A stretch of 64,000 nucleotides of DNA from Chaetoceros tenuissimus (Eukaryota; Bacillariophyta; Thalassiosirophyceae; Chaetocerotales; Chaetocerotaceae), in NCBI GenBank assembly GCA_021927905.1, contig BLLK01000022.1, positions 3,224,001 to 3,288,000 of the forward strand, in the 5' to 3' direction. Positions 1 to 64,000 of this stretch are shown one piece after another (positions within the stretch are counted from its first letter, which is position 1; each line of letters starts with the position of its first letter). The notes under the pieces were generated by a model, which saw only the letters and a list, made by a program, of their open reading frames with translations, had not been told where the DNA came from and made no database searches. The position numbers and the translations under genes were made by a program.

Positions 1-618
1 AAGCTGATTGGAAGAAACTATATTATCTCCATGTTGTGCAAGGTTAATGATTGCATAAAAGATTGCAGACGTTCCACTGGCAACAGCTAAGCCTGAAAGA
101 GGATGTCCACCTTCCAATTGTGCGTATCGGCTCTCCAACACGTGAGTTGTTGGGTTCATAAGTCTTGAATAAATATTTCCAAGTTCCTTCAACGAGAATA
201 GATTCGCCGCATGCTCTGTATTTTGGAAACAGAATGGAGTTGTACGATAAAGTGGCACGCCTCTTGGTGCACCGTATCCGATTCCTTTAGAAAGAGACGT
301 CAGCCTATAAGGTATGTGCGAGATAGAAAGGTGAAGATGATCATTTTCTTACCGTATTTGGTACTTGTATCAGGGGTGTATCCCCCATGAAGTGCGATTG
401 TATCAAAGCCTTTCGCACCCTAATTTCAATATATAGAGTATGAGCTAAATAATAGATATGTCAATATGTAAATGAAGACTTGTGCTGCTTGTACTTACAT
501 CATCATGAATCTTTCGAACACATTCAGTTGAGTGTCCTGAAAACAAAGAAGTTGTTTTTGAAACAAGAGGCATGAGACTCCCTACAGGTCTTGCTGCTCT
601 ATGCAAATACGAAATCAT
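1..618 (-). CDS. O-acetylhomoserine/O-succinylhomoserine sulfhydrylase-type PLP enzyme, 5' part
   Basis: Cys/Met-metabolism PLP-dependent family; such enzymes join sulfide to an activated homoserine to make homocysteine. The gene runs off the left edge. Three exons can be read on the minus strand: 499-618, 353-419 and 1-284, with GT-AG introns at 420-498 and 285-352 that keep the frame. The joined protein shows FDTIALHGGYTPDT, then GAPRGVPLYRTTPF, SRLMNPTTHVLE and LSGLAVASGTSAI, all typical of the family N-terminal half; the PLP lysine lies beyond the window. The first exon (from MISYLHRAARP) is basic and hydroxylated, like a mitochondrial transit peptide. An upstream in-frame start near 681 is possible. 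The family is sure; the exact member (MetY/Met17 versus cystathionine gamma-synthase) is less so. Confidence 0.85.
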
Positions 619-1044
619 TGTTGTAATTGTGATATCTTTTGTTGTACCAGCACCTTGTCGACTTTTTATGATGATAATCAAAAATCACTTCAAAAAGCAT
701 GTAGCATGCATGCAGAGCACTTCTCAAAATGAAAATGTCTCTGTCAACATTAGTTTTACGTAGATAGATTAAGTTCATCTTGACAGATATCCTCTGTAAA
801 CGGCTATTGTATTATTTAATACATAGCTAGCTGTACTCGCAGATCTTTTTCTTCTTTTTCTCCTCTTTTTATTTCATTTCATCTCATTATTCAATTTCCT
901 TTGACGTTAACTTGTTGACTTACAATCTTTGTGATACATATGCAAAGTTACTAGAGTATGCTTCCAGTTATCAACATCTAGAAAGGGTAGGAAGTCAAGA
1001 AAGGAGATTAAAGAAAGCTTGATAGTAGAAGGCGAGGACGAAGG
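619..1044. other. Intergenic region between divergent genes
   Basis: Lies between the sulfhydrylase start and the dioxygenase start, which are transcribed away from each other, so both promoters should be here. A pyrimidine-rich tract occurs near 845-900. No other gene was recognised. Confidence 0.5.
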
Positions 1045-2102
1045 ATGACTGCAAACACGATGCTGATGACGACTAAGCGGCTGCTATTAGTTCAATTCGT
1101 GATCTCGTTTTTCCTTCTAGTACAAGTAGAGAGTCTATCCAACTCTATTTCATCCGCAAATACAAATAAAATATCTTCTACTGTATCGTCTGCTACTCAA
1201 TTACTACCATGTCCTTCGACGAAATGGAAAAGCTTTCATTACACAAAAGATGTTTATTGCGATCTACAAACAGAAACATTTCCTTCTTTTCTTCGAGAAA
1301 TCAAATGTCCAGAAAATATCCAAAGCGAACAAGAAGAAGTACAATGGGTGTCACAAAATAGCAATGAAATCATGAATCTCTTACAGCAACATGGAGCAAT
1401 ACACTTTACAAACTTTTCAACACCCAAAACGAAACAAGGCTTTAAATCATTTTGCAATGCATTACCACTCCAAGCATGTGAAGATGCGTTGGCAAGTATA
1501 GGTGTACGTTCTTTACTGAGTAAATCCAATGGAATATATCGTGCCGTGGATTCAGAATCATTGGCGGATACTTTTATAGGACTTCATAATGATTGTATTT
1601 TCATCGAGTTCTTCTTCGTCTGTGGAGAGTGATCCTGTAACGTATGGAAAGTAAATTTGCCAATGCTTCTCGTGACATTCAGTACAGCCATTCGTATGAA
1701 AACAGTTGACGTTTGATTGATTTAATCCTATTGACACCTTGGTTGACATGATCCTAAGATGATATTTTTAGCCTGTGGCATCGCAGAACGAAGAATCAAC
1801 GACGACACACCACAACAACACCTTTTCATTCACAGCTAATTCCATCTGCTTCTACAACTTTGACTTCTCCTACAGCATTGTTCTTTTCAATTCCTGAGGC
1901 TTCCATTTCGCAGCAATGTCAAAAAAGCCTGGTCCTACTGGGAGACCGACCGCCTTTGAAGAATGATTTCAGTTTGGCGGCAAACTCCTACAAGATCCAT
2001 CCGCTAGAACAAGACCGCCAAAGCAAGATGGTAGGCAAAGCTAGCTATGCGAATGCATCAATGATATCCACTTACATATCGAAGTGATTGGTATACTGCA
2101 TC

Positions 2103-2711
2103 ATGTCATATAATCCCGAATATACAGGCTACGACGTAGGTTGCAAGCTAGTGAAATTCTTTCCAGGTTACGGCTGGTATGAAGGTACAATAATGGAAAT
2201 TAGATTAGAGGCGGCTCAAAACAAAACTAGACGCGTCTTTTACTCAGCAGATGGATATACGGAGGACTTATCCATTGAGGAAATACAGAAAGCAAGGAAA
2301 TCCTATGCTAGCAAGTTGTCACGAGATAGAAAGAAAGATAATACTGATGGACGCCATGTTTCTCCTTTTCCTTCTTCGGAAAATTCTCAAATGCTGCCAT
2401 GTAACGACAATGCTACCGCCGCAGTTACTCAAGAACCATTCCCTACCGAAATCACTCCTAATAATTCTCTTCAGCAACAAAGTACTGCTAGGCGCTCCTC
2501 ATCTAGGAGAAGAAGTGTTACATTTGAGTCTTTGGATATGCCAACACCAACACAAATAGATACGGCTGGCTTGTCAGCCTATGAAATCACTCGTGCTCAG
2601 AATGTGGAGAGGAATCAAAATCGACTCCTTAGTTTAGGACTCATCTCTGAATCTGAGGCCAATGCTGCAATTGATGCAGCTTGGAAGAGGACTAGTATTA
2701 TCACAAGGTAA
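2103..2711 (+). CDS. Tudor-like domain protein, probably the first exon of the following gene
   Basis: The start is the ATG at 2103 (MSYNPEY). Residues about 10-60 (VGCKLVKFFPGYGWYEGTIM then VFYSADGYTEDLS) form a Tudor/PWWP-like beta fold, the same K-x-F-x-G-x-x-x-G-x-V pattern seen in the two large genes at 53-61 kb; such folds usually read histone marks. A Ser/Arg-rich linker follows, then a helix with ARNxxRLLSLGL-like spacing (NVERNQNRLLSLGL). A good donor (AAG|GTAAT, intron from 2708) suggests splicing to the HSF exon at 2784, but exon 1 ends in phase 2 while the HSF frame needs phase 0. Either the annotation is missing a splice variant or a frameshift separates the two. Reading on without splicing ends at TAA 2709-2711. 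Confidence 0.55.
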   Translation: MSYNPEYTGYDVGCKLVKFFPGYGWYEGTIMEIRLEAAQNKTRRVFYSADGYTEDLSIEEIQKARKSYASKLSRDRKKDNTDGRHVSPFPSSENSQMLPCNDNATAAVTQEPFPTEITPNNSLQQQSTARRSSSRRRSVTFESLDMPTPTQIDTAGLSAYEITRAQNVERNQNRLLSLGLISESEANAAIDAAWKRTSIITR

Positions 2712-2783
2712 TTTTTCGATTCAGATTTTTATTAATCTTTCGATACTTTTTCATTGTAACCCATTTCATATTTCTGCTATCAG

Positions 2784-4717
2784 GATTTTCAAAAGGGTAA
2801 TCAAGGTATTACCAAAACTGCAAAAAGTACGAAGAAACAGAACTTTGCTGAAAAGGTAAGTTCAAAGTTTGATTTTCATCTTTTACAATTATTTCCGCTT
2901 TTCTAACTTCAAATTTCAATTCAAGTTGTATGAGATTCTCGAAGACAATGAATATCCTGATATAATTTCGTGGACTGATGATGGTAAAGCGATTGTGGTC
3001 AAAGATCAGAAACGCTTCATGAATGAAATATATCCATCAAAACTGGGTACTCCTCTTACAACAAGCTGGAAAACGTTTCATGTAGAGATGAATCGTCACG
3101 GATTCAAATGGAAGGGAAAGAAGGTAAACCAGTTCTCGCATAAAGACTTTCAGAGGGGTCGTAACCAAGCAACAAGAAAATCTAGAACAGTCGAAGCTCA
3201 AATTTTATGGACCCAGTGTGAGCTCTGTCGTAAATGGCACGAGCTACCTTCATTTCTCAAAGAAAAGAATCTTCCAAAGGAATTTCATTGTTCCATGAAC
3301 TTCTGGAACAGTGAATATTCAAAATGTGATGCTGAAGAACGAGCTAGAGAAGGAGCTAGAGAAGGAGCTATCGAGGATGACAACAGAGAGGACGACACTA
3401 GCGAAGGTCAAGATGAAGAAGATGAAGAAGAAGACACTGGCAATAGTCAAGGTGAAGAGAATGAAGATGTCATTGGGAATCAAATGGTAGATGAAGAGGT
3501 AGACAAAAGGGACATTGAAGAAACTGCAGATGACGAAGAGGAAGCAGAAGAGCAAATACTCACCACCTTGCCAAACCAAGTAAGTTCAAAGTTTGATTTT
3601 CATCTTTTACAATTATTTCCGCTTTTCTAACTTCAAATCTTAATTCCAGTTGTATGAGATTCTCGAAAATAATCAGTTTCCTGATATCATTTCGTGGACC
3701 GATGATGGTAAAGCGTTTGTAGTCCACGATCAGGAACGCTTCATGAATCTGATTTACGTTCCAAAGTTTGCATGGTGGAAAGATTATGACCTCTATAAAT
3801 TCATTAGTTTTGAAGATAGAGTAAGTTTTATTGTATTTCCTCTTTATTGGTCTCTATTTTCCAATCTTTTCCTTACTTTATTTTTTTATATACTACAGAT
3901 GTACAATTGGGGTATATGTCACTACACAAAGCTAACAGATGGAACGAAGGTTTTTTATAGCAAGGACTTCCGCAAGGGCTATCAAGGCATCCTTCACACA
4001 TCTCAGGTTCGTAGACGACGTCGTATAAATGTTCCAACAAAAAAGCTGAGTGCTGCTGAGCTTGCAAAACTAGTAAAAGAACCCAAGTTTACGATGGAAG
4101 CAGTGAAAAGACGTGTTCACCTCATCATTGAACAGAATCCGGAATTACTACCTTCAAATCGAGGAGAGTATGTAATATATGTTTGGTTCACTGGAAATGC
4201 TTGTTTTGTATCGGAGAGCAATGAATGTTACTTCAGCACAACTCTCCCAGAGGACATTAACTTTTTGTTTAGAGTCCCAACATCAGCAAAAGAAGGTCTT
4301 GCTCAAGGACCACCTTTTCTTTTGTCTGAAAAACAACCATGGGCAGGGCAATGTACCTTCAACGGAGTAGAGTCATCAAAATTTCATCAACGATTGCTCA
4401 GTACAAGTTACATCAGGAATGAACTTGGTCAAAGATCTTTTGTTGTTCATCAAGGGTTTTCTCGTGTAAATGCAAGAAACATCGAAAATTTTCTCCAAAA
4501 ACAATTATCTCAAAGAGAATTTGGAACCGAAATTCTATGGAGAGCATTTGATTGGGGCCATGTTGAATACGAGGAAGGTGATGAGAACAAGATGTTCACC
4601 GTGGGTGTGACTGTTTTGGATGCGTCTGAAGTGAAAAAAAGGCTCGAAAAAGGGGAAATCATTATCAATGGTCACAAGCATCGTATGAATCAATCTGATG
4701 CAGAGATTTATTTTTGA
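2784..4717 (+). CDS. Protein with two HSF-like DNA-binding domains and a CW zinc finger
   Basis: Exons 2784-2855, 2926-3579, 3650-3820 and 3899-4717, joined by GT-AG introns that keep one frame. KKQNFAEKLYEILEDNEYPD and IISWTDDG, with a hydrophobic core and RFMNEIYPSKLG, form a divergent HSF-type domain. Next comes a CW finger at about 3210-3335: WTQCELCRKWHELP, then FHCSMNFWNSEYSKC, supplying the four cysteines and the tryptophan that in known CW domains bind methylated H3K4. A very acidic stretch with REGA repeats follows. A second HSF-like domain (LYEILENNQFPD) starts at 3650. The C-terminal 270 residues (from 3899) are basic at first (VRRRRRINV) and then match nothing I recognise. No start codon is visible in the frame of the first exon, so it probably belongs with the Tudor-like frame upstream. 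A chromatin-linked DNA-binding role is inferred. Confidence 0.65.
2856..3649 (+). repeat. Duplicated intron + HSF-exon unit
   Basis: The introns at 2856-2925 and 3580-3649 are both 70 bp and differ at only 3 positions by eye. Each is followed by an exon that begins TTGTATGAGATTCTCGAA and encodes an HSF-like domain. This is an internal tandem duplication that carried the intron with it. Confidence 0.85.
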
Positions 4718-5368
4718 ATACATCTCGAATGGGGAAGTGTATGATGGGTAATGTTGTGTAATTTCTTGTATATAAATTGGATTCCAATTTCAATGCCTTG
4801 CATATATTTTTATTCGCTTTGGAATTTCATACTGATATCTTCTCTTGGAATAAATATTCTTCAATAAATATTCTGCATATTATGCCGTCCAATCTTCTGC
4901 TCAATGTGATTGGCCTTCTGAGTTAAAGGATTTTGTATGACATACTGTTGACGGTGGAATTCTACCATTATGGTTTCTGCGGAAGGATGTATTGATTTCA
5001 CAGAAAGAATCTTTCCTATCGTCTACCACTTGCTACACATCTATCTTTGTTGTAGCAGCCGACTTCCGTGTACAGAAACACAACATGTATTGTCTCGATC
5101 GAGCAGCAAAAAATGCGGCTTCTCCAAAATATATTCAAGAATAAACTTGTAAAATTTTGAAAGTAAATATCAACAACTTCATTAGATGTGGGATTATCCT
5201 TAGTGATGTTGTTGTTGCAACTGAATTGGAAAGTGAAAGTGCAAGATACATGGCTCTGCAGCACATGAGAAGATACTACTCTCTACCTACGTGAAATATC
5301 AATCATCCCTATCTGGTTAGGAGTCAACCAAGAACAGTCATTCCCGCACCGGTACAGACTTTCTCTAG
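4718..5368. other. No gene recognised
   Basis: AT-rich, with stops in all frames. It follows the HSF/CW gene and precedes the second half of the dioxygenase. A pyrimidine tract and acceptor-like sequence end at 5368. Confidence 0.4.
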
Positions 5369-6074
5369 GAAAAACGACGAACGTATGCTTTGGCACCGCG
5401 ATTTGCTGCCTTTTGTTGTTTTCAACAAGCGAATGAAAATGGTGAATTCTTATTGGCAGATGGAAAACGGGTATTGCAATCTATGGACTATGATGTTTTG
5501 GAGAAATTATATCAAAGACAACTTCGTGTACGGGTAGCTGCGATACCTACTCCGTTTCTACAGAATCCAAAAGGTGTATTATATACAAGTCTTTCCTATA
5601 TACTATATACAATTGCGAATTGGGGAGTCAAAACATTTCTCCCAAAGCTTGGACTAGAAGTATCATATTCCAATGATTACACCATGCTACAGATATTTGA
5701 ACCAAAAAAGAGTCCAATCAATGTCCATCCTATTACGAATCAAGCTACCTTTTTCTCAGGTATTCATAGTCAATCTTCATATTTGCAACAAATGCGTGCT
5801 GCAGATAGTTTTAAAGGGGTAGCCACTACAGATGTATTTTATGGAGAAGTACATACTGATAACTCACGATGGAAAGAATTCCATGATATTTAATATGGAA
5901 TGTATTGAAGACAATGTGTTGAACCGTATTGAAGAAGTTATGAATGAGCAAACTGTAAAGGTGCTCATGAAACCAGGGGAAGTAGTGTTACTTGATTCCT
6001 ATCAAACTTTACATGGACGTAATGTTTTCAAAGGTCCTAGAGAACATGGTGTAGTATGGTTGACAAATGAATAG

Positions 6075-6559
6075 ATGGTTGAATCAATCACAATAATAAT
6101 ATATATAATCATACAGAAAAGGAGAATTTTGTGCCTAATAGAAATTCAATATATGTGTAACGTAGGGATTCGTAGGTAGAAATCAAAAATAAAAAAAATA
6201 CATAAAGAATCTATTCGCATCACCGTAAAAGTCTACAAGCCCTTAAGCATTTCCAATGACAGTGACTCTACTTACACGTCAACATCAGATTGACAAGAGT
6301 TGACATGCAATGATACTAATTATCCCTCTATGCTTGGTAGTTAAAATCCATGTCATCGTACAAATAAATACGTACAAATGTTCTTCTCCGGGTCTGATTC
6401 AGGCTGCACCAATCAAAACTCAACTTGGCTTGAAATGCTTTCTGCACTGCCGCTCTTTTGCGTCACGATGATGAAACTTTGAAAATACCACAAATGAACC
6501 TTTATTCTTTAAAATATTGTGAATGAAGAATCGATAGCAAAACAAATCAGTCGAGGAAA
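6075..6559. other. Intergenic region
   Basis: Separates the dioxygenase 3' end from the Mpv17 gene and should hold the Mpv17 promoter. No open frame or repeat stands out. Confidence 0.4.
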
Positions 6560-7722
6560 ATGAAGATTTCTACAGGTTTTCTACTAGCATCTGCGTCTCT
6601 GGTGCAAGGCTTTTCAAGTAGCAGCTTATCTCTCAGGGTAAGACACATCATGTGTTTGCTTCTCTGGTCACGCTTCTTGTTCTTTCTTTTGGAGGAAAGA
6701 AATGTGTTGCTTTTGATGAGTATTTCTTCTTTCTCACACATATGTTCCTCTTGTCTTCTTTATCGTAGCCGCTTACTGTGAATCATGTTTCGTCAGCGTC
6801 AGTTGCACCTTCTCATAGTTGGTCTCCTTCTTCAAAATTGTTTGCAGAAACTCAAATGAACACGGAAGTAATCGATGAATCTCTGCGAGAAGAAGATCCA
6901 ATTGAATTCATCGCACAGGAAGTACAAGTCATGAATGTGAATGCCATCATTAAGTAAGTTCTATATATCATATGTATAAAATATCTTATATATACTTATT
7001 GCACACATCATGAACAAACTTACCATTCTTCTTTGTTCTTTAGTACGGCAATCATTGTACTAGTAGCCATCGCTGTCCTTAACCAAGTTGCAACTGTAGA
7101 CTCTGGATTAATGAGAGGCTGGACGACCGAAGAAACACTCCTGCGTATGCCAATCGATAATTGGAACTCTTACTCGGATATTTTGGCTCAAGCACCTCTT
7201 CAAACCAAAGCAGCCACGTCTGCGACAGTATACACCATTGGAGACTTTATAGCACAACGTACCGAGGGGAGAGATATGGGTCAACTTGATCGACCACGTT
7301 TGATTCGATCACTATTGGCTGGTTTGATTGGTCATGGACCTTTGAGTCACATTTGGTACGATGTTTCTGAAGATTTGTTTGAAAATGTATTGCATTTGAA
7401 AGATTGGTGGGGGACTGTGGTGAAAGTTGTCATTGATCAGACCACTTGGGGACCGTTCTGGAATAATACCTATATTTTACTATTGGGACTTATGAAGATG
7501 GATAAACTGGAGAATATCTTTGGCGAGATGAAGAGGACTACTATTCCACTCATTGTTTCAGGATTGAAACTCTGGCCTTTGGCGCATTGTGTCACCTATG
7601 GACTTGTTCCTGTTGAGAATCGTCTACTATGGGTTGACCTTGTCGAAATTATATGGGTGACTATTCTTGCAACTGCTGCAGCTGGTGGCAATGATGGTGA
7701 AGAGAAGGAAGGATTACACTAG
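6560..7722 (+). CDS. Mpv17/PMP22-family membrane protein
   Basis: Exons 6560-6637, 6769-6953 and 7044-7722; both introns are GT-AG and the frame is continuous. The N-terminus MKISTGFLLASASLVQGFSS is a signal peptide; the phenylalanine after the likely cleavage point resembles diatom plastid signals (ASAFAP type), so a plastid membrane is possible. A hydrophobic stretch (AIIVLVAIAVLNQVA) follows. The Mpv17 domain fills the rest: WNSYSDILAQAPLQTKAATS, YTIGDFIAQ, RPRLIRSLLAGLIGHGPLSH, IWYD, IDQTTWGPFWN and a final helix (EIIWVTILATAAAGG). The family consists of small four-helix proteins of peroxisomal, mitochondrial or plastid membranes; known members affect metabolite or ion permeability. This is the only clearly intact gene of the left flank. 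Confidence 0.88.
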
Positions 7723-8131
7723 GCGCACTGGTTTGATATCTATTGTGTTTTGCTATTTTTGCGTGAATGTGTAGATTAGATGTACGAGAGATTGGTCCAT
7801 TTACGTAACGTAGGTGGAAGTTGACATATATGACGAATGAAATGTGCCCATGAGGATGTATACTACTTTGGATCTGATTGCATCAATTACAAGCTTTCTG
7901 TTTGGTCGATTTTGGAATGAATCTATAAATTTTATAAGCAAAAAGATTTTGAATGAATTTGGAAGTGAATATGTGTTAGGTCAATCGCACAAAAAATTTA
8001 TTTCCAACTTTAGTTTATGCATTCGACAATTTTTCATGACTACAAGAGTTGTCCAACGAAAAATCTGTCAAGTTATTCTCCCACAACGCTTCCTTTTCAC
8101 CACTGGAAGACATTGTCAAATAAAAGCAGTC
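7723..8131. other. Convergent intergenic region
   Basis: Between the 3' ends of the Mpv17 gene and array gene A. The part near 8040-8100 (TTGTCCAACGAAAAATCTGTC) resembles the 3' flanks of the other array genes and so marks the edge of the repeated unit. A 105-codon frame at 7844-8161 overlaps gene A antisense and lacks any recognisable content. Confidence 0.5.
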
Positions 8132-11100
8132 TTATTTACCTTCCGTAAGCTTCTTCGATAGGCACAAAACAAATTCTGTCATTTGTCGAAGCCTTTCTTC
8201 GACATTTTCCTGCCTAGATTCAAGAAATTGGATTCTGTCATTCTTTTGCTGAAGCTGAGTTTGTGGATCATTGACTGCTGCAACCATTTCTTCAAGTTTC
8301 TTTATTTCAGAAAGAGTTCGAACCGAATTTTCAAGGGTTTGAATTTTGGTATTCTGTTCTTCTAGCTGTGTCTGCAAATGATTGCTTGTCTTGCCGTAGT
8401 GTTGAAGTTTTTCTTCGTCTGCTTTTTGCCTAGATTCAAGAAACTGAATTCTATCGTTCTTGTCCTCAAGCTGTGATCTTAGGTCATTGACCGCAGAATC
8501 TATGCTTTCAAGTTTTTTCAAATCAGTAAGAGTTTGAACCAAATTTTCGAGAGTACTAATTTTGGTATTCTTTTCTTCTAGTTCTGTCTCTAATTGCTCA
8601 TTTGCCTTGCTAACGTCTTGAAGTTTGTCTTCGTCTTCTTTTTGCCTCGACTCAAGATGCTGGATTTTATCATTCTTTTCACGAAGCAATGATGTAGCAG
8701 CCATAGTTTCAAGTTTGTGCTTATTATGAAGAGTTTGAACTAAATTTTCGAGAGTACTGATTCTACTATTCTTTTCTTCTAGTTGTGTCTCTAATTGCTC
8801 ACTTGCCATCCTAACCTGTTGAAGTTTGTCTATGTTTGCTTTGAGCCTCGTCTCGAGATGTTGGATTCTGACATTCTTTTCCTCGAGCTGCTCTGAAGCA
8901 GTCACACTTTCCAGTTTCTTTATATCGTAAAGAGCTTGAACTTGTCCCAGGGCGCGAATTTCAGTATTCTTTTCTTCTAGCTGTGTCTTTAATTGCTCAC
9001 TTGCTTTATCGACGCTTTGTAGTTTGTCTTCATGTACTTTCAGTCTCGCTTCTAGAAGTTCAATTCTATCATTCTTTCCCTGGAGCTGTTCTGAAGCAGC
9101 CATACTTTCAACTTTATGTTCGTCGGAAACAGTGCGAACTAGATTCTCGAGAAATTTGATTCGACTATTCTTTTCTTCTAGCTGTGTCTCTAAATGACTA
9201 CTTGCCAGTGCAGCAACGCCCCCATGACTCTTTTCGTTTGCAGATGGCCTTGACTCGAGATCTTTGATTCTTTCATTCTTTTCCTGAAGCTGTGACTGTA
9301 GGTCTTTGACTGCTGCAGCCATACTTTCAAGTTTGTTTCCATCTGAAATGGTTCGAAATTTTTCTAGGATATGAATTTCAGCATCCTTTTCTTCTACCTC
9401 TGTCTCTAAAGACTCAACTGCCTTAGTAACATGTTCAAGACTTTCTTTGTCTGCTTTTTGCCTCGACTCGAGATGTTGGATTCTTCCATTCTTTTCCCGA
9501 AGCTGTTCTGAAACAGCCCTACAACGAGCAGAAAGAGTACGGCTTGAATTTTCCAGAGTGTTGATTCTATTTGACTTTTCTTCTAGCTGTGTCTCTAGAT
9601 TCTCAAGTTTAAGTTGATCCTCGATAGCATCGCCTTGCGCTTTCACTTCGATATTTACATTCCTCACAATTTGCTCTTCTTCTGCCTGAACCTGTGTCTG
9701 TTCTTTCTCTTGCATACATGCCTCCTGGGTCATTTCTGTAGAATCGGTTTTTTCATTCTTCTTTCCGTCTTTAGTCTGATGATCAGTAGCAACGGCATCA
9801 TTTGAGAGCTTCTGAATATTTTTATTGCCTATTGTTAAGGCGCCATTCCCATGGATTGTTTCATTCTTTTCTCTGACTTTCTTCTGACATTCAGTTGCAG
9901 CAACGGCATCATTTGAAAGCTGATCAACTTCATCTATAGTCAAGACACTATTAGTATTCGCTTTAGCTCTCTCGATATCAAGTAAACGCAAAAGTTTACC
10001 AAACACTTCATCTCTTCTTAACGACCGACGCGATGTCACACGACCTCTGCATATTGGGCACTCTCTTCGATACTCCAAGGCTTCTTCTATGCAACCTTTA
10101 CAGAACCTATGGCAGCATTCTGGTACTATATGCGGGTCATTGAGCTTCTCTAAGCAAATCGGGCAAGACGTATCATGTACATCCGTATTGATAGTAGCTT
10201 TCTTCTTGGATTTATGACCGACAGGACGAATGTCATTGTTCTCCTTCGCTGGAAAAGAAGGAGAAAGTTTTTCATGTTCATGATTATTGCGATCGTAAGT
10301 AGCTTCTAGTCTATTTTGAGGATCGGTTGTCGTTTGAGACGACTGCAGACAATTGGTACTATCCATAAAATCATGCATGTTTTCTTCGACTAATGTATCC
10401 TTTTCTGGTGTAACAAAACTTTGTTCATTATTGTTTTTCCTTCTTGGTTCATTTGCCTTTATCTTTTTCAAATTTTCAATTGGATCATCTTCTTCATCTC
10501 TGCTTCTCTTTGTGTTGCCGCAATCACCAGTAAGAAGAACATGGTTTGGCTTGTTAATAAATTCCATAGTTGCTGTAGAATCTTCCTCACTGTCATCCGC
10601 AGTCTTTTGCGGTTTCCCATTTACTCCTTTTTCTTTGAAATATTCCTTGGCATGGAATGCTACTTGCTTATTATCTTTCGTTCCAACATGGTTCGCTATC
10701 GCTCCCCAATGACCTCTACCATATTTGTCTAGGCCCTCTAGAAACCAAAGATGTTCTTCGGTAGTCCAATAGCAGTCAATCTTCTTCAAATAGCAGTAGC
10801 CATGTTTACGAACTTGCTCTCTATTTCTCGTTTTCACGTGAGAAGCAACATCTTTCCATGATTTGCCATGTTGTTTATATCCTTGAAGAAAGCGATCGTG
10901 TTCGCCAGCAGACCATTCTCCAACATTCGTCGCAAATGGTTTTCGAGGCTCAGAATGTGCACTCACGCTTGCTTTGCGTTGGCTTGATTCTTCATAATCT
11001 GAAGAAGAATCTTCACTGTCATCCAATATTTGAATTTTACTCATTTCTTCGAAATATTCCTCGGCATGGAATGATACTTGCTCGTTGCTTTTTGTTCCCA

Positions 11101-12586
11101 CATGAGATGCTATCTCTATCCAACGTCCTTTCCCATATTGTTCTAGGCCTTCTAGAAAGCGACGATGTTCTTTGGTAGTCCAATAGCAGTCAGTCTTCTT
11201 CAAAAAGCCCCAAGCATGTTTAGAAACTTGCTCTGTGCTTCTCGTTTTCACGTGGGATGCAATATCTTGCCATGATCTACCATATCGTTCCAATCCTTCA
11301 AGAAAGAGACAGTGTTCTATTGTAGACCATTTTCCAGTATTCGTCTTGTAATCATCTTTCAATGGTTTCTGGGTCTCCGTTGTGGTGCTAGTCTTCGCTT
11401 TATCTTGGCTTAATTTGTTGGGAATTACTTGAGCATTTTTGTCAGAGGTATTGTTTGATGTTCTCGTGTCTGTGTCTGTGCTTCTCGGCTTGTCATTACC
11501 ACTCACTTCCTTACCACAAACTAACATATGAAAACGCCAATCAGCTTGCTGACAAACTAAAGAACAATAGTCTACATTGCGACAGCCAGAGCAAAGCATC
11601 AGCTTCTCAGTATTTTTGCAAAGTGAATTATTACAAACTCTCGACTGTAAAGCTTGTCCCTTCAATTCTTCACTAGATGATTTTCCCTTATCCGTATTGA
11701 CAAGTTCTTTTGATGGTTTCTGGGTCTCCGTGGTGGGGCTAGCCGTCGCTTTACTTTGGTTTGCCTTTTCGGGAATAGCTTTGGTCGTTACTCTCATCTT
11801 ATTTGGTGTGCTCGCAACCGTGCCACTCGGCTTGTCATTACCACTGGTGACCTTACCACAAACCCACATATGAGCATTCCAATCAGATTGCTGACATGGT
11901 AAAGAACAATAGTGTACTAGAAAGCAACCGGTGCACTTCCTGAGATCATTAGTCTTGTTGCAAAATTCATAATTACAACACTTAGATTTCGAAGCTTGTT
12001 CCTTCAATTCCAATGAAGGATCCCTCAAAAATTGCGGATGAAACCAAACACTAGCTTCAAAAGTACTGCTAGATAAATCTTGACGGAAACCATATGCATA
12101 TAGCTCTCTTTGAAAATGACTCATGTCACGAAAGTATGCCCCAAAGTATAGAGGAATTGCGACTTTTATACATGCGCGGTTGAACACCACAAACGATCGA
12201 CCACTAGTAGGATGCCACGCTAAGGCATGGTCGAGGGATTTGTCACCCAGCATTTTCCTTAGTCTGAATAGAAACGGTTCTTCTTTCTGAAATGAATGAA
12301 AATAATGCTCAACTTCTCCAGTATTTCTCGAGTGGACATGAGCTGCAATTTGTTTCCAATTACAGCCGTATTGATAGAGACCGTCTAGAAATGCAGAGTG
12401 CTCTTTCTCGGCCCACGGTCCTTTCCTTTCAGCTTCGTCAGTTTTAGTTGCTAAGGGTTTCCCATCACTGTTAGATGTGCTTGCTGCACTTTGTTTCTTC
12501 TCTTCCGAAGAAGATTTGTCAGAAGCAGAAGTTGCACATCCAGTTTTAGATGTGTACGTTTCGCTCCTTCGATCCCAAGCATTCAT
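8132..12586 (-). CDS. Array gene A: SANT-HSF-MYND2-SANT4-RING-coiled coil protein
   Basis: Intact single-exon frame of 1484 codons. Order: leader (1-54); SANT/Myb module 55-105 (KGPWAEKEHSAFLDGL); HSF-like domain 105-190 (PFLFRLRKML, SFVVFN, WFHPQFLRD); two MYND fingers at about 203-243 and 318-358 (CTGCFLVHYCSLPC; CSGCRNVDYCSLVC); two SANT pairs at about 419-517 and 556-655, each ending in a SHAQKYF-like helix (VSFHAEEYF, VAFHAKEYF); RING 808-848; then a coiled coil of about 600 residues in superrepeats of about 67. The RING has all eight ligands and continues SRRSLRRDEVF, as in RING1/RING2. No C-terminal HSF domain. MYND fingers bind proline-rich partners and RINGs recruit E2 enzymes, so a DNA-targeted ubiquitin ligase is the simplest reading. 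Nearest relative by promoter sequence is the relic at 39 kb. Confidence 0.85.
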   Translation of the reverse strand: MNAWDRRSETYTSKTGCATSASDKSSSEEKKQSAASTSNSDGKPLATKTDEAERKGPWAEKEHSAFLDGLYQYGCNWKQIAAHVHSRNTGEVEHYFHSFQKEEPFLFRLRKMLGDKSLDHALAWHPTSGRSFVVFNRACIKVAIPLYFGAYFRDMSHFQRELYAYGFRQDLSSSTFEASVWFHPQFLRDPSLELKEQASKSKCCNYEFCNKTNDLRKCTGCFLVHYCSLPCQQSDWNAHMWVCGKVTSGNDKPSGTVASTPNKMRVTTKAIPEKANQSKATASPTTETQKPSKELVNTDKGKSSSEELKGQALQSRVCNNSLCKNTEKLMLCSGCRNVDYCSLVCQQADWRFHMLVCGKEVSGNDKPRSTDTDTRTSNNTSDKNAQVIPNKLSQDKAKTSTTTETQKPLKDDYKTNTGKWSTIEHCLFLEGLERYGRSWQDIASHVKTRSTEQVSKHAWGFLKKTDCYWTTKEHRRFLEGLEQYGKGRWIEIASHVGTKSNEQVSFHAEEYFEEMSKIQILDDSEDSSSDYEESSQRKASVSAHSEPRKPFATNVGEWSAGEHDRFLQGYKQHGKSWKDVASHVKTRNREQVRKHGYCYLKKIDCYWTTEEHLWFLEGLDKYGRGHWGAIANHVGTKDNKQVAFHAKEYFKEKGVNGKPQKTADDSEEDSTATMEFINKPNHVLLTGDCGNTKRSRDEEDDPIENLKKIKANEPRRKNNNEQSFVTPEKDTLVEENMHDFMDSTNCLQSSQTTTDPQNRLEATYDRNNHEHEKLSPSFPAKENNDIRPVGHKSKKKATINTDVHDTSCPICLEKLNDPHIVPECCHRFCKGCIEEALEYRRECPICRGRVTSRRSLRRDEVFGKLLRLLDIERAKANTNSVLTIDEVDQLSNDAVAATECQKKVREKNETIHGNGALTIGNKNIQKLSNDAVATDHQTKDGKKNEKTDSTEMTQEACMQEKEQTQVQAEEEQIVRNVNIEVKAQGDAIEDQLKLENLETQLEEKSNRINTLENSSRTLSARCRAVSEQLREKNGRIQHLESRQKADKESLEHVTKAVESLETEVEEKDAEIHILEKFRTISDGNKLESMAAAVKDLQSQLQEKNERIKDLESRPSANEKSHGGVAALASSHLETQLEEKNSRIKFLENLVRTVSDEHKVESMAASEQLQGKNDRIELLEARLKVHEDKLQSVDKASEQLKTQLEEKNTEIRALGQVQALYDIKKLESVTASEQLEEKNVRIQHLETRLKANIDKLQQVRMASEQLETQLEEKNSRISTLENLVQTLHNKHKLETMAATSLLREKNDKIQHLESRQKEDEDKLQDVSKANEQLETELEEKNTKISTLENLVQTLTDLKKLESIDSAVNDLRSQLEDKNDRIQFLESRQKADEEKLQHYGKTSNHLQTQLEEQNTKIQTLENSVRTLSEIKKLEEMVAAVNDPQTQLQQKNDRIQFLESRQENVEERLRQMTEFVLCLSKKLTEGK

Positions 12587-12785
12587 TTTCCTATTATGAC
12601 TTTTGATACTATCAATAATTTCTTTGAAGAAAGCTTAAAGTAGATGAATAGATGAATGAAGGTATACCTCTGATAGCTCAAGATACTTTATTAGTTGCAG
12701 TTCATTCTAATTGGTTGAGAGTTGAAGAAGAATGAGAGAAATTACTGAGAAAACATACTTACTGAAATAAGCGGTTGACATCATG

Positions 12786-12828
12786 TCAAAATAGCTGAAA
12801 TAGGCCTATGTCTTTAACTAAAAAGACT
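12786..12828 (-). promoter_or_regulatory. Array upstream element of gene A
   Basis: Plus-strand reading TAGCTGAAATAGGCCT then TTTAACTAAAAAGACT, about 200-240 bp before the gene A start. Its flank (ACTTACTGAAATAAGCGG) is shared with the relic element but not with the other copies, defining a second subclass. Confidence 0.7.
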
Positions 12829-13023
12829 CATACGGGACATTTTTGAAGAGGTCATTGGAACAATCACGCAAAAGTGTTTGACGTGGAGATCATTGGTAGA
12901 AAAAGGACAATCCCCAGTTTTCGCTTTATTATTTTATTTATATATATGCATTATATATTTCCCCTTAACTACCATTGAACTTTGAACTTTGAGTAGTCTG
13001 ACTCAAGTTACTCTTTCCCCCTT

Positions 13024-16000
13024 TCACTTTTCGCCATTGTTGAGGCTTTCACTATTGACTTCCTCTAGCTTTTTCTTTAGGCTTGAAACGACTGCAGTCA
13101 TTTGTCGAAGTTTTTCTTCATCTTTTTCTTTCCTAGATTCAAGAAATTGGATTCTTTCATTCTTTTGCTGAAACTCTGACTGTAAATCTTTGACTGCTAC
13201 AGCCATACTTTCAATTTCGTGTTCATCAGAAAGAGTGCGAGCTACTTTTTCGAAAGCGTCACTTCTAGTTTTCTCTTCTTCAAGCTGAGTCTCTAGATGC
13301 TTACTTGTCTGACTTAAACATTGAAGTTTTTCTTTGTCTGCTTTTTCCCTCGACTCGAGATATTGGATTCGATCATCCTTATGCTGAGACTGTGATTGTA
13401 GATCTTTGACTGCTGCAGCCATCTCTCTAATTCTGGATTGATTAGAGAGAGTTCGAATCAGTTTCTCGAGGGCTTTAATTTTGGTATCCTTTTCTTCTAG
13501 CTGTGTCTGCAACAAAAGATTGCTTGTCTTCATATCATCTTGAAGATGTTCTTCGTCTATTTTTTGCCTCGATTCAAGAAACTGGATTCTATCATTCTTG
13601 TCCCGGAGCTGCGTTTTTAGATCATTGACTGAAGTAAAAAGACTTTGGACCAAATTCTCGAGAGTTTGAATTTTAGTGTTCTTTTCTTCCAACTGTGCCT
13701 CTAAATACCCACTTGCCTCACCATCTTTTTGCAGTTGAATCTCGATAGCTTTGTCTTGTGATTTCATTTCAATATTTATATTCCGGGCATTTTGCTCTTC
13801 TTCTACGTGAATCTTATTCTCTTCTTTCTCTTTCATATATGCCTCCTGGGTCATTTCTGTAGTATCGGTTGTTTCATTCTTCTCTCCGTCTTTAGTATGA
13901 TGACTAGCAATAGTGACGTTATTGTCTGATAGTTGTTCAGTATTTGTATTGGTTAGTGTCGAAGCTATATTTGCATTCAATTTAGCTCTCTCGACATCAA
14001 GTAAACGCAAAAGTTTACTAAACACTTCATCTCTTCTCAATGACCGACGCGATGTCACCCGACCTCTACATATTGGACATTCTCTTCGATACTCCAATGC
14101 TTCTTCGATGCAACCTTTACAGAATCTATGGCAGCATTCTGGTACTATATGTGGGTCATTGAACTTCTCTAAGCAGATTGGGCAAGAAGTATCGTCAATG
14201 TCATCAGGTGCAGAACGTTTTTTGTCATTGATTACCTCTTCTTTCTCTGCAATGCCTTGGACATCTTCATTACTTTCTGGCTCTAAGTAATTGCAAGTAA
14301 CTTCGTTTCCATTTTGAAGGTCAGTTTTCTTTTGATAAACCGACTTCAGACTATTGGTACTATCAATCATTCTCTGCATATCACCTTCGAGTCCTGTATT
14401 CTTTTCAGGAGTAACAATTCTTTGTTTGTCATTTTTCTGTTTGATTGATACCCTTGTTATTCTCTTACTAGAACTCGTACTCGTGGAATCTCCTGCTTGA
14501 TCTATGTTTCGCTTTACATTTGTTGAACTTACATTGATGAGATTAGGGTTAGGTTTCTTCACCAACTTCCTAGCCACTAGGGAATGCTCATCACTCCCAT
14601 TCTTCGTCTTTTGTGATTTTCCGTTGATTTCTTCGTCTTTGCAATATTCCTTGGCATGGAATGCTACTTGATCATTGTTTTTTGTTCCAACATGGGTCGC
14701 TATCTCTACCCAATGACCTCTACCATATTGCTTCAGACCCTCTAAAAAGAGTTGATGTTCCTTGGTAGTCCAATAGCAGTCAATCTTGTTCAAATAGCGG
14801 TAGCCGTAGCCATTGACTTGCGCATAACTTCTCGTTTTCACGTGAGAAGCAACATGTTTCCATGATCTACCATGTTGTTCCAATCCTTCTAGAAAGCGAT
14901 TATGTTCTTCAGCAGACCAGTACCAATCTCTTTCACTCTTCTTGATAATTCCTACAGAATCTTCTAAACTACTATCCATCTTTTGCGACATCCCATTCAT
15001 TTTTTCTTCTTTGAAATATTCCTTGGCATGGAATGCTACTTGCTTATTGTTTTTCGTTCCAACGTGGGTCGCTATCACTACCCAACGTCCTCTACCAAAT
15101 CGCTTCAGACCCTCTAGAAAGCGAAGATGCTCTTTGGTAGTCCAATAGCAATCAATCTTCTTCATATGCCCTCTGGCATGGTTATTGACTTGAACAGTAG
15201 TCCTTGTTTTCACGTGAGAAGCAACATTTTTCCATGATCTACCATATCGTTCCAATCCTTCTAGAAAGAGACAGTGTTCTCCAACAGACCACTCTCCAGT
15301 ATTCGTCTTGATATCATCTTTCAATGCTATCTTGGATTTAGAGGTTGTGATAGGCTTTGCTTTACGTTGGTTTGATTTTTTCGAAATTACTTCAACGTTT
15401 TTGTCATGAGATTGTTTTGATGTGCTTGTGTCAATTCTTCTCGGCTTGTCATTACCACTCATATCCTTACTACAAACCCACTTATGAAAACTCCAATCAT
15501 TTTGTTGACAAGCTACACAACAATATTGAACATTGCGACAGCCAGAGCATTGCATTAGATTACCAGTCTTCTTGCAAAACTGATAATCACAAACATTTGT
15601 TTTCGAATCTCGTTGCTTCAATTCCAATGAAGAGTTCCTACAAAAGTCCGAATGAAACCAAACACCATTTTCTGCATTTTGTTCAAATCCATGTGTACAA
15701 AGCTCCTTTTGAAAATGATCAAAGTTAAAAGAGTCTCCTTTGTAAAGAAGAACAGCAATTCTCATACAAGTCAACTCATTATAAATGCGGAATGATTGAC
15801 CACCAGGCAACCATGCTATGATATGATCCAGAGCGAAGTCATCAAGCATCCTTCTTAGAGTAAATAGAAACGGTTCTTCTTTCTGAAATGAATGAAAGTG
15901 ACGCTGAACCTCTTCAGTATTTCTTGAGTGGACATGAGCTGCAATTTGTTTCCAATCTTTTCCGTATATATAGAGACCGTGTAGAAATGCACCGTGCTCA

Positions 16001-16176
16001 CTATAAGTCCATGGAATAATTATAGTTGTAGGTATAGCTAGTACTCCCTTAATACTGCTAGCACTGCTTTTTGAATCTTTATTTTTCCTCTCTGTATCTT
16101 CCGATGAAGATTTGTCAACAGAAGTTGCACATTCGCTTTCAGACGTGCACGTCTCACTCTGATCTAAAACATTCAT
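13024..16176 (-). CDS. Array gene B: SANT-HSF-MYND-SANT4-RING-coiled coil protein
   Basis: Intact frame of 1050 codons. Leader, then an SANT module whose usual KGPW entry is IPWTYSEHGAFLHGL; HSF-like domain (PFLFTLRRML, SFRIYN, LYKGDSFNFDHFQKEL); one MYND (CDYQFCKKT, CSGCRNVQYCCVAC); two SANT pairs; RING from residue 665 (CPICLEKFNDPHIVPECC) with all ligands, followed by SRRSLRRDEVF; coiled coil of about 320 residues. Shorter coiled coil than A and no canonical HSF domain. The HSF-like domain belongs to the KGDSFNF subtype shared with F and I, different from the LPLYFGAYFRD subtype of A and H. Confidence 0.85.
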   Translation of the reverse strand: MNVLDQSETCTSESECATSVDKSSSEDTERKNKDSKSSASSIKGVLAIPTTIIIPWTYSEHGAFLHGLYIYGKDWKQIAAHVHSRNTEEVQRHFHSFQKEEPFLFTLRRMLDDFALDHIIAWLPGGQSFRIYNELTCMRIAVLLYKGDSFNFDHFQKELCTHGFEQNAENGVWFHSDFCRNSSLELKQRDSKTNVCDYQFCKKTGNLMQCSGCRNVQYCCVACQQNDWSFHKWVCSKDMSGNDKPRRIDTSTSKQSHDKNVEVISKKSNQRKAKPITTSKSKIALKDDIKTNTGEWSVGEHCLFLEGLERYGRSWKNVASHVKTRTTVQVNNHARGHMKKIDCYWTTKEHLRFLEGLKRFGRGRWVVIATHVGTKNNKQVAFHAKEYFKEEKMNGMSQKMDSSLEDSVGIIKKSERDWYWSAEEHNRFLEGLEQHGRSWKHVASHVKTRSYAQVNGYGYRYLNKIDCYWTTKEHQLFLEGLKQYGRGHWVEIATHVGTKNNDQVAFHAKEYCKDEEINGKSQKTKNGSDEHSLVARKLVKKPNPNLINVSSTNVKRNIDQAGDSTSTSSSKRITRVSIKQKNDKQRIVTPEKNTGLEGDMQRMIDSTNSLKSVYQKKTDLQNGNEVTCNYLEPESNEDVQGIAEKEEVINDKKRSAPDDIDDTSCPICLEKFNDPHIVPECCHRFCKGCIEEALEYRRECPICRGRVTSRRSLRRDEVFSKLLRLLDVERAKLNANIASTLTNTNTEQLSDNNVTIASHHTKDGEKNETTDTTEMTQEAYMKEKEENKIHVEEEQNARNINIEMKSQDKAIEIQLQKDGEASGYLEAQLEEKNTKIQTLENLVQSLFTSVNDLKTQLRDKNDRIQFLESRQKIDEEHLQDDMKTSNLLLQTQLEEKDTKIKALEKLIRTLSNQSRIREMAAAVKDLQSQSQHKDDRIQYLESREKADKEKLQCLSQTSKHLETQLEEEKTRSDAFEKVARTLSDEHEIESMAVAVKDLQSEFQQKNERIQFLESRKEKDEEKLRQMTAVVSSLKKKLEEVNSESLNNGEK

Positions 16177-16404
16177 TTTCTTTGATGGGGCACTTCTTGA
16201 TTCTCTCGAATACCTTCTTTTGGAAAGAAGCTCAATGTATCTGTGAATATCTATCTATAGTTGAATGAAGGTAGACCTCTAATGTCTCAAGTTGCTCAAG
16301 CATATACATATATGTTGAATATTGTCTGTCGACATAGAGAAGAATGAGAGAAAGATACGTAAAAAAGAAAATACTCGGAGTTGCCGTTTGCCAAAAGGTA
16401 GCAT

Positions 16405-16446
16405 TAAAATAGCTGGAAAAGGCCTCTGTCATCAACTAAAAAGACT
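16405..16446 (-). promoter_or_regulatory. Array upstream element of gene B
   Basis: AATAGCTGGAAAAGGCCT and ATCAACTAAAAAGACT on the plus strand, 230-270 bp before the B start, preceded by the class-1 block GGAGTTGCCGTTTGCCAAA. Confidence 0.7.
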
Positions 16447-16838
16447 GAAATGTGACATTGGGCGAAAGCATTGAGGCATCAAGAACAAGCTTAGCAATGA
16501 CAACCTCATCTCTCGTTGTGCCATCACTATAAAATGTATAACGACAAGCTTTCTGTATGGTCGATTTTGGAATGAATCTATATTTTACAAGCAAGAAGAT
16601 TTAGAATATATTGTTTCATTTTCTTATTTCATTAGACGTCATATAAACACAAAATTATTTCCCCTTCAAAGCCTTTGGACTAGTCCAATGATTGAGTAAA
16701 TCATTTATGTGACATTCGAACAAAGTTTCCATTTTTAATTTTATTGTGATATTTTACATGTATTATATGTAACCCCTCAACTATCTTTGAAGTATGAGTA
16801 GTCCAACAAAAAATCGCTCAAGTTACTCTTTCAGCCTT

Positions 16839-19800
16839 TCACTTTTCGCCATTTGACGCATTCACAACTGAGGTGAACATATTTTCTACCTTTAGCTTCT
16901 TCGATATGCGTTGAAAAAATTCTGTCATTTGTCGAAGATTTTCTTCATCTTTTTCATTATTAGATTCAAGAAATTGGATTCTTTCATTCTTTTGCTGAAA
17001 CTCTGACTGTAAATCTTTCACTGCTGCAGCCATACTTTCAATTTGGTGTTCATCAGAAAGAGTGCGAGCTACTTTTTCGAAAGCGTCACTTCTAAATTTT
17101 CTCTTCTTCAAGCTGACTTTCTAGATGCTAACTTGCCTGGCTTAAGCATTGAAGTTTTTCTTTGTCTGCTTTTTCCTTCGACTCGAGATATTGGATTCTA
17201 TCATTGATTGGTTGAAGCTTTGTTTCACCTTCCTCTAACTTCTTCGTCATTTGTTGAAGTTTTTCTTCGAAATCTTTGATTCTATCATTCTTTTCTTGAA
17301 ACTTCGCAGCTATCTTTTGTAGTTTGCTATCATGAGAAAGAGTTCTAACCATTTTTTCAAGGGTTTGAATTCTTGCTTTCTTTTCTTTCAGCTGGTTCTC
17401 TAAATCTTTGCTTACTAATGCCTGCTTAGCCATGTTTTGGACTTTTTCTTCTTCTGCTTTCTGCTTCGATTCAAGAAACTGGATTCTATCGTTCTTTTCT
17501 TGAAGTTGGTTTTTGAGTGTTACATCATTTTGCTCAATCTTTTTCTCGAGAGTTTTGATGCTGAGCTTCTTCTCTTTGAGCAGTTCTTTGAGCAGTGCAG
17601 CCATGTTTTGGTGATGCTTTTCGTCATCTTTTTGCCTGGACTTGAGATTCTTGATTACATCATTTTGTTGCTGAAGCTTTGTTACTAGTCTTTCATTCTT
17701 CTGAAGCAGTGTATGTTCAGAAAGAGTTCGAATCTGTTTCTCGAGGGTTTTGATTTTGAGATTCTTTTCTTCGCTTTTCTTACAATGCTGTTGAAGTTTT
17801 TCTTCGTCAGCTTTGTGCCTTGATTCGAGAAATTGGATTCTATCATCCTTATGCTGAGACTGTGATTGTAGGTCATTGACTGCTGCAGCCATCTCTCTAA
17901 TTCTGGTTTGATCAGAGAGAGTTCGAATCAGTTTCTCGAGGGCTTTAATTTTGGTGTTCTTTTCTTCTAGCTGTGTCTGCAACAAAAGATTGCTTGTCTT
18001 CATATCATCTTGAAGATGTTCTTCGTCTATTTTTTGCCTCGATTCAAGAAACTGGATTCTATCATTCTTGTCCCGGAGCTGCGTTTTTAGATCATTGACG
18101 GAAGCAGAAAGAGTTCGGACCGAATTTTCTAGAGTGTGAATTTTAGTGTTCTTTTCTTCCAACTGTGTCTCTGTATGATCACTCGCCGCCCTACCGTCAT
18201 GTTGAAATTGAATCTTGATAGCTTTGTCTTGTGATTTCATTTCAACATTTTTATTCCGGGCATTTTGCTCTTCTTTTACCTGAATCTGATTCTCTTCTTT
18301 CTTCTTCATACAGGCTTCCTGGATCGATTTTACAACATCAATTCTTTCATTCTTCTCTCCGGTTTTAGCCTGATGATTATCAATAGCAAAAGTATTTGTA
18401 ATGGTTAGTTTCGAGGCACCATTAGCATTTGCTTTTGCTCTCTCGACTTCAAGAAGCTGCATAAGTTTACCAAACACTTCATCTCTTCTCAATGCCCGAC
18501 GCGATGTTACCCGACCTCTGCATATTGGGCACTCTCTTCGATACTCCAAGGCTTCTTCGATGCATCCTTTACAGAACCTATGACAGCATTCTGGTACTAT
18601 ATGTGGGTCATTGAACTTCTCTAAGCAAATCGGACAAGAAGTATCATCAATGTCATCAGGTTCAGAATGTTTCTTGTCATTGATTACCTCTTCTTTCTCT
18701 GTAATGCCTTGAACATCTTGATGTGCATTGAAAGGTAAAAGTAGCGACTTATCATAAAGTTTCTTGCTTTCTTGCACTAAGTTATTGCAAGTAGCTTCGT
18801 TTCCATTTTGAAGGTCAGTTTTCTTTTGATAAACCGATTTTAGACTATTGGTACTATCAATCATTCTCTGCATATCACCTTCGAGTCCTGTATTCTTTTC
18901 AGTAGTAACAATTCTTTGTTTGTCATTTTTCTGTTTGATTGATACCCTTGTTATTCTCTTACTAGAACTCGTACTCGTGGAATCTCCTGCTTGATCTATA
19001 CTTCTCTTTGCATTTCTCGAAGTTACATTGATGAGATTATGGTTAGGCTTCTTTACCAACTTCCTAGCCACTGGAGAATGCTCATCACTGCCATCCGTCA
19101 TTTTTTGTGATTCTTTGTTCATTTCTTCTTTTTCGAAATATTCGTGGGCATGAAAAGATACTTGCTCTTTGTATTTTGTTCCAACATGGGTCGCTATCTC
19201 TTCCCAATGACCTCTTCCATGTTGATCTAGACCCTCTAGAAAGAGTTGATGTTCTTTTGTAGTCCAATAGCACTCAATCTTGTTCAAATAGTGGTAGCCG
19301 TAGCCATTGACTTGCGCATAAGTTCTCGTTTTCACGTGAGAAGCAACATGTTTCCATGATCTACCATGTTGTTCCAATCCTTCTAGAAAGCGATTATGTT
19401 CTTCAGCAGACCATTCTCCAGTATTCGTTTTCATAATTCCTACAGAAGAGAAATATTTGTCAGCATAATATCTGACTTGATAATTCGTTCTCGTCTTTAT
19501 ATGTGAAGCAATCTTCTTCAAATCTTCTATACCGTATAGTTCCAAGCCTTCTACGAAAAGTCGATGCTCCTTATCTGTCCACTTTCCTTTGTTCAGCTTG
19601 TCAGAATAAGGCGAAAGTAAGTTTGACTCATCACGAAGTTCATTACTTCCTTGCACTAACTCATCACAAGTAGCTTCATTATTTCTTTCAAAGTCAGTAT
19701 TCGTTTGATGAAATGGCTTCAGACTATTTGTACTATCCATCATGTTCTGCGCTTCACCGTCGAGTGCTGTATCTTTTTCTGGAGTGAAAATGCTTAGTTC

Positions 19801-20538
19801 GTCACTTTTCTGCTTGGTTGATTCCCTTGCTTTTCTCTTCTTAGAACTTGTACTTGTAGAATGTCTTGTTTGATCTCTGCTTCTCTTTGCATTTCTCGAA
19901 CTTCCACTGATGAGATTATGATTTGGCTTCTTCTCCAACTTCCTAGCCGCCGGAGCAGAATCTTTAAATTCCAATGAAGAATCCCTGCAAAATTGCGGAT
20001 GACACCAAACACTACCGTGTATATCTTTATAGAATCCATACATGTGCAGCTCTCTTTCAAAATGTTCAATGCCTTGGAAAAATAAGCTCCTGTAGTAAAG
20101 AAGTAATGCAATTCTCACACACTTCTTTTCATTGTAAATGCAAAATGCTCGGCCATCAGGTTGCCATGTTATAATATGGTCCAGAGACTTGTCATCCAGC
20201 ATTCTTATTAGAGTAGACAGAAACGGTTCTTCTTGCTGATATGAATAAAAATGACGCTGAACCTCTTCGGCATTTCGCGACTTGACAAGAGTTGCAATTT
20301 GTTTCCAATCTATACCATATTTTTCGAGGCCTTCTAGAAATGCAGAGTGCTCTTTGTCGGCCCACGGTCCTTTACTTTTAGCCATGACAACTTCAGCCGA
20401 CGGTTCTTTGTCATTACTTTTAGCATTGCTCTTCACACTACTTTGATTCTTATCCTCTGTCAATGAAGATGTGTCAACAGAAGTTGCACATTCACATTCA
20501 GACGTGCACGTCTCACTCTTCTGATCCAAAGGGTTCAT
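16839..20538 (-). CDS. Array gene C: SANT-HSF-SANT3-RING-coiled coil, coiled-coil tail cut off
   Basis: Start taken at 20538 (MNPLDQKSETCTSE), the family start, rather than the longer frame at 20559. SANT module (KGPWADKEHSAFLEGL), HSF-like domain (SFRIYN replaced by AFCIYN), no MYND; one unpaired SANT (GKWTDKEHRLFVEGL) and one SANT pair; RING from residue 635 with all ligands; coiled coil. The frame stops at TAG 17128-17130 where gene B has a lysine codon in the matching LSQTSKHLE. A second lesion, one extra base near 17099-17106, shifts the frame again; the last 90 codons (17111-16839) then read on as in B. A 1136-residue product lacking about 100 coiled-coil residues could still work, since the RING lies well before the break. 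Confidence 0.8.
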
Positions 20539-20730
20539 TTTCTTGATGACACTTCTCAATTCTTTCTGTTAGAAAGAAGCTCAATGTAGATGAATGCCTA
20601 TCTATATATGAATGAAGGTAGATATCTAAAATGGCTCAAGTTGCTCTAGCTAGTGAGAGAAGAATGAGGAAAGAAAGAACGTAAAAAATGAAAATACTTG
20701 GAGTTGCCACGTTGCCAAACAATGAAGCAT

Positions 20731-20773
20731 CAAAATAGCTGGAATAGGCCTGTGTCATCAACTAAAAAGACTC
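20731..20773 (-). promoter_or_regulatory. Array upstream element between gene C and the plus-strand gene
   Basis: TAGCTGGAATAGGCCT and ATCAACTAAAAAGACT, about 195-235 bp before the C start and about 120-165 bp before the divergent plus-strand gene. It could therefore serve both. Confidence 0.7.
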
Positions 20774-20895
20774 AATCACGCAAATAAACGTAAATTCTGA
20801 AAATGTACAAAAAGCTCTCATAATATATGCTTGCATAATACCTTTCAATCTTGTGCACCCTTGAACAACATCTGTTGTATATGCATGTTGGTTAG

Positions 20896-21993
20896 ATGAA
20901 TTCTAGAGAGATTGCATTCGAATTATCTCATTGTTTCAATGAGTGGGGAGTGAGTAGTTGCGAGAAAATACACAGAATTTTCCGTAGACAGGCTGTGATT
21001 GCTGCAACTAATTACTTCCATAGTCAAGGTGATCTTGGGGGCAACTTGGAGGAGTTGGAACAAACTTCATTTCCTACCAACTTGAACGACGCGTTTAGAT
21101 TCTATTTACAAAATGAAAATGTTGCCAGTCCCTTGTATGGCTATATTGACCACCTCGATATGAATGGTCGCCAGCCATACTATCGAAAGTACAATAAAGA
21201 CAAACGGAAGTACGAGTATTATCTAAAGCAGCAGTTTCAAGGCTTTGAGGAACAATGTGATCCATTTACTAGGTTTGAGTTTCAGCGATTGGAAAAAGAG
21301 GAGCTCTTCTTTTCTACCTGGATGATAGAAGACGACAATGTACAAAGTGCCTTCAAAGGAAAAGTAATTGAGACATGGCTACTTTGTCATGCTTTGCAAC
21401 ATGAAAGGTGCTTCAACTGTAAAACACAAGGGTCCTTACGATTCAATAATTATTCGAATTCACCTTGGCAAGACATGATTTGCAGCAATAAGGAATGCTC
21501 TGCCATGTATAAGATTACAACAAAGGAAAACAAAATTGCCATGGATAAATCATTCTTTCTGAATAGATTCATCTGTGGATCATTTCAAGAGTTCTGTAAA
21601 GAGCGTAATGCTGAAAACAGAAAGATGTTTCTAGTTGTTTTACCAAGACAAGGTGTTTGCAAAGAAATCCCAGAGATGATTCAGCATCTATACTACCCTG
21701 TGTGGATTGGGGAGATCCAGAAGGGTCTTCCACATGTTTACCATGTAACATTCAATCCCAACTTGGATGATTTGCGGTTCAAAACTGTTGTATCAATCAC
21801 CCCCGGATCTGAAACAGTTTGGTTTGATTTACCATGCCCGTTGCATGAAGTAGACGTATACGGCATTGCAAAGACGGTCTTTATTAAAAGATTTTCTCAG
21901 GCCACCTTTGACTTTTATTCATCCGAATATTTTGGTGATCAGGGGGGAGACTCTGAAGACGACGGTGGTGAAAAGATAGAAGAAAAATTATGA
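20896..21993 (+). CDS. Unknown 365-residue protein with a zinc-ribbon-like cysteine set
   Basis: Intact frame, the only plus-strand gene within the array and not related to it. No family recognised. Residues about 172-200 hold two cysteine pairs (CFNCKTQG, about 20 residues, CSNKEC) as in a zinc ribbon. The N-terminal third is rich in aromatic and charged residues (YYRKYNKDKRKYEYYLKQ). The C-terminus is acidic (GGDSEDDGGEKIEE). No signal peptide or membrane segment, so probably nuclear or cytosolic. It is divergent from gene C with about 360 bp between starts, and convergent with gene D (234 bp). It may be a passenger captured during array growth. Confidence 0.7.
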   Translation: MNSREIAFELSHCFNEWGVSSCEKIHRIFRRQAVIAATNYFHSQGDLGGNLEELEQTSFPTNLNDAFRFYLQNENVASPLYGYIDHLDMNGRQPYYRKYNKDKRKYEYYLKQQFQGFEEQCDPFTRFEFQRLEKEELFFSTWMIEDDNVQSAFKGKVIETWLLCHALQHERCFNCKTQGSLRFNNYSNSPWQDMICSNKECSAMYKITTKENKIAMDKSFFLNRFICGSFQEFCKERNAENRKMFLVVLPRQGVCKEIPEMIQHLYYPVWIGEIQKGLPHVYHVTFNPNLDDLRFKTVVSITPGSETVWFDLPCPLHEVDVYGIAKTVFIKRFSQATFDFYSSEYFGDQGGDSEDDGGEKIEEKL

Positions 21994-22227
21994 TAAGAGA
22001 ATCATGTTACTATCATTGAGAAACAGAAGTAGAAGCAGGGTTTCAGCTATTCTTTGCGAATCCATCACTCGCAACAATTGTTGTAAGGATGAAAATTCAA
22101 AAATACATTTGCTACAAAAAGGTTAATTCCTAGTTCTGTTTTATTTTATCCTTGAACTAACTTTAGTCCGTCAAAGTTACTCTCTCCCCTTTTTACTTTT
22201 CCCCATTCTGGATGCATTGAGGAGAAA

Positions 22228-24441
22228 TTATTTACCTTCCTCTAGCTTTTTCTTTAGGCTTGAAACGACTGCAGTCATTTGTCGAAGTTTTTCTTCATCT
22301 TTTTCTTTCACAGATTCAAGAAATTTGATTCTTTCATTCTTTTGCTGGAACTTTGAAGCTATCTTTTGAAGTTTGTCATCATGGGATAGAGTTCCAACTA
22401 GTACTTCGAGTGTTTTGATTTTGTCATTCTTTTTTCGAAGATTTTCTTCATCTGCTTTTTGCTTCGACTCGAGATATTTGATTCTATCATCCCTCTCCTG
22501 AAACCTTGATTGTAGATCTTTGACTGCATTAGATTCAAGAAATTGGATTCTTTCATTCTTTTGCTGAAACTGCGACTGCATATCTTTGACTGCTGCAGCC
22601 ATACTTTCAATTTCATGTTTATAAGAAAGAGTGCGAGCTACTTTTTCGAAAGCGTCACTTCTAGTTTTCTCTTCTTCAAGCTGAGCCTCTAGATGTTTTC
22701 TTTCCTGGCTTAAACATTGGAGTTTTTCTTTGTCTGCTTTTCCCCTCGACTCGAGATGTTGGATTCTATCATTGTTTTGCTGAAGCTTTGTTTCAACTCC
22801 GTCTAACTTCTTTGTCACTTCTTGAAGTATTTCTTCAAGCTCTTTGATTCTATCATTCTTTTGCTGAAGCTGTGATTGTAGATCTTTCACTATTGCAGCT
22901 ATGTTCTCAAGATGTATTTGATTCTTTTCCTGAAGCAGTGTTTGGAGATAATAGATTCTTTGATTCTTTTCATGAAGCTGTTTTTGTAGATATTTCACCG
23001 TGGAAACTTCTTGAAGTTTTACTCCGTCTAACTTCTTTGTCACTTCTTGAAGTATTTCTTCAAGCTCATTGATTCTATCATTCTTTTGCTGAAGCTGCGA
23101 TTGTAGATCTTTCACTATTGCAGCTATGTTCTCAAGATGTATTTGATTCTTTTCCTGAAGCAGTGTTTGGAGATAATAGATTCTTTGATTCTTTTCATGA
23201 AGCTGTTTTTGTAGATTTTCAAGATGTTGGATTCTGTGACTATTTTGCTGCAGCTGTGTTTGTAGATCTTTCTCCATTTTGCCTTTCATAGCCGCCAATT
23301 GGCTTTTCAAATATGCCACTTCATTTTTCAGTGCGTTCACTACATCTTGAGCCGCCCCGTGAGATTGAATGGTCTTTTTTATTATGCACAAAAGATCTGG
23401 TCTCCCTCGCAAGAAAAAATCATGTCGGAATCTCCAATACTTTGATTCAGGCCCTTCTTCACCTTTGCTAATCTTATTCGGTTCATATTTGATTTTTCTA
23501 AAGCCGTAGAAATTGAGCTGCCTTACAAATGAGGTAAAGTTATTATGTTTGAAGCATTGGGGAATAATATTTTTCGCAAAGGTTTCAACATCTTTTACGA
23601 CAAAAGTATCTCCACTATCGGACCAAGATGCAATAGTAGGGTCGCATGAATCAATCATGTGGTAAGTCTTCTGTATGAAAATAGGGCTGCCAATAGTCTT
23701 CTTCTTTGATGGTCCCTTTTTGCCACTACTTCTCGATTTCTTCTTTTCATTCTGGGCTCCCGGCGTTGAGTCTATTGAAGAAATATTGATCGCCTCTTTC
23801 TTTTCCCTGAATTTTGTCTGATGATCATCGGTAGCAACAGCATCATTTGAGTGCTCATCAACATTTAAAATTTGCAGTGTTGCAGCTATATTTGCATTCA
23901 CTTTAGCTTTCTCGACATCAAGCAAATGCACAAGTTTACCAAACACTTCATCTCTTCTCAACGCACGACGTGATGTCACCCGACCTCTACATATTGGGCA
24001 CTCTCTACGATATTCCAAGGCTTCTTCGATACAACCTTTACAGAATCTATGGCAGCATTCTGGAACTATATGCGGGTCATTGAGCTTCTCTAAGCAGATT
24101 GGGCAATGAGTATCATCAATGTCATCAGAAGCAGACCGTTTCTTCTTGTTGTTGATTACCTCTTCTTTTTCTGTGACGATTGCTTTATCTTTTTCTGGGA
24201 TGACAATACTTTGTTCGTCACCTTTCTGTTTGAATGATTCCCTTGCTTTACTCTTCTTAGACCTTGTACTCGTACTTGTACAATCTCCTGCTTGATCTCT
24301 GCTTCTCTTTGCAAATCTCGAACTTCCACTGACTAGATCATGATCTGGCTTCTTCTCCAACTTTCTTGCTTCTGGAGAAGAAGATTCTGCACATCTACTT
24401 TCAGACGTGCACGTCTCACTCTTCCGATCTGAAGTGTTCAT
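22228..24441 (-). CDS. Array gene D: RING-HSF-coiled coil protein (short form)
   Basis: Start taken at 24441 (MNTSDRKSETCTSE). The shortest intact member, about 737 residues: all SANT and MYND modules are absent. RING from residue 113 (CPICLEKLNDPHIVPECC) with all ligands and SRRALRRDEVF, then a lysine-rich linker, then a canonical HSF DNA-binding domain at about 252-355 (PIFIQKTYHMIDSC, SFVRQLNFYGFRK, KYWRFRHDFFLRG), then a coiled coil. The helix FTSFVRQLNFYGFRK is the HSF recognition helix, so heat-shock-element-like DNA is a likely target. The HSF domain sits directly after the RING, unlike E, F and H where it is near the C-terminus. Contains a recent internal duplication (22796-23215). 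Confidence 0.85.
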   Translation of the reverse strand: MNTSDRKSETCTSESRCAESSSPEARKLEKKPDHDLVSGSSRFAKRSRDQAGDCTSTSTRSKKSKARESFKQKGDEQSIVIPEKDKAIVTEKEEVINNKKKRSASDDIDDTHCPICLEKLNDPHIVPECCHRFCKGCIEEALEYRRECPICRGRVTSRRALRRDEVFGKLVHLLDVEKAKVNANIAATLQILNVDEHSNDAVATDDHQTKFREKKEAINISSIDSTPGAQNEKKKSRSSGKKGPSKKKTIGSPIFIQKTYHMIDSCDPTIASWSDSGDTFVVKDVETFAKNIIPQCFKHNNFTSFVRQLNFYGFRKIKYEPNKISKGEEGPESKYWRFRHDFFLRGRPDLLCIIKKTIQSHGAAQDVVNALKNEVAYLKSQLAAMKGKMEKDLQTQLQQNSHRIQHLENLQKQLHEKNQRIYYLQTLLQEKNQIHLENIAAIVKDLQSQLQQKNDRINELEEILQEVTKKLDGVKLQEVSTVKYLQKQLHEKNQRIYYLQTLLQEKNQIHLENIAAIVKDLQSQLQQKNDRIKELEEILQEVTKKLDGVETKLQQNNDRIQHLESRGKADKEKLQCLSQERKHLEAQLEEEKTRSDAFEKVARTLSYKHEIESMAAAVKDMQSQFQQKNERIQFLESNAVKDLQSRFQERDDRIKYLESKQKADEENLRKKNDKIKTLEVLVGTLSHDDKLQKIASKFQQKNERIKFLESVKEKDEEKLRQMTAVVSSLKKKLEEGK
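22796..23215 (-). repeat. 225-bp tandem duplication in the coiled coil of gene D
   Basis: Two nearly identical 195-bp copies, 22796-22990 and 23021-23215, offset by 225 bp (75 codons, frame kept). Only a few base differences are visible, so the duplication is young. Both encode the same pattern ending in VTKKLDGV. Confidence 0.85.
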
Positions 24442-24644
24442 TTTCTTGTTTGTTGACTGACTCTTCTTTATTCTGATCAAAGAAGCTCAATGTATATAAA
24501 TAAATGTCTACCTATAGATAAATGAAGGTATTCCTCTCAAGGCTCAAAGGATGATCCACATATAGTCGGGAGAGTGTGAGAAAAGAATATACATGAAAAA
24601 GAATACTTGGAGTTGCCGTTTGCCAAACATCAAGCATCAAATGG

Positions 24645-24683
24645 AATAGCTGGAATAGGCCTTTATCGTCAACTAAAAAGACT
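24645..24683 (-). promoter_or_regulatory. Array upstream element of gene D
   Basis: TAGCTGGAATAGGCCT and GTCAACTAAAAAGACT, about 205-245 bp before the D start; class-1 block GGAGTTGCCGTTTGCCAAAC just beyond. Confidence 0.7.
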
Positions 24684-24930
24684 TATACGGACATTTTTGG
24701 ACAGGTCATTGGATCAGTACGAAAATCAAACTTGCGATTTTGGTGCGGAGATCATTGGTGCAAAAAGATAGTTCCTAGCTTCCGTTTTTATTTTATTAGA
24801 TTTTTACACACATTATATTTCTCCTTCAACTACCTTTGAACTATGAGTAGTCCAACAAAAAATTGTAAAGTTACTATCTCCCCTTTCCCTTTTCGCCATT
24901 CTTGATCAATTTACCATTGGGGAGAGTTGT

Positions 24931-27900
24931 TTACCTCCCTTGACTTCTTTCGGCTTCTTCGATAGGCATAAAACAATTGTAGTCATTTCCACCAATCCCA
25001 TTGTTCATGAGTTGCTCTACTTGCTGCTTCAATAAATCATAGTCATGGGTCATGTTTTCAATTATGCTTTGTAAAGAGTCAACCTTGTCTTGCAATTCCT
25101 TCATTTCTTGAGCATGATTCACAGTTCGGTCTTTACTAGTAGAGCGCTTGATCTTTGACATTAGATGAATTTTCCCCTTTCTAAAGTTTTCATTGTAAAA
25201 GCGCACATGACCTTGCGTTGAAGTCCCTTGATCTACACGAATGGTTTTTAGTGGCACTTTACGAAATCCATAAAAGTTCAGCTGACGAGAAAACGAATCG
25301 AACTTGTTATGATCAAAATATTTCGGAATCTCAACCTTTGCAAATTGAGCAGTGTCCTTGACAGTAAACGTTTCCCCATTATCACTCCATTCCGCAAGCT
25401 GATCTGAACATGTAGAAATGAGCTGATATGTCTTGATCAAAAATAGAGGCGCTCCAGAAGTCTCTAGTGCTGCAAATTCTTGCTCAGGAGTCTATGGTTT
25501 GCTGTGTATACTTCCCCTTTTTGTTTCGTTCCCAGCTGCCTGTCCAGGCATGTCATTTATATCAAAGTCAAGTGGGAGATCAATAGTTTTTTCTTCTTCT
25601 ATTACTTCGACTTTTTGCTTCCTAGATTCAAGTAGTTGGATTCTATCATTCTTTTCTTGAAGTTGTGATTGTAGATCTTTGACCGCTGCAGCCATACTTT
25701 CAATTTCGTGTTCATCTCCAAGGGTTCGAGCTAATTCTTCAAGGACATCAATTCTGGTGTTCTTTTCTTCTAGCTGAGTCTCTAGATGCTCACTTGTCTT
25801 GTTCAAACATTGAAGTTTTTCTTCGTCTGCTTTTCCCCTCAACTCGAGATCTTGGATTCTGTCATTCTTTTCTTCTAGAAGTGTTTGTAGATAATTGATT
25901 CTGAGATTCTTTTCTTCTAGCTGTTTTTCTAACTGTTCATTGGCCTTAGAAACATGCCAAAGCCTATCTTCATCTTCTTTTTGTCTCGACTCGAGTTGTT
26001 GGACTCTATCATTCTTTTCCTGAAGCTGTGATTCTACCTCTCTGGCCGCTGCAGCCATGCTTTCAATTTTGTGTACATCAGAAAGAGTGCGAAGTAATTT
26101 TTCCAGGGCACTAATTCTTGTTTTCTTTTCTTCTACCTCTGTCACTAGATCCTCAATTGTCTTGCTTACGCACCGACTGTTTTCTTTGTCTGCTTTTCCC
26201 CTAGATTCAAGATGTTGGATTCTGTGATAATTTTGCTGAAGCTTTGAGTGTAGATTATAGAGTCTATAATTCTTTTGCTGGAGCTGTGTTTGTAGACCAT
26301 AGATACTGTGATTCTTTTGCTGGAGCTGTGATTGTAAATCGTTGACTGCTGCAGCCATGCTCTCAATTTTGTGTTCATCAGAAAGATTGCGAACAACTTT
26401 GTCAATAGCACGAATTTTGTTATTCTTTTTTTCTAGCTGTATCTCCAAGTACTTCCTTTCTTTATTGATGTGTTGAAGTTGATCCTTGATAGCATTGCCT
26501 TGCAATTTTGCTTCATTATTTTCATTCATTACATCATCGTCATCCTTTGTCTGACCGAGAGTCTCTTCTTTCTCTTCTACACAGACCTTCTGGGTAGATT
26601 CTACAACATTGATCGCATCTAGTGGAGTCTTAACAAAAGATATATCAACTTCCGCCATTGGCTCCTCATCAATCGATCCTAACGCTGGATGTATAGAGGC
26701 AGCAGTCTTTGCTACGTCAGCTTGCTCCTTATTCTGGGCTCCCGTAGAAACATAGATTCTTTCATTCTTTTCCATGGTTTCAGTCTGATGGTTATCAGAA
26801 GCAACAGCATCATTTGAAAGCTGATCAACATCATCTATAGTCGAGACACTATTAGTATTCGCTTTAGCTCTCTCGACATCAAGTAAATGCACAAGTTTAC
26901 TAAACACTTCATCTCTTCTCAATGCCCGACGGGATGTCACACGACCTCTACATATTGGGCACTCTCGTCGATACTCCAAGGCTTCTTCGATGCAACCTTT
27001 ACAGAATCTATGACAGCATTCTGGCACTATATGTGGGTCGTTGAGCTTCTCTAAGCAGATTGGACAGGAGGTTTCATTGTTAACATCTGTAGTGATTGGA
27101 TCTGCCGTTGACTTCTTGGGTTTATGACCGACAGGACGAATGCCATTTTTATCCTTCTCTGAGTTATTGTAAGTACCTTCATTTACATTTTGGAACGATT
27201 TCAGATTGTTAGTACTATTCATCAGTCTTTCCTTTTCTGGTGTGACAAAAATTTGCTCATTATTGTTTTTCCTGTTTGCTTCACTTGTCTTTAGCTTCTT
27301 AGATCTTTGTCTTGCAGTATCTTCTTGATCTCTGCTTCTCTTTGCATTACTACCATCAAAAGGAAAAAGAGTAGAGTTCGGTTTGTTTACAACCTCCCGA
27401 ACTGAAGATGTACAACGTCCTTCGCTGCTATCTGCTGTCTTTTCCGATTTCTCATTCAGTCTCATCTCCTCGTAATATTCTTTGGCATGGAAAGCTACTT
27501 GTTCATTGTTCTTCGATTTGATATGGGATGCTATCTTTTCCCAACGACCTCTACCATATTGTTCTAGACCTTCTAGAAAGAGAAGATGTTCATTGTTAGT
27601 CCAATAGCAATCAATTTTTTTGAAATATGTTGCGGCATAGCCACCAACTTGCTGCGCAGTCTTTGTTTTCACGTGAGATGCAATATATTTCCATGATCTA
27701 CCATGTCGCTCCAGTCCTTCCATGAAGCGACGATGTTCTTCAGCAGACCATTTTCTAGAATTTGTCGTGATCTCTTCTTCCGCTGTTCTTTTGGCTTCAC
27801 ATGAGTTTATGATAGTGTTTTCTTTACTTTGGCTTGTTTCTTCGTAATCTGAAGAAGGATCTTCACAGCCACCCATCATCTTTTGTGTTTCTTCGTTCAT

Positions 27901-28767
27901 TTCTTCAAAATATTCCTTGGCATGGAATGATACTTGCTTATTGTTTTTTGTTCCTATATGGGATCCTATCTCTTCCCAACCTCCTATGCCAAATTGTTCC
28001 AGACCTTCTAGAAAAAGTTGATGTTCTTTGGTAGTCCAATAGCAATCAATCTTCTTCAGATAGTTTCTACCATGTTTACAAACTTGCTCTTTGGTCCTTG
28101 TTTTCACGTTGGATGCAATATCTTGCCATGATCTACCATATCGTTCCAATCCTTCTAGAAAGAGACAGTGTTCTATTGTAGACCATATTCCGTTATTCAT
28201 CTTCTGCAATGAAGAATCCCTCCAAAAGTTTGCATGAAACCAAACACCATTGTGTGCATGGTTGAATTCATATGAATAGAGCTCCTTTTGAAAATGATCA
28301 AGGTTACGAAAGCATGTCCCAAAATAAAGAGGTAACGCGACTCTCATAAACATCAATTTATTATAAATGCGAAATGATCGACCATCAGGCAGCCATGCTA
28401 TGATATGGTCCAGAGCGAAATCATCAAGCATCCTCTTTAGAGTAAATAGAAATGGTTCTTCTTGCTGAAACGAGACAAAATGACGCTGAACCTCTTCCGC
28501 ATTTCTCGACTTGACGAGAGCTGCGATGTGTTTCCAATCTTTTCCATATACATAAATACCGTGTAGAAATGCACCGTGCTCTCTGTATGACCAAGGTCCT
28601 TTACTTTTTGTTGAAGCAGCTGCAGCTGATGTTCCCCTCATGCTTCTCACATTGCTATCTGTGCTTTCTTGTTGTTTCTTCTCTTCCGAAGAAGATATGT
28701 CAACAGAAGTTGCACACCCACTTTCAGACGCGCATGTCTCACTCTTCCGCTGCTCCCAAGCGTTCAT
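24931..28767 (-). CDS. Array gene E: SANT-HSF-SANT4-RING-coiled coil, stop codon, then HSF domain
   Basis: Start taken at 28767 (MNAWEQRKSETCASE); an upstream in-frame extension to 28878 lacks family support. Order: SANT (KGPWSYREHGAFLHGI), HSF-like domain, no MYND, two SANT pairs, RING from residue 568 with all ligands, an acidic linker (HPALGSIDEEPMAEV), coiled coil. The frame meets TAG at 25492-25494, where gene H has AAG in KPKTPEQE. The same frame then stays open to 24931 and encodes a complete canonical HSF domain (PLFLIKTYQLISTC, FDSFSRQLNFYGFRK) and a glutamine-rich tail. Termination gives a 1091-residue protein without the HSF domain; read-through would give the full form. The remaining 185 codons show no other damage, so the mutation is young or the stop is tolerated. 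Confidence 0.8.
25492..25494 (-). other. In-frame amber codon separating coiled coil from HSF domain in gene E
   Basis: TAG in place of the AAG lysine codon of gene H. The next codons (ACT CCT GAG CAA) continue the homology without a shift. Confidence 0.85.
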
Positions 28768-28953
28768 AGTATTTGACTTGCTTGAACACTTTCTTTTACC
28801 AAGAAGCTGTGGAGACAAAAAAATCTTGAAATGAAAGAAGTTATACCAGCTCAAGTTGCTCCAATTATATATGTTCAATACGAGTATCTCCGTCGAAAAA
28901 GAGATTGCAGAGGAGAAGAAAAAAAGAAAATTCGGAGTTGCAGCCAGTTAGCC

Positions 28954-28996
28954 AAAATAGCTGAAATAGGCCTCTGTCATCAACAAAAAATAGACT
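28954..28996 (-). promoter_or_regulatory. Array upstream element of gene E
   Basis: AATAGCTGAAATAGGCCT then ATCAACAAAAAATAGACT, slightly diverged in the second half, about 190-230 bp before the E start. Confidence 0.65.
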
Positions 28997-29210
28997 AAAA
29001 CATGACTTTATTCTTCACAAGCAACTTGAAATGAATAGCAAGAAGATTTAGATTCAATTTAGTAGTAAACGTAGACTTCATTTGCATTGAATCTTTTGTT
29101 CTTTTTATTTTATTAGAGGTCTTCCATAAATATATATTATATATACCCTTCAAAACCTAGTCCAACGTAAATCAGTCATTCATGAAACTTTCGCAAGTTG
29201 AGCAGCATTA

Positions 29211-32200
29211 TTAACGTTCCTCTAACTTCTTTGTCATTTGTTGAAGTTTTTCTTCAAGATCTTTGATTCTATCATTCTTTTGCTGGAACTTCGCAGCTAT
29301 CTTTTGAAGTTTGTCATCATGCGAAAGAGTTCCAACTAAGTTTTCAAGGGTTTGAATTCTTGCGTAGTTTTCTTTCAGCTGGTTCTCTAAATCTTTGATT
29401 ACCAATGCCCGCTTAGCCATATTTTTGAGTTTTTCTTCGTCTGTTTTCTGCTCCGTTTCAAGAAAGTAAGAATTATGAAATTCTTTTTTTCTAGCTGTAT
29501 CTCAAAATGCTTCCTTGCCTTATTGATGTGTTGAAGCTGATCCTTGATTAGCGTCGCCTTGCAATTTTGCTTCTATATTTTCATTCATTATGTTTTCGTC
29601 ATCCTTTGTCTGGCCGAGAGTCTCTTCTTTCTCTTTCGCACAGGCCTCCTGGGTAGAATCTACAACATCGATCGTCCCTAGTGAAGTTCCAAACGATAAA
29701 TCAAGTTCCGCTATTGGCTTCTCATCAAACGACCCTAACGCTGGATGTAAAGTGTCAGCAGTCATTTTTCCGTCGACTTGCTGCTTATTCTGATACAATG
29801 ATCTCATCATGTTTGTTACTTTCTTCATTTTGCCCTGCATAGCCGTCAATTGGCATTTCAAGGACGTCACTTCATTTTTCAATGCTTTCTCTTGACCCGC
29901 CATTTTTGAATGATTGACCCTTTTTATCATGCACAAAAGATCTTGTTTCCCCCTCAAGAAAAAAACATGACGGAATCTCCAATACTTTGATTCAGGTTCT
30001 TCTTCATCTTTGCTGATCTTGATTGGATTGCATTTTCTAAAGCCGTAGAAATTGAGCTGTCTTACAAATGAGCTGAAGTTGTTATGGTTGAAATATTGGG
30101 GAATAATATTTTTCGCAAAGATTTCAGGATCTTTCACGACAAATGAATCTCCACTATCTGACCAAGATGCAATAGTAGGATCGCATGAATCAATCATGTG
30201 GTAAGTCTTCTGTATGAAAATAGGGCAGTCCACAGTCTTCTTCTTTTCATCTTGAGAGAGAGTTTCTACTAACTTTTCTAGCGTTTTGATTCTATCGTTC
30301 TTTTTTCGAAGATTATCTTCATCTGCTTTTTGCCTCGATTCAAGAAACTGAATTCTATCGTGCTTTTCCTGAAGCTGTGATTGAAGATTTTTTACCTCGG
30401 CAGTCACACTTTCAATTTTGTATACACCAGAATGAGTTCGAACTTGTTCTAGAATACGAATTTCAGCATTCTTTTTTTCTACCTTTGTCTCTAAATACTC
30501 GATTGCCTTAGTGACATGTTCAAGCTTTTCTTCGTCTAGTTTTTGCTTCGACCGCAGTTGTTGGATTTTATCATCCTTTTCCCGAAGCTGCGATTGTAGA
30601 TCTGTAATCGCAGCAGCCATAGTTCTTGTCTTGTGCTCGTCAGAAAGAGTGCGAGCTACGTTTTCGAAAGCGTTACTTCTAGTATTCTCTTCTTCTAGCT
30701 GAGTCTCTAGATGGTTAGTTGCCTTGCTTGCAAATTGAAATTTTTCTTCGTCTGCTTTAACCCTGGATTCAAGATGTTGGATTTTATGATTCCTTTGTTG
30801 TAACTGTGATTGTAGATCATAGATTATATGATCATTTTGCTGAAGCTGTGATTGTAGATCATAGATTATATGATCATTTTGCTGAAGCTGTGCTTGTAAA
30901 TCTTTGACCTCGGCTGCAATACTTTCAAGTTTAAGTTTGTTTCTATCAAAAAGAGTTCGAATTAAATTCTCGAAAGTTTCAATTTTGCTATGCTTTTCTT
31001 TCAGCTCTTTCTCCAAACGCTGAAATTCTTGATTAACATTTTCAAGATTTTTACCCTCTTCTTTATGCCTCGACTCGAGATGCTGGATTCTATCGTTCTT
31101 TTCAAAAAGCTGTGCTGAAGCAGTCATATTACTAACCTTGTATTTTTCAGAAAGACGCATAAGATTACCAAACACTTCATCTCTTCTCAACGCACGACGC
31201 GACGTCACCCGAGCTCTGCATATTGGACACTCTCTTCTATATTCCAAGGCTTCTTCGATGCAACCTTTGCAGAATCTATGACAGCATTCTGGTACTATAT
31301 GTGGGTCATTGAATATTTCAAAACAGATTGGGCAAGATGTATCATGTACATCGGTAGTGATATCTGAGTCACTGCAAGTAGCTCCATGTTTAGTTGTCTT
31401 TAGATGAAATGGCTTCATACTAAATATTACGTTCTGCTTTTGTTCTTTGTCTGCATCCTTTTCTCGGGTGACAATACTTTGCTCAGTATTCTTTTGTCTC
31501 ATTGATTCCATTGATGTTCTCTTCTTAGAACTTCGAGTTATTGTATCTTCTTCATCTCTGCATCTTTTTGCATTGCTTCCATCGCCAGCAAAAAGAATCT
31601 GATTTGAATTATCTAGAGATTCCCTAGCCGCTGGAAAATCTTTCTCACTGCCATCCGCCTTCTTTTGAGGTTTCCCTTTCGATTCCATTTCTTCGAAATA
31701 TTCCATGACATGGAATGATACTTGCACATTGCTCTTCATTTCTGCGTGGGATGCTTTCTCTTCCCAATGTCCGCTACCATATTGTTCTAGCCCTTCTCGA
31801 AAGAGGAGATGCTCTTTGGTAGTCCAATAGCAGTCAGTCTTCTTCAAAAAACTCCAACAATGTTCACGAACTTGCTTTGCGTTTCTTGTTTTCACGTGGG
31901 ATGCAATATCTTGCCAAGATATGCCAAATCGTTCTAATCCTTCCATGAAGCGACGATGTTCTTCAGCAGACCACTCGCAGGATTTTGTCTTGATCTCTTC
32001 TTCCGATGGTTTTTGGAGCTCTAAGGTTGTGATAGTCTTCACTTTAGTTTGGCTTGATTTGTCGGGAAATTCTTCTCTAGTCACTGGAGAAGCTTTCTCA
32101 CTTCTTTCGACCGTCTTTTTCGATTTCCCATCCATTCCTTTCTGTTCAAAATACTTCTTGGCATGAAATAATACTTGCTTATTGTTCTTCGTTCCTACAT

Positions 32201-34478
32201 GGTTTGCTATCTCTATCAAACGTTCTCTACCATATTTTTCGAGACCCTCTAGAAAGAGTTGGTGTTCTTTGGTAGTCCAATAGCTATTGATCTTGTTCAA
32301 ATACGTTCTGCTGTAGTTACGAACTTGTTCATGTGTTCTTGTTTCCACGTGAGATGCAACTTTTTTCCATGATCTACCATGTTTTTCCAATCCTTCCAGA
32401 AAGCGATTATGTTCTTCAGTAGACCATTCACCTCTTGACTTGTTATTACTACATACCCACATATGAAGATCCCAGTCCGATGTTTGACAAGCTAAAGAAC
32501 AATAGTGAACATTGCGACAGCCAGAGCACTGCATTAAACTACCAGTCTCCTTGCAACATTAATTACAACAAACAATCGGCTCCCAAGTTTGTTCCTTCAA
32601 TCCCAATGAAGGATTCCTGCAAAAGTGTGGATGAAACCAATCTTCATTGTATGTATTTTGTTCGAATCCATGTGTACAAAGCTCTCTTTGAAAATGATTA
32701 AAGTTAAAAGAGTCTCCTTTGTAAAGAACAAAAGCAACTGTCATACAAGTCAACTTATTGTAAATGCGGAATGATTGACCATCAGGCAGCCATGCTATGA
32801 TATTATCAAGGGTGTAATCATCAAGTATCCTCCTTAGAGTAGACAGAAATGGTTCTTCTTGCTGAAATGAATGAAAATGACGCTGAACCTCTTCCACATT
32901 TCTCGACTTGACGAGAGCTGCGATCTGTTTCCAATCTTTTCCGTATGTATAGAGGCCGTCTAGAAACGCATAGTGCTCACTATAAGTCCACGGTCCTTTA
33001 CTTTCTGAAGTGCGAGATGCAGGTTGAGCTTTTGACTTTTGATCGGAATAACTTGGGGCAAGACTTTGTAGAAAGCTCATAACTGCCGCATTAGAATCAT
33101 CCTCTATATCTTTACTTTCTGAAGTGCGAGATGCAGGTTGAGCTTTTGACTTTTGATCGGAATAACTTGGGGCAACACTTTGTAGAAAGCTCATAACTGC
33201 CGCATTAGAATCATCCTCTATATCTTCATGAATTATTGTAGACCCTGATGTACCATGGGTTTGATCATCACCATAAAATGGCTCTATTCCCCACTAAGCG
33301 GTTTCTGTTGCTCGAATTTGACTCCGCAATCTATGTTCAAGCCTTTTCACATGTTTTCTTGCTTCTTCGCGTCGTTCTACATACTCATCTTCGTCAAGAC
33401 TTCATAAATAAATTATAATTGAGATTTTGTAATTACCTTGGGCCTATTTGCCAATAAAATACACCACTTACCTCGATTCTAAATTTTTTTATTCTTTTCA
33501 CATTTCCTATTCCTCCATCTTTCCCCAATTTCTTTGATATTCTCATTGGAGTGCATTGTAAAACATGGGAAAGGAATTGTCTAAGGGTACTTCCATCGGG
33601 AACATCTACGAGTCCATCTTCATAGTACTTAATGAAAGTAGTGACATATTCTAATTCAAGATCCTATCCATATTTGAAGTATATGTGAAAATCATATACA
33701 ATGAATCAGTTGTTGCTTTTGAAATTATACATTGTTCAAAATGTAAATTTGACTGACTTACACTCCAATTCCCACTTCGCTGATTATTTTTCTTACTCTC
33801 TGGGCTTTTCTGTTTTAGCAACGCCGATGATAGTCCATGTCCAGGACTAGTTGCAGAATTTTCAGAATTTTGTATACCTTGACTGCCAGATGCATCCCTT
33901 GTACTGCTAGCACTGCTATCTGAGTTTGGTTTCTTCTCTTCCAACAAAGATTTTTCAAGAGCTGCATGAGAAAAATCTTCACTGCTATCCGTCGTCTTTT
34001 GTGATTCTTTGTTCATTTCTTCTTTTTCGAAATATTTCTTGGCGTGGAAAGATACTTGCTCTTTGTTTTTTGTGCCTACAAGGGTTGCTATCTCTTCCAA
34101 ACGTCCACTACCATATTGTTCGAGACCTTCTAGAAAGCGTTGGTGTTCCTTGGTAGTCCAATAGCAATTAGTCTTGTTCAAATAGTGCCAACCATGGTTA
34201 CGGACTTGCTCATGTGTTCTTGTTTTCACGTGAGATGCAACATCATTCCATGATCTGCCATATCGTTCTAGACCTTCTAGAAACTGAAGATACTCTTCGT
34301 GAGTCCACGGACCTTTATTTTCAGCCACGACAACTTCAGCCGACGCTTCTTTGTCAATACTTTTAGCATTGCTCTCCACACAACTTTGATTCTTATCTTC
34401 TGATGAAGATTTGTCAGCAGAAGATGCACATCCGCTTTCAGACGTGCACGTCTCACTGTTCCGGTCCCAAGCGTTCAT
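29211..34478 (-). pseudogene. Array gene F: three-exon long form (SANT2 - SANT-HSF-MYND-SANT4-RING-coiled coil-HSF), damaged
   Basis: Exon 1 33762-34478 holds the leader and one SANT pair; exon 2 33472-33663 encodes a C-x-PMRISKKLG motif region of unknown function; exon 3 starts at 33399 with an ERREEARKHVKRLEH helix, 114-bp repeats, SANT, HSF-like domain (KGDSFNF subtype), MYND, two SANT pairs, RING (cysteine at 31334; all ligands intact), coiled coil and a canonical HSF domain (FSSFVRQLNFYGFRK, near 30228-29930). Lesions: one extra A in an A7 run near the end of exon 2 (192 versus 191 nt in gene I), TAG 33294-33296 for CAG, TAA 32559-32561 inside the MYND, and a frameshift near 29545 before the tail (29211-29420). 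The central frame 29520-32534 is still 1004 codons long, so an N-terminally shortened RING-HSF protein may be made. Confidence 0.7.
32997..33221 (-). repeat. 114-bp coding repeat in gene F
   Basis: Two nearly identical units encoding MSFLQSLAPSYSDQKSKAQP, then ASRTSESK and DIEDDSNAAV. The same repeat occurs twice in gene I. It lies between the exon-3 helix and the SANT module. Confidence 0.8.
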
Positions 34479-34676
34479 TTCTTGATTCTGATCAATATTT
34501 CTCTCGAAGGAAACTCGCCAAATTAAATACTAAATACCTATCTATAGCTGATTGAGGCATTTCTCTAATAGCTCAAGTTTATCCAATTACCTACATATAT
34601 TCTTCGAAGTGAAGGAGTGAAGATCGTGAAAAATAAAATACTCGGAGTTGCCGTTTTGCCAAACAAAAATGAGCAT

Positions 34677-34720
34677 TAAAATAGCTGAAATAGGCCTGTC
34701 TCATCAACCAAAAAGACTCA
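34677..34720 (-). promoter_or_regulatory. Array upstream element of gene F
   Basis: AATAGCTGAAATAGGCCT and ATCAACCAAAAAGACT, 200-240 bp before the exon-1 start at 34478, with the class-1 block CTCGGAGTTGCCGTTTTGCC. Confidence 0.7.
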
Positions 34721-34906
34721 AATGTGACTTTATTTGGACAATGAGCAATGAGCAGGGAATGAATCTATTTTACAACTTAGATTCAATTAGGTAGTAAACG
34801 TAGAATTCATTTGCAGTTCCCTTTTATTTTATTAGAGGTCTTCCCTAACTATCTATGTCCCCTTCAATATCAGTCATTCGTGACACTCGCAAGTTGAACA
34901 GCATTA

Positions 34907-37900
34907 TCAACCTTCCTCTAACTTCTTTGTCATTTGTTGAAGTTTTTCTTCAAGATATTTGATTCTATTATTCTTTTGCTGGAACTTTGCAGCTATCTTT
35001 TGAAGTTTGTCATCATGCGAGAGAGTGCGAACCAGATTCTCGAGAAATTTGATTCTGCTATTCTTTTCTTCTAGTTGTTTGTCTAAATGACTGCTTGTTG
35101 CCAGTGCAGCGATGTTTCCGTGATGTTCTTCTTCTGTATTTAGCCTAGACTCGAGATGTTGGATTCTTTCATTCTTTTCACGAAGCTTAGCTGAAGGAGT
35201 CATACCACAAGCAGAAGGAGTGTGGATTGAATTTTCCACAGTCTTGATTCCATTTGACTTTTCTTCTAGCTGTGTCTCTAGATTCTCACTCGCCCTACTG
35301 TCATGTTGAACTTGACCCTTGACAGTATCGCCTTGCGCTTTCACTTCAATATTTTCATTCATCACATTTTGCTCGTGCTCTGCCTGAACCTGTGACTGTT
35401 CTTTTTCTTGCATAAATGCCTCTTTGGACATTTCTGTAGCATCGGTTGTTTCATTTTTCTCTGCAACTGTAGTGTGATTATCATCGGCAGCAACGGCGTC
35501 ATTATTTGATAGCTCATCAACATTCTTATTAGCTATTGTTGAGGTAATATTTGCATCGATTATTTCATACTTCTCTCCGAATTTTGTCTGATGATTATCA
35601 GCAACAAAAGCATCATTTGAGATCTCATCAACAATTTGTTTAGCTGTTGTCGAGGCGCTATTGGCATTCGCTTTAGCTCTCTCGATATCAAGTAAACGCA
35701 AAAGTTTACCAAATACTTCATCTCTTCTCAATGCACGACGCGATGTTACCCGACCTCTACAAATTGGGCACTCTCTTCGATACTCCAAGGCTTCTTCGAT
35801 GCATCCTTTACAGAACCTATGACAGCATTCTGGAACTATATGTGGGTCGCTGAGCTTCTCTAGGCAAATCGGGCAGGAAGTATCGTCAATATCTGGAGTA
35901 GCAATGTCATCAGAGACAGAACTTTTCTTGCTGTTGATTACCTCTTCCTTCTCTGTTTTGTCTTCAACATCTTGACATGCATTATATGAGGGCATGTCTT
36001 CACTTTTTAATGATTTTGTCTCATCATTCAATGTTCTAGTAAAGTGTTTTCTAACCTGTGTCCATGTTCTAGTTCGGACATGTGAAGCAATCTTCTTCCA
36101 TTCTCCTTTACCATATAGTCCCAAGCCTTCGATGAATAGACATTGCTCCTCATCGGTCCACTTTCCTGTTTTTGTGATTTGTGTTTTTGAGAAATATTCA
36201 CCGGCATGATAATTGACTTGCCTATTTGATCTTGTTTGTACATGTGAAGCAATCTTCTTCCATTCTCCTGTACCATATAGCTCCAAGCCTTCCAAGAAAA
36301 GACGATGCTCCTCCTCTGTCCACTTTCCTTTGTTCAGCATATCAGAGTCTGTTTCGTTAGGAGAAAACAAATTAGTTTCACCACGACCATCAATCACATT
36401 CTGCACACCACATTCAAGTCCTGTATTTTTTTCTGGGGTGACAATGCTTTGCTCGTCACTTTTCTGTTTGATTGATAACTTTGTTATTCTCCTCTTAGAA
36501 GTCGTACTTTTAGAATCTCCTACTTGATCTATGCTTCTCTTTGCATTTCTCGAAGTTACATTGATGAGATTATGGTTAGGCTTCTTCACCAACTTTATAG
36601 AATGCTTATCACTGTTACCAACCATCTTTTGTGATTCTCCGTTCATTTCTTCTTCTTCGAAATATTCCTTGGCGTGGAAAGATACTTGCTCTTTGTTCTT
36701 CGTTTCTACATGGGTCGCTATCTCTACCCAACGTCCTCTACCATATTGTTCGAGACCCTCTAAAAAGAGTTGATGTTCCTTGGTAGTCCAATAGCAGTCA
36801 ATCTTCTTCAAATAGCGGTAGGCATGGCCATTGACTTGCACTCTAGTCCTTGTCTCCACGTGAGATGCAACATCTTTCCATGATCTGCCATGTCGTTCCA
36901 ATCCTTCCAAAAACCGATCATGTTCTTCAGCAGACCACTCTCTTGCACTTTTCTTGACAGAATCTTCTACACTACTATCCTTCTTTTCAGATTTTGTATT
37001 CATTTCTTCTTCTTCGAAATATTCCTTGGCATGGAATGATACTTGCTTATTATCTTTCGTTTCTACATGGGTCGCTATCTCTACCCAACGTCCTCTACCA
37101 TATTGGTCCAGACCTTCTAAAAAGAGTTGATGTTCCGTGGTAGTCCAATAGCAATCGATCTTCTTCAAATGCGCTTTGGCATGGTTACTGACTTGAACAG
37201 CAGTCCTTGTTTTCACGTGAGATGCAACATCTTTCCACGATCTGCCATATCGTTCCAGTCCTTCTAGAAAGAGACAGTGTTCTCCAACAGACCACTCTCC
37301 AGTATTCGTCTTGATGTCATCTTTCAATGTTATCTTGGATTTAGAGATTGTGATAGGCTTTCCTTTACGTTGCTTTGACATTTTGGAAATTACTGGAGTG
37401 TTTTTGTTATGAGATTTTTTCGATGTGCTCGTGCTCGTTCCTCTTGGCTTGTCATCACCAATAATTTTGTCATTGGTATTATGAGATGTGCCCGTGCCGC
37501 TTAACTTGTCATTACCACTCATATCCTCACCGCAAACCCACATATGAAAAGGCCAGTCAGTATGCTGACATGCTAAAGAACAATAGTGTACATTGCGACA
37601 GCCAGTGCACTTCATGAGATTATTAGTGTTGCCGTTGCAAAATTTATTACTACAAACATTTGATTTCGAAGCTTGTCCCCTCAATCCTAATAAAGAATCC
37701 CTACAAAAATTTGAGTGAAACCAAATACCAGCATCAAATCCAAAGCGAGATAAATCTTGACAGAAACCATATTTATATAGCTCTCTTTGAAACTGATTCA
37801 TATCAAAGTATTTCCCGAAATAAAGAGGTAACGCGACTTTTACACATGCACGGTTGAAAACAACAAACGATCGACCATGAGGTACCCATGCTATGATTTT

Positions 37901-38257
37901 GTCCAGAGACTTATCATCCAGCATTTTTCTTAGTCTAAATATAAAAGGTTCTTCTTTCTGAAATGAATGGAAGTGGCGCTCAACCTCTTCCGCATTTCGC
38001 GACTTGACATAAGCTGCAATTTGTTTCCAATCCATGCCATATTTTTCTAGGCCTTCTAGAAATGCAGAGTGCTCTTTCTCAGTCCACGGTCCTTTACTTT
38101 TAGCCATGACAACTTCATCTGACGGTTGTTTGTCATTACTTTTATCATTGCTCTTTACACTACTTTTCTTCTCCTCTTCCGATAAAGATTTGTCAACAGA
38201 AGTTGCACATCCACTTTCAGACGTGCACGTCTCACTCTTCTGATCCAAAACGTTCAT
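34907..38257 (-). CDS. Array gene G: SANT-HSF-MYND-SANT6-RING-coiled coil protein
   Basis: Intact frame of 1116 codons. Leader, SANT (KGPWTEKEHSAFLEGL), HSF-like domain (SFVVFNRACVKVALPLYFGK), one MYND (CTGCRNVHYCSLACQHTDW), two SANT pairs, then two further single SANT modules (GKWTEEEHRLFLEGL, GKWTDEEQCLFIEGL), making seven in all. RING from residue 795 (CPICLEKLSDPHIVPECC), all ligands present. The coiled coil is short, about 100 residues, after a long low-complexity linker. The extra single SANTs are of the same type as the unpaired one in gene C. Together with A and B one of the three undamaged long members. Confidence 0.85.
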   Translation of the reverse strand: MNVLDQKSETCTSESGCATSVDKSLSEEEKKSSVKSNDKSNDKQPSDEVVMAKSKGPWTEKEHSAFLEGLEKYGMDWKQIAAYVKSRNAEEVERHFHSFQKEEPFIFRLRKMLDDKSLDKIIAWVPHGRSFVVFNRACVKVALPLYFGKYFDMNQFQRELYKYGFCQDLSRFGFDAGIWFHSNFCRDSLLGLRGQASKSNVCSNKFCNGNTNNLMKCTGCRNVHYCSLACQHTDWPFHMWVCGEDMSGNDKLSGTGTSHNTNDKIIGDDKPRGTSTSTSKKSHNKNTPVISKMSKQRKGKPITISKSKITLKDDIKTNTGEWSVGEHCLFLEGLERYGRSWKDVASHVKTRTAVQVSNHAKAHLKKIDCYWTTTEHQLFLEGLDQYGRGRWVEIATHVETKDNKQVSFHAKEYFEEEEMNTKSEKKDSSVEDSVKKSAREWSAEEHDRFLEGLERHGRSWKDVASHVETRTRVQVNGHAYRYLKKIDCYWTTKEHQLFLEGLEQYGRGRWVEIATHVETKNKEQVSFHAKEYFEEEEMNGESQKMVGNSDKHSIKLVKKPNHNLINVTSRNAKRSIDQVGDSKSTTSKRRITKLSIKQKSDEQSIVTPEKNTGLECGVQNVIDGRGETNLFSPNETDSDMLNKGKWTEEEHRLFLEGLELYGTGEWKKIASHVQTRSNRQVNYHAGEYFSKTQITKTGKWTDEEQCLFIEGLGLYGKGEWKKIASHVRTRTWTQVRKHFTRTLNDETKSLKSEDMPSYNACQDVEDKTEKEEVINSKKSSVSDDIATPDIDDTSCPICLEKLSDPHIVPECCHRFCKGCIEEALEYRRECPICRGRVTSRRALRRDEVFGKLLRLLDIERAKANANSASTTAKQIVDEISNDAFVADNHQTKFGEKYEIIDANITSTIANKNVDELSNNDAVAADDNHTTVAEKNETTDATEMSKEAFMQEKEQSQVQAEHEQNVMNENIEVKAQGDTVKGQVQHDSRASENLETQLEEKSNGIKTVENSIHTPSACGMTPSAKLREKNERIQHLESRLNTEEEHHGNIAALATSSHLDKQLEEKNSRIKFLENLVRTLSHDDKLQKIAAKFQQKNNRIKYLEEKLQQMTKKLEEG

Positions 38258-38415
38258 TTCCTTTGATTTCTTGATTCTCTCGAATACCTTCTTTTGGAAA
38301 GAAGCTCAATGTATGTATGAATGAAGGAAGATATCTTTAATAGCTAGAAGGATGAGAGAAAGATGCGTGAAAAATGAAGATCCTCGGAGTTGCGTTTTGC
38401 CAAACAAGCTAGCAT

Positions 38416-38459
38416 CAAAATAGCTTGAATAGGCCTGTGTCATCAACTAAAAAGACTCA
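38416..38459 (-). promoter_or_regulatory. Array upstream element of gene G
   Basis: AATAGCTTGAATAGGCCT and ATCAACTAAAAAGACT, 160-200 bp before the G start; class-1 block present just beyond. Confidence 0.7.
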
Positions 38460-38737
38460 ATTATGACATTATTGGGACAAGGAGCAAGTTCAACGCGCAA
38501 TAATCCTTTTATATTTTGAATCTGGTGTATCAATCACAACCTTCCTGTATGTCGATTTCGGAATGAATGTAATAAAAAGCAAAAAAGATTTAGAATCGAT
38601 TCAGAAGCGATAGCTTGGATTCAGTAAGCAAGGTAGTAAAAGCAGACTTCATTTACACAGAATCTTTTGTTCCGTTTTATTTTATTAGAAATCTCCCCTA
38701 AATATTCATTTCCCCTTCAAAACCGATTATTCGTGAC

Positions 38738-39068
38738 ACTTTCGCAAGTTAGGCAGCGTTATTTACCTTCTTCTAACTTCTTCGTCAATTGTTGCAGTTT
38801 TTCTTCAAGATCTTTGATTCTATCATTCTTTTGCTGGAACTTCGCAGCTATCTTTTGCAATATTTTCTTAGACAAAAAGCTTAAAGTAGATGAATAGATG
38901 GATGAAGGTGTACGTCTGATAGCTCAAGATACTTTATGAATGAAAGAATAATCGGTAGAGTTGAAGAAGAATGAGAGTAATCACTGAGGAAACATACTTA
39001 CTGAAATAAACGGCTGACATCATGTCAAAATAGCTGAAAAAGGCCTTTGTCATCAACTAAAAAGACTC
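38738..39068 (-). pseudogene. Relic array gene: promoter joined directly to a coiled-coil tail
   Basis: At about 38767-38870 the minus strand encodes the last 35 or so residues of a family coiled coil (AAKFQQKNDRIKDLEEKLQQ). Immediately beyond, without any SANT, HSF or RING coding, comes the 5' leader sequence of an array gene (AGTAGATGAATAGATGGATG) and then the upstream element at 39026-39068. A deletion has removed the entire body. Promoter and leader match gene A most closely. Confidence 0.7.
39026..39068 (-). promoter_or_regulatory. Array upstream element of the relic
   Basis: AATAGCTGAAAAAGGCCT and ATCAACTAAAAAGACT; flank ACTTACTGAAATAAACGG as in gene A. Confidence 0.7.
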
Positions 39069-39417
39069 CTACGGGACATTTTGGAGAGGTCATTGGATCA
39101 ATCACGCAAAATGTAAATGGGAGATCATTGGTACAAAAAGCTCAGTTCCTAGTTTACGTTTTTTATTTTTATTGTGATATTATGCATGTATTATATACAT
39201 TCCCCTTTAACGTTCATTGAACTATGAGTAGTCCAACGAAAATCGGTCAAGTTCCCTCCTTTACTTTTCACCATTCTTGATGAATTCACAATTGAACAGA
39301 GGTGCTTGCTTTCCTTAAGCTTCTTCAAGAAGGTATAGAACAGTTGCAGTCATTTCTTACAGTTTTCATCATTGGAAACAATGGGCTGAACATGAGTTGA
39401 TCCTTGATAGCATTGCC

Positions 39418-42400
39418 TTACCATTTTGCTTCAGTATTTGCATTCATTACATTTTCATCATCCTTTGTCTGAACGCGAGTCTCTTCTTTCTCTTTCACAC
39501 AGGCCTCCTGGGTAGGTTTTGTAACATCGATCGCCTCTAGTGGAGTCTCAAACGATATTTCAACTTCCGCCATCGGCTCCTCATCACATGATCCTATAGC
39601 TGGATGTATAGGGGCAGCACTCATTGTTTCGTCAGCTTCCTGCTTATTCTGAGACATTGTTTTTATCATGTTTACAGCTTTCTCCATTTCGCCTCGCATA
39701 GCCGCCAATTGGCCTTTCAAGGACGTCACTTCATTTTTCAGTGCGTTCACTACATCTTGATCCGCCCCTTGAGAATTGTCGACCTTTTTTATTTCGCACA
39801 AAAGATCTGGTCTCCCTCTCAAGAAAAACTCATGACGGAATCTACAATACTTTGATTCAGGCCCTTCTTCACCTATGCTTATCTTGATTGGTTCATTTTT
39901 GATTTTTCTAAAGCCGTAGACATTGAGTTGCCTTACAAATGATTTGAAGTTGTTATGCTTGAAGAATTGGGGAATAATATTTTTCGCAAAGGTATCGGGA
40001 TCTTTAACGGCAAAAGAATCTCCACTATCCGACCAAGATGCAATAGTAGGGTCGCATGAATCGATCATGTGGTAAGTCTTCTGTAGGAAAATAGGGATGC
40101 CAAGAGTCTTCTTCTTTGATGACTCCTTGATTTCTTGTGCATGATTCACATTTGCCTTTTTTCCAGTAGAGCGCTTGATCTTTGACAATAGATGAATTTT
40201 CCCCTTTCTAAAGTTTTGATTGTGAAAGCGCACATGATCTACACGAATGGTTTTCAGTGACACTTTACTAAAACCATAAAAGTTTAGCTGACGAGAAAAC
40301 GAACTAAAATTGTTATGATTGAAATATTTCGGAATCTCAACCTTTGCAAATTGAGCAGTGTCCTTGACAGTAAACGTTTCCCCATTATCACTCCAATCCG
40401 CAAGTTGATCTGAACATGTAGAAATGAGCTGATATGTCTTGATCAAAAATAGAGGCACTCCAGAAGTCTCTAGTGCAGCAAGTTCTTGCTCAGGAGTCTT
40501 TGGTTTGCTGTGTATACTTCCCCTTTTTGTTTCATTCTCAGCCGCCTGTCCAGGCATGTCATTTGTATCAAAGACAAGTGGGAGATCAATAGTTTTTTCT
40601 TCTTCTATTACTTCGACTTTTTGCTTCCTAGATTCAAGAAGTTGGATTCTAACATTCTTTTCTTGAAGCTGTGACTGTAGATCTTTGACTGCTGCAGCCA
40701 TACTTTCAAGTTTGTGTACATCAGAATGAGTTCGAATTTCTTCTAGGATACGAATTTCAGCATTCTTTTCTTCTACCTCTTTCTCTAAATACTCGATTGC
40801 CTTAGTAATATGTTCAAGCCTTTCTTCATCTGCTTTTTGCTTCGACTCAAGTTTTTGGATTTTATCATTCTTTTCCTGAAGCTGTGATTGCTTTTCCTGA
40901 AGCTGTGATTGTAGATCTCTGACTGCTGTAGCCATACTTTCAATTTCGTGTTCATCTCCAAGGGTCCGAGCTAGTTCTTCAAGGACTTCAATTCTGGCGT
41001 TCTTTTCTTCTACCTGAGTCTCTAGATGCTCACTTGACTTGCTCAAACATTGAATTTTTTCTTTGTCTGCTTTTTCCCTCGACTCGAGATAATGGATTCT
41101 TTCATTCTTTTCGTCTAGAAGTGCTTGCAAATCCCCAAAAGTTTTCTCTAAATGCTCAACATGTTCAAGCCTTTCTTCCTCAGTTTTTTCCCTCGACTCG
41201 AGATGTTGGATTCTTTCATTCTTTTCGTCTAGAAGTGCTTGTAGATCCTCAAAAGTTTTCTCTAAATGCTTAACATGTTCAAGCCTCTCTTCGTCTGTTT
41301 TTTCCCTCGACTCGAGATGTTGGATTCTTTCATTCTTTTCCTGAAGCTGTGATTGTACCTCTCTCAGCTCTGCAGCCATACTTTCAATATTGTGTTTGTC
41401 ATAAAGAGTGCGAGATAATTTCCACAGAGCGTTACTTCTGGTTTTCTCTTCTTCTAGCTGAGTCTCTAGATGTTTATTTGCCTCACTCACAAATTGACGT
41501 TTATCTTCGTCTACTTTCCCCTTGGATTCAAGATATTGGATTCTATGATCATTTTCATGAAGCTGTGATTTTAGATCATAGATTACATAATCGTTTTCCT
41601 GGAGATGTGATTGTAAATCATAGATTACATAATCGTTTTCCTGGAGATGTGATTGTAGATCATAAATTCTATCATCATTTTCATGAAGCTGTACTTGTAG
41701 ATCATAGATTGTTTGATTCTTTTGTTGAAGCTGTGTTTGTAAATCTTTGACCTCGTTAGCAATACTTTCAAGTTTACCTTTGTTTCTATCAAATAGAGTT
41801 TGAACCAAATTCTCGAAAGATTCAATTTTGCTATTCTTTTCTTTTAGCTCTTTCTCCAAACGCTGAAACGCTCTATGTACATTTTCAAGTCTTTTTTCAT
41901 CTTCTTTTTGCCTCGACTCGATATGCTGGATTCTATAATTCTTTTCCTGAAGCTTTGCTGAAGCAGCCATATTATTAACCTTGTATTCTTCAGAAAGACG
42001 CAGAAGATTACCAAATACTTCATCTCTTCTCAATGCACGACGCGACGTCACCCGACCTCTGCATATTGGGCACTCTTTTCGATACTCCAAGGCCTCTTCG
42101 ATGCAACCTTTGCAGAATCTATGGCAGCATTCTGGAACTATATGCGGATCATTGAACATCTCCAAACAGATTGGACAAGAGATTTCATATACATCCGCAT
42201 CGACTGCTGAGTCACTACAAGTAGTTTCATGCCCATTTTGAAGTTCATTTGTCTTTTGATGAAATGGCTTCAGACTGAATATAACGTTCTGCATTTGTTC
42301 TTGGTCCGCATGCTTTTCTGGTGTGACAATACTTTGCTCAATATGCTTTTGTCTCATTGATTCCATTGATTTTCTCTTCTTAGAACTTTGAGTTATCGTA

Positions 42401-43941
42401 TCTTCTTGATCTCTACTTCGTTTTGCATTACTTCCATCACCAGTGAAAAGAATTCGATTTGGCTCGTATAGAAACTCCCTAGCCGCTGGAGAATCTTTTT
42501 CGCTACCATCCACGTTCTTTTGAGGTTTCCCTTTCGATTCTATTTCTTCGAAATATTCCTTGGCATGGAAAGAAACTTCCAGATTGTTCTTCGTTTCTAC
42601 ATGGGATGCTATCTCTTCCCAATGTCCTCTACCATAATTTTCTAGACCTTCTAAAAAGAGTTGATGTTCTTTGGTAGTCCAATAGCTGTTAAGCTTCTTC
42701 AAAAAGTTCCAAAAATGATTACGAACTTGCTCTACTGTTCTCGTTTTCACATGAGATGCAATATCTTCCCATAGTATTCCAAATCGATCTAATCCTTCCA
42801 GAAAGTGCCGATGTTCATCAGTAGACCATTCGCCGTAATTAATATTCTTATCCTCTTTCAATGGTTTCTGAGTATTAGACGTTGAGATAGCCTTCGCTTT
42901 AGTTTGGTTGGATTCTTCGGGAATTACTTGAGTGTTATGATCAAAACTATTACCTTCTGTGCTCGTGTCCATGCCAGCGCAACGCATTAGATTGTCTGTA
43001 TTCTTGCAAAGTGAATTATTAAATACTCTTGACTGCAAAGCTTGTCCCTTCAATTCTTCACTGGATGATTTTCCCTTATCTATATTGGTATCTTCTTTTG
43101 ATGGTTTCTGGGTCTCCGCAGTGGCACTAGCCTTTACTTCACTTTGACTTGTTTCTTCGGGAACTGCTTTGGTCAATACTCCGATCTTATTTGATTCGCT
43201 CGCGGACTTTTCATTATCACTCATATCTATACCACAAACCCACATATGAGCACTCCAATCCAATTGTTGACATTCTTCAGAACAATAGTGCACACACCTG
43301 CAACCAGTGCATCGCATGGGATTATCAGACTTTTTGCAACAATTATTACAACACTTAATCGATGTCGAAAATTGTCTCTTCATTTCCAATGGAGAATCCC
43401 TCAAAAATTGCGGGTGAAACCAAACACCAAAAGCAAATCCGCTGTGAGAGAAGTCTTGACGGAAACCATATGCATATAGCTCTTCTTGAAAATGACTCAT
43501 GTCACGAAAATATGCCCCGAAATAAAGAGGTAAGGCTACTCTTATAAATGCACGGTTGAAAACCTCAAACGATCGACCATGAGCCTGCCATGCTATAATT
43601 TTGTCCAAAGACTTGTCATCGAGCATTTTTCTTAGTCTAAATAAAAATGGTTCTTCTTGCTGAAATGAATGAAAATGATGCATAACTTCTTCAGCAGTTC
43701 GTGATTTTACTAGGACTGCTATCTGTATCCAATCTAAGCCATATCTATAGAGACCGTCTAGAAAAGCACTGTGCTCTTTGGAAGACCAAGGGCCCTTGCT
43801 CTCGCTTGAATTATCATGACCTAATGCTTTTCTTATACTGCCAAGAATGTTCTTCGCACTTTGCTTCTTCTCTTCCGATGAAGATTTGTCAGAAGAAGTT
43901 GCACTGCACGTCTCACTCTTCCGCTGCTCCCAAGCGTTCAT
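39418..43941 (-). CDS. Array gene H: SANT-HSF-MYND-SANT2-RING-coiled coil-HSF-HSF protein
   Basis: Largest member, 1507 codons. SANT (KGPWSSKEHSAFLDGL); HSF-like domain; one MYND (CTGCRCVHYCSEECQQLDW) and a truncated second MYND (NNSLCKNTDNLMRCAG, then unrelated sequence); one SANT pair; RING from residue 589 (CPICLEMFNDPHIVPECC) with all ligands; coiled coil of about 500 residues; then two different canonical HSF domains in tandem at about 1163-1265 (PLFLIKTYQLISTC, FSSFSRQLNFYGFSK) and 1282-1385 (PIFLQKTYHMIDSC, FKSFVRQLNVYGFRK). The first matches the one beyond the amber in E; the second matches D and F. The frame ends at TAA 39418-39420 where E has a glutamine codon in AKLQGN; homologous sequence continues for about ten more codons. 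Confidence 0.85.
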   Translation of the reverse strand: MNAWEQRKSETCSATSSDKSSSEEKKQSAKNILGSIRKALGHDNSSESKGPWSSKEHSAFLDGLYRYGLDWIQIAVLVKSRTAEEVMHHFHSFQQEEPFLFRLRKMLDDKSLDKIIAWQAHGRSFEVFNRAFIRVALPLYFGAYFRDMSHFQEELYAYGFRQDFSHSGFAFGVWFHPQFLRDSPLEMKRQFSTSIKCCNNCCKKSDNPMRCTGCRCVHYCSEECQQLDWSAHMWVCGIDMSDNEKSASESNKIGVLTKAVPEETSQSEVKASATAETQKPSKEDTNIDKGKSSSEELKGQALQSRVFNNSLCKNTDNLMRCAGMDTSTEGNSFDHNTQVIPEESNQTKAKAISTSNTQKPLKEDKNINYGEWSTDEHRHFLEGLDRFGILWEDIASHVKTRTVEQVRNHFWNFLKKLNSYWTTKEHQLFLEGLENYGRGHWEEIASHVETKNNLEVSFHAKEYFEEIESKGKPQKNVDGSEKDSPAAREFLYEPNRILFTGDGSNAKRSRDQEDTITQSSKKRKSMESMRQKHIEQSIVTPEKHADQEQMQNVIFSLKPFHQKTNELQNGHETTCSDSAVDADVYEISCPICLEMFNDPHIVPECCHRFCKGCIEEALEYRKECPICRGRVTSRRALRRDEVFGNLLRLSEEYKVNNMAASAKLQEKNYRIQHIESRQKEDEKRLENVHRAFQRLEKELKEKNSKIESFENLVQTLFDRNKGKLESIANEVKDLQTQLQQKNQTIYDLQVQLHENDDRIYDLQSHLQENDYVIYDLQSHLQENDYVIYDLKSQLHENDHRIQYLESKGKVDEDKRQFVSEANKHLETQLEEEKTRSNALWKLSRTLYDKHNIESMAAELREVQSQLQEKNERIQHLESREKTDEERLEHVKHLEKTFEDLQALLDEKNERIQHLESREKTEEERLEHVEHLEKTFGDLQALLDEKNERIHYLESREKADKEKIQCLSKSSEHLETQVEEKNARIEVLEELARTLGDEHEIESMATAVRDLQSQLQEKQSQLQEKNDKIQKLESKQKADEERLEHITKAIEYLEKEVEEKNAEIRILEEIRTHSDVHKLESMAAAVKDLQSQLQEKNVRIQLLESRKQKVEVIEEEKTIDLPLVFDTNDMPGQAAENETKRGSIHSKPKTPEQELAALETSGVPLFLIKTYQLISTCSDQLADWSDNGETFTVKDTAQFAKVEIPKYFNHNNFSSFSRQLNFYGFSKVSLKTIRVDHVRFHNQNFRKGKIHLLSKIKRSTGKKANVNHAQEIKESSKKKTLGIPIFLQKTYHMIDSCDPTIASWSDSGDSFAVKDPDTFAKNIIPQFFKHNNFKSFVRQLNVYGFRKIKNEPIKISIGEEGPESKYCRFRHEFFLRGRPDLLCEIKKVDNSQGADQDVVNALKNEVTSLKGQLAAMRGEMEKAVNMIKTMSQNKQEADETMSAAPIHPAIGSCDEEPMAEVEISFETPLEAIDVTKPTQEACVKEKEETRVQTKDDENVMNANTEAKW

Positions 43942-44133
43942 TATGTTGAGTGGCTAACTCTCTTATTACTGACCAATACTCTCTTTGCAAAGTAGCTGAA
44001 TGTCTATCTTCAAATATTAGAATGTATAGTATCTTTAATATTTAAAGTTGCTCCAATCTACATATTTGAGAAGAATGAGAGAAAGAGAAAGAAAATTACT
44101 CGGAGTTGCGTTTTCACAAACAAAAGTGAGCAT

Positions 44134-44177
44134 CAAAATAGCTGGAATAGGCCTCTGTCGTCAACTAAAAAGACTCA
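44134..44177 (-). promoter_or_regulatory. Array upstream element of gene H
   Basis: AATAGCTGGAATAGGCCT and GTCAACTAAAAAGACT, 195-235 bp before the H start. Confidence 0.7.
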
Positions 44178-44320
44178 AATGTGACATTTTAGATAGCTGC
44201 ATTGGACCATCACTTTCAAATGTAAAATGGGAGATCATTGGTAGAAAGGTTCGTTCCCAGTTTCCGTTTTTATTTTATCTGATATTTTACATGTATTAAA
44301 TGTATCCCCTCAACTATCTA

Positions 44321-47300
44321 TCAACTATGATTAGTAAAACAAAAATCAATCAAGTTTACTTCTTCGCCATTCGACGCATTCACAACTGAGGTGGAAATAT
44401 TTTCTTCCTTTAGCTTTTTCTTTAGACATGAAACGACTGCAACCATTTGTCGAAGTTTTTCTTCATCTGTTTTTTGCCTCGACTCGAGTTGTTGGATTTT
44501 ATCATTCTTTTGCTGAAGCTGTGATTGTAGATCATAGATTTTATGATCATATTCCTGAAGCTGTGATTGTCTTTGATTCTTTACCTGAAGCTCTTCTTTT
44601 TGCCTCGACTCGATATGCTGGATTCTATGATTCTTTTCCTCAATCTGTGCTAAAGCAGCCATATTTTTAACCTTGTGTTCTTTACAAATACGTACAAGAT
44701 TACAAAAAACTTCATCTCTTCTCAATGCACGACGCGACGTTACCCGACTTCTGCATATTGGGCACTCTTTGCGATGCTCCAAGGCTTCTTCGATACAATC
44801 TTTGCAGAACCTATGACAGCATTCTGGGACTATATGTGGATCATTGAACATCTCCAAACAGATTGGGCAAGAGATTTCTTGTAAATCTGTTGTGATTACT
44901 GAGTCACTGCAAGTAGTTTCATGCCCGTTTTGAAGTTCATTTGTCTTTTGATGGAATGGCTTCAGACTAAAGATTACGTTCTGCATTTGTTCTTGGTCCG
45001 CATGCTTTTCTGGTGTGACAAAACTTTGCTCAATATGCTTTTGTCTCATTGATTCCATTGATTTTCTCTTCTTAGAAGTTGTAGTTATTGTATCTTCTCG
45101 ATCTCTGCTTCTCTTTGCATCACTCCCATCATCAGTAAAAATAATTCGATTTGGATTGTTTAGAAACTCTCTTGCTGCTGGAGAATCTTTCTCAATTCTA
45201 TCCGCAATCTTTTGAGGGTTCCTTTTCGATTCCATTTCTTGGAAATATTCCTTGGCGTGAAAAGATCTGCCATATTGTTCCAATCCCTCCAGAAAGCGAT
45301 CTTCAGCAGACCATTCTCTAGCATTCGTTTTGATATCTCTTTTCTCCATGCCACTCGGCTTGTCATCACCACTTATCCCCTCATTGCATATCCACTTATG
45401 AACACGCCAGTCAGATTTCTGACTTTCAACAGAACAATAGTATACATTGCGACAGCCGGAGCACTGCATTAAATCACCAGTCTCCTTGCAACATGTTTTA
45501 CAATAAACAATCGATTCCGGAGCTTGTTCCTTCAATTCCAATGAAGAATTCCTGCAAAAGTGTGGATGAAACCAAGCACCATCATATGGATTTTGTTCAA
45601 ATCGATGTGTATACAGCTCTCTTTGAAAATGATCAAAGTTAAAACAGTCTCCTTTGTAAAGAAGAAAAGCAACTGTCATACAAGTCAACTCATTGTAAAT
45701 TCGAAATGTTCGACCACCAGGCAGCCATGCAATGATATTATCAAGGGTGTAATCATTAAGCATTCTTCTTAGAGTAGACTCAAATGGTTCTTCTTTCTGA
45801 AATGAATGGAAATGATGCTGCACTTCTTCAGCATTTCGTGAGTTGACATAAGCTGCGATCTTTTTCAAGTCTTTTCCATATGTATAGAGGCCGTCTAGAA
45901 ACGCATAGTGCTCACTATAAGTCCACGGTCCTTTACTTTCTGAAGTGCGAGATGCAGGTTGAGCTTTTGACTTTTGATAACATGGGGCAAGACTTTGTAG
46001 AAAGCTCATAACTGCCGTTTTAGAATCATCCTCTATATCTTTACTTTCTGAAGTGCGAGATGCAGGTTGAGCTTTTGACTTTTGATCGGAATAACTTGGG
46101 GCAAGACTTTGTAGAAAGCTCATAACTGCCGCATTAGAATCATCCTCTATATCTTCATGCATTATTGTAAACCCTGATGTACCATGTGCTTGAACATCAA
46201 CATAATATGACTCTATTCCCCGCTGGGCGGTTTCTGTTGTTTGAATTTGACTCCGCAATTCATGTTCAAGCCTTTTCACATGTTTTCCTGCTTCTTCTCG
46301 ACGTTCCAAATACTCATCTTCGTCAAGACTTCATAAATATATGATAAGTGAGATTTTGTAATTACCCTGGGCCAATTTGCCAATAAAATACACCACTTAC
46401 CTCGTTTCTAGAATACTCTTTCTTTTCACATTTCCTATTCCTCCATCTTTCCCCAATTTCTTTGATATTCTCATTGGATTGCATTGTAAAACATGGGAAA
46501 GGAATTGTCTAAGGGTACTTCCATCGGGAACATCTACGAGTCCATCTTCATAGTACTTAATGAAAGTAGTGACATATTCTAATTCAAGATCCTATCCATG
46601 TTTGAAGAGTTTATGAAAATCATATACAATGCATTAGTTGTTGCTTCTGAAATCATACATGCTTCAAAAAGTAAATTTGACTGACTTACACTCCATTTTC
46701 CACCACGGTGATTATTTTGCCTACTCTCTGGGCTATTCTGTTTTAGCAACGCCGATGATAGTCCATGTCCAGGACTAGTTGCAGAATTTTCAGAATTCAT
46801 TTGTATACCTTGACTGCCAGATGCATCCCTTGTACTACCAGCACTGCTTTCTGAATTTTTGTTGTTGCTATCTGCACTTGGTTCTTTCTCTTCTGACAAA
46901 GATTTGTCAAGAGCTACCTGAGAACAATCTTCACTGCTATCCGCCGTACTTTGAGATTTCTTGTTCATTTCTTCTTTTTCAAAATATTCCTCGGCATGGA
47001 AAGATACTTGCTTATTGCTTTTCGTTCCTACATGGGATCCTATCATTACCCAACATCCTCTACCATATTTTTCGAGACCCTCTAGAAACAGTTGATGTTC
47101 TTTGGTAGTCCAGTAGCAATCAATCTTCTTCAAATTGTTTTTACCATGTTTACAAACTTGCTCTACGGTTCTCGTTTTCACGTGGGATGCAATATCTTGC
47201 CATGATCTACCATATCGTTCCAATCCTTCTAGAAAGAGACAGTGTTCTATTGTAGACCATGCTCCGACATTCATCTTGCCATTATCTTTCAAAGATGTGT

Positions 47301-47892
47301 GGGTATCTGTAGTGGCGCTAGCATTCGCTTTGCTATCTGTACTTAGTTTCTTATTTTCCAACAAAGGTTTGTCAAGAGCTGCCTGAGAAAAATCTTCACT
47401 GCTATTAACTGTATTTTCAGATTCTTTCTTTATTTCTTCTCTTCCAAAATATTCAATGGCATGGAAAGATACTTGCTCTTTGTTCTTCGTTCCTACATGT
47501 GATGCTATCTCTACCCAATGTCCTCTACCATATTGTTCGAGACCTTCTAGAAAGCAACGATGCTCTTTGGTGGTCCAATAGCAGTTGATTTTATTCAGAT
47601 AGTCGCTACCATGATCAAAAACTTGTTTGAACGTTCTCGTTTTCACGTGAGATGCAACATCTTTCCACGATCTGCCATATCGTTCTAGACCTTCTAGAAA
47701 CTGAAGATACTCTTCGTGAGTTCATGGACCTTTATTTTCAGCCACGCCATCTACAGCCGACGGTTCGTTGTTAGTACTTTTAGCATTGCTTTCCACACTG
47801 CTACTTTGATCTTCTGATGAAGATTTGTCAGCAGAAGTTGCACATCCGCTTTCAGACGTGCACGTCTCACTCTTCTGATCTGAAGCATTCAT
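44321..47892 (-). pseudogene. Array gene I: three-exon form with premature stop (SANT4 - SANT-HSF-MYND-RING-coiled coil)
   Basis: Exon 1 46690-47892 (leader plus two SANT pairs), intron 46592-46689, exon 2 46401-46591 (C-x-PMRISKKLG region), intron 46329-46400, exon 3 44321-46328; phases agree. Exon 3 has ERREEAGKHVKRLEH, two 114-bp repeat units, SANT (KGPWTYSEHYAFLDGL), HSF-like domain, MYND, a collapsed SANT (SAEDRFLEGLEQYGRS joined to FHAKEYF), RING (cysteine at 44869, all ligands intact) and a short coiled coil. Damage: codon 57, tryptophan of KGPW in relatives, is TGA (47722-47724). The MYND has lost a cysteine (YYCSVESQ for YYCSLACQ). Translation from the next methionine (47646) or from exon 3 could still give a RING protein. 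Confidence 0.7.
45929..46160 (-). repeat. 114-bp coding repeat in gene I
   Basis: Two units of the repeat also present in gene F; the unit nearer the SANT module has a 6-bp deletion (APCYQKSK for APSYSDQKSK). Confidence 0.75.
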
Positions 47893-48489
47893 TTTCTATT
47901 ATGACACTTCTCAATACCTTCTTTTGGAAAGAAGCTCAATCTATATAAATGAATGTCTGTCTATAGATGAATGAAGGTAGATCTCTAATAGCACACGTTG
48001 CTCTAGTTCACACTCACTTCTCTGTCGACGAAGAATGATGAGAGAAATATGAAAAAAATGAAAATACTCGGAGTTGCCGTTTGACCAAACAAGCAAAGTA
48101 TAAAAATAGCTGGAATAGGCCTCTGTCATCAACTAAAAAGACTCAATTGTGACATTAGTAGGGACAGTAGCAACTTCAACTCGCAAAAACCTCCACTACG
48201 CCTTGCATGAGAAAAGTTAGACAGGAATTAGAGAGGAATTACCAGCGGAATTAGATTGTGAATACTAAGCATTGCAGCTCACATAAAAGTAAATTGAACT
48301 CCTGCATCTTCACTTTTTTATAAATTAGGTAAGTAAGAGTAGATAGACGACCTTTGGTGTCTCAAGCTGATATCTTCTCGATCCCATCATGAGCTAGAAT
48401 GTGAACATATGTTGGCACTTTTCCGTAGCTAAATCTGCCTCCAAGATAATTTTTCGTCACTCATACTTGCTTCTATCTTTTCCCATAGG
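47893..48489. other. Divergent intergenic region, edge of the array
   Basis: Upstream of gene I (minus) and of the WW-domain gene (plus). The array sequence, including the element at 48102-48144 and the CGGAGTTGCCGTTTG block, fades out after about 48180; the rest holds the WW gene promoter. Confidence 0.5.
48102..48144 (-). promoter_or_regulatory. Array upstream element of gene I
   Basis: AATAGCTGGAATAGGCCT and ATCAACTAAAAAGACT, 210-250 bp before the start at 47892. Confidence 0.7.
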
Positions 48490-49815
48490 ATGAGTAATAC
48501 TGCCCATGATCGCAAGGAGGCAGTGGATACCAGCACTGACGTATTTAAAGACATCAAATACATAAACATTACAGTCAGCGGTCTTTCCGAAAAGTTCATT
48601 TCTCTCAATAATGACTATGGACAGAAACGAGCATGTACAATGAAAGACGATCCTGAAGGCTATCAGGAAGTTCGAGATAAAGTACATGCGCTTTCGAGAG
48701 TCCTTCAGGATCCGCCAACCTTTACCATTTTCACTCAGTATTTTCCAGAACTTGCTCATCGTTTTCATGATTCATCACTCCGAAGCGCGATCCTCAGGTT
48801 CAAGAAAGAATTTCCTCTTGTGAGGTTCAACAAGTCTCAAACAAATGGTGAGAGTGAGCAAAAAGAGACTGAGAATAGAGGAAAGAGTTTGAAAAAGAAT
48901 AGTCCTAATAGAAACAAGGGCGATTCAGGTCAAAAGAGAAAGCAACCACCAAAGAGTGATGATAGCGATGAAAGTAACATCAGGAGCATTGCTCATGAGA
49001 AGATGAGGAAAATGCTGGAAGTAAATGCAAATATCTCCACTAGTGAATTTGCAAGCATGCATCCTGATATTGCAGCACAATTTGATAGTTTGCGATCTCT
49101 TGGATGTACACTGGGGCAGATAAAGAGATCTATGAGTAGTCCGAAAAAGATACCGAGCAAAGAGATTCAAGAGAATGCTAGAGAGAAGATCGAAACAAAA
49201 GGTGCCTCAAAATCTATCCCGGTAGACGTGATATACATTGACTGTGATAGTGAAGATGATTCTAAGACTTTATCCTCCAAGAGCAGTTTGAATACCGACA
49301 TTGCAGTAACTGTGCAGAATAAGATTACCAATGACATTGACAAAGAATCGAAGAATATGAGCGAAAAAGATGGCAAGTCAACAGAGAGCGACACAGATAA
49401 TCCTAGTCTTCCAGATGGATGGGTCAAACTCATTGATGAATCCAGCGGAAGACCATACTACAAGAATTGCGAGGATGATATTGCACAATGGTGGCCACCT
49501 GAAAAAGAGGTCGAGAAGAAAGCGACAAATTTATTCAATGCACAGGCAGAACAAAATGAACTTGTTGCTGAGTCGTCGGACGAACAACTTTATGAAGACA
49601 TAGTATCTTGGTTTTCGAGTGTGATGAATGATAATTCTTGCGAGTACAAATATATATGGAATGAATATGCAGGAAAGCTTTCCGAGTTGGGTTTTCATTC
49701 GGTTGAATTGATCAAAGAACATTGCGACGCCCATTTGATTGACGGACCTAATTTTTCGTGGATGCCACTCTGTCATAAACAAGGACTCAAAAGGTGGCTA
49801 GTAGAAAATTGTTGA
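48490..49815 (+). CDS. WW-domain protein with a SAM-like C-terminus
   Basis: Intact single-exon frame of 441 codons. Residues about 307-337 form a WW domain (LPDGWVKLIDESSGRPYYKN, then QWWPP): two signature tryptophans, the YY pair and the closing proline are present, so binding to proline-rich ligands is likely. Residues about 385-441 (IWNEYAGKLSELGFHSVEL, then FSWMPLCHKQGLKRWL) have the helix pattern of a SAM domain. The middle is Ser/Lys/Asp-rich and basic (KRKQPP), including a helix-rich repeat-like segment (AHEKMRKMLEVNANISTSEF). Probably a nuclear adaptor; partners unknown. Divergent from array gene I. Confidence 0.7.
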   Translation: MSNTAHDRKEAVDTSTDVFKDIKYINITVSGLSEKFISLNNDYGQKRACTMKDDPEGYQEVRDKVHALSRVLQDPPTFTIFTQYFPELAHRFHDSSLRSAILRFKKEFPLVRFNKSQTNGESEQKETENRGKSLKKNSPNRNKGDSGQKRKQPPKSDDSDESNIRSIAHEKMRKMLEVNANISTSEFASMHPDIAAQFDSLRSLGCTLGQIKRSMSSPKKIPSKEIQENAREKIETKGASKSIPVDVIYIDCDSEDDSKTLSSKSSLNTDIAVTVQNKITNDIDKESKNMSEKDGKSTESDTDNPSLPDGWVKLIDESSGRPYYKNCEDDIAQWWPPEKEVEKKATNLFNAQAEQNELVAESSDEQLYEDIVSWFSSVMNDNSCEYKYIWNEYAGKLSELGFHSVELIKEHCDAHLIDGPNFSWMPLCHKQGLKRWLVENC

Positions 49816-49997
49816 AAAAATATTGCATTAGAATACATAGCTTTACATTAGTATGTATATTTAGGAGCTAGGGTAATAAAATAGCATTTAGGATTTAAAT
49901 AATTGTCTACTAGGTTCTACGCCATAGCAGTAGTCTACACGAAAGTAGTAGACAAATAAGTGTAGCTTGAATTGATCCGCAAAATCCGACGAGACTT

Positions 49998-51845
49998 TTA
50001 TTCATCAAATTCAAACTCCGAACCTGAGGAATCAGATGAGTCTTCACTTGAAGAAATCTTGCGTTTCTTCATGCCCACGTTCCTGCAGAATACCTTTTGT
50101 TTTGCACTAATTTCTTTCTTCTTTAATACTCGGAAGCGATCTTTCAGGGCAGCACGAGCAAGATCAATCTTTGTATCACTATATCTTGATTGCAATAATT
50201 CGCTATGCTCAAAAATATCTTTCCATTTACTCTTACTTGCCGAAAAATCACTTTCCAAGTCTAGCAGCTCCTGATCTTCGTCAATTGACCAGGGCTTTCT
50301 AGATTTTTGTACCTGAGGTTGTATAACCAATGATGTCGTTGAGCTCTTTACGCTCTTTTTCATGAGGACACGGTATCGATCTTTAAGTGCCGCTCGAGAG
50401 AGCAATACATCTCTTCCGCGAAAACGTCTTTGCAATGTTTCACTATTGTCAAGAATATCTTTCCAAATAAAATGACTATCACGAAACTTTCTCATGCATT
50501 TTCTTAGCTCGTCGTCTTCTTCCTTTGACCACGTTGTCCGCTTGGATCTCACTTTTGGCGACGCATCTCTTTTAACTAATGATTTCTGCTTGTTCATTTC
50601 ATCATTGAATCTTGATAGCCAACGTTTATCTGATGCTGCCGCAGCTGAGCAAAGCTTCGACCATACTTCATCTTTACTCTCTTCTGTTTGAGGCAAGTGA
50701 TCGATCATAGGATGTACATGATTCGTCCATCCTTTCAGCGTCACTTCTGAACTTTGCCGCTTGTAGTGGCGGTATGCGATGTCGCTCGTGTGTCCTTCTG
50801 CATGATGAACTGCATCTCTTATATCTTCTCTATCCTCGATATCTTCGACATAGCTCTCCACAGCTGTGCGAAGAATTGAAGTTGTAATAGGTACACCAAC
50901 AATACTTTCTGTTACAGCCTTCAAAACTGTAGTAGTATCTACCCCTTCAAAAGGTCGCCAAGTTACATCATCTTTCCAAGCATGCAATGTACTTAGCTCA
51001 TACCAGCTTTGAAATATTTCCTGCTCAGAAGGCGAAAGTTCAATATTTATAGGATTCTTTCGATTCTTGCGCTCATCTGCTTTCAATTTTAGACGAGTAC
51101 CTTCGACCACTATCTTTGAAGCTTCCGATTTTCTCACAGGTAACTTGAGAAGTGTCTGAAGCACCACAAGTCGCTCGTACTCCAATTTGAGCTTCTGATT
51201 CAAAAATTCATACCTCGAACCATGTTCTCCTTTCCTTTCAATCAAATACCGTACCCTTTTCTTTTGCTGTTTCAATACAAACACAAGATCAGTGTAAGAA
51301 AGAGCTTTTCCTTCTTTTCTCAATTGGCATAATGAAGGTCTATCATACGCATTCTCACTACTTCTAGCAATTTTCGCCAAGAGTTTCTTTGCTCGATCCC
51401 ATGCTTGATTCACAACATTTTCATCTTCACTTCCTTCTGCCTTCAAGAATTTAAGTATAGAAATTACAGCTTGAACTACTCGTTGCGTAGTTCTCACCAT
51501 AGTCTTTCGAGTAGACGTCAGCCAAACTCCAAATCGATACAAATCTTCATAGGAAAAGATAAGATCATGCAAAGATACCTCTTGGGGATAGTCTTCTCTT
51601 CCGACGTCGATGCATGCCCAACCATGAAAGCGCAACAACTCATTGATGAGTTCTTTCTCTGTAGCAAGAGAGATAGAGTTACATTCCAGATGCTGTTGAT
51701 GCTCTTGAATAGTTTGATGAGGTTGGAACGGATTCCGTGAATTTCTACGAAGACTCTCATTGAAGGCTCTATATCTGTTGAGAAGCACCTTATCTTTCTG
51801 ATGTAGGTGCTCCTCTTTAGTCGCATATTCTTCATATCGGGCCAT
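49998..51845 (-). CDS. Tyrosine recombinase (Crypton-like) fused to two telobox-like Myb modules
   Basis: Intact frame of 615 codons. Residues about 60-135 look like a helical core-binding domain. The catalytic part follows: R238 in PVRKSEASKI matches the first arginine box (GLRxSEL) of tyrosine recombinases; ITTSILRTAVES gives R326 at the HxxR box, with the histidine replaced; GHTSDIAYRHY gives H352 and Y361, nine residues apart as in XerD-type enzymes. Residues 437-495 and 518-575 are Myb/SANT-like (TWSKEEDDELRKC; PWSIDEDQELLDLE), each ending in LKDRYRVL or LKDRFRVL, close to the LKDKWR telobox of telomere-binding Myb proteins. The tail is acidic. Cryptons are DNA transposons coding only such an enzyme with a DNA-binding tail, so this is either a Crypton or a domesticated descendant. 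No terminal repeats were found by eye. Confidence 0.65.
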   Translation of the reverse strand: MARYEEYATKEEHLHQKDKVLLNRYRAFNESLRRNSRNPFQPHQTIQEHQQHLECNSISLATEKELINELLRFHGWACIDVGREDYPQEVSLHDLIFSYEDLYRFGVWLTSTRKTMVRTTQRVVQAVISILKFLKAEGSEDENVVNQAWDRAKKLLAKIARSSENAYDRPSLCQLRKEGKALSYTDLVFVLKQQKKRVRYLIERKGEHGSRYEFLNQKLKLEYERLVVLQTLLKLPVRKSEASKIVVEGTRLKLKADERKNRKNPINIELSPSEQEIFQSWYELSTLHAWKDDVTWRPFEGVDTTTVLKAVTESIVGVPITTSILRTAVESYVEDIEDREDIRDAVHHAEGHTSDIAYRHYKRQSSEVTLKGWTNHVHPMIDHLPQTEESKDEVWSKLCSAAAASDKRWLSRFNDEMNKQKSLVKRDASPKVRSKRTTWSKEEDDELRKCMRKFRDSHFIWKDILDNSETLQRRFRGRDVLLSRAALKDRYRVLMKKSVKSSTTSLVIQPQVQKSRKPWSIDEDQELLDLESDFSASKSKWKDIFEHSELLQSRYSDTKIDLARAALKDRFRVLKKKEISAKQKVFCRNVGMKKRKISSSEDSSDSSGSEFEFDE

Positions 51846-53065
51846 ATTGATGAATCCAATGTATAAATGTACGAGTAGATACCTCTCGAATGGATATATA
51901 GTATCTTCTTGAAGAGATGAGAGTGATGTTCAGAGAAAGAAAGAAAATCTTGACATTGCTTAGGAATAAATTAGCCTGAGACAATCTGGCCAGTCCCGCA
52001 TAGGAGTTCAACAAATTAAAAAAATATAACACAACAATCAACTCTCAGTTCTAGGTATTACAATAAACCTAGTGCGATACGGCTTCTTTCTGTTTTGTGT
52101 ACTTTTGGATAAGGTCACTGGTGCTCTTCAACAAGAAGACCCGTATCGCACCACTGAGCCAGCCTCGTTACCACAGTCCGCCCATCTCTTTCATTCTAGA
52201 AGGTTGAAATGATGAATCCTTTCACAGAAATTGACAGTCCTTGATTCTTATTACAACGACGATACAGTATTTTTGCACTCCACTCCTACAGCAGTCATCA
52301 ACTTTATGGCTTCGGCCGCTAAGTCCTCCTAGAGCATCATAGTGGAACAAATAGGGTATTAAAACGCTATCATGTAAGAACTCTTTCAAAGGTGGATAAT
52401 AGTAACGATTACAGCCAAGTAATTCAAAAATACAACCTCATCGTCTTTATCTAGTACAAAGCTCCTTCGACATCTCTCTGCTGACGATAGATTATGAAAA
52501 GGTTGGGCCGCCACATCTAGATATTGGCAGCACACTTAGCGCATTGTATCTTAAATGAAAACATGTCAGGGCAAGGAATGAGAGTAATGATATTCCTTGT
52601 CCTGAATGCATTAAAAGGTTGTTCTTTTATAATACTTTCTAGTCGTAAGGTGGTGGTCGAGGTATTGGTCCGGTTGTACGGTTCTTTCATCTGAAGTATA
52701 TAATCAACGTTCTTATCCACAGTGACGAAGAAGCATCATCAATATTGAAACAGAGCAGAGTGAAGAGATCTGTGTATGGATTCTACGTTCATGGATGTTC
52801 TCTAGAGAAGAGAAAAGTATTACATTTTTGGATTCCTTGAAAGGAGGCAGAGAAAAATAGCTCCCCGATGCCCAGTTGTCCTCGAGGATGATCAGGATTA
52901 CTTTTGAATGATGTTCGCTGCAAAATATATCTCATTATTTAGAGTTGTGCTGATGCTAAGGTTACAAGAGACTGTGCTTATCATCAGTAAGAAATTCATT
53001 TATTAACACTATACTATGAGCCACATCATCATATTCCTACACGTTTTTATCCTAACTGAATCAAC
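51846..53065. other. 1.2-kb intergenic region
   Basis: Upstream of the recombinase gene and downstream of the Tudor-like gene. Stops in all frames; no tRNA or protein gene recognised. It contains the inverted repeat at 52072-52151. Confidence 0.45.
52072..52151. repeat. Inverted repeat able to form a hairpin
   Basis: GTGCGATACGG at 52072-52082 pairs perfectly with CCGTATCGCAC at 52141-52151; with a small bulge the stem extends by CTTCTT/AAGAAG. The loop is about 50 nt. It does not fold like a tRNA or any spliceosomal RNA I can recognise. Confidence 0.65.
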
Positions 53066-56000
53066 CTAAGGAAAGAAACTTCGTATGTCATTATTTCCAC
53101 CAACCGCTCTGTTCTCGTTTTCATTGCCACGATGTGCTAGCTGTGGGTTGAATGGCTGCTGGTAGCGACCATATCGGACCTCATTGAAGTCTGCTGGCGA
53201 TATTTCCATAGTTGCATTGTTCCATAAGTCACTACGAACACTCTCCCAATCTGTTTCTAGCTTTGGCCAAGCTTTGCCTTGTTTTGCAATTTCATTCAAG
53301 GTCGACTGACAGATTCGATTAATGTAGGTTTGAGTGCTCTTTTGTAAATTTGCTTTGAATCCCATTAGTTTCCAATCCACTCGGCAAAACTTGGTCACAT
53401 ACGTCCATCCATCTTCATATCTAAACTCTCCTAAGTCATTTCTAGCAATGTATTCCTCTTCATCAGAATTAGTTTTGACTACTTCAGTTATGACACCAAG
53501 GACATAAACAGGCCCAATATATCTATTGTTGTTTCGATTGCGTAGCTTGGACGGCAAACAAGGGCAATTGCTATACTCGTGTCTCATCATCACAAAATCT
53601 CCAACACTTGCGCACTTGAGCCAGAGCGCAACTTGTGGGGCTCCTCGTAAATCCCCTTTAGGTTCATAAATTACTGCTATCGCTTCTCTCAGCTCATTGT
53701 AAGATACACGAGGAATCATATCTGTCATATACTGAGGGATGTTGTAGAAACCAGGTGTTGCAACTGAAGCTCTGATAAATGGGCCGAATCCAGGATTAAC
53801 TCTGACACCATCATAACAATCGAGGAAGGAGTTCAAATGAAAGAGGCGTGTCTTCATGAAGGAATCCTTGTCGAAGGGAGGTCTATCTTGATCTTCCATC
53901 ACTATCGTTGACGTAGTATTGCTTTGATCTACTGGTTGTCTCTCTAGCTTAGAATCAGGCTTTTGCAAAGTGTCTGGTATCCTATTATCCATCTTTTTAT
54001 TGTTGCTGGATGTTGTATGTGGAGAACATATTTTATCTTCATCAAAATCGCGTTTTCGCTTCTTTGAGGCAGTTTGGGACTTTCGCTGTGCTTTTACATC
54101 TGTAATGATTTCTACATCGTCGTCACTAGATACAGCATAATTATTCTCTTGGTTTGTATTGTCGCTGCCACGAGATTTCTTAGTACAATGCTTGGACTCA
54201 ATACTATGTGCTATATCCTCTTCGGTTATTTTTGAAGATGCGGATTCTTTGAAAGTTAATAGACTGACAATTTCTTCATTCAAGAGATCATAAGATAACC
54301 GGTTGTCATCATTTGCGAAAAATATCCCCAGTGTTTCATTTCGTCTCAATAACATCAGCAAACATTCAAAGTCGGATACATTTCTTGATTCTATAATAAC
54401 ATATCGCTTTGCTAGGGATCTTGATTTGTTTGGCGTCGATTTTGGTAATACCTTGTGGTAATATTTGGGAGCAAAGGCCGCAAGTCCATTCCCTTTGGTT
54501 GGATTTGCACGAAGAATGAGGTAAAAGTGGTTGCAAAGATCGCGCTCTTTTCCATTAGTTGATCTAGCATCTGTTCTTACACCACTAGACATAGATCTGT
54601 TTTGATATGGCGCATAATATTGAATCTGCTCAATATCAGTAGCATCAATATCTAGCTTTGTTTCATCGTCCAAGATAAGTTCGAGGTGTTGTTTCTTTCT
54701 AGTAGATACACATCTCATTGCTACATTATTGACATAGACTTTGTTCCCGACCGCAATCCTATCACAGTCGATGGAAAATTTTGAATCACCAGCCATAGTC
54801 CTTTTCCGTGGAGACTTCTTTGTAGATTTCAAGTTACTATGTGGTCCCATCGACGAATCTCCGTTGCTGCCATTCAATTGTTGATTCAACAAAACAGCAA
54901 ACGCTGCATCATTTTCACATTCTGGTCGAGTACTCTTTGGTGGGGGAACATCATCTTCAGTCTCTTCATCACTTGACAACTCAATCACGTCATCATCTAT
55001 AGGTTTCAATCGTGGCGGTGTTTCTTTCTTGACACATTGAGAGAGATTTGACATAGATTCTCTTCTCCCCGATTTTGAAGGAATTTGTTCCAATTCATTC
55101 TGTTGTTCGGTGCATTGATCCTGCTGTTTTCGTTTCGGACAAGCATGTTCAGCAATAGAGCGAGTATCGTTTGGCAAAGTTTCCGTAGGTGGTAACTCTT
55201 CAGAAGAAGTCATAACCTGATGACGATCATGTCCAATTTCACGTTCGTCAGTTGCTACATATTGTTCTTCAAAGTATTTCTCAAAGTTGCGACGAAGTTC
55301 TTTCACCTCGCTGAAAGGAATATCATGATCTTTGCTCCCATCGTAGTCAATATCATATCTTCCTTTTTCTTTGATCTCCACAATCTTCCCTGGATACATT
55401 TCTTGAAATTCTTTTAACAATTCGGTACCAAGTTTAATTGAAAACTGATCCTCACTTCTATCTTGTACCTTTTGTCGCTTCTTATCCTTTTGTAGGTGGT
55501 CACTTGCCAAGAATTCTCTCACGCAGTCTTCAAGCTCTTCGAGCTCCATATCTTCATCTCCCTTGGCATCATCCTTGTATCTAACACGATAGACATTACT
55601 ACTACCCTTTGGAATAGAAATGACCTCGCCAACGTAGGGAACTATAAATGGTTTTGCAACGTTCTCGCCAAGTTGGAATTCGCTCGTGTTTGAATCATCT
55701 ACGTTATCTTCATCATTCATTTTTTTAACCATTGCTCTATGGTTTAAAACTAGCTCTTTCATTTTCTCTTCAGTCACTGGCATTTCATTCTCAGCATCCC
55801 CTTCGAAACTGACATACCAAATCCTGCTGTTGCTATTTTCATCTATACTAGAAGATACTACTTTACCAGGAGTAAAATGTGGAAATTCCCTAATCATTTT
55901 TGTATTTACTGCGAAATTCTTCTTTCCTTTCTTGCTCATCGGACGAGATTTTGTTGGATACTTTTTGTAATATGAATTGACATAGTTTTCCAATTCAGAA

Positions 56001-56425
56001 TGATCCATATCTTCCTCGTCTCCATCATCATATATTATATGATGCCATTCGGATTTCTTTTTCGGTACATATGTGACGGTCCCTTCGAAAGGAATCCAAG
56101 TTATCTTTGCTATTTTTGTATCTTTGGCATATTTCGTTTTCTTACTAGATTTCGTATTGCTTTTTTTCGTAGAGGCTGATTCTTTCTTCTCATGTAAGGA
56201 GGAGTCTCGACATCTAGGTTGCCTCTTTTGCCTACTTGGCTTTACATTCATACACACATATTCATCTTTGTCGTCTTCAATATTCCTATCACAAGGAGGC
56301 AGTTGTATATTATCATCACTTAGTTCTTCACTCTTTACATTCGGCAATTTCCCGTCAAACCTTTTCTCCCAGCGGACCAAGTCAGCTTCGTCGTCACTAG
56401 AATCAATATCAACAAAGTTCTTCAT
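53066..56425 (-). CDS. Large protein with four Tudor-like modules
   Basis: Intact frame of 1119 codons. It opens with an acidic motif DSSDDEADLVRWEK shared with the gene at 58197-61274. Four Tudor-like modules lie in the first 370 residues; the clearest have IPFEGTVTYV with YDDGDEEDMDHSELENYV, FTPGKVVSS, and YPGKIVEIKEKGRYDIDYDG. Next are a possible SUMO-interaction motif (DDDVIELSSDEE), a helix DAAFAVLLNQQLNG and basic nuclear-localisation runs (KKSPRKR, KKRKRDFD). The C-terminal 250 residues (VGDFVMMRHEYSNC, YIGPVYVLGVITEV, CRVDWKLMGF) form a conserved-looking domain I cannot name; the pattern is somewhat like DNA/RNA-modification readers of the EVE type. A chromatin-associated nuclear protein is inferred. 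Confidence 0.7.
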   Translation of the reverse strand: MKNFVDIDSSDDEADLVRWEKRFDGKLPNVKSEELSDDNIQLPPCDRNIEDDKDEYVCMNVKPSRQKRQPRCRDSSLHEKKESASTKKSNTKSSKKTKYAKDTKIAKITWIPFEGTVTYVPKKKSEWHHIIYDDGDEEDMDHSELENYVNSYYKKYPTKSRPMSKKGKKNFAVNTKMIREFPHFTPGKVVSSSIDENSNSRIWYVSFEGDAENEMPVTEEKMKELVLNHRAMVKKMNDEDNVDDSNTSEFQLGENVAKPFIVPYVGEVISIPKGSSNVYRVRYKDDAKGDEDMELEELEDCVREFLASDHLQKDKKRQKVQDRSEDQFSIKLGTELLKEFQEMYPGKIVEIKEKGRYDIDYDGSKDHDIPFSEVKELRRNFEKYFEEQYVATDEREIGHDRHQVMTSSEELPPTETLPNDTRSIAEHACPKRKQQDQCTEQQNELEQIPSKSGRRESMSNLSQCVKKETPPRLKPIDDDVIELSSDEETEDDVPPPKSTRPECENDAAFAVLLNQQLNGSNGDSSMGPHSNLKSTKKSPRKRTMAGDSKFSIDCDRIAVGNKVYVNNVAMRCVSTRKKQHLELILDDETKLDIDATDIEQIQYYAPYQNRSMSSGVRTDARSTNGKERDLCNHFYLILRANPTKGNGLAAFAPKYYHKVLPKSTPNKSRSLAKRYVIIESRNVSDFECLLMLLRRNETLGIFFANDDNRLSYDLLNEEIVSLLTFKESASSKITEEDIAHSIESKHCTKKSRGSDNTNQENNYAVSSDDDVEIITDVKAQRKSQTASKKRKRDFDEDKICSPHTTSSNNKKMDNRIPDTLQKPDSKLERQPVDQSNTTSTIVMEDQDRPPFDKDSFMKTRLFHLNSFLDCYDGVRVNPGFGPFIRASVATPGFYNIPQYMTDMIPRVSYNELREAIAVIYEPKGDLRGAPQVALWLKCASVGDFVMMRHEYSNCPCLPSKLRNRNNNRYIGPVYVLGVITEVVKTNSDEEEYIARNDLGEFRYEDGWTYVTKFCRVDWKLMGFKANLQKSTQTYINRICQSTLNEIAKQGKAWPKLETDWESVRSDLWNNATMEISPADFNEVRYGRYQQPFNPQLAHRGNENENRAVGGNNDIRSFFP

Positions 56426-56902
56426 TCTTTATTTGGAAATGAATGTAGATTGCTTTTAGGAGAACAGAAAATGGCTGAATTATTGAAATATGGGATGTGA
56501 TGGAGAAGCGCAACGTCGTTTGCATCACATACACATGCTGTGTACTGTATCTTTATGGCGCCATATTTCAATTTTTTGAATGTGGCTAAAAAGTAGATAA
56601 ATATCCAAGAAAAGAAGACGTATTGAGATCATAAAAGGCCTAATTAGACGTGCGAATGCGTGTCTTTCATTTCCCGGGTTTTACCAAAGTGTGACTGGTG
56701 AGAATGGTGAATGACTGTAAACTATTAGATATAATGATAAGTATTATGAAAGAAAAAAACGAAGATTCGGATGAACGTCCATTATTACTATTCCTTCATT
56801 ATGTACCATAACCCCCGACACTGAGAGAGAAAGGGGTGTCTGACGATACAGACAAGCAAACAAACAGATAATTAATCATTAAAGTCCCAGCCTCCAGCCA
56901 CG
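56426..56902. other. Divergent intergenic region
   Basis: Between the starts of the Tudor-like gene (minus) and the sulfotransferase gene (plus); presumably both promoters. No other gene seen. Confidence 0.4.
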
Positions 56903-58034
56903 ATGTTGAACCTTATGCAAAAAAGACAAGCAACAATAGTAGTTCTAGCTGCGATCCTAGGTCTTTTTCTACTTCAAAACTTATTGCAAGACGAATCAGT
57001 AGCCCGTCATTTGGCTGGCGATGATACAGAGAAGGAAATGACAAAACAGAAACCACTAGAAGTGCGAAGGATGGTGTATTCCTCATATTGATCCATGGGA
57101 TATGAAATGTACATTCAAGCACTGCAACGGATGCAGTGAATGCTTCAAATAACAAGATGACGAAGCAGGGGAGAAGGAAACAGCAGATGCACCTTTATAT
57201 GATCCTTCAGACAAGATTAATGCCATTCATGCTCATAACACCGTAGTGATCCCAGAATACAAGCTCTTCTTCTTTACATTTCCTAAAGTAGCGTGTACCG
57301 AATGGCAGGAGTTGGGGAGAAGAGGCAGGGGATTTGCCCCAAGCCAGGAACAATACAAAATTCATGGTGACCCTGCTGTCAAACGCATTAACAATTTCTC
57401 AACAGAAGAGGTTCAGGAAATGTTGACTAGCGATGATTGGACCCGTGCTGTCATCGTTAGGGATCCAAAGGAGAGAGTTCTATCTGCATTTTTGGATAAA
57501 TTCACTCGTAATAAAATCGAATTTGAACGTTGGTGCTGTCGTGGAGAGTTTTGCAAACAAAAACAAGAAGAGAAAGACTTCCATTACTTCCTACATCGTA
57601 CAATTGACTGTTGCAACAATGAGCATTGGGCTCCACAAAGAAGATTTATTGACGAAAAGTGGTGGTCAATGATGAATTTTGTTGGACACATGGATACTGT
57701 CACTGAAGATGCGCATACTTTGCTTTCAAGTGTAAAGCATCAAGTGAACGGTACAACTTTATGGGAATATGTCGGATCTAATGGTTGGGGACCTGAAGGA
57801 AAGTCTGGGTTCATGGTCAAAGATGAGGCGAAGCATGCGACCAATGCACATGATCACCTGCGTGAATATTACACTCCATGTCTGGAAATGTTTGTCGAAA
57901 AGCATTGGGCGACTGAATGGCAATCGGAATATTTTCATTTTGAGCCATATCGTCTATTTGACGAGTCTGAGTATCCACCATATGAAGAGTGTGATCTTCA
58001 GAGAAGAAATCTTTTTGAAATTTTCAATAACTGA
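56903..58034 (+). pseudogene. Golgi-type carbohydrate sulfotransferase with frameshift and stop codon
   Basis: A type II membrane sulfotransferase in layout: short cytoplasmic tail, signal anchor (IVVLAAILGLFLLQNLL), stem, catalytic domain. PAPS-binding boxes are clear: FFTFPKVACTEWQELGRR (5'-phosphosulfate loop) and VIVRDPKERVLSAFLDKF (3'-phosphate loop). Between anchor and catalytic domain a cysteine-rich stretch (CEGWCIPHIDPWDMKC, then CNGCSECF) lies in a different frame from the start codon, so a shift occurs near 57055-57065. In that frame a TAA near 57150 is followed by DDEAGEKETAD leading straight into the catalytic domain. An intron removing both is conceivable (57061 to about 57176), but its donor is poor and it would remove the cysteine motif. 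The catalytic frame 57246-58034 is otherwise complete. Confidence 0.7.
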
Positions 58035-58196
58035 ATCGATATAACCCATTTTATTATGTATGGATTAGTGATAAAAGTTACATTCATTCGCCCTGCATCA
58101 TGCTCGAAATTTGAGTCATTGTACTGTGGATCATAGACACAATCATTTCTTATCGATGCTTCAACTTCAATTTACATACATGCATTCATTTGTGTG

Positions 58197-61100
58197 TTAG
58201 ATACTGGCATCTTTTGAATAGTTATTATTCTCATCCTCTTCTAAGTTTTCATAGTTCAATATAAGTTGCTCAATTTCTTTTCTCGATGTAATAACATCAC
58301 CAGTGTTATCTTCATATTGGATATAGAATCTAGGTCTATTTCGACAAACCTTCGTGATTTCGCCAACAAATGTCTCTGAAAATTCCTTAATGATTCTAGT
58401 CCCTGTTGGGAACTTCTCACCTCGCTTTCGTTTCAATTTGTTTCTTTGTGGACTTCTTGGATGATGTTTTAGGTATTCTTTTACATACATCTCAACCTCA
58501 TTGAACTCCAGATCCTCCTCATCTCCATCATCATAATTGACATGATAATATTCATTATCAATTGATGGAACTGACGTGACTTCTCCACGGTATGCTGTCA
58601 TGAATTCTTTCGCAATTTTGGTCCCAATCTTAATAGTTGAAGAAAACTTGCCTTCCGTATCTTTGGATGTTGTAGACTTTTCTCCTGATGACAACACGTC
58701 TTTGGTTGAACTATCTTTCTCTTTGTCTCCTCTATGTTGCTCATCTGGCATTTTCTCATCCTTTTTGCATGTTTCTTCTTCGTCATTGCCATCATATTCC
58801 GGTCCTTCTGCCTCCTCTGTCTTCTCTGTCTTGTTGTCTTGTTCTTCTACTACCTCTTTATCCTGTTCTTGATTACCATTGGCAAGTTTCATTTTGTCAT
58901 TCATTTCTTTGGATATTGTAGATTCATCCTCTATGTATAATGCTTCCATGGTCGAATTTTCTCTCTCCTCATCACCTGAGCCTCGTTCATCTGACATTTT
59001 GTCATCCTTTGCATCTTGATCAAAAATACTTGGCGATTCCTTGTTGTATGTATCTTTGGATAATGCTACAGACGATTCATTCTCCACTGATGACAACGCT
59101 TCCACAGTAAAATTGCCTTTCTCTTCATCACCCATGTCTTCTTGCTCATCCGACATTTTCTTATCCTTTTTATCTTGATCAAAAATACTTGGCGATTCCT
59201 TGTCGTTTGTATCTTTGAATAATGTTGCAGACGCTTCCTCCACTACTAATGGATCATTCATCTTTTTGCCATTTGTATCTAGTTCACCATATATTTTACC
59301 ATCCTTTGTATCATCTACAGATTTCTTTTGAGAAGATTCACCTTTGTTATTTGTTTGACGTTTCAAAGGCGTTTGATTTGAAGCACCCCTATGATTCGGA
59401 GGAACTCTATTCGGAGCAGCTTTATCATGATGGATTGCTGTTTTGGAACTGTTTGTTTGGGAGAAAGTAGTTTTGGAAGAGTTGACTCCTTTGTTCAAAT
59501 GTGTTCTTGATGTTCTTTGGACTGATTGAGTATGATTATCTGACAATTGAATGCCGCCGTTGGCATTCAAAGGAATTGACTGACGCCACTGTTGTTGTTG
59601 TTGTTGTTGTTTGTAATATGTATCATGGGGAGTGTTTGAAACAAAATATTGCTGCTGTTGCATATTCCAAGTGTGATATGGTTGAATTGGTTGCTGGTAC
59701 GGTCGTTGGTATTGCTGATGATACTGAGGATAAGATCGTTGCAAAGAATGATGTTGCTGGGTTGGAATCTGTATTTTTGTTTGTGTTTGCCGAAGTCGTT
59801 GAGTGGATGCATTATTTTGTTTTGCTTCGTGTTGCTTCAATAAGCATGTCTTTTGATGTATTGGCCAATGACGAAATTGGCATGTTTTGCTACAATAGGA
59901 TGCGATATCACATCCTCCACATTTCATGAGTCTTTTTGTAATCATATCTTCATTTATACTCTCCAAAATTGGACAGGATGGATATGAACATTGCAATGTA
60001 ACCTTTCTAACGTTTGCATTGTCAAATCTGGGTTGATGTCGACCTCTTCTACTGGTGCTGGTCGTATGCACAACAGGAATAGTAGCACCATTCATTTGCT
60101 TTTGTTGGAATTGCTGCTTTTGTGATAGAGATGCTGCATTGGATTCTTCAGATGATCTTTCCTTCCTTCTTTCATTCATACTCGAAGCTAAACTATTGTG
60201 TATGTGAGGTGCATCATGAATGGAAACCACTTTAGGCTGAGAATGAGTCAACGATTCCTTATCTATAGACCTATCTTCATTTTGCATGCCTTCTTTGGCT
60301 AAAGATATATCCGATTTCTCTACCAAATCTTCCACCTTTTCATCTACTGCATCTGAATCATCTTGTAATTTCTCGACATATTTACTATCTTCCTTATCTT
60401 TCCTTGTTGGCAACTCTTTCCGGAGTGAATCGCCGAGCTTTTCATCTGCTCTTGTGCATCCATCTTGCTTTTTCTCGATCATTTTATCATGTACTGCAAA
60501 AGACTCCGAAGATTTTTCGTCGTCCATATCTTTAGATATAGATGTTGATTCTTCTCCTGTTGGATACGAAGCATGTATTTTCTCATTCATATCACCTTGC
60601 TCATCTTGCATCTTTTTCATCATAGCCTTGTGATTCAATAGTAGTTTATTCATTTCTTCTTCAGTGACGGCTAGTTTTTCATCATCATCAAAATGAACAT
60701 GTATTTTCCCATTTGATCCGTAAGACACTACTTTGCCAGCTTTAAATTCTGGAAATTGGCGAATCAACTTTGTATTCACAGGAAAGAATACTGGATGCGA
60801 TTGAAATGGACGAGACTCTTTGGGATACTTTTTATAATATGCATTCACGCAAAATTCCACATCGAATTGAGCCATATCTTCCTCGTCTCCATCATCATAT
60901 ATTACATGATGCCATTCTGATTTAGTTTTCGGTGAGTATGATATCTTCCCTTCAAAGGGAATCCATTTTATTTTGGCCACTTTCATTCCTTTTGGAAATT
61001 TACTTTCAAAGATAGCTTTAGCCGATGCCGATGCTACACCTTCATTTTGAAAGGAAGAGTTTTGTCGCTTCCTCTTTCGTTTACTTGGCTTCACATTCAT

Positions 61101-61274
61101 GTCTAGTTCCATGCCTTCATACAATAAGTCTTGATCTTTCTTGTCTTTAGCATCTCGTTCAGTTTTCACATCTGAAGCAGTAGCATCAGCCTCATGACGA
61201 TGTTGATCCAATGTCTTTTCCCAACGAGCCAAGTCGGCTTCATCGTCACTCGAATCAATTTCCATTTGAAGCAA
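58197..61274 (-). CDS. Tudor-like and MYND zinc-finger protein
   Basis: Intact frame of 1025 codons, paralogous in its first 230 residues to the gene at 53066-56425 (MEIDSSDDEADLARWEK; IPFEGKISYSPKTKSEWHHV; YDDGDEEDMAQ; FKAGKVVSYG). A MYND finger follows at about residues 428-475 (CSYPSCPILES, MKCGGCDIASYCSKTCQFRHW, HQKTC), with all cysteine and histidine ligands. Then a glutamine-rich region with a CAA/CAG run, an acidic Ser/Glu/Lys repeat region, and two more Tudor-like modules near 885-1000 (YRGEVTSVP with YDDGDEEDLEFNEVEMYV; FVGEITKV). The MYND resembles those of the array genes. Reader and adaptor role in chromatin is inferred. Confidence 0.75.
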   Translation of the reverse strand: MLQMEIDSSDDEADLARWEKTLDQHRHEADATASDVKTERDAKDKKDQDLLYEGMELDMNVKPSKRKRKRQNSSFQNEGVASASAKAIFESKFPKGMKVAKIKWIPFEGKISYSPKTKSEWHHVIYDDGDEEDMAQFDVEFCVNAYYKKYPKESRPFQSHPVFFPVNTKLIRQFPEFKAGKVVSYGSNGKIHVHFDDDEKLAVTEEEMNKLLLNHKAMMKKMQDEQGDMNEKIHASYPTGEESTSISKDMDDEKSSESFAVHDKMIEKKQDGCTRADEKLGDSLRKELPTRKDKEDSKYVEKLQDDSDAVDEKVEDLVEKSDISLAKEGMQNEDRSIDKESLTHSQPKVVSIHDAPHIHNSLASSMNERRKERSSEESNAASLSQKQQFQQKQMNGATIPVVHTTSTSRRGRHQPRFDNANVRKVTLQCSYPSCPILESINEDMITKRLMKCGGCDIASYCSKTCQFRHWPIHQKTCLLKQHEAKQNNASTQRLRQTQTKIQIPTQQHHSLQRSYPQYHQQYQRPYQQPIQPYHTWNMQQQQYFVSNTPHDTYYKQQQQQQQWRQSIPLNANGGIQLSDNHTQSVQRTSRTHLNKGVNSSKTTFSQTNSSKTAIHHDKAAPNRVPPNHRGASNQTPLKRQTNNKGESSQKKSVDDTKDGKIYGELDTNGKKMNDPLVVEEASATLFKDTNDKESPSIFDQDKKDKKMSDEQEDMGDEEKGNFTVEALSSVENESSVALSKDTYNKESPSIFDQDAKDDKMSDERGSGDEERENSTMEALYIEDESTISKEMNDKMKLANGNQEQDKEVVEEQDNKTEKTEEAEGPEYDGNDEEETCKKDEKMPDEQHRGDKEKDSSTKDVLSSGEKSTTSKDTEGKFSSTIKIGTKIAKEFMTAYRGEVTSVPSIDNEYYHVNYDDGDEEDLEFNEVEMYVKEYLKHHPRSPQRNKLKRKRGEKFPTGTRIIKEFSETFVGEITKVCRNRPRFYIQYEDNTGDVITSRKEIEQLILNYENLEEDENNNYSKDASI
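59591..59613 (-). repeat. Glutamine-codon trinucleotide run
   Basis: GTT repeats on the plus strand (CAA on the coding strand) encode about eight glutamines in the MYND/Tudor gene, within a longer Q/H/Y-rich section. Confidence 0.85.
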
Positions 61275-61795
61275 TCGTTCAATAATTTAATGTACCCGTT
61301 TTTCGATTGACTAGTTTAGAGTGTGAGAGAATTAAGTTTGTAATTTGGTAATTCATTCAAAAGTAATCAATGGTTTACCATGAAGAGAGAGTTACCCTTT
61401 CTGTACGTACATAAATTTAAATTTCTACTCGTCTATGTTACACATATTTAGATTTCGACTGCCGTCAACGAGACGTTTTTCCAACTTTTTATTTATTTTT
61501 CAATACTCGTACATTGTATTTAGTAATGTATAATGTAATCTATCTTGATAAAACGAACCAATACGAATAGCAAACAGGAATATAAACACTTAGATTTTAA
61601 AGATTGGGTGAGGAATGGAAATCCGATCTAGAAAAATCTTCTGAGTTTCCTCGTACGTACTTACGTATTTTATGGTATCTTTGAGAATGCAATCTACAAA
61701 AGAGAGGCGAGAACACGAACTCTCTCTCTGATCTAATGCAAGCATGACAGATTTTATATTGTTCATATATTAAGAACAGAGAAGTATCAATTACA
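61275..61795. other. Divergent intergenic region
   Basis: Between the MYND/Tudor gene and the SulP gene. AT-rich with no recognised feature; should contain both promoters. Confidence 0.4.
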
Positions 61796-62036
61796 ATGAG
61801 AAAGCCTGAAAAAAATCTAGTTGCTCTAGATGAAGAATCACCTCTCCTCACTCAAACGAATAGAAAAGATACAAGTAGAAGTTTTGACGCCTACCGCCTA
61901 CAACAATGTACGAAGAAATGGAGAATCTCCATCAAGAAGGCGAAGCTCTACATTTGAACTATTTTCTCAGAGCTTTTTATTTGGTGAAGAATCAGAGCAA
62001 GAAAGGAGTTCATTTGATTCATGCGCATCTTGCTAA
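61796..62036 (+). pseudogene. Broken 5' end of the SulP transporter gene
   Basis: From the ATG at 61796 the frame reads MRKPEKNLVALDEESPLL to SFDAY. Here CGCCTAC is repeated in tandem (about 61888-61901), adding 7 bp. After one copy the coding sense continues in the shifted frame (NNVRRNGESPSRRRSSTFE to FDSCASC), then a second shift near 62030 returns to the original frame at KRFFKSIPAV. Read literally, the first frame stops at TGA about 53 codons in. Confidence 0.6.
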
Positions 62037-64000
62037 AGAGATTCTTCAAGTCTATACCAGCCGTACTGCTTGTGTCAATTTTTAATATTATGATTGCTAT
62101 TCCGTATGGTAGCTCATATTTTTCACCAGTAATTCATTTACCAGAACAATCAAAGGAAATTCTAGGAATCCGGCTCTCTTTATTAGCTGTGGCTGTTGGA
62201 CAGTTTGTCATGGGTGGGGGATTCGGATCAATTGGAGCATCGAGCATGACTATGATTGTTTGTATTCAAATTGGCGAACTTTGTCCATTTTATCACAAAC
62301 TTGCCGAAATAGTTGCATCGACGACTTCAGATGAAAACGCTGTACTTCCTACAACGTTGTTTCTAATGAGTCTTTGTTCGGTGACAGCTGGTTTTATATT
62401 TTATCTAATTGGGAAATGCAGGCTTGGAAGTCTGATTTACTTCTTTCCGACGCATTGTTTGTTTGGAATTATTGGTGGTATTGGACTGTGGATTATGATT
62501 CTTTCAGTGTCTATATCAGTATCACCATTAGTACACTCTTTGGAAACAGAATCACTATTTTCACTCATGATGCATTCACAATTTCTACTTTGCTTGCCAT
62601 TGGTGGCTGTTTTGAGGATTTTGCGAAAGATCTTTTCATCAGAAGACTTTATGCTGCTAGATCCTTGCTACTTTATGGCAATACCGCTTTTTTCTTACAT
62701 TTTTCTGTACGCAAACAATATTCATGTCGATGAAGCATTTGATGCAGGATACTTTTTCGCAGAACCGGGCTATGATTCGTCACAAACACTAAGCATGCAA
62801 GGAGCTTTGATTGAAACGAAAGAGATGTGGACTAAATTCGACTTTCATGCAATAGACTATACAACAATCGTTCCAGCATTTACAACCATTTTTGTTGCGG
62901 GTATCATGTGTGTTTTGGTCTCTGCACCATTTATTCCTGCGGCTGCAATGCTACAAGACAAGTCGGTGAATGTTGACTTTGATCAAGAATTTAAGTTAAA
63001 TGGAGTATGTTGCTTTCTCAGTGGCATTGTAGTTCCTGGAGGACTTTGCATATCAACATCATATTCAACAACTGTTGTTTACAAGAATGCAGGTGCAGAG
63101 GGAAAGATTGCCAGCATATTCCTATCTCTTTTGACAGTAGTCTTTAAGATACTTGGGCCAATATTTGTGCCATATATTCCACGATGCTTAGCATGCGTGA
63201 TGCTTTTAGATTTGGGATTTGAACTGTTTACAGATGCTGTCGTGAATCATTATAGTAAACTGGATAGAATAGAATATTGTTCTGTTTGGGGCATCATCCT
63301 TGCTATAAACATCATTGATATGTCGGCAGGGTTAGTGGCTTCTCTGGTGGCAGCCCTACTTACTTACATGATTCAATCTCTTGTGGATAAAGATCCTGTA
63401 AGAATATCGTGTGATACTTCAAAAATACCATCTAGTAAATGGAGGACAAAGAATGAAGTTGAGATATTGAAGAGTTCACAAGGGAGAGCGACTATTGCCT
63501 ACTTTCAAATGCATGGTTATATCTTCTTTGGTAACCTATGTAAGCTTTCAGAGACAATTCATGCTTTTCTACGGTCAAAAGAAAGTACATGTGGTATTTC
63601 AAGTGCAATCTTTGATTTAAGTAACATCATTGGAATAGACAGTACATCAGCGCAATTCATAACTGAAATGCTAGACAAGATCGAAGAGGAATTTGACATT
63701 AAAGCATTGATTGTTTCTCAGCATTTTCATGGTTTGCTATCATCGGCATCACAGAAAGACAAAGCAAATGCCAGACATCCAAGTATATTGATCAAGTCTA
63801 TCCAGTTTACTGAAGACCTGTACGGGAGCTCCTATCGTAGTAGATTCTCCAGTCAGGGAGATCTTTTTACAAGTAAAAGAGGTTCCATGATTGCGCGGGG
63901 TAACTTCAATGTCATGATGGAAGATGCAGAGCCAACTATTGCGAGAGAGTTTTATGATTCACTTGACGAGGCTTTGATTCTTTGCGAAGATATGGTGATT
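62021..64000 (+). CDS. SulP-family anion transporter with STAS domain, 3' end outside window
   Basis: From the ATG at 62021 the frame is open to the window edge (660 codons). Start chosen as the first in-frame methionine after the damaged 5' end; the true start may be 61796. About ten hydrophobic segments follow, beginning SIPAVLLVSIFNIMIAIPYG, then RLSLLAVAVGQFVMGGGFGS and LVPTTLFLMSL-like helices (LPTTLFLMSLCSVTAGFIFY), with later CFLSGIVVPGG and SYSTTVVYKNAGAEGKIAS. A STAS domain follows (IAYFQMHGYIFFGN, AIFDLSNIIGIDSTSAQF). IFFGN and the long cytosolic C-terminus resemble the yeast YGR125W branch rather than classical sulfate carriers, so the substrate is uncertain. A vacuolar or plasma-membrane location is inferred. 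Confidence 0.8.
   Translation, partial: MRILLKRFFKSIPAVLLVSIFNIMIAIPYGSSYFSPVIHLPEQSKEILGIRLSLLAVAVGQFVMGGGFGSIGASSMTMIVCIQIGELCPFYHKLAEIVASTTSDENAVLPTTLFLMSLCSVTAGFIFYLIGKCRLGSLIYFFPTHCLFGIIGGIGLWIMILSVSISVSPLVHSLETESLFSLMMHSQFLLCLPLVAVLRILRKIFSSEDFMLLDPCYFMAIPLFSYIFLYANNIHVDEAFDAGYFFAEPGYDSSQTLSMQGALIETKEMWTKFDFHAIDYTTIVPAFTTIFVAGIMCVLVSAPFIPAAAMLQDKSVNVDFDQEFKLNGVCCFLSGIVVPGGLCISTSYSTTVVYKNAGAEGKIASIFLSLLTVVFKILGPIFVPYIPRCLACVMLLDLGFELFTDAVVNHYSKLDRIEYCSVWGIILAINIIDMSAGLVASLVAALLTYMIQSLVDKDPVRISCDTSKIPSSKWRTKNEVEILKSSQGRATIAYFQMHGYIFFGNLCKLSETIHAFLRSKESTCGISSAIFDLSNIIGIDSTSAQFITEMLDKIEEEFDIKALIVSQHFHGLLSSASQKDKANARHPSILIKSIQFTEDLYGSSYRSRFSSQGDLFTSKRGSMIARGNFNVMMEDAEPTIAREFYDSLDEALILCEDMVI

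Follow-up and report, generated by a model that had tools for sequence, protein, structure and literature searches.

It has long been asked how ubiquitylation of the PRC1 type is routed to particular genes. One described precedent for the proteins considered here is an engineered one: as reported in PMC4048464, TetR was fused to a catalytic domain that joins RING1B and PCGF4 in a single chain; the fusion retained H2AK119ub1 ligase activity, and PRC2 components and H3K27me3 were enriched at TetO. According to the same report, canonical PRC1 components tethered in this way placed no H2AK119ub1, so tethering by itself is insufficient. In RING1B, I53 steadies binding of the E2, and K97/R98 take part in contact with the nucleosome (PMC10638273), whose acidic patch is the docking surface for RING1B/BMI1 and RNF168 (PMC6465349, PMC4382519). 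Animal RING1 acts paired with a PCGF protein and plant orthologs are able to homodimerise; the source of these statements also describes H2AK119ub as lacking experimental detection outside holozoa and Arabidopsis (PMC10638273). For the diatom Chaetoceros tenuissimus, the genome paper reports that MYND and HSF genes are commoner than in the three diatoms set beside it and that genes with RING-type domains are notably commoner than in the other organisms of the comparison; it counts the abundance of MYND, HSF and RING separately (PMC8613185). The original prediction for the locus described below held that no described family is known to join these domains in one protein, and searches of the open-access literature likewise yielded no description of a fused Myb/HSF/MYND/RING family; besides the genome paper they brought up work on algal transcription factors or MYB proteins and unrelated papers.

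The window, by which we mean the whole 64-kb stretch of C. tenuissimus DNA (C16:3224001-3288000) that was analysed by means of an ORF list and Pfam, and whose array proteins match CTEN210_ entries of this species, carries nine related RING-bearing genes in tandem on the minus strand at 8132-47892 (Table 1), just where the original prediction had placed nine genes. Most of the array genes are single open frames of 669-1511 aa. HMM searches found every domain class that had been proposed, namely Myb, HSF, MYND and RING. In the Pfam scan, RING is present in all nine genes, Myb_DNA-binding in eight (it is missing from gene 4, 22228-24486) and MYND in six. The architecture is real, and it is complete, with all four classes, in six of the nine genes; the earlier statement that SANT, HSF, MYND and RING occur in one polypeptide nine times is therefore right for six genes and overstated for three. 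Judged by eye, the full set is free of a stop or of MYND loss in four genes (those at 8132, 13024, 34907 and 39418, named here and below by lower coordinate).

Table 1. Genes of the array and the position of their domains within the window.
Feature	Position	Strand	RING segment	N-terminal Myb and divergent HSF module	Canonical HSF	Composition
Gene 1	8132-12634	-	9950-10177 (RING and RING1B-like basic tail)	12020-12424		1500 aa ORF: Myb, HSF-like, two MYND, four more Myb, RING, long coiled coil
Gene 2	13024-16254	-	13969-14196	15634-16014		1076 aa: Myb, HSF-like, MYND, four more Myb, RING, coiled coil
Gene 3	17128-20568	-	18421-18648	19981-20373		1146 aa: Myb, HSF-like, three more Myb, RING, coiled coil; without MYND
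Gene 4	22228-24486	-	23890-24117		23350-23685	752 aa: RING, canonical HSF, coiled coil; without Myb, without MYND
HSF behind gene 5	24931-25491	-			25114-25449	Canonical HSF, same frame, directly after gene 5 TAG
Gene 5	25492-28947	-	26851-27078	28216-28602		1151 aa: Myb, HSF-like, four more Myb, RING, coiled coil; ends at in-frame TAG
Gene 6	29520-34529	-	31119-31346	32613-32999	29889-30224	5' exon 33651-34529 (two Myb), middle exon ~33472-33663; main part after exons: Myb, HSF-like, MYND broken by TAA, four Myb, RING, coiled coil, canonical HSF
Gene 7	34907-38305	-	35660-35887	37697-38095		1132 aa: Myb, HSF-like, MYND, six more Myb, RING, weaker coiled coil
Two-Myb (A/B) cassette, example	37004-37306	-				
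Gene 8	39418-43953	-	41962-42189	43396-43797	39760-40455 (two)	1511 aa: Myb, HSF-like, MYND, two more Myb, RING, coiled coil, two canonical HSF
Gene 9	44321-47892	-	44654-44881	45548-45934		5' exon region with four Myb, middle exon ~46403-46591; main part after exons: Myb, HSF-like, MYND minus one Cys, short Myb remnant, RING, coiled coil

The repeats that had been named SANT are indeed of Myb type, three to seven per Myb-bearing gene, and on HMM evidence are better called SHAQKYF-class Myb than generic SANT: TIGR01557 scored over its cut-off in five of the six proteins scanned, and the sixth (22231-24486) has no Myb. They are largely arranged in A/B cassettes of ~100 aa, 15 of which were aligned across the array, one being cut short at a stop. 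With many repeats per chain and a fused RING, the array proteins differ from SHAQKYF-class MYB-related proteins, with which they share the domain. The predicted HSF domain resolves into two kinds. An N-terminal HSF-like domain is present by alignment in eight genes; it exceeds the Pfam cut-off of 22 bits in five of them (8132, 17128, 25492, 32559, 34907) and falls just below it in gene 2 (13024; 20.5) and gene 9 (44321; 19.8), and gene 8 (39418) has three reported HSF stretches, with no separate score for the N-terminal one. Canonical HSF domains stand apart from these at the C-terminus, where three genes carry them in frame (22228, 29520 and, with two copies, 39418); together with the one behind the gene 5 stop, the five C-terminal domains scored 87.2-108.5 bits. 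The N-terminal block aligned to the C-terminal HSFs by hhalign with E 8e-7 and probability 91.6. It is divergent, and the recognition-helix Arg, a key DNA contact of HSF, is replaced in some copies (by Lys in two of eight, by Glu in one of eight). Like diatom heat shock factors, genes 4, 6 and 8 each have one C-terminal HSF that is 74-79% identical to P0013, a 470-aa HSF protein, whereas the other HSF of gene 8 (44%) and the one behind gene 5 (38%) are less similar to it; unlike in those factors, the HSF is embedded in RING/Myb proteins that have the divergent HSF-like domain near the N-terminus. The coiled coil of the original prediction stood up as well: the C-terminal tails of all nine genes have strong 3.5-residue hydrophobic (heptad) periodicity, and the observed power was reached by none of 1000 shuffles in eight genes and by 15 of 1000 in gene 7 (34907). 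This periodicity test was used in place of a coarser coiled-coil score, by which 0-28% of scoring windows exceeded the 99th percentile of shuffles.

The C3HC4 Cys/His ligands of the RING are complete and invariant in all nine genes, as is the Arg that follows the last Cys. When the gene 1 RING was compared with all sequences in the PDB, it matched best to a RING2-BMI1 chimera (E 4.7e-19), and to RING2/Ring1B chains with E 3.4e-13 to 1.7e-12; further matches were RNF4 (1.2e-11), RAD18 (3.8e-10) and BRCA1 (2.5e-8). At the positions of RING1B I53, K97 and R98, all nine RINGs have Ile, Arg and Arg, K97 being conservatively Arg, and the position of D56 holds Glu. The array proteins thus resemble RING1A/RING1B, the catalytic subunit of PRC1, in RING sequence, in the E2-contact Ile, in the basic K97/R98 positions and in a flanking S-[KR]-R-x-L-R motif; they differ in the Glu at D56, in the added Myb/HSF/MYND and in RAWUL, of which Pfam scans of the array ORFs found none. 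The only RAWUL match in the genome (C48:2354686-2354880) lies in an ORF of 310 aa that also encodes a RING, so C. tenuissimus has a separate RING1-like gene, and full RING1 orthology of the array genes is rejected. In a tree, the array RINGs and dispersed members group together as 14 sequences (99/99), and both HsRING2 and the RING-RAWUL protein of C. tenuissimus fall outside this clade, with a long-branch warning and on only 65 columns, so that the deeper order is unsure. Turning to the host histone, we found eight H2A loci, four of them readable in frame. Three of these four (L054, L056, L057) end in LLPKKSGK or LLPKKSSK, a context that we take to be comparable to that of animal K118/K119; the fourth (L061) has a different end.

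Since the best solved relatives of the RING are RING1B and RING2, we favour reading these proteins as DNA-targeted chromatin ubiquitin ligases. We tentatively propose, with a probability of roughly 45%, that the array encodes lineage-specific, DNA-tethered RING ubiquitin ligases that would act on chromatin. Tandem pairs of SHAQKYF-type Myb repeats, with canonical HSF in some genes, would anchor the protein to specific places on the DNA; MYND would bring in partners, and through the coiled coil chains would pair or gather in clusters. The RING1B-like RING could then put ubiquitin on the chromatin adjoining the bound site, most likely on the H2A C-terminal tail. The outcome would be a one-chain, sequence-directed functional counterpart of PRC1 catalysis. 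That the proteins are nuclear, bind DNA, dimerise and have ligase activity, and which substrate they use (H2A being the likeliest candidate), are all points that we infer from sequence. The TetR-RING1B/PCGF4 protein likewise joins a DNA-binding domain and a RING1-type ligase in one chain, and its activity, as described in PMC4048464, indicates that the proposed mode of action can work when artificially built. Unlike that fusion, the array is natural and known from its sequence, with many Myb repeats and one RING in place of a RING1B/PCGF4 pair. Because each array protein has one RING, homodimerisation must be assumed. This single RING, with no obvious PCGF-like partner, the divergent N-terminal HSF and a basic pair that many RINGs of the wider family share are the main weaknesses of the mechanism; against it also stand the Glu at D56, the different end of the H2A at L061, the matches to the RNF4, RAD18 and BRCA1 RINGs and the stops in three of the nine genes. 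The original prediction had proposed DNA-targeted ubiquitin ligases on chromatin, and likeness to RING1B gives this idea better support than could be had from a first reading, yet it is one that we infer. If it is true, the array proteins would be natural counterparts of the artificial fusion, and a diatom could be used to ask whether placing ubiquitin on H2A at chosen sites is enough by itself to fix the state of a gene. Even without the H2A reading, they present an unusual regulator architecture that adds to the known abundance of HSF, MYND and RING in this genome.

The array had also been taken to be lineage-specific and expanded in tandem. Tandem arrangement is borne out, but the family is wider: at least seven loci lie outside the array, at C59, C14 (three), C22 and C48 (two), and the RING1-like family is much larger. 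In the 41.0-Mb assembly that was searched, the gene 1 N-module had 14 matches with E < 1e-29, eight in the array and six elsewhere, and the gene 1 RING had 121 six-frame matches. Our protein searches find relatives that share exact short words, which bounds any inference of absence elsewhere. Within that scope, eight relatives were obtained with the N-module (among 165 candidates) and eight with the RING (among 71), all window-encoded or from C. tenuissimus. A search with RING and HSF together gave 403 matches among 1528 candidates; seven of the 120 matches listed bear a RING, six of them again window-encoded or from C. tenuissimus and the other being P0039. This protein of 607 aa has MYND, a Myb cassette, a RING and an array-like tail, and its identity to array members is 39-52% in alignments at least 500 residues long. 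As far as these searches suggest, the family is so far seen in C. tenuissimus and in the relative P0039; among the RING-bearing relatives listed, all but that one fit the claim of lineage specificity. Of additional note, the window also contains two neighbouring Tudor genes (53066-56428 and 58197-61286); their common origin with a Tudor-MYND gene beside the C59 member is not shown, because the significant similarity is short and confined to the Tudor and MYND parts.

Several array genes are interrupted. Gene 5 is ended by a TAG (25492-25494) just before an HSF that is related to one that in gene 8 is continuous with its gene. In gene 6, a TAA (32559-32561) falls within MYND, and the deposited model CTEN210_03596 avoids this stop by a predicted intron. 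Gene 9 has an in-frame TGA (47722-47724) in its 5' exon, and in its MYND one zinc-ligand Cys is, by eye, a Ser. In-frame stops are thus found in three of the nine genes, and uninterrupted counterparts are present in other copies. The ORFs at 33651-34529 and 46579-47721 are 5' exons of genes 6 and 9 in the predicted models CTEN210_03596 and CTEN210_03599, whose first predicted introns are 98 bases each with identical starting letters; the upstream regions of the two genes are 84-86% identical on alignment. Outside the array, split family members occur at C14:64k and C22:54-58k. Ks between array copies ranges from 0.27 to 1.21. Pairwise Nei-Gojobori estimates gave a median Ka/Ks of 0.21 for the RING (36 pairs) and 0.34 for the N-module (28 pairs), which indicates that both are under purifying selection; this crude pairwise measure gave no sign of positive selection in either. 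By Ka, gene 8 is a mosaic: its RING is nearest to those of genes 6 and 9, whereas for its N-module the nearest are genes 1 and 7, and this suggests recombination between copies. The picture is one of birth-and-death evolution with constrained members.

The domain evidence fits a second way of using a DNA-tethered ligase just as it fits chromatin marking: the Myb and HSF domains may find promoters where the RING promotes turnover of other transcription factors, or of the array proteins themselves, with no histone marking. HSF competitors would be plentiful, with at least 151 HSF matches in the genome when 150 of 233 candidates had been scored, and an HSF expansion in diatoms has been described (PMC4827209). 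That RNF4 and RAD18 RINGs match as well would also suit such a role. It leaves unexplained, however, why the RINGs are so close to RING1B and keep its basic anchor positions in nine of nine copies, even if the basic pair may simply be inherited, and we consider turnover of transcription factors somewhat unlikely as the main function.

A different idea starts from the order of domains. In having a RING and then a long coiled coil, and in their lineage-specific tandem expansion, the array genes recall the TRIM (RBCC) ligases, and a family of this kind might serve in defence by recognising viral proteins or DNA that enters the cell. The species is described as host of ssDNA and ssRNA viruses (PMC8613185, PMC12305248), and a tandem array with features of birth-and-death, namely stops and dispersed broken copies, could be expected of defence genes. 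Yet the RING lies mid-protein in most array genes, with MYND upstream, and Pfam scans of the array ORFs found no B-box, the ground on which TRIM membership is rejected; the median Ka/Ks values are low, positive selection being unseen by the crude test. The main text of an infection transcriptome paper (2025) contains none of the terms heat shock, ring, mynd, ubiquitin, CTEN210 and transcription factor, and in one scan of viral contigs with two peptide patterns 143 stretches matched, with no relative confirmed as a viral source of the RING. A defence role is therefore very improbable. The same stops and split ORFs, taken together with the mosaic relationships of gene 8, could instead mean that a hot spot of segmental duplication joined promiscuous domains into mostly non-functional by-products that are now decaying. 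We find this improbable, since frames of up to 1511 aa have stayed open at the Ks values seen among copies, Ka/Ks is well below 1, and P0039, at 39-52% identity, still has MYND, the Myb cassette and the RING.

The reading as DNA-tethered chromatin ligases may be carried beyond the array, into the wider family of RING1-like RINGs. Pfam architectures were obtained there for 10 chosen ORFs in one scan and eight proteins in another. The RING1-like RING is fused to eight Myb stretches (L039), to HA domains (L034, L043, L049), to ankyrins (L041, L047, L048), to MYND and a weak Tudor (L045) and to PAH (L044). One kind of RING thus occurs in fusion with several modules that face DNA or chromatin, and also with modules of other sorts; the Myb and HA fusions, as further modules of DNA-binding type, speak for the proposed reading. 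It is conceivable, if unlikely, that C. tenuissimus has a whole repertoire of natural sequence-directed H2A ubiquitin ligases, in which a RING1-like RING was repeatedly joined to SHAQKYF Myb arrays, HSF, other Myb arrays, HA and MYND/Tudor, so that marking of the Polycomb type would be addressed by the ligase chain itself and not by PRC1 assembly. In a census of the retrieved loci with a strict pattern, which broken copies (C14:64k, C22:54k) escape, we counted 46 distinct RING sequences. The basic pair is kept in 32 of them, including ankyrin and PAH fusions, and so characterises a large part of the RING family and is not specific to DNA-binding fusions. The 14 RINGs without it come from loci L047-L050, where the ORFs scanned are ankyrin or HA fusions, among them a protein with four RINGs.

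The contig around the array (C16, 3.146-3.357 Mb, about 0.21 Mb) is rich in RING1-like RINGs, the six-frame matches of the gene 1 RING: 18 of the 121 found genome-wide lie there, nine of them being the array itself. With 150 of the 233 genome HSF candidates scored, this region also holds at least four HSF matches besides the array's own.

Beside the array lies a pair of related genes whose Tudor domains are of the PTM/DIR17 type, and one of the two also encodes a MYND. A dispersed family member on another contig (C59; L033:1-1926) likewise has a Tudor-MYND gene alongside, whose similarity to the window's Tudor genes is short and lies in the Tudor and MYND domains. In the Pfam scan, the 365-aa ORF had no match, and the 643-aa ORF had only weak Myb-like matches, located in its second half; the first half of the latter, judged by eye, looks recombinase-like and may be a candidate of that kind.

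In the deposited models, genes 6 and 9 share a conserved middle exon, and the encoded block, which starts DLELEYVTTFIKYYEDG, had no Pfam match. In the family member on contig C14 (72-75k), the first RING is followed by a second RING-like block that, judged by eye, appears incomplete in P0005; conceivably, this block is a built-in partner RING.

Features in the window and at other loci of the assembly
Feature	Position	Strand	Remark
365-aa ORF	20896-21993	+	inside array, opposite to array genes
Middle exon, gene 6	33472-33663	-	deposited model
Middle exon, gene 9	46403-46591	-	deposited model
643-aa ORF	49998-51929		
Tudor gene	53066-56428		adjoins array
Tudor gene	58197-61286		adjoins array
C14 family member	L035:5904-7019	+	protein P0005
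1131-aa protein	L050:1280-4672	-	four RING stretches and HA domain
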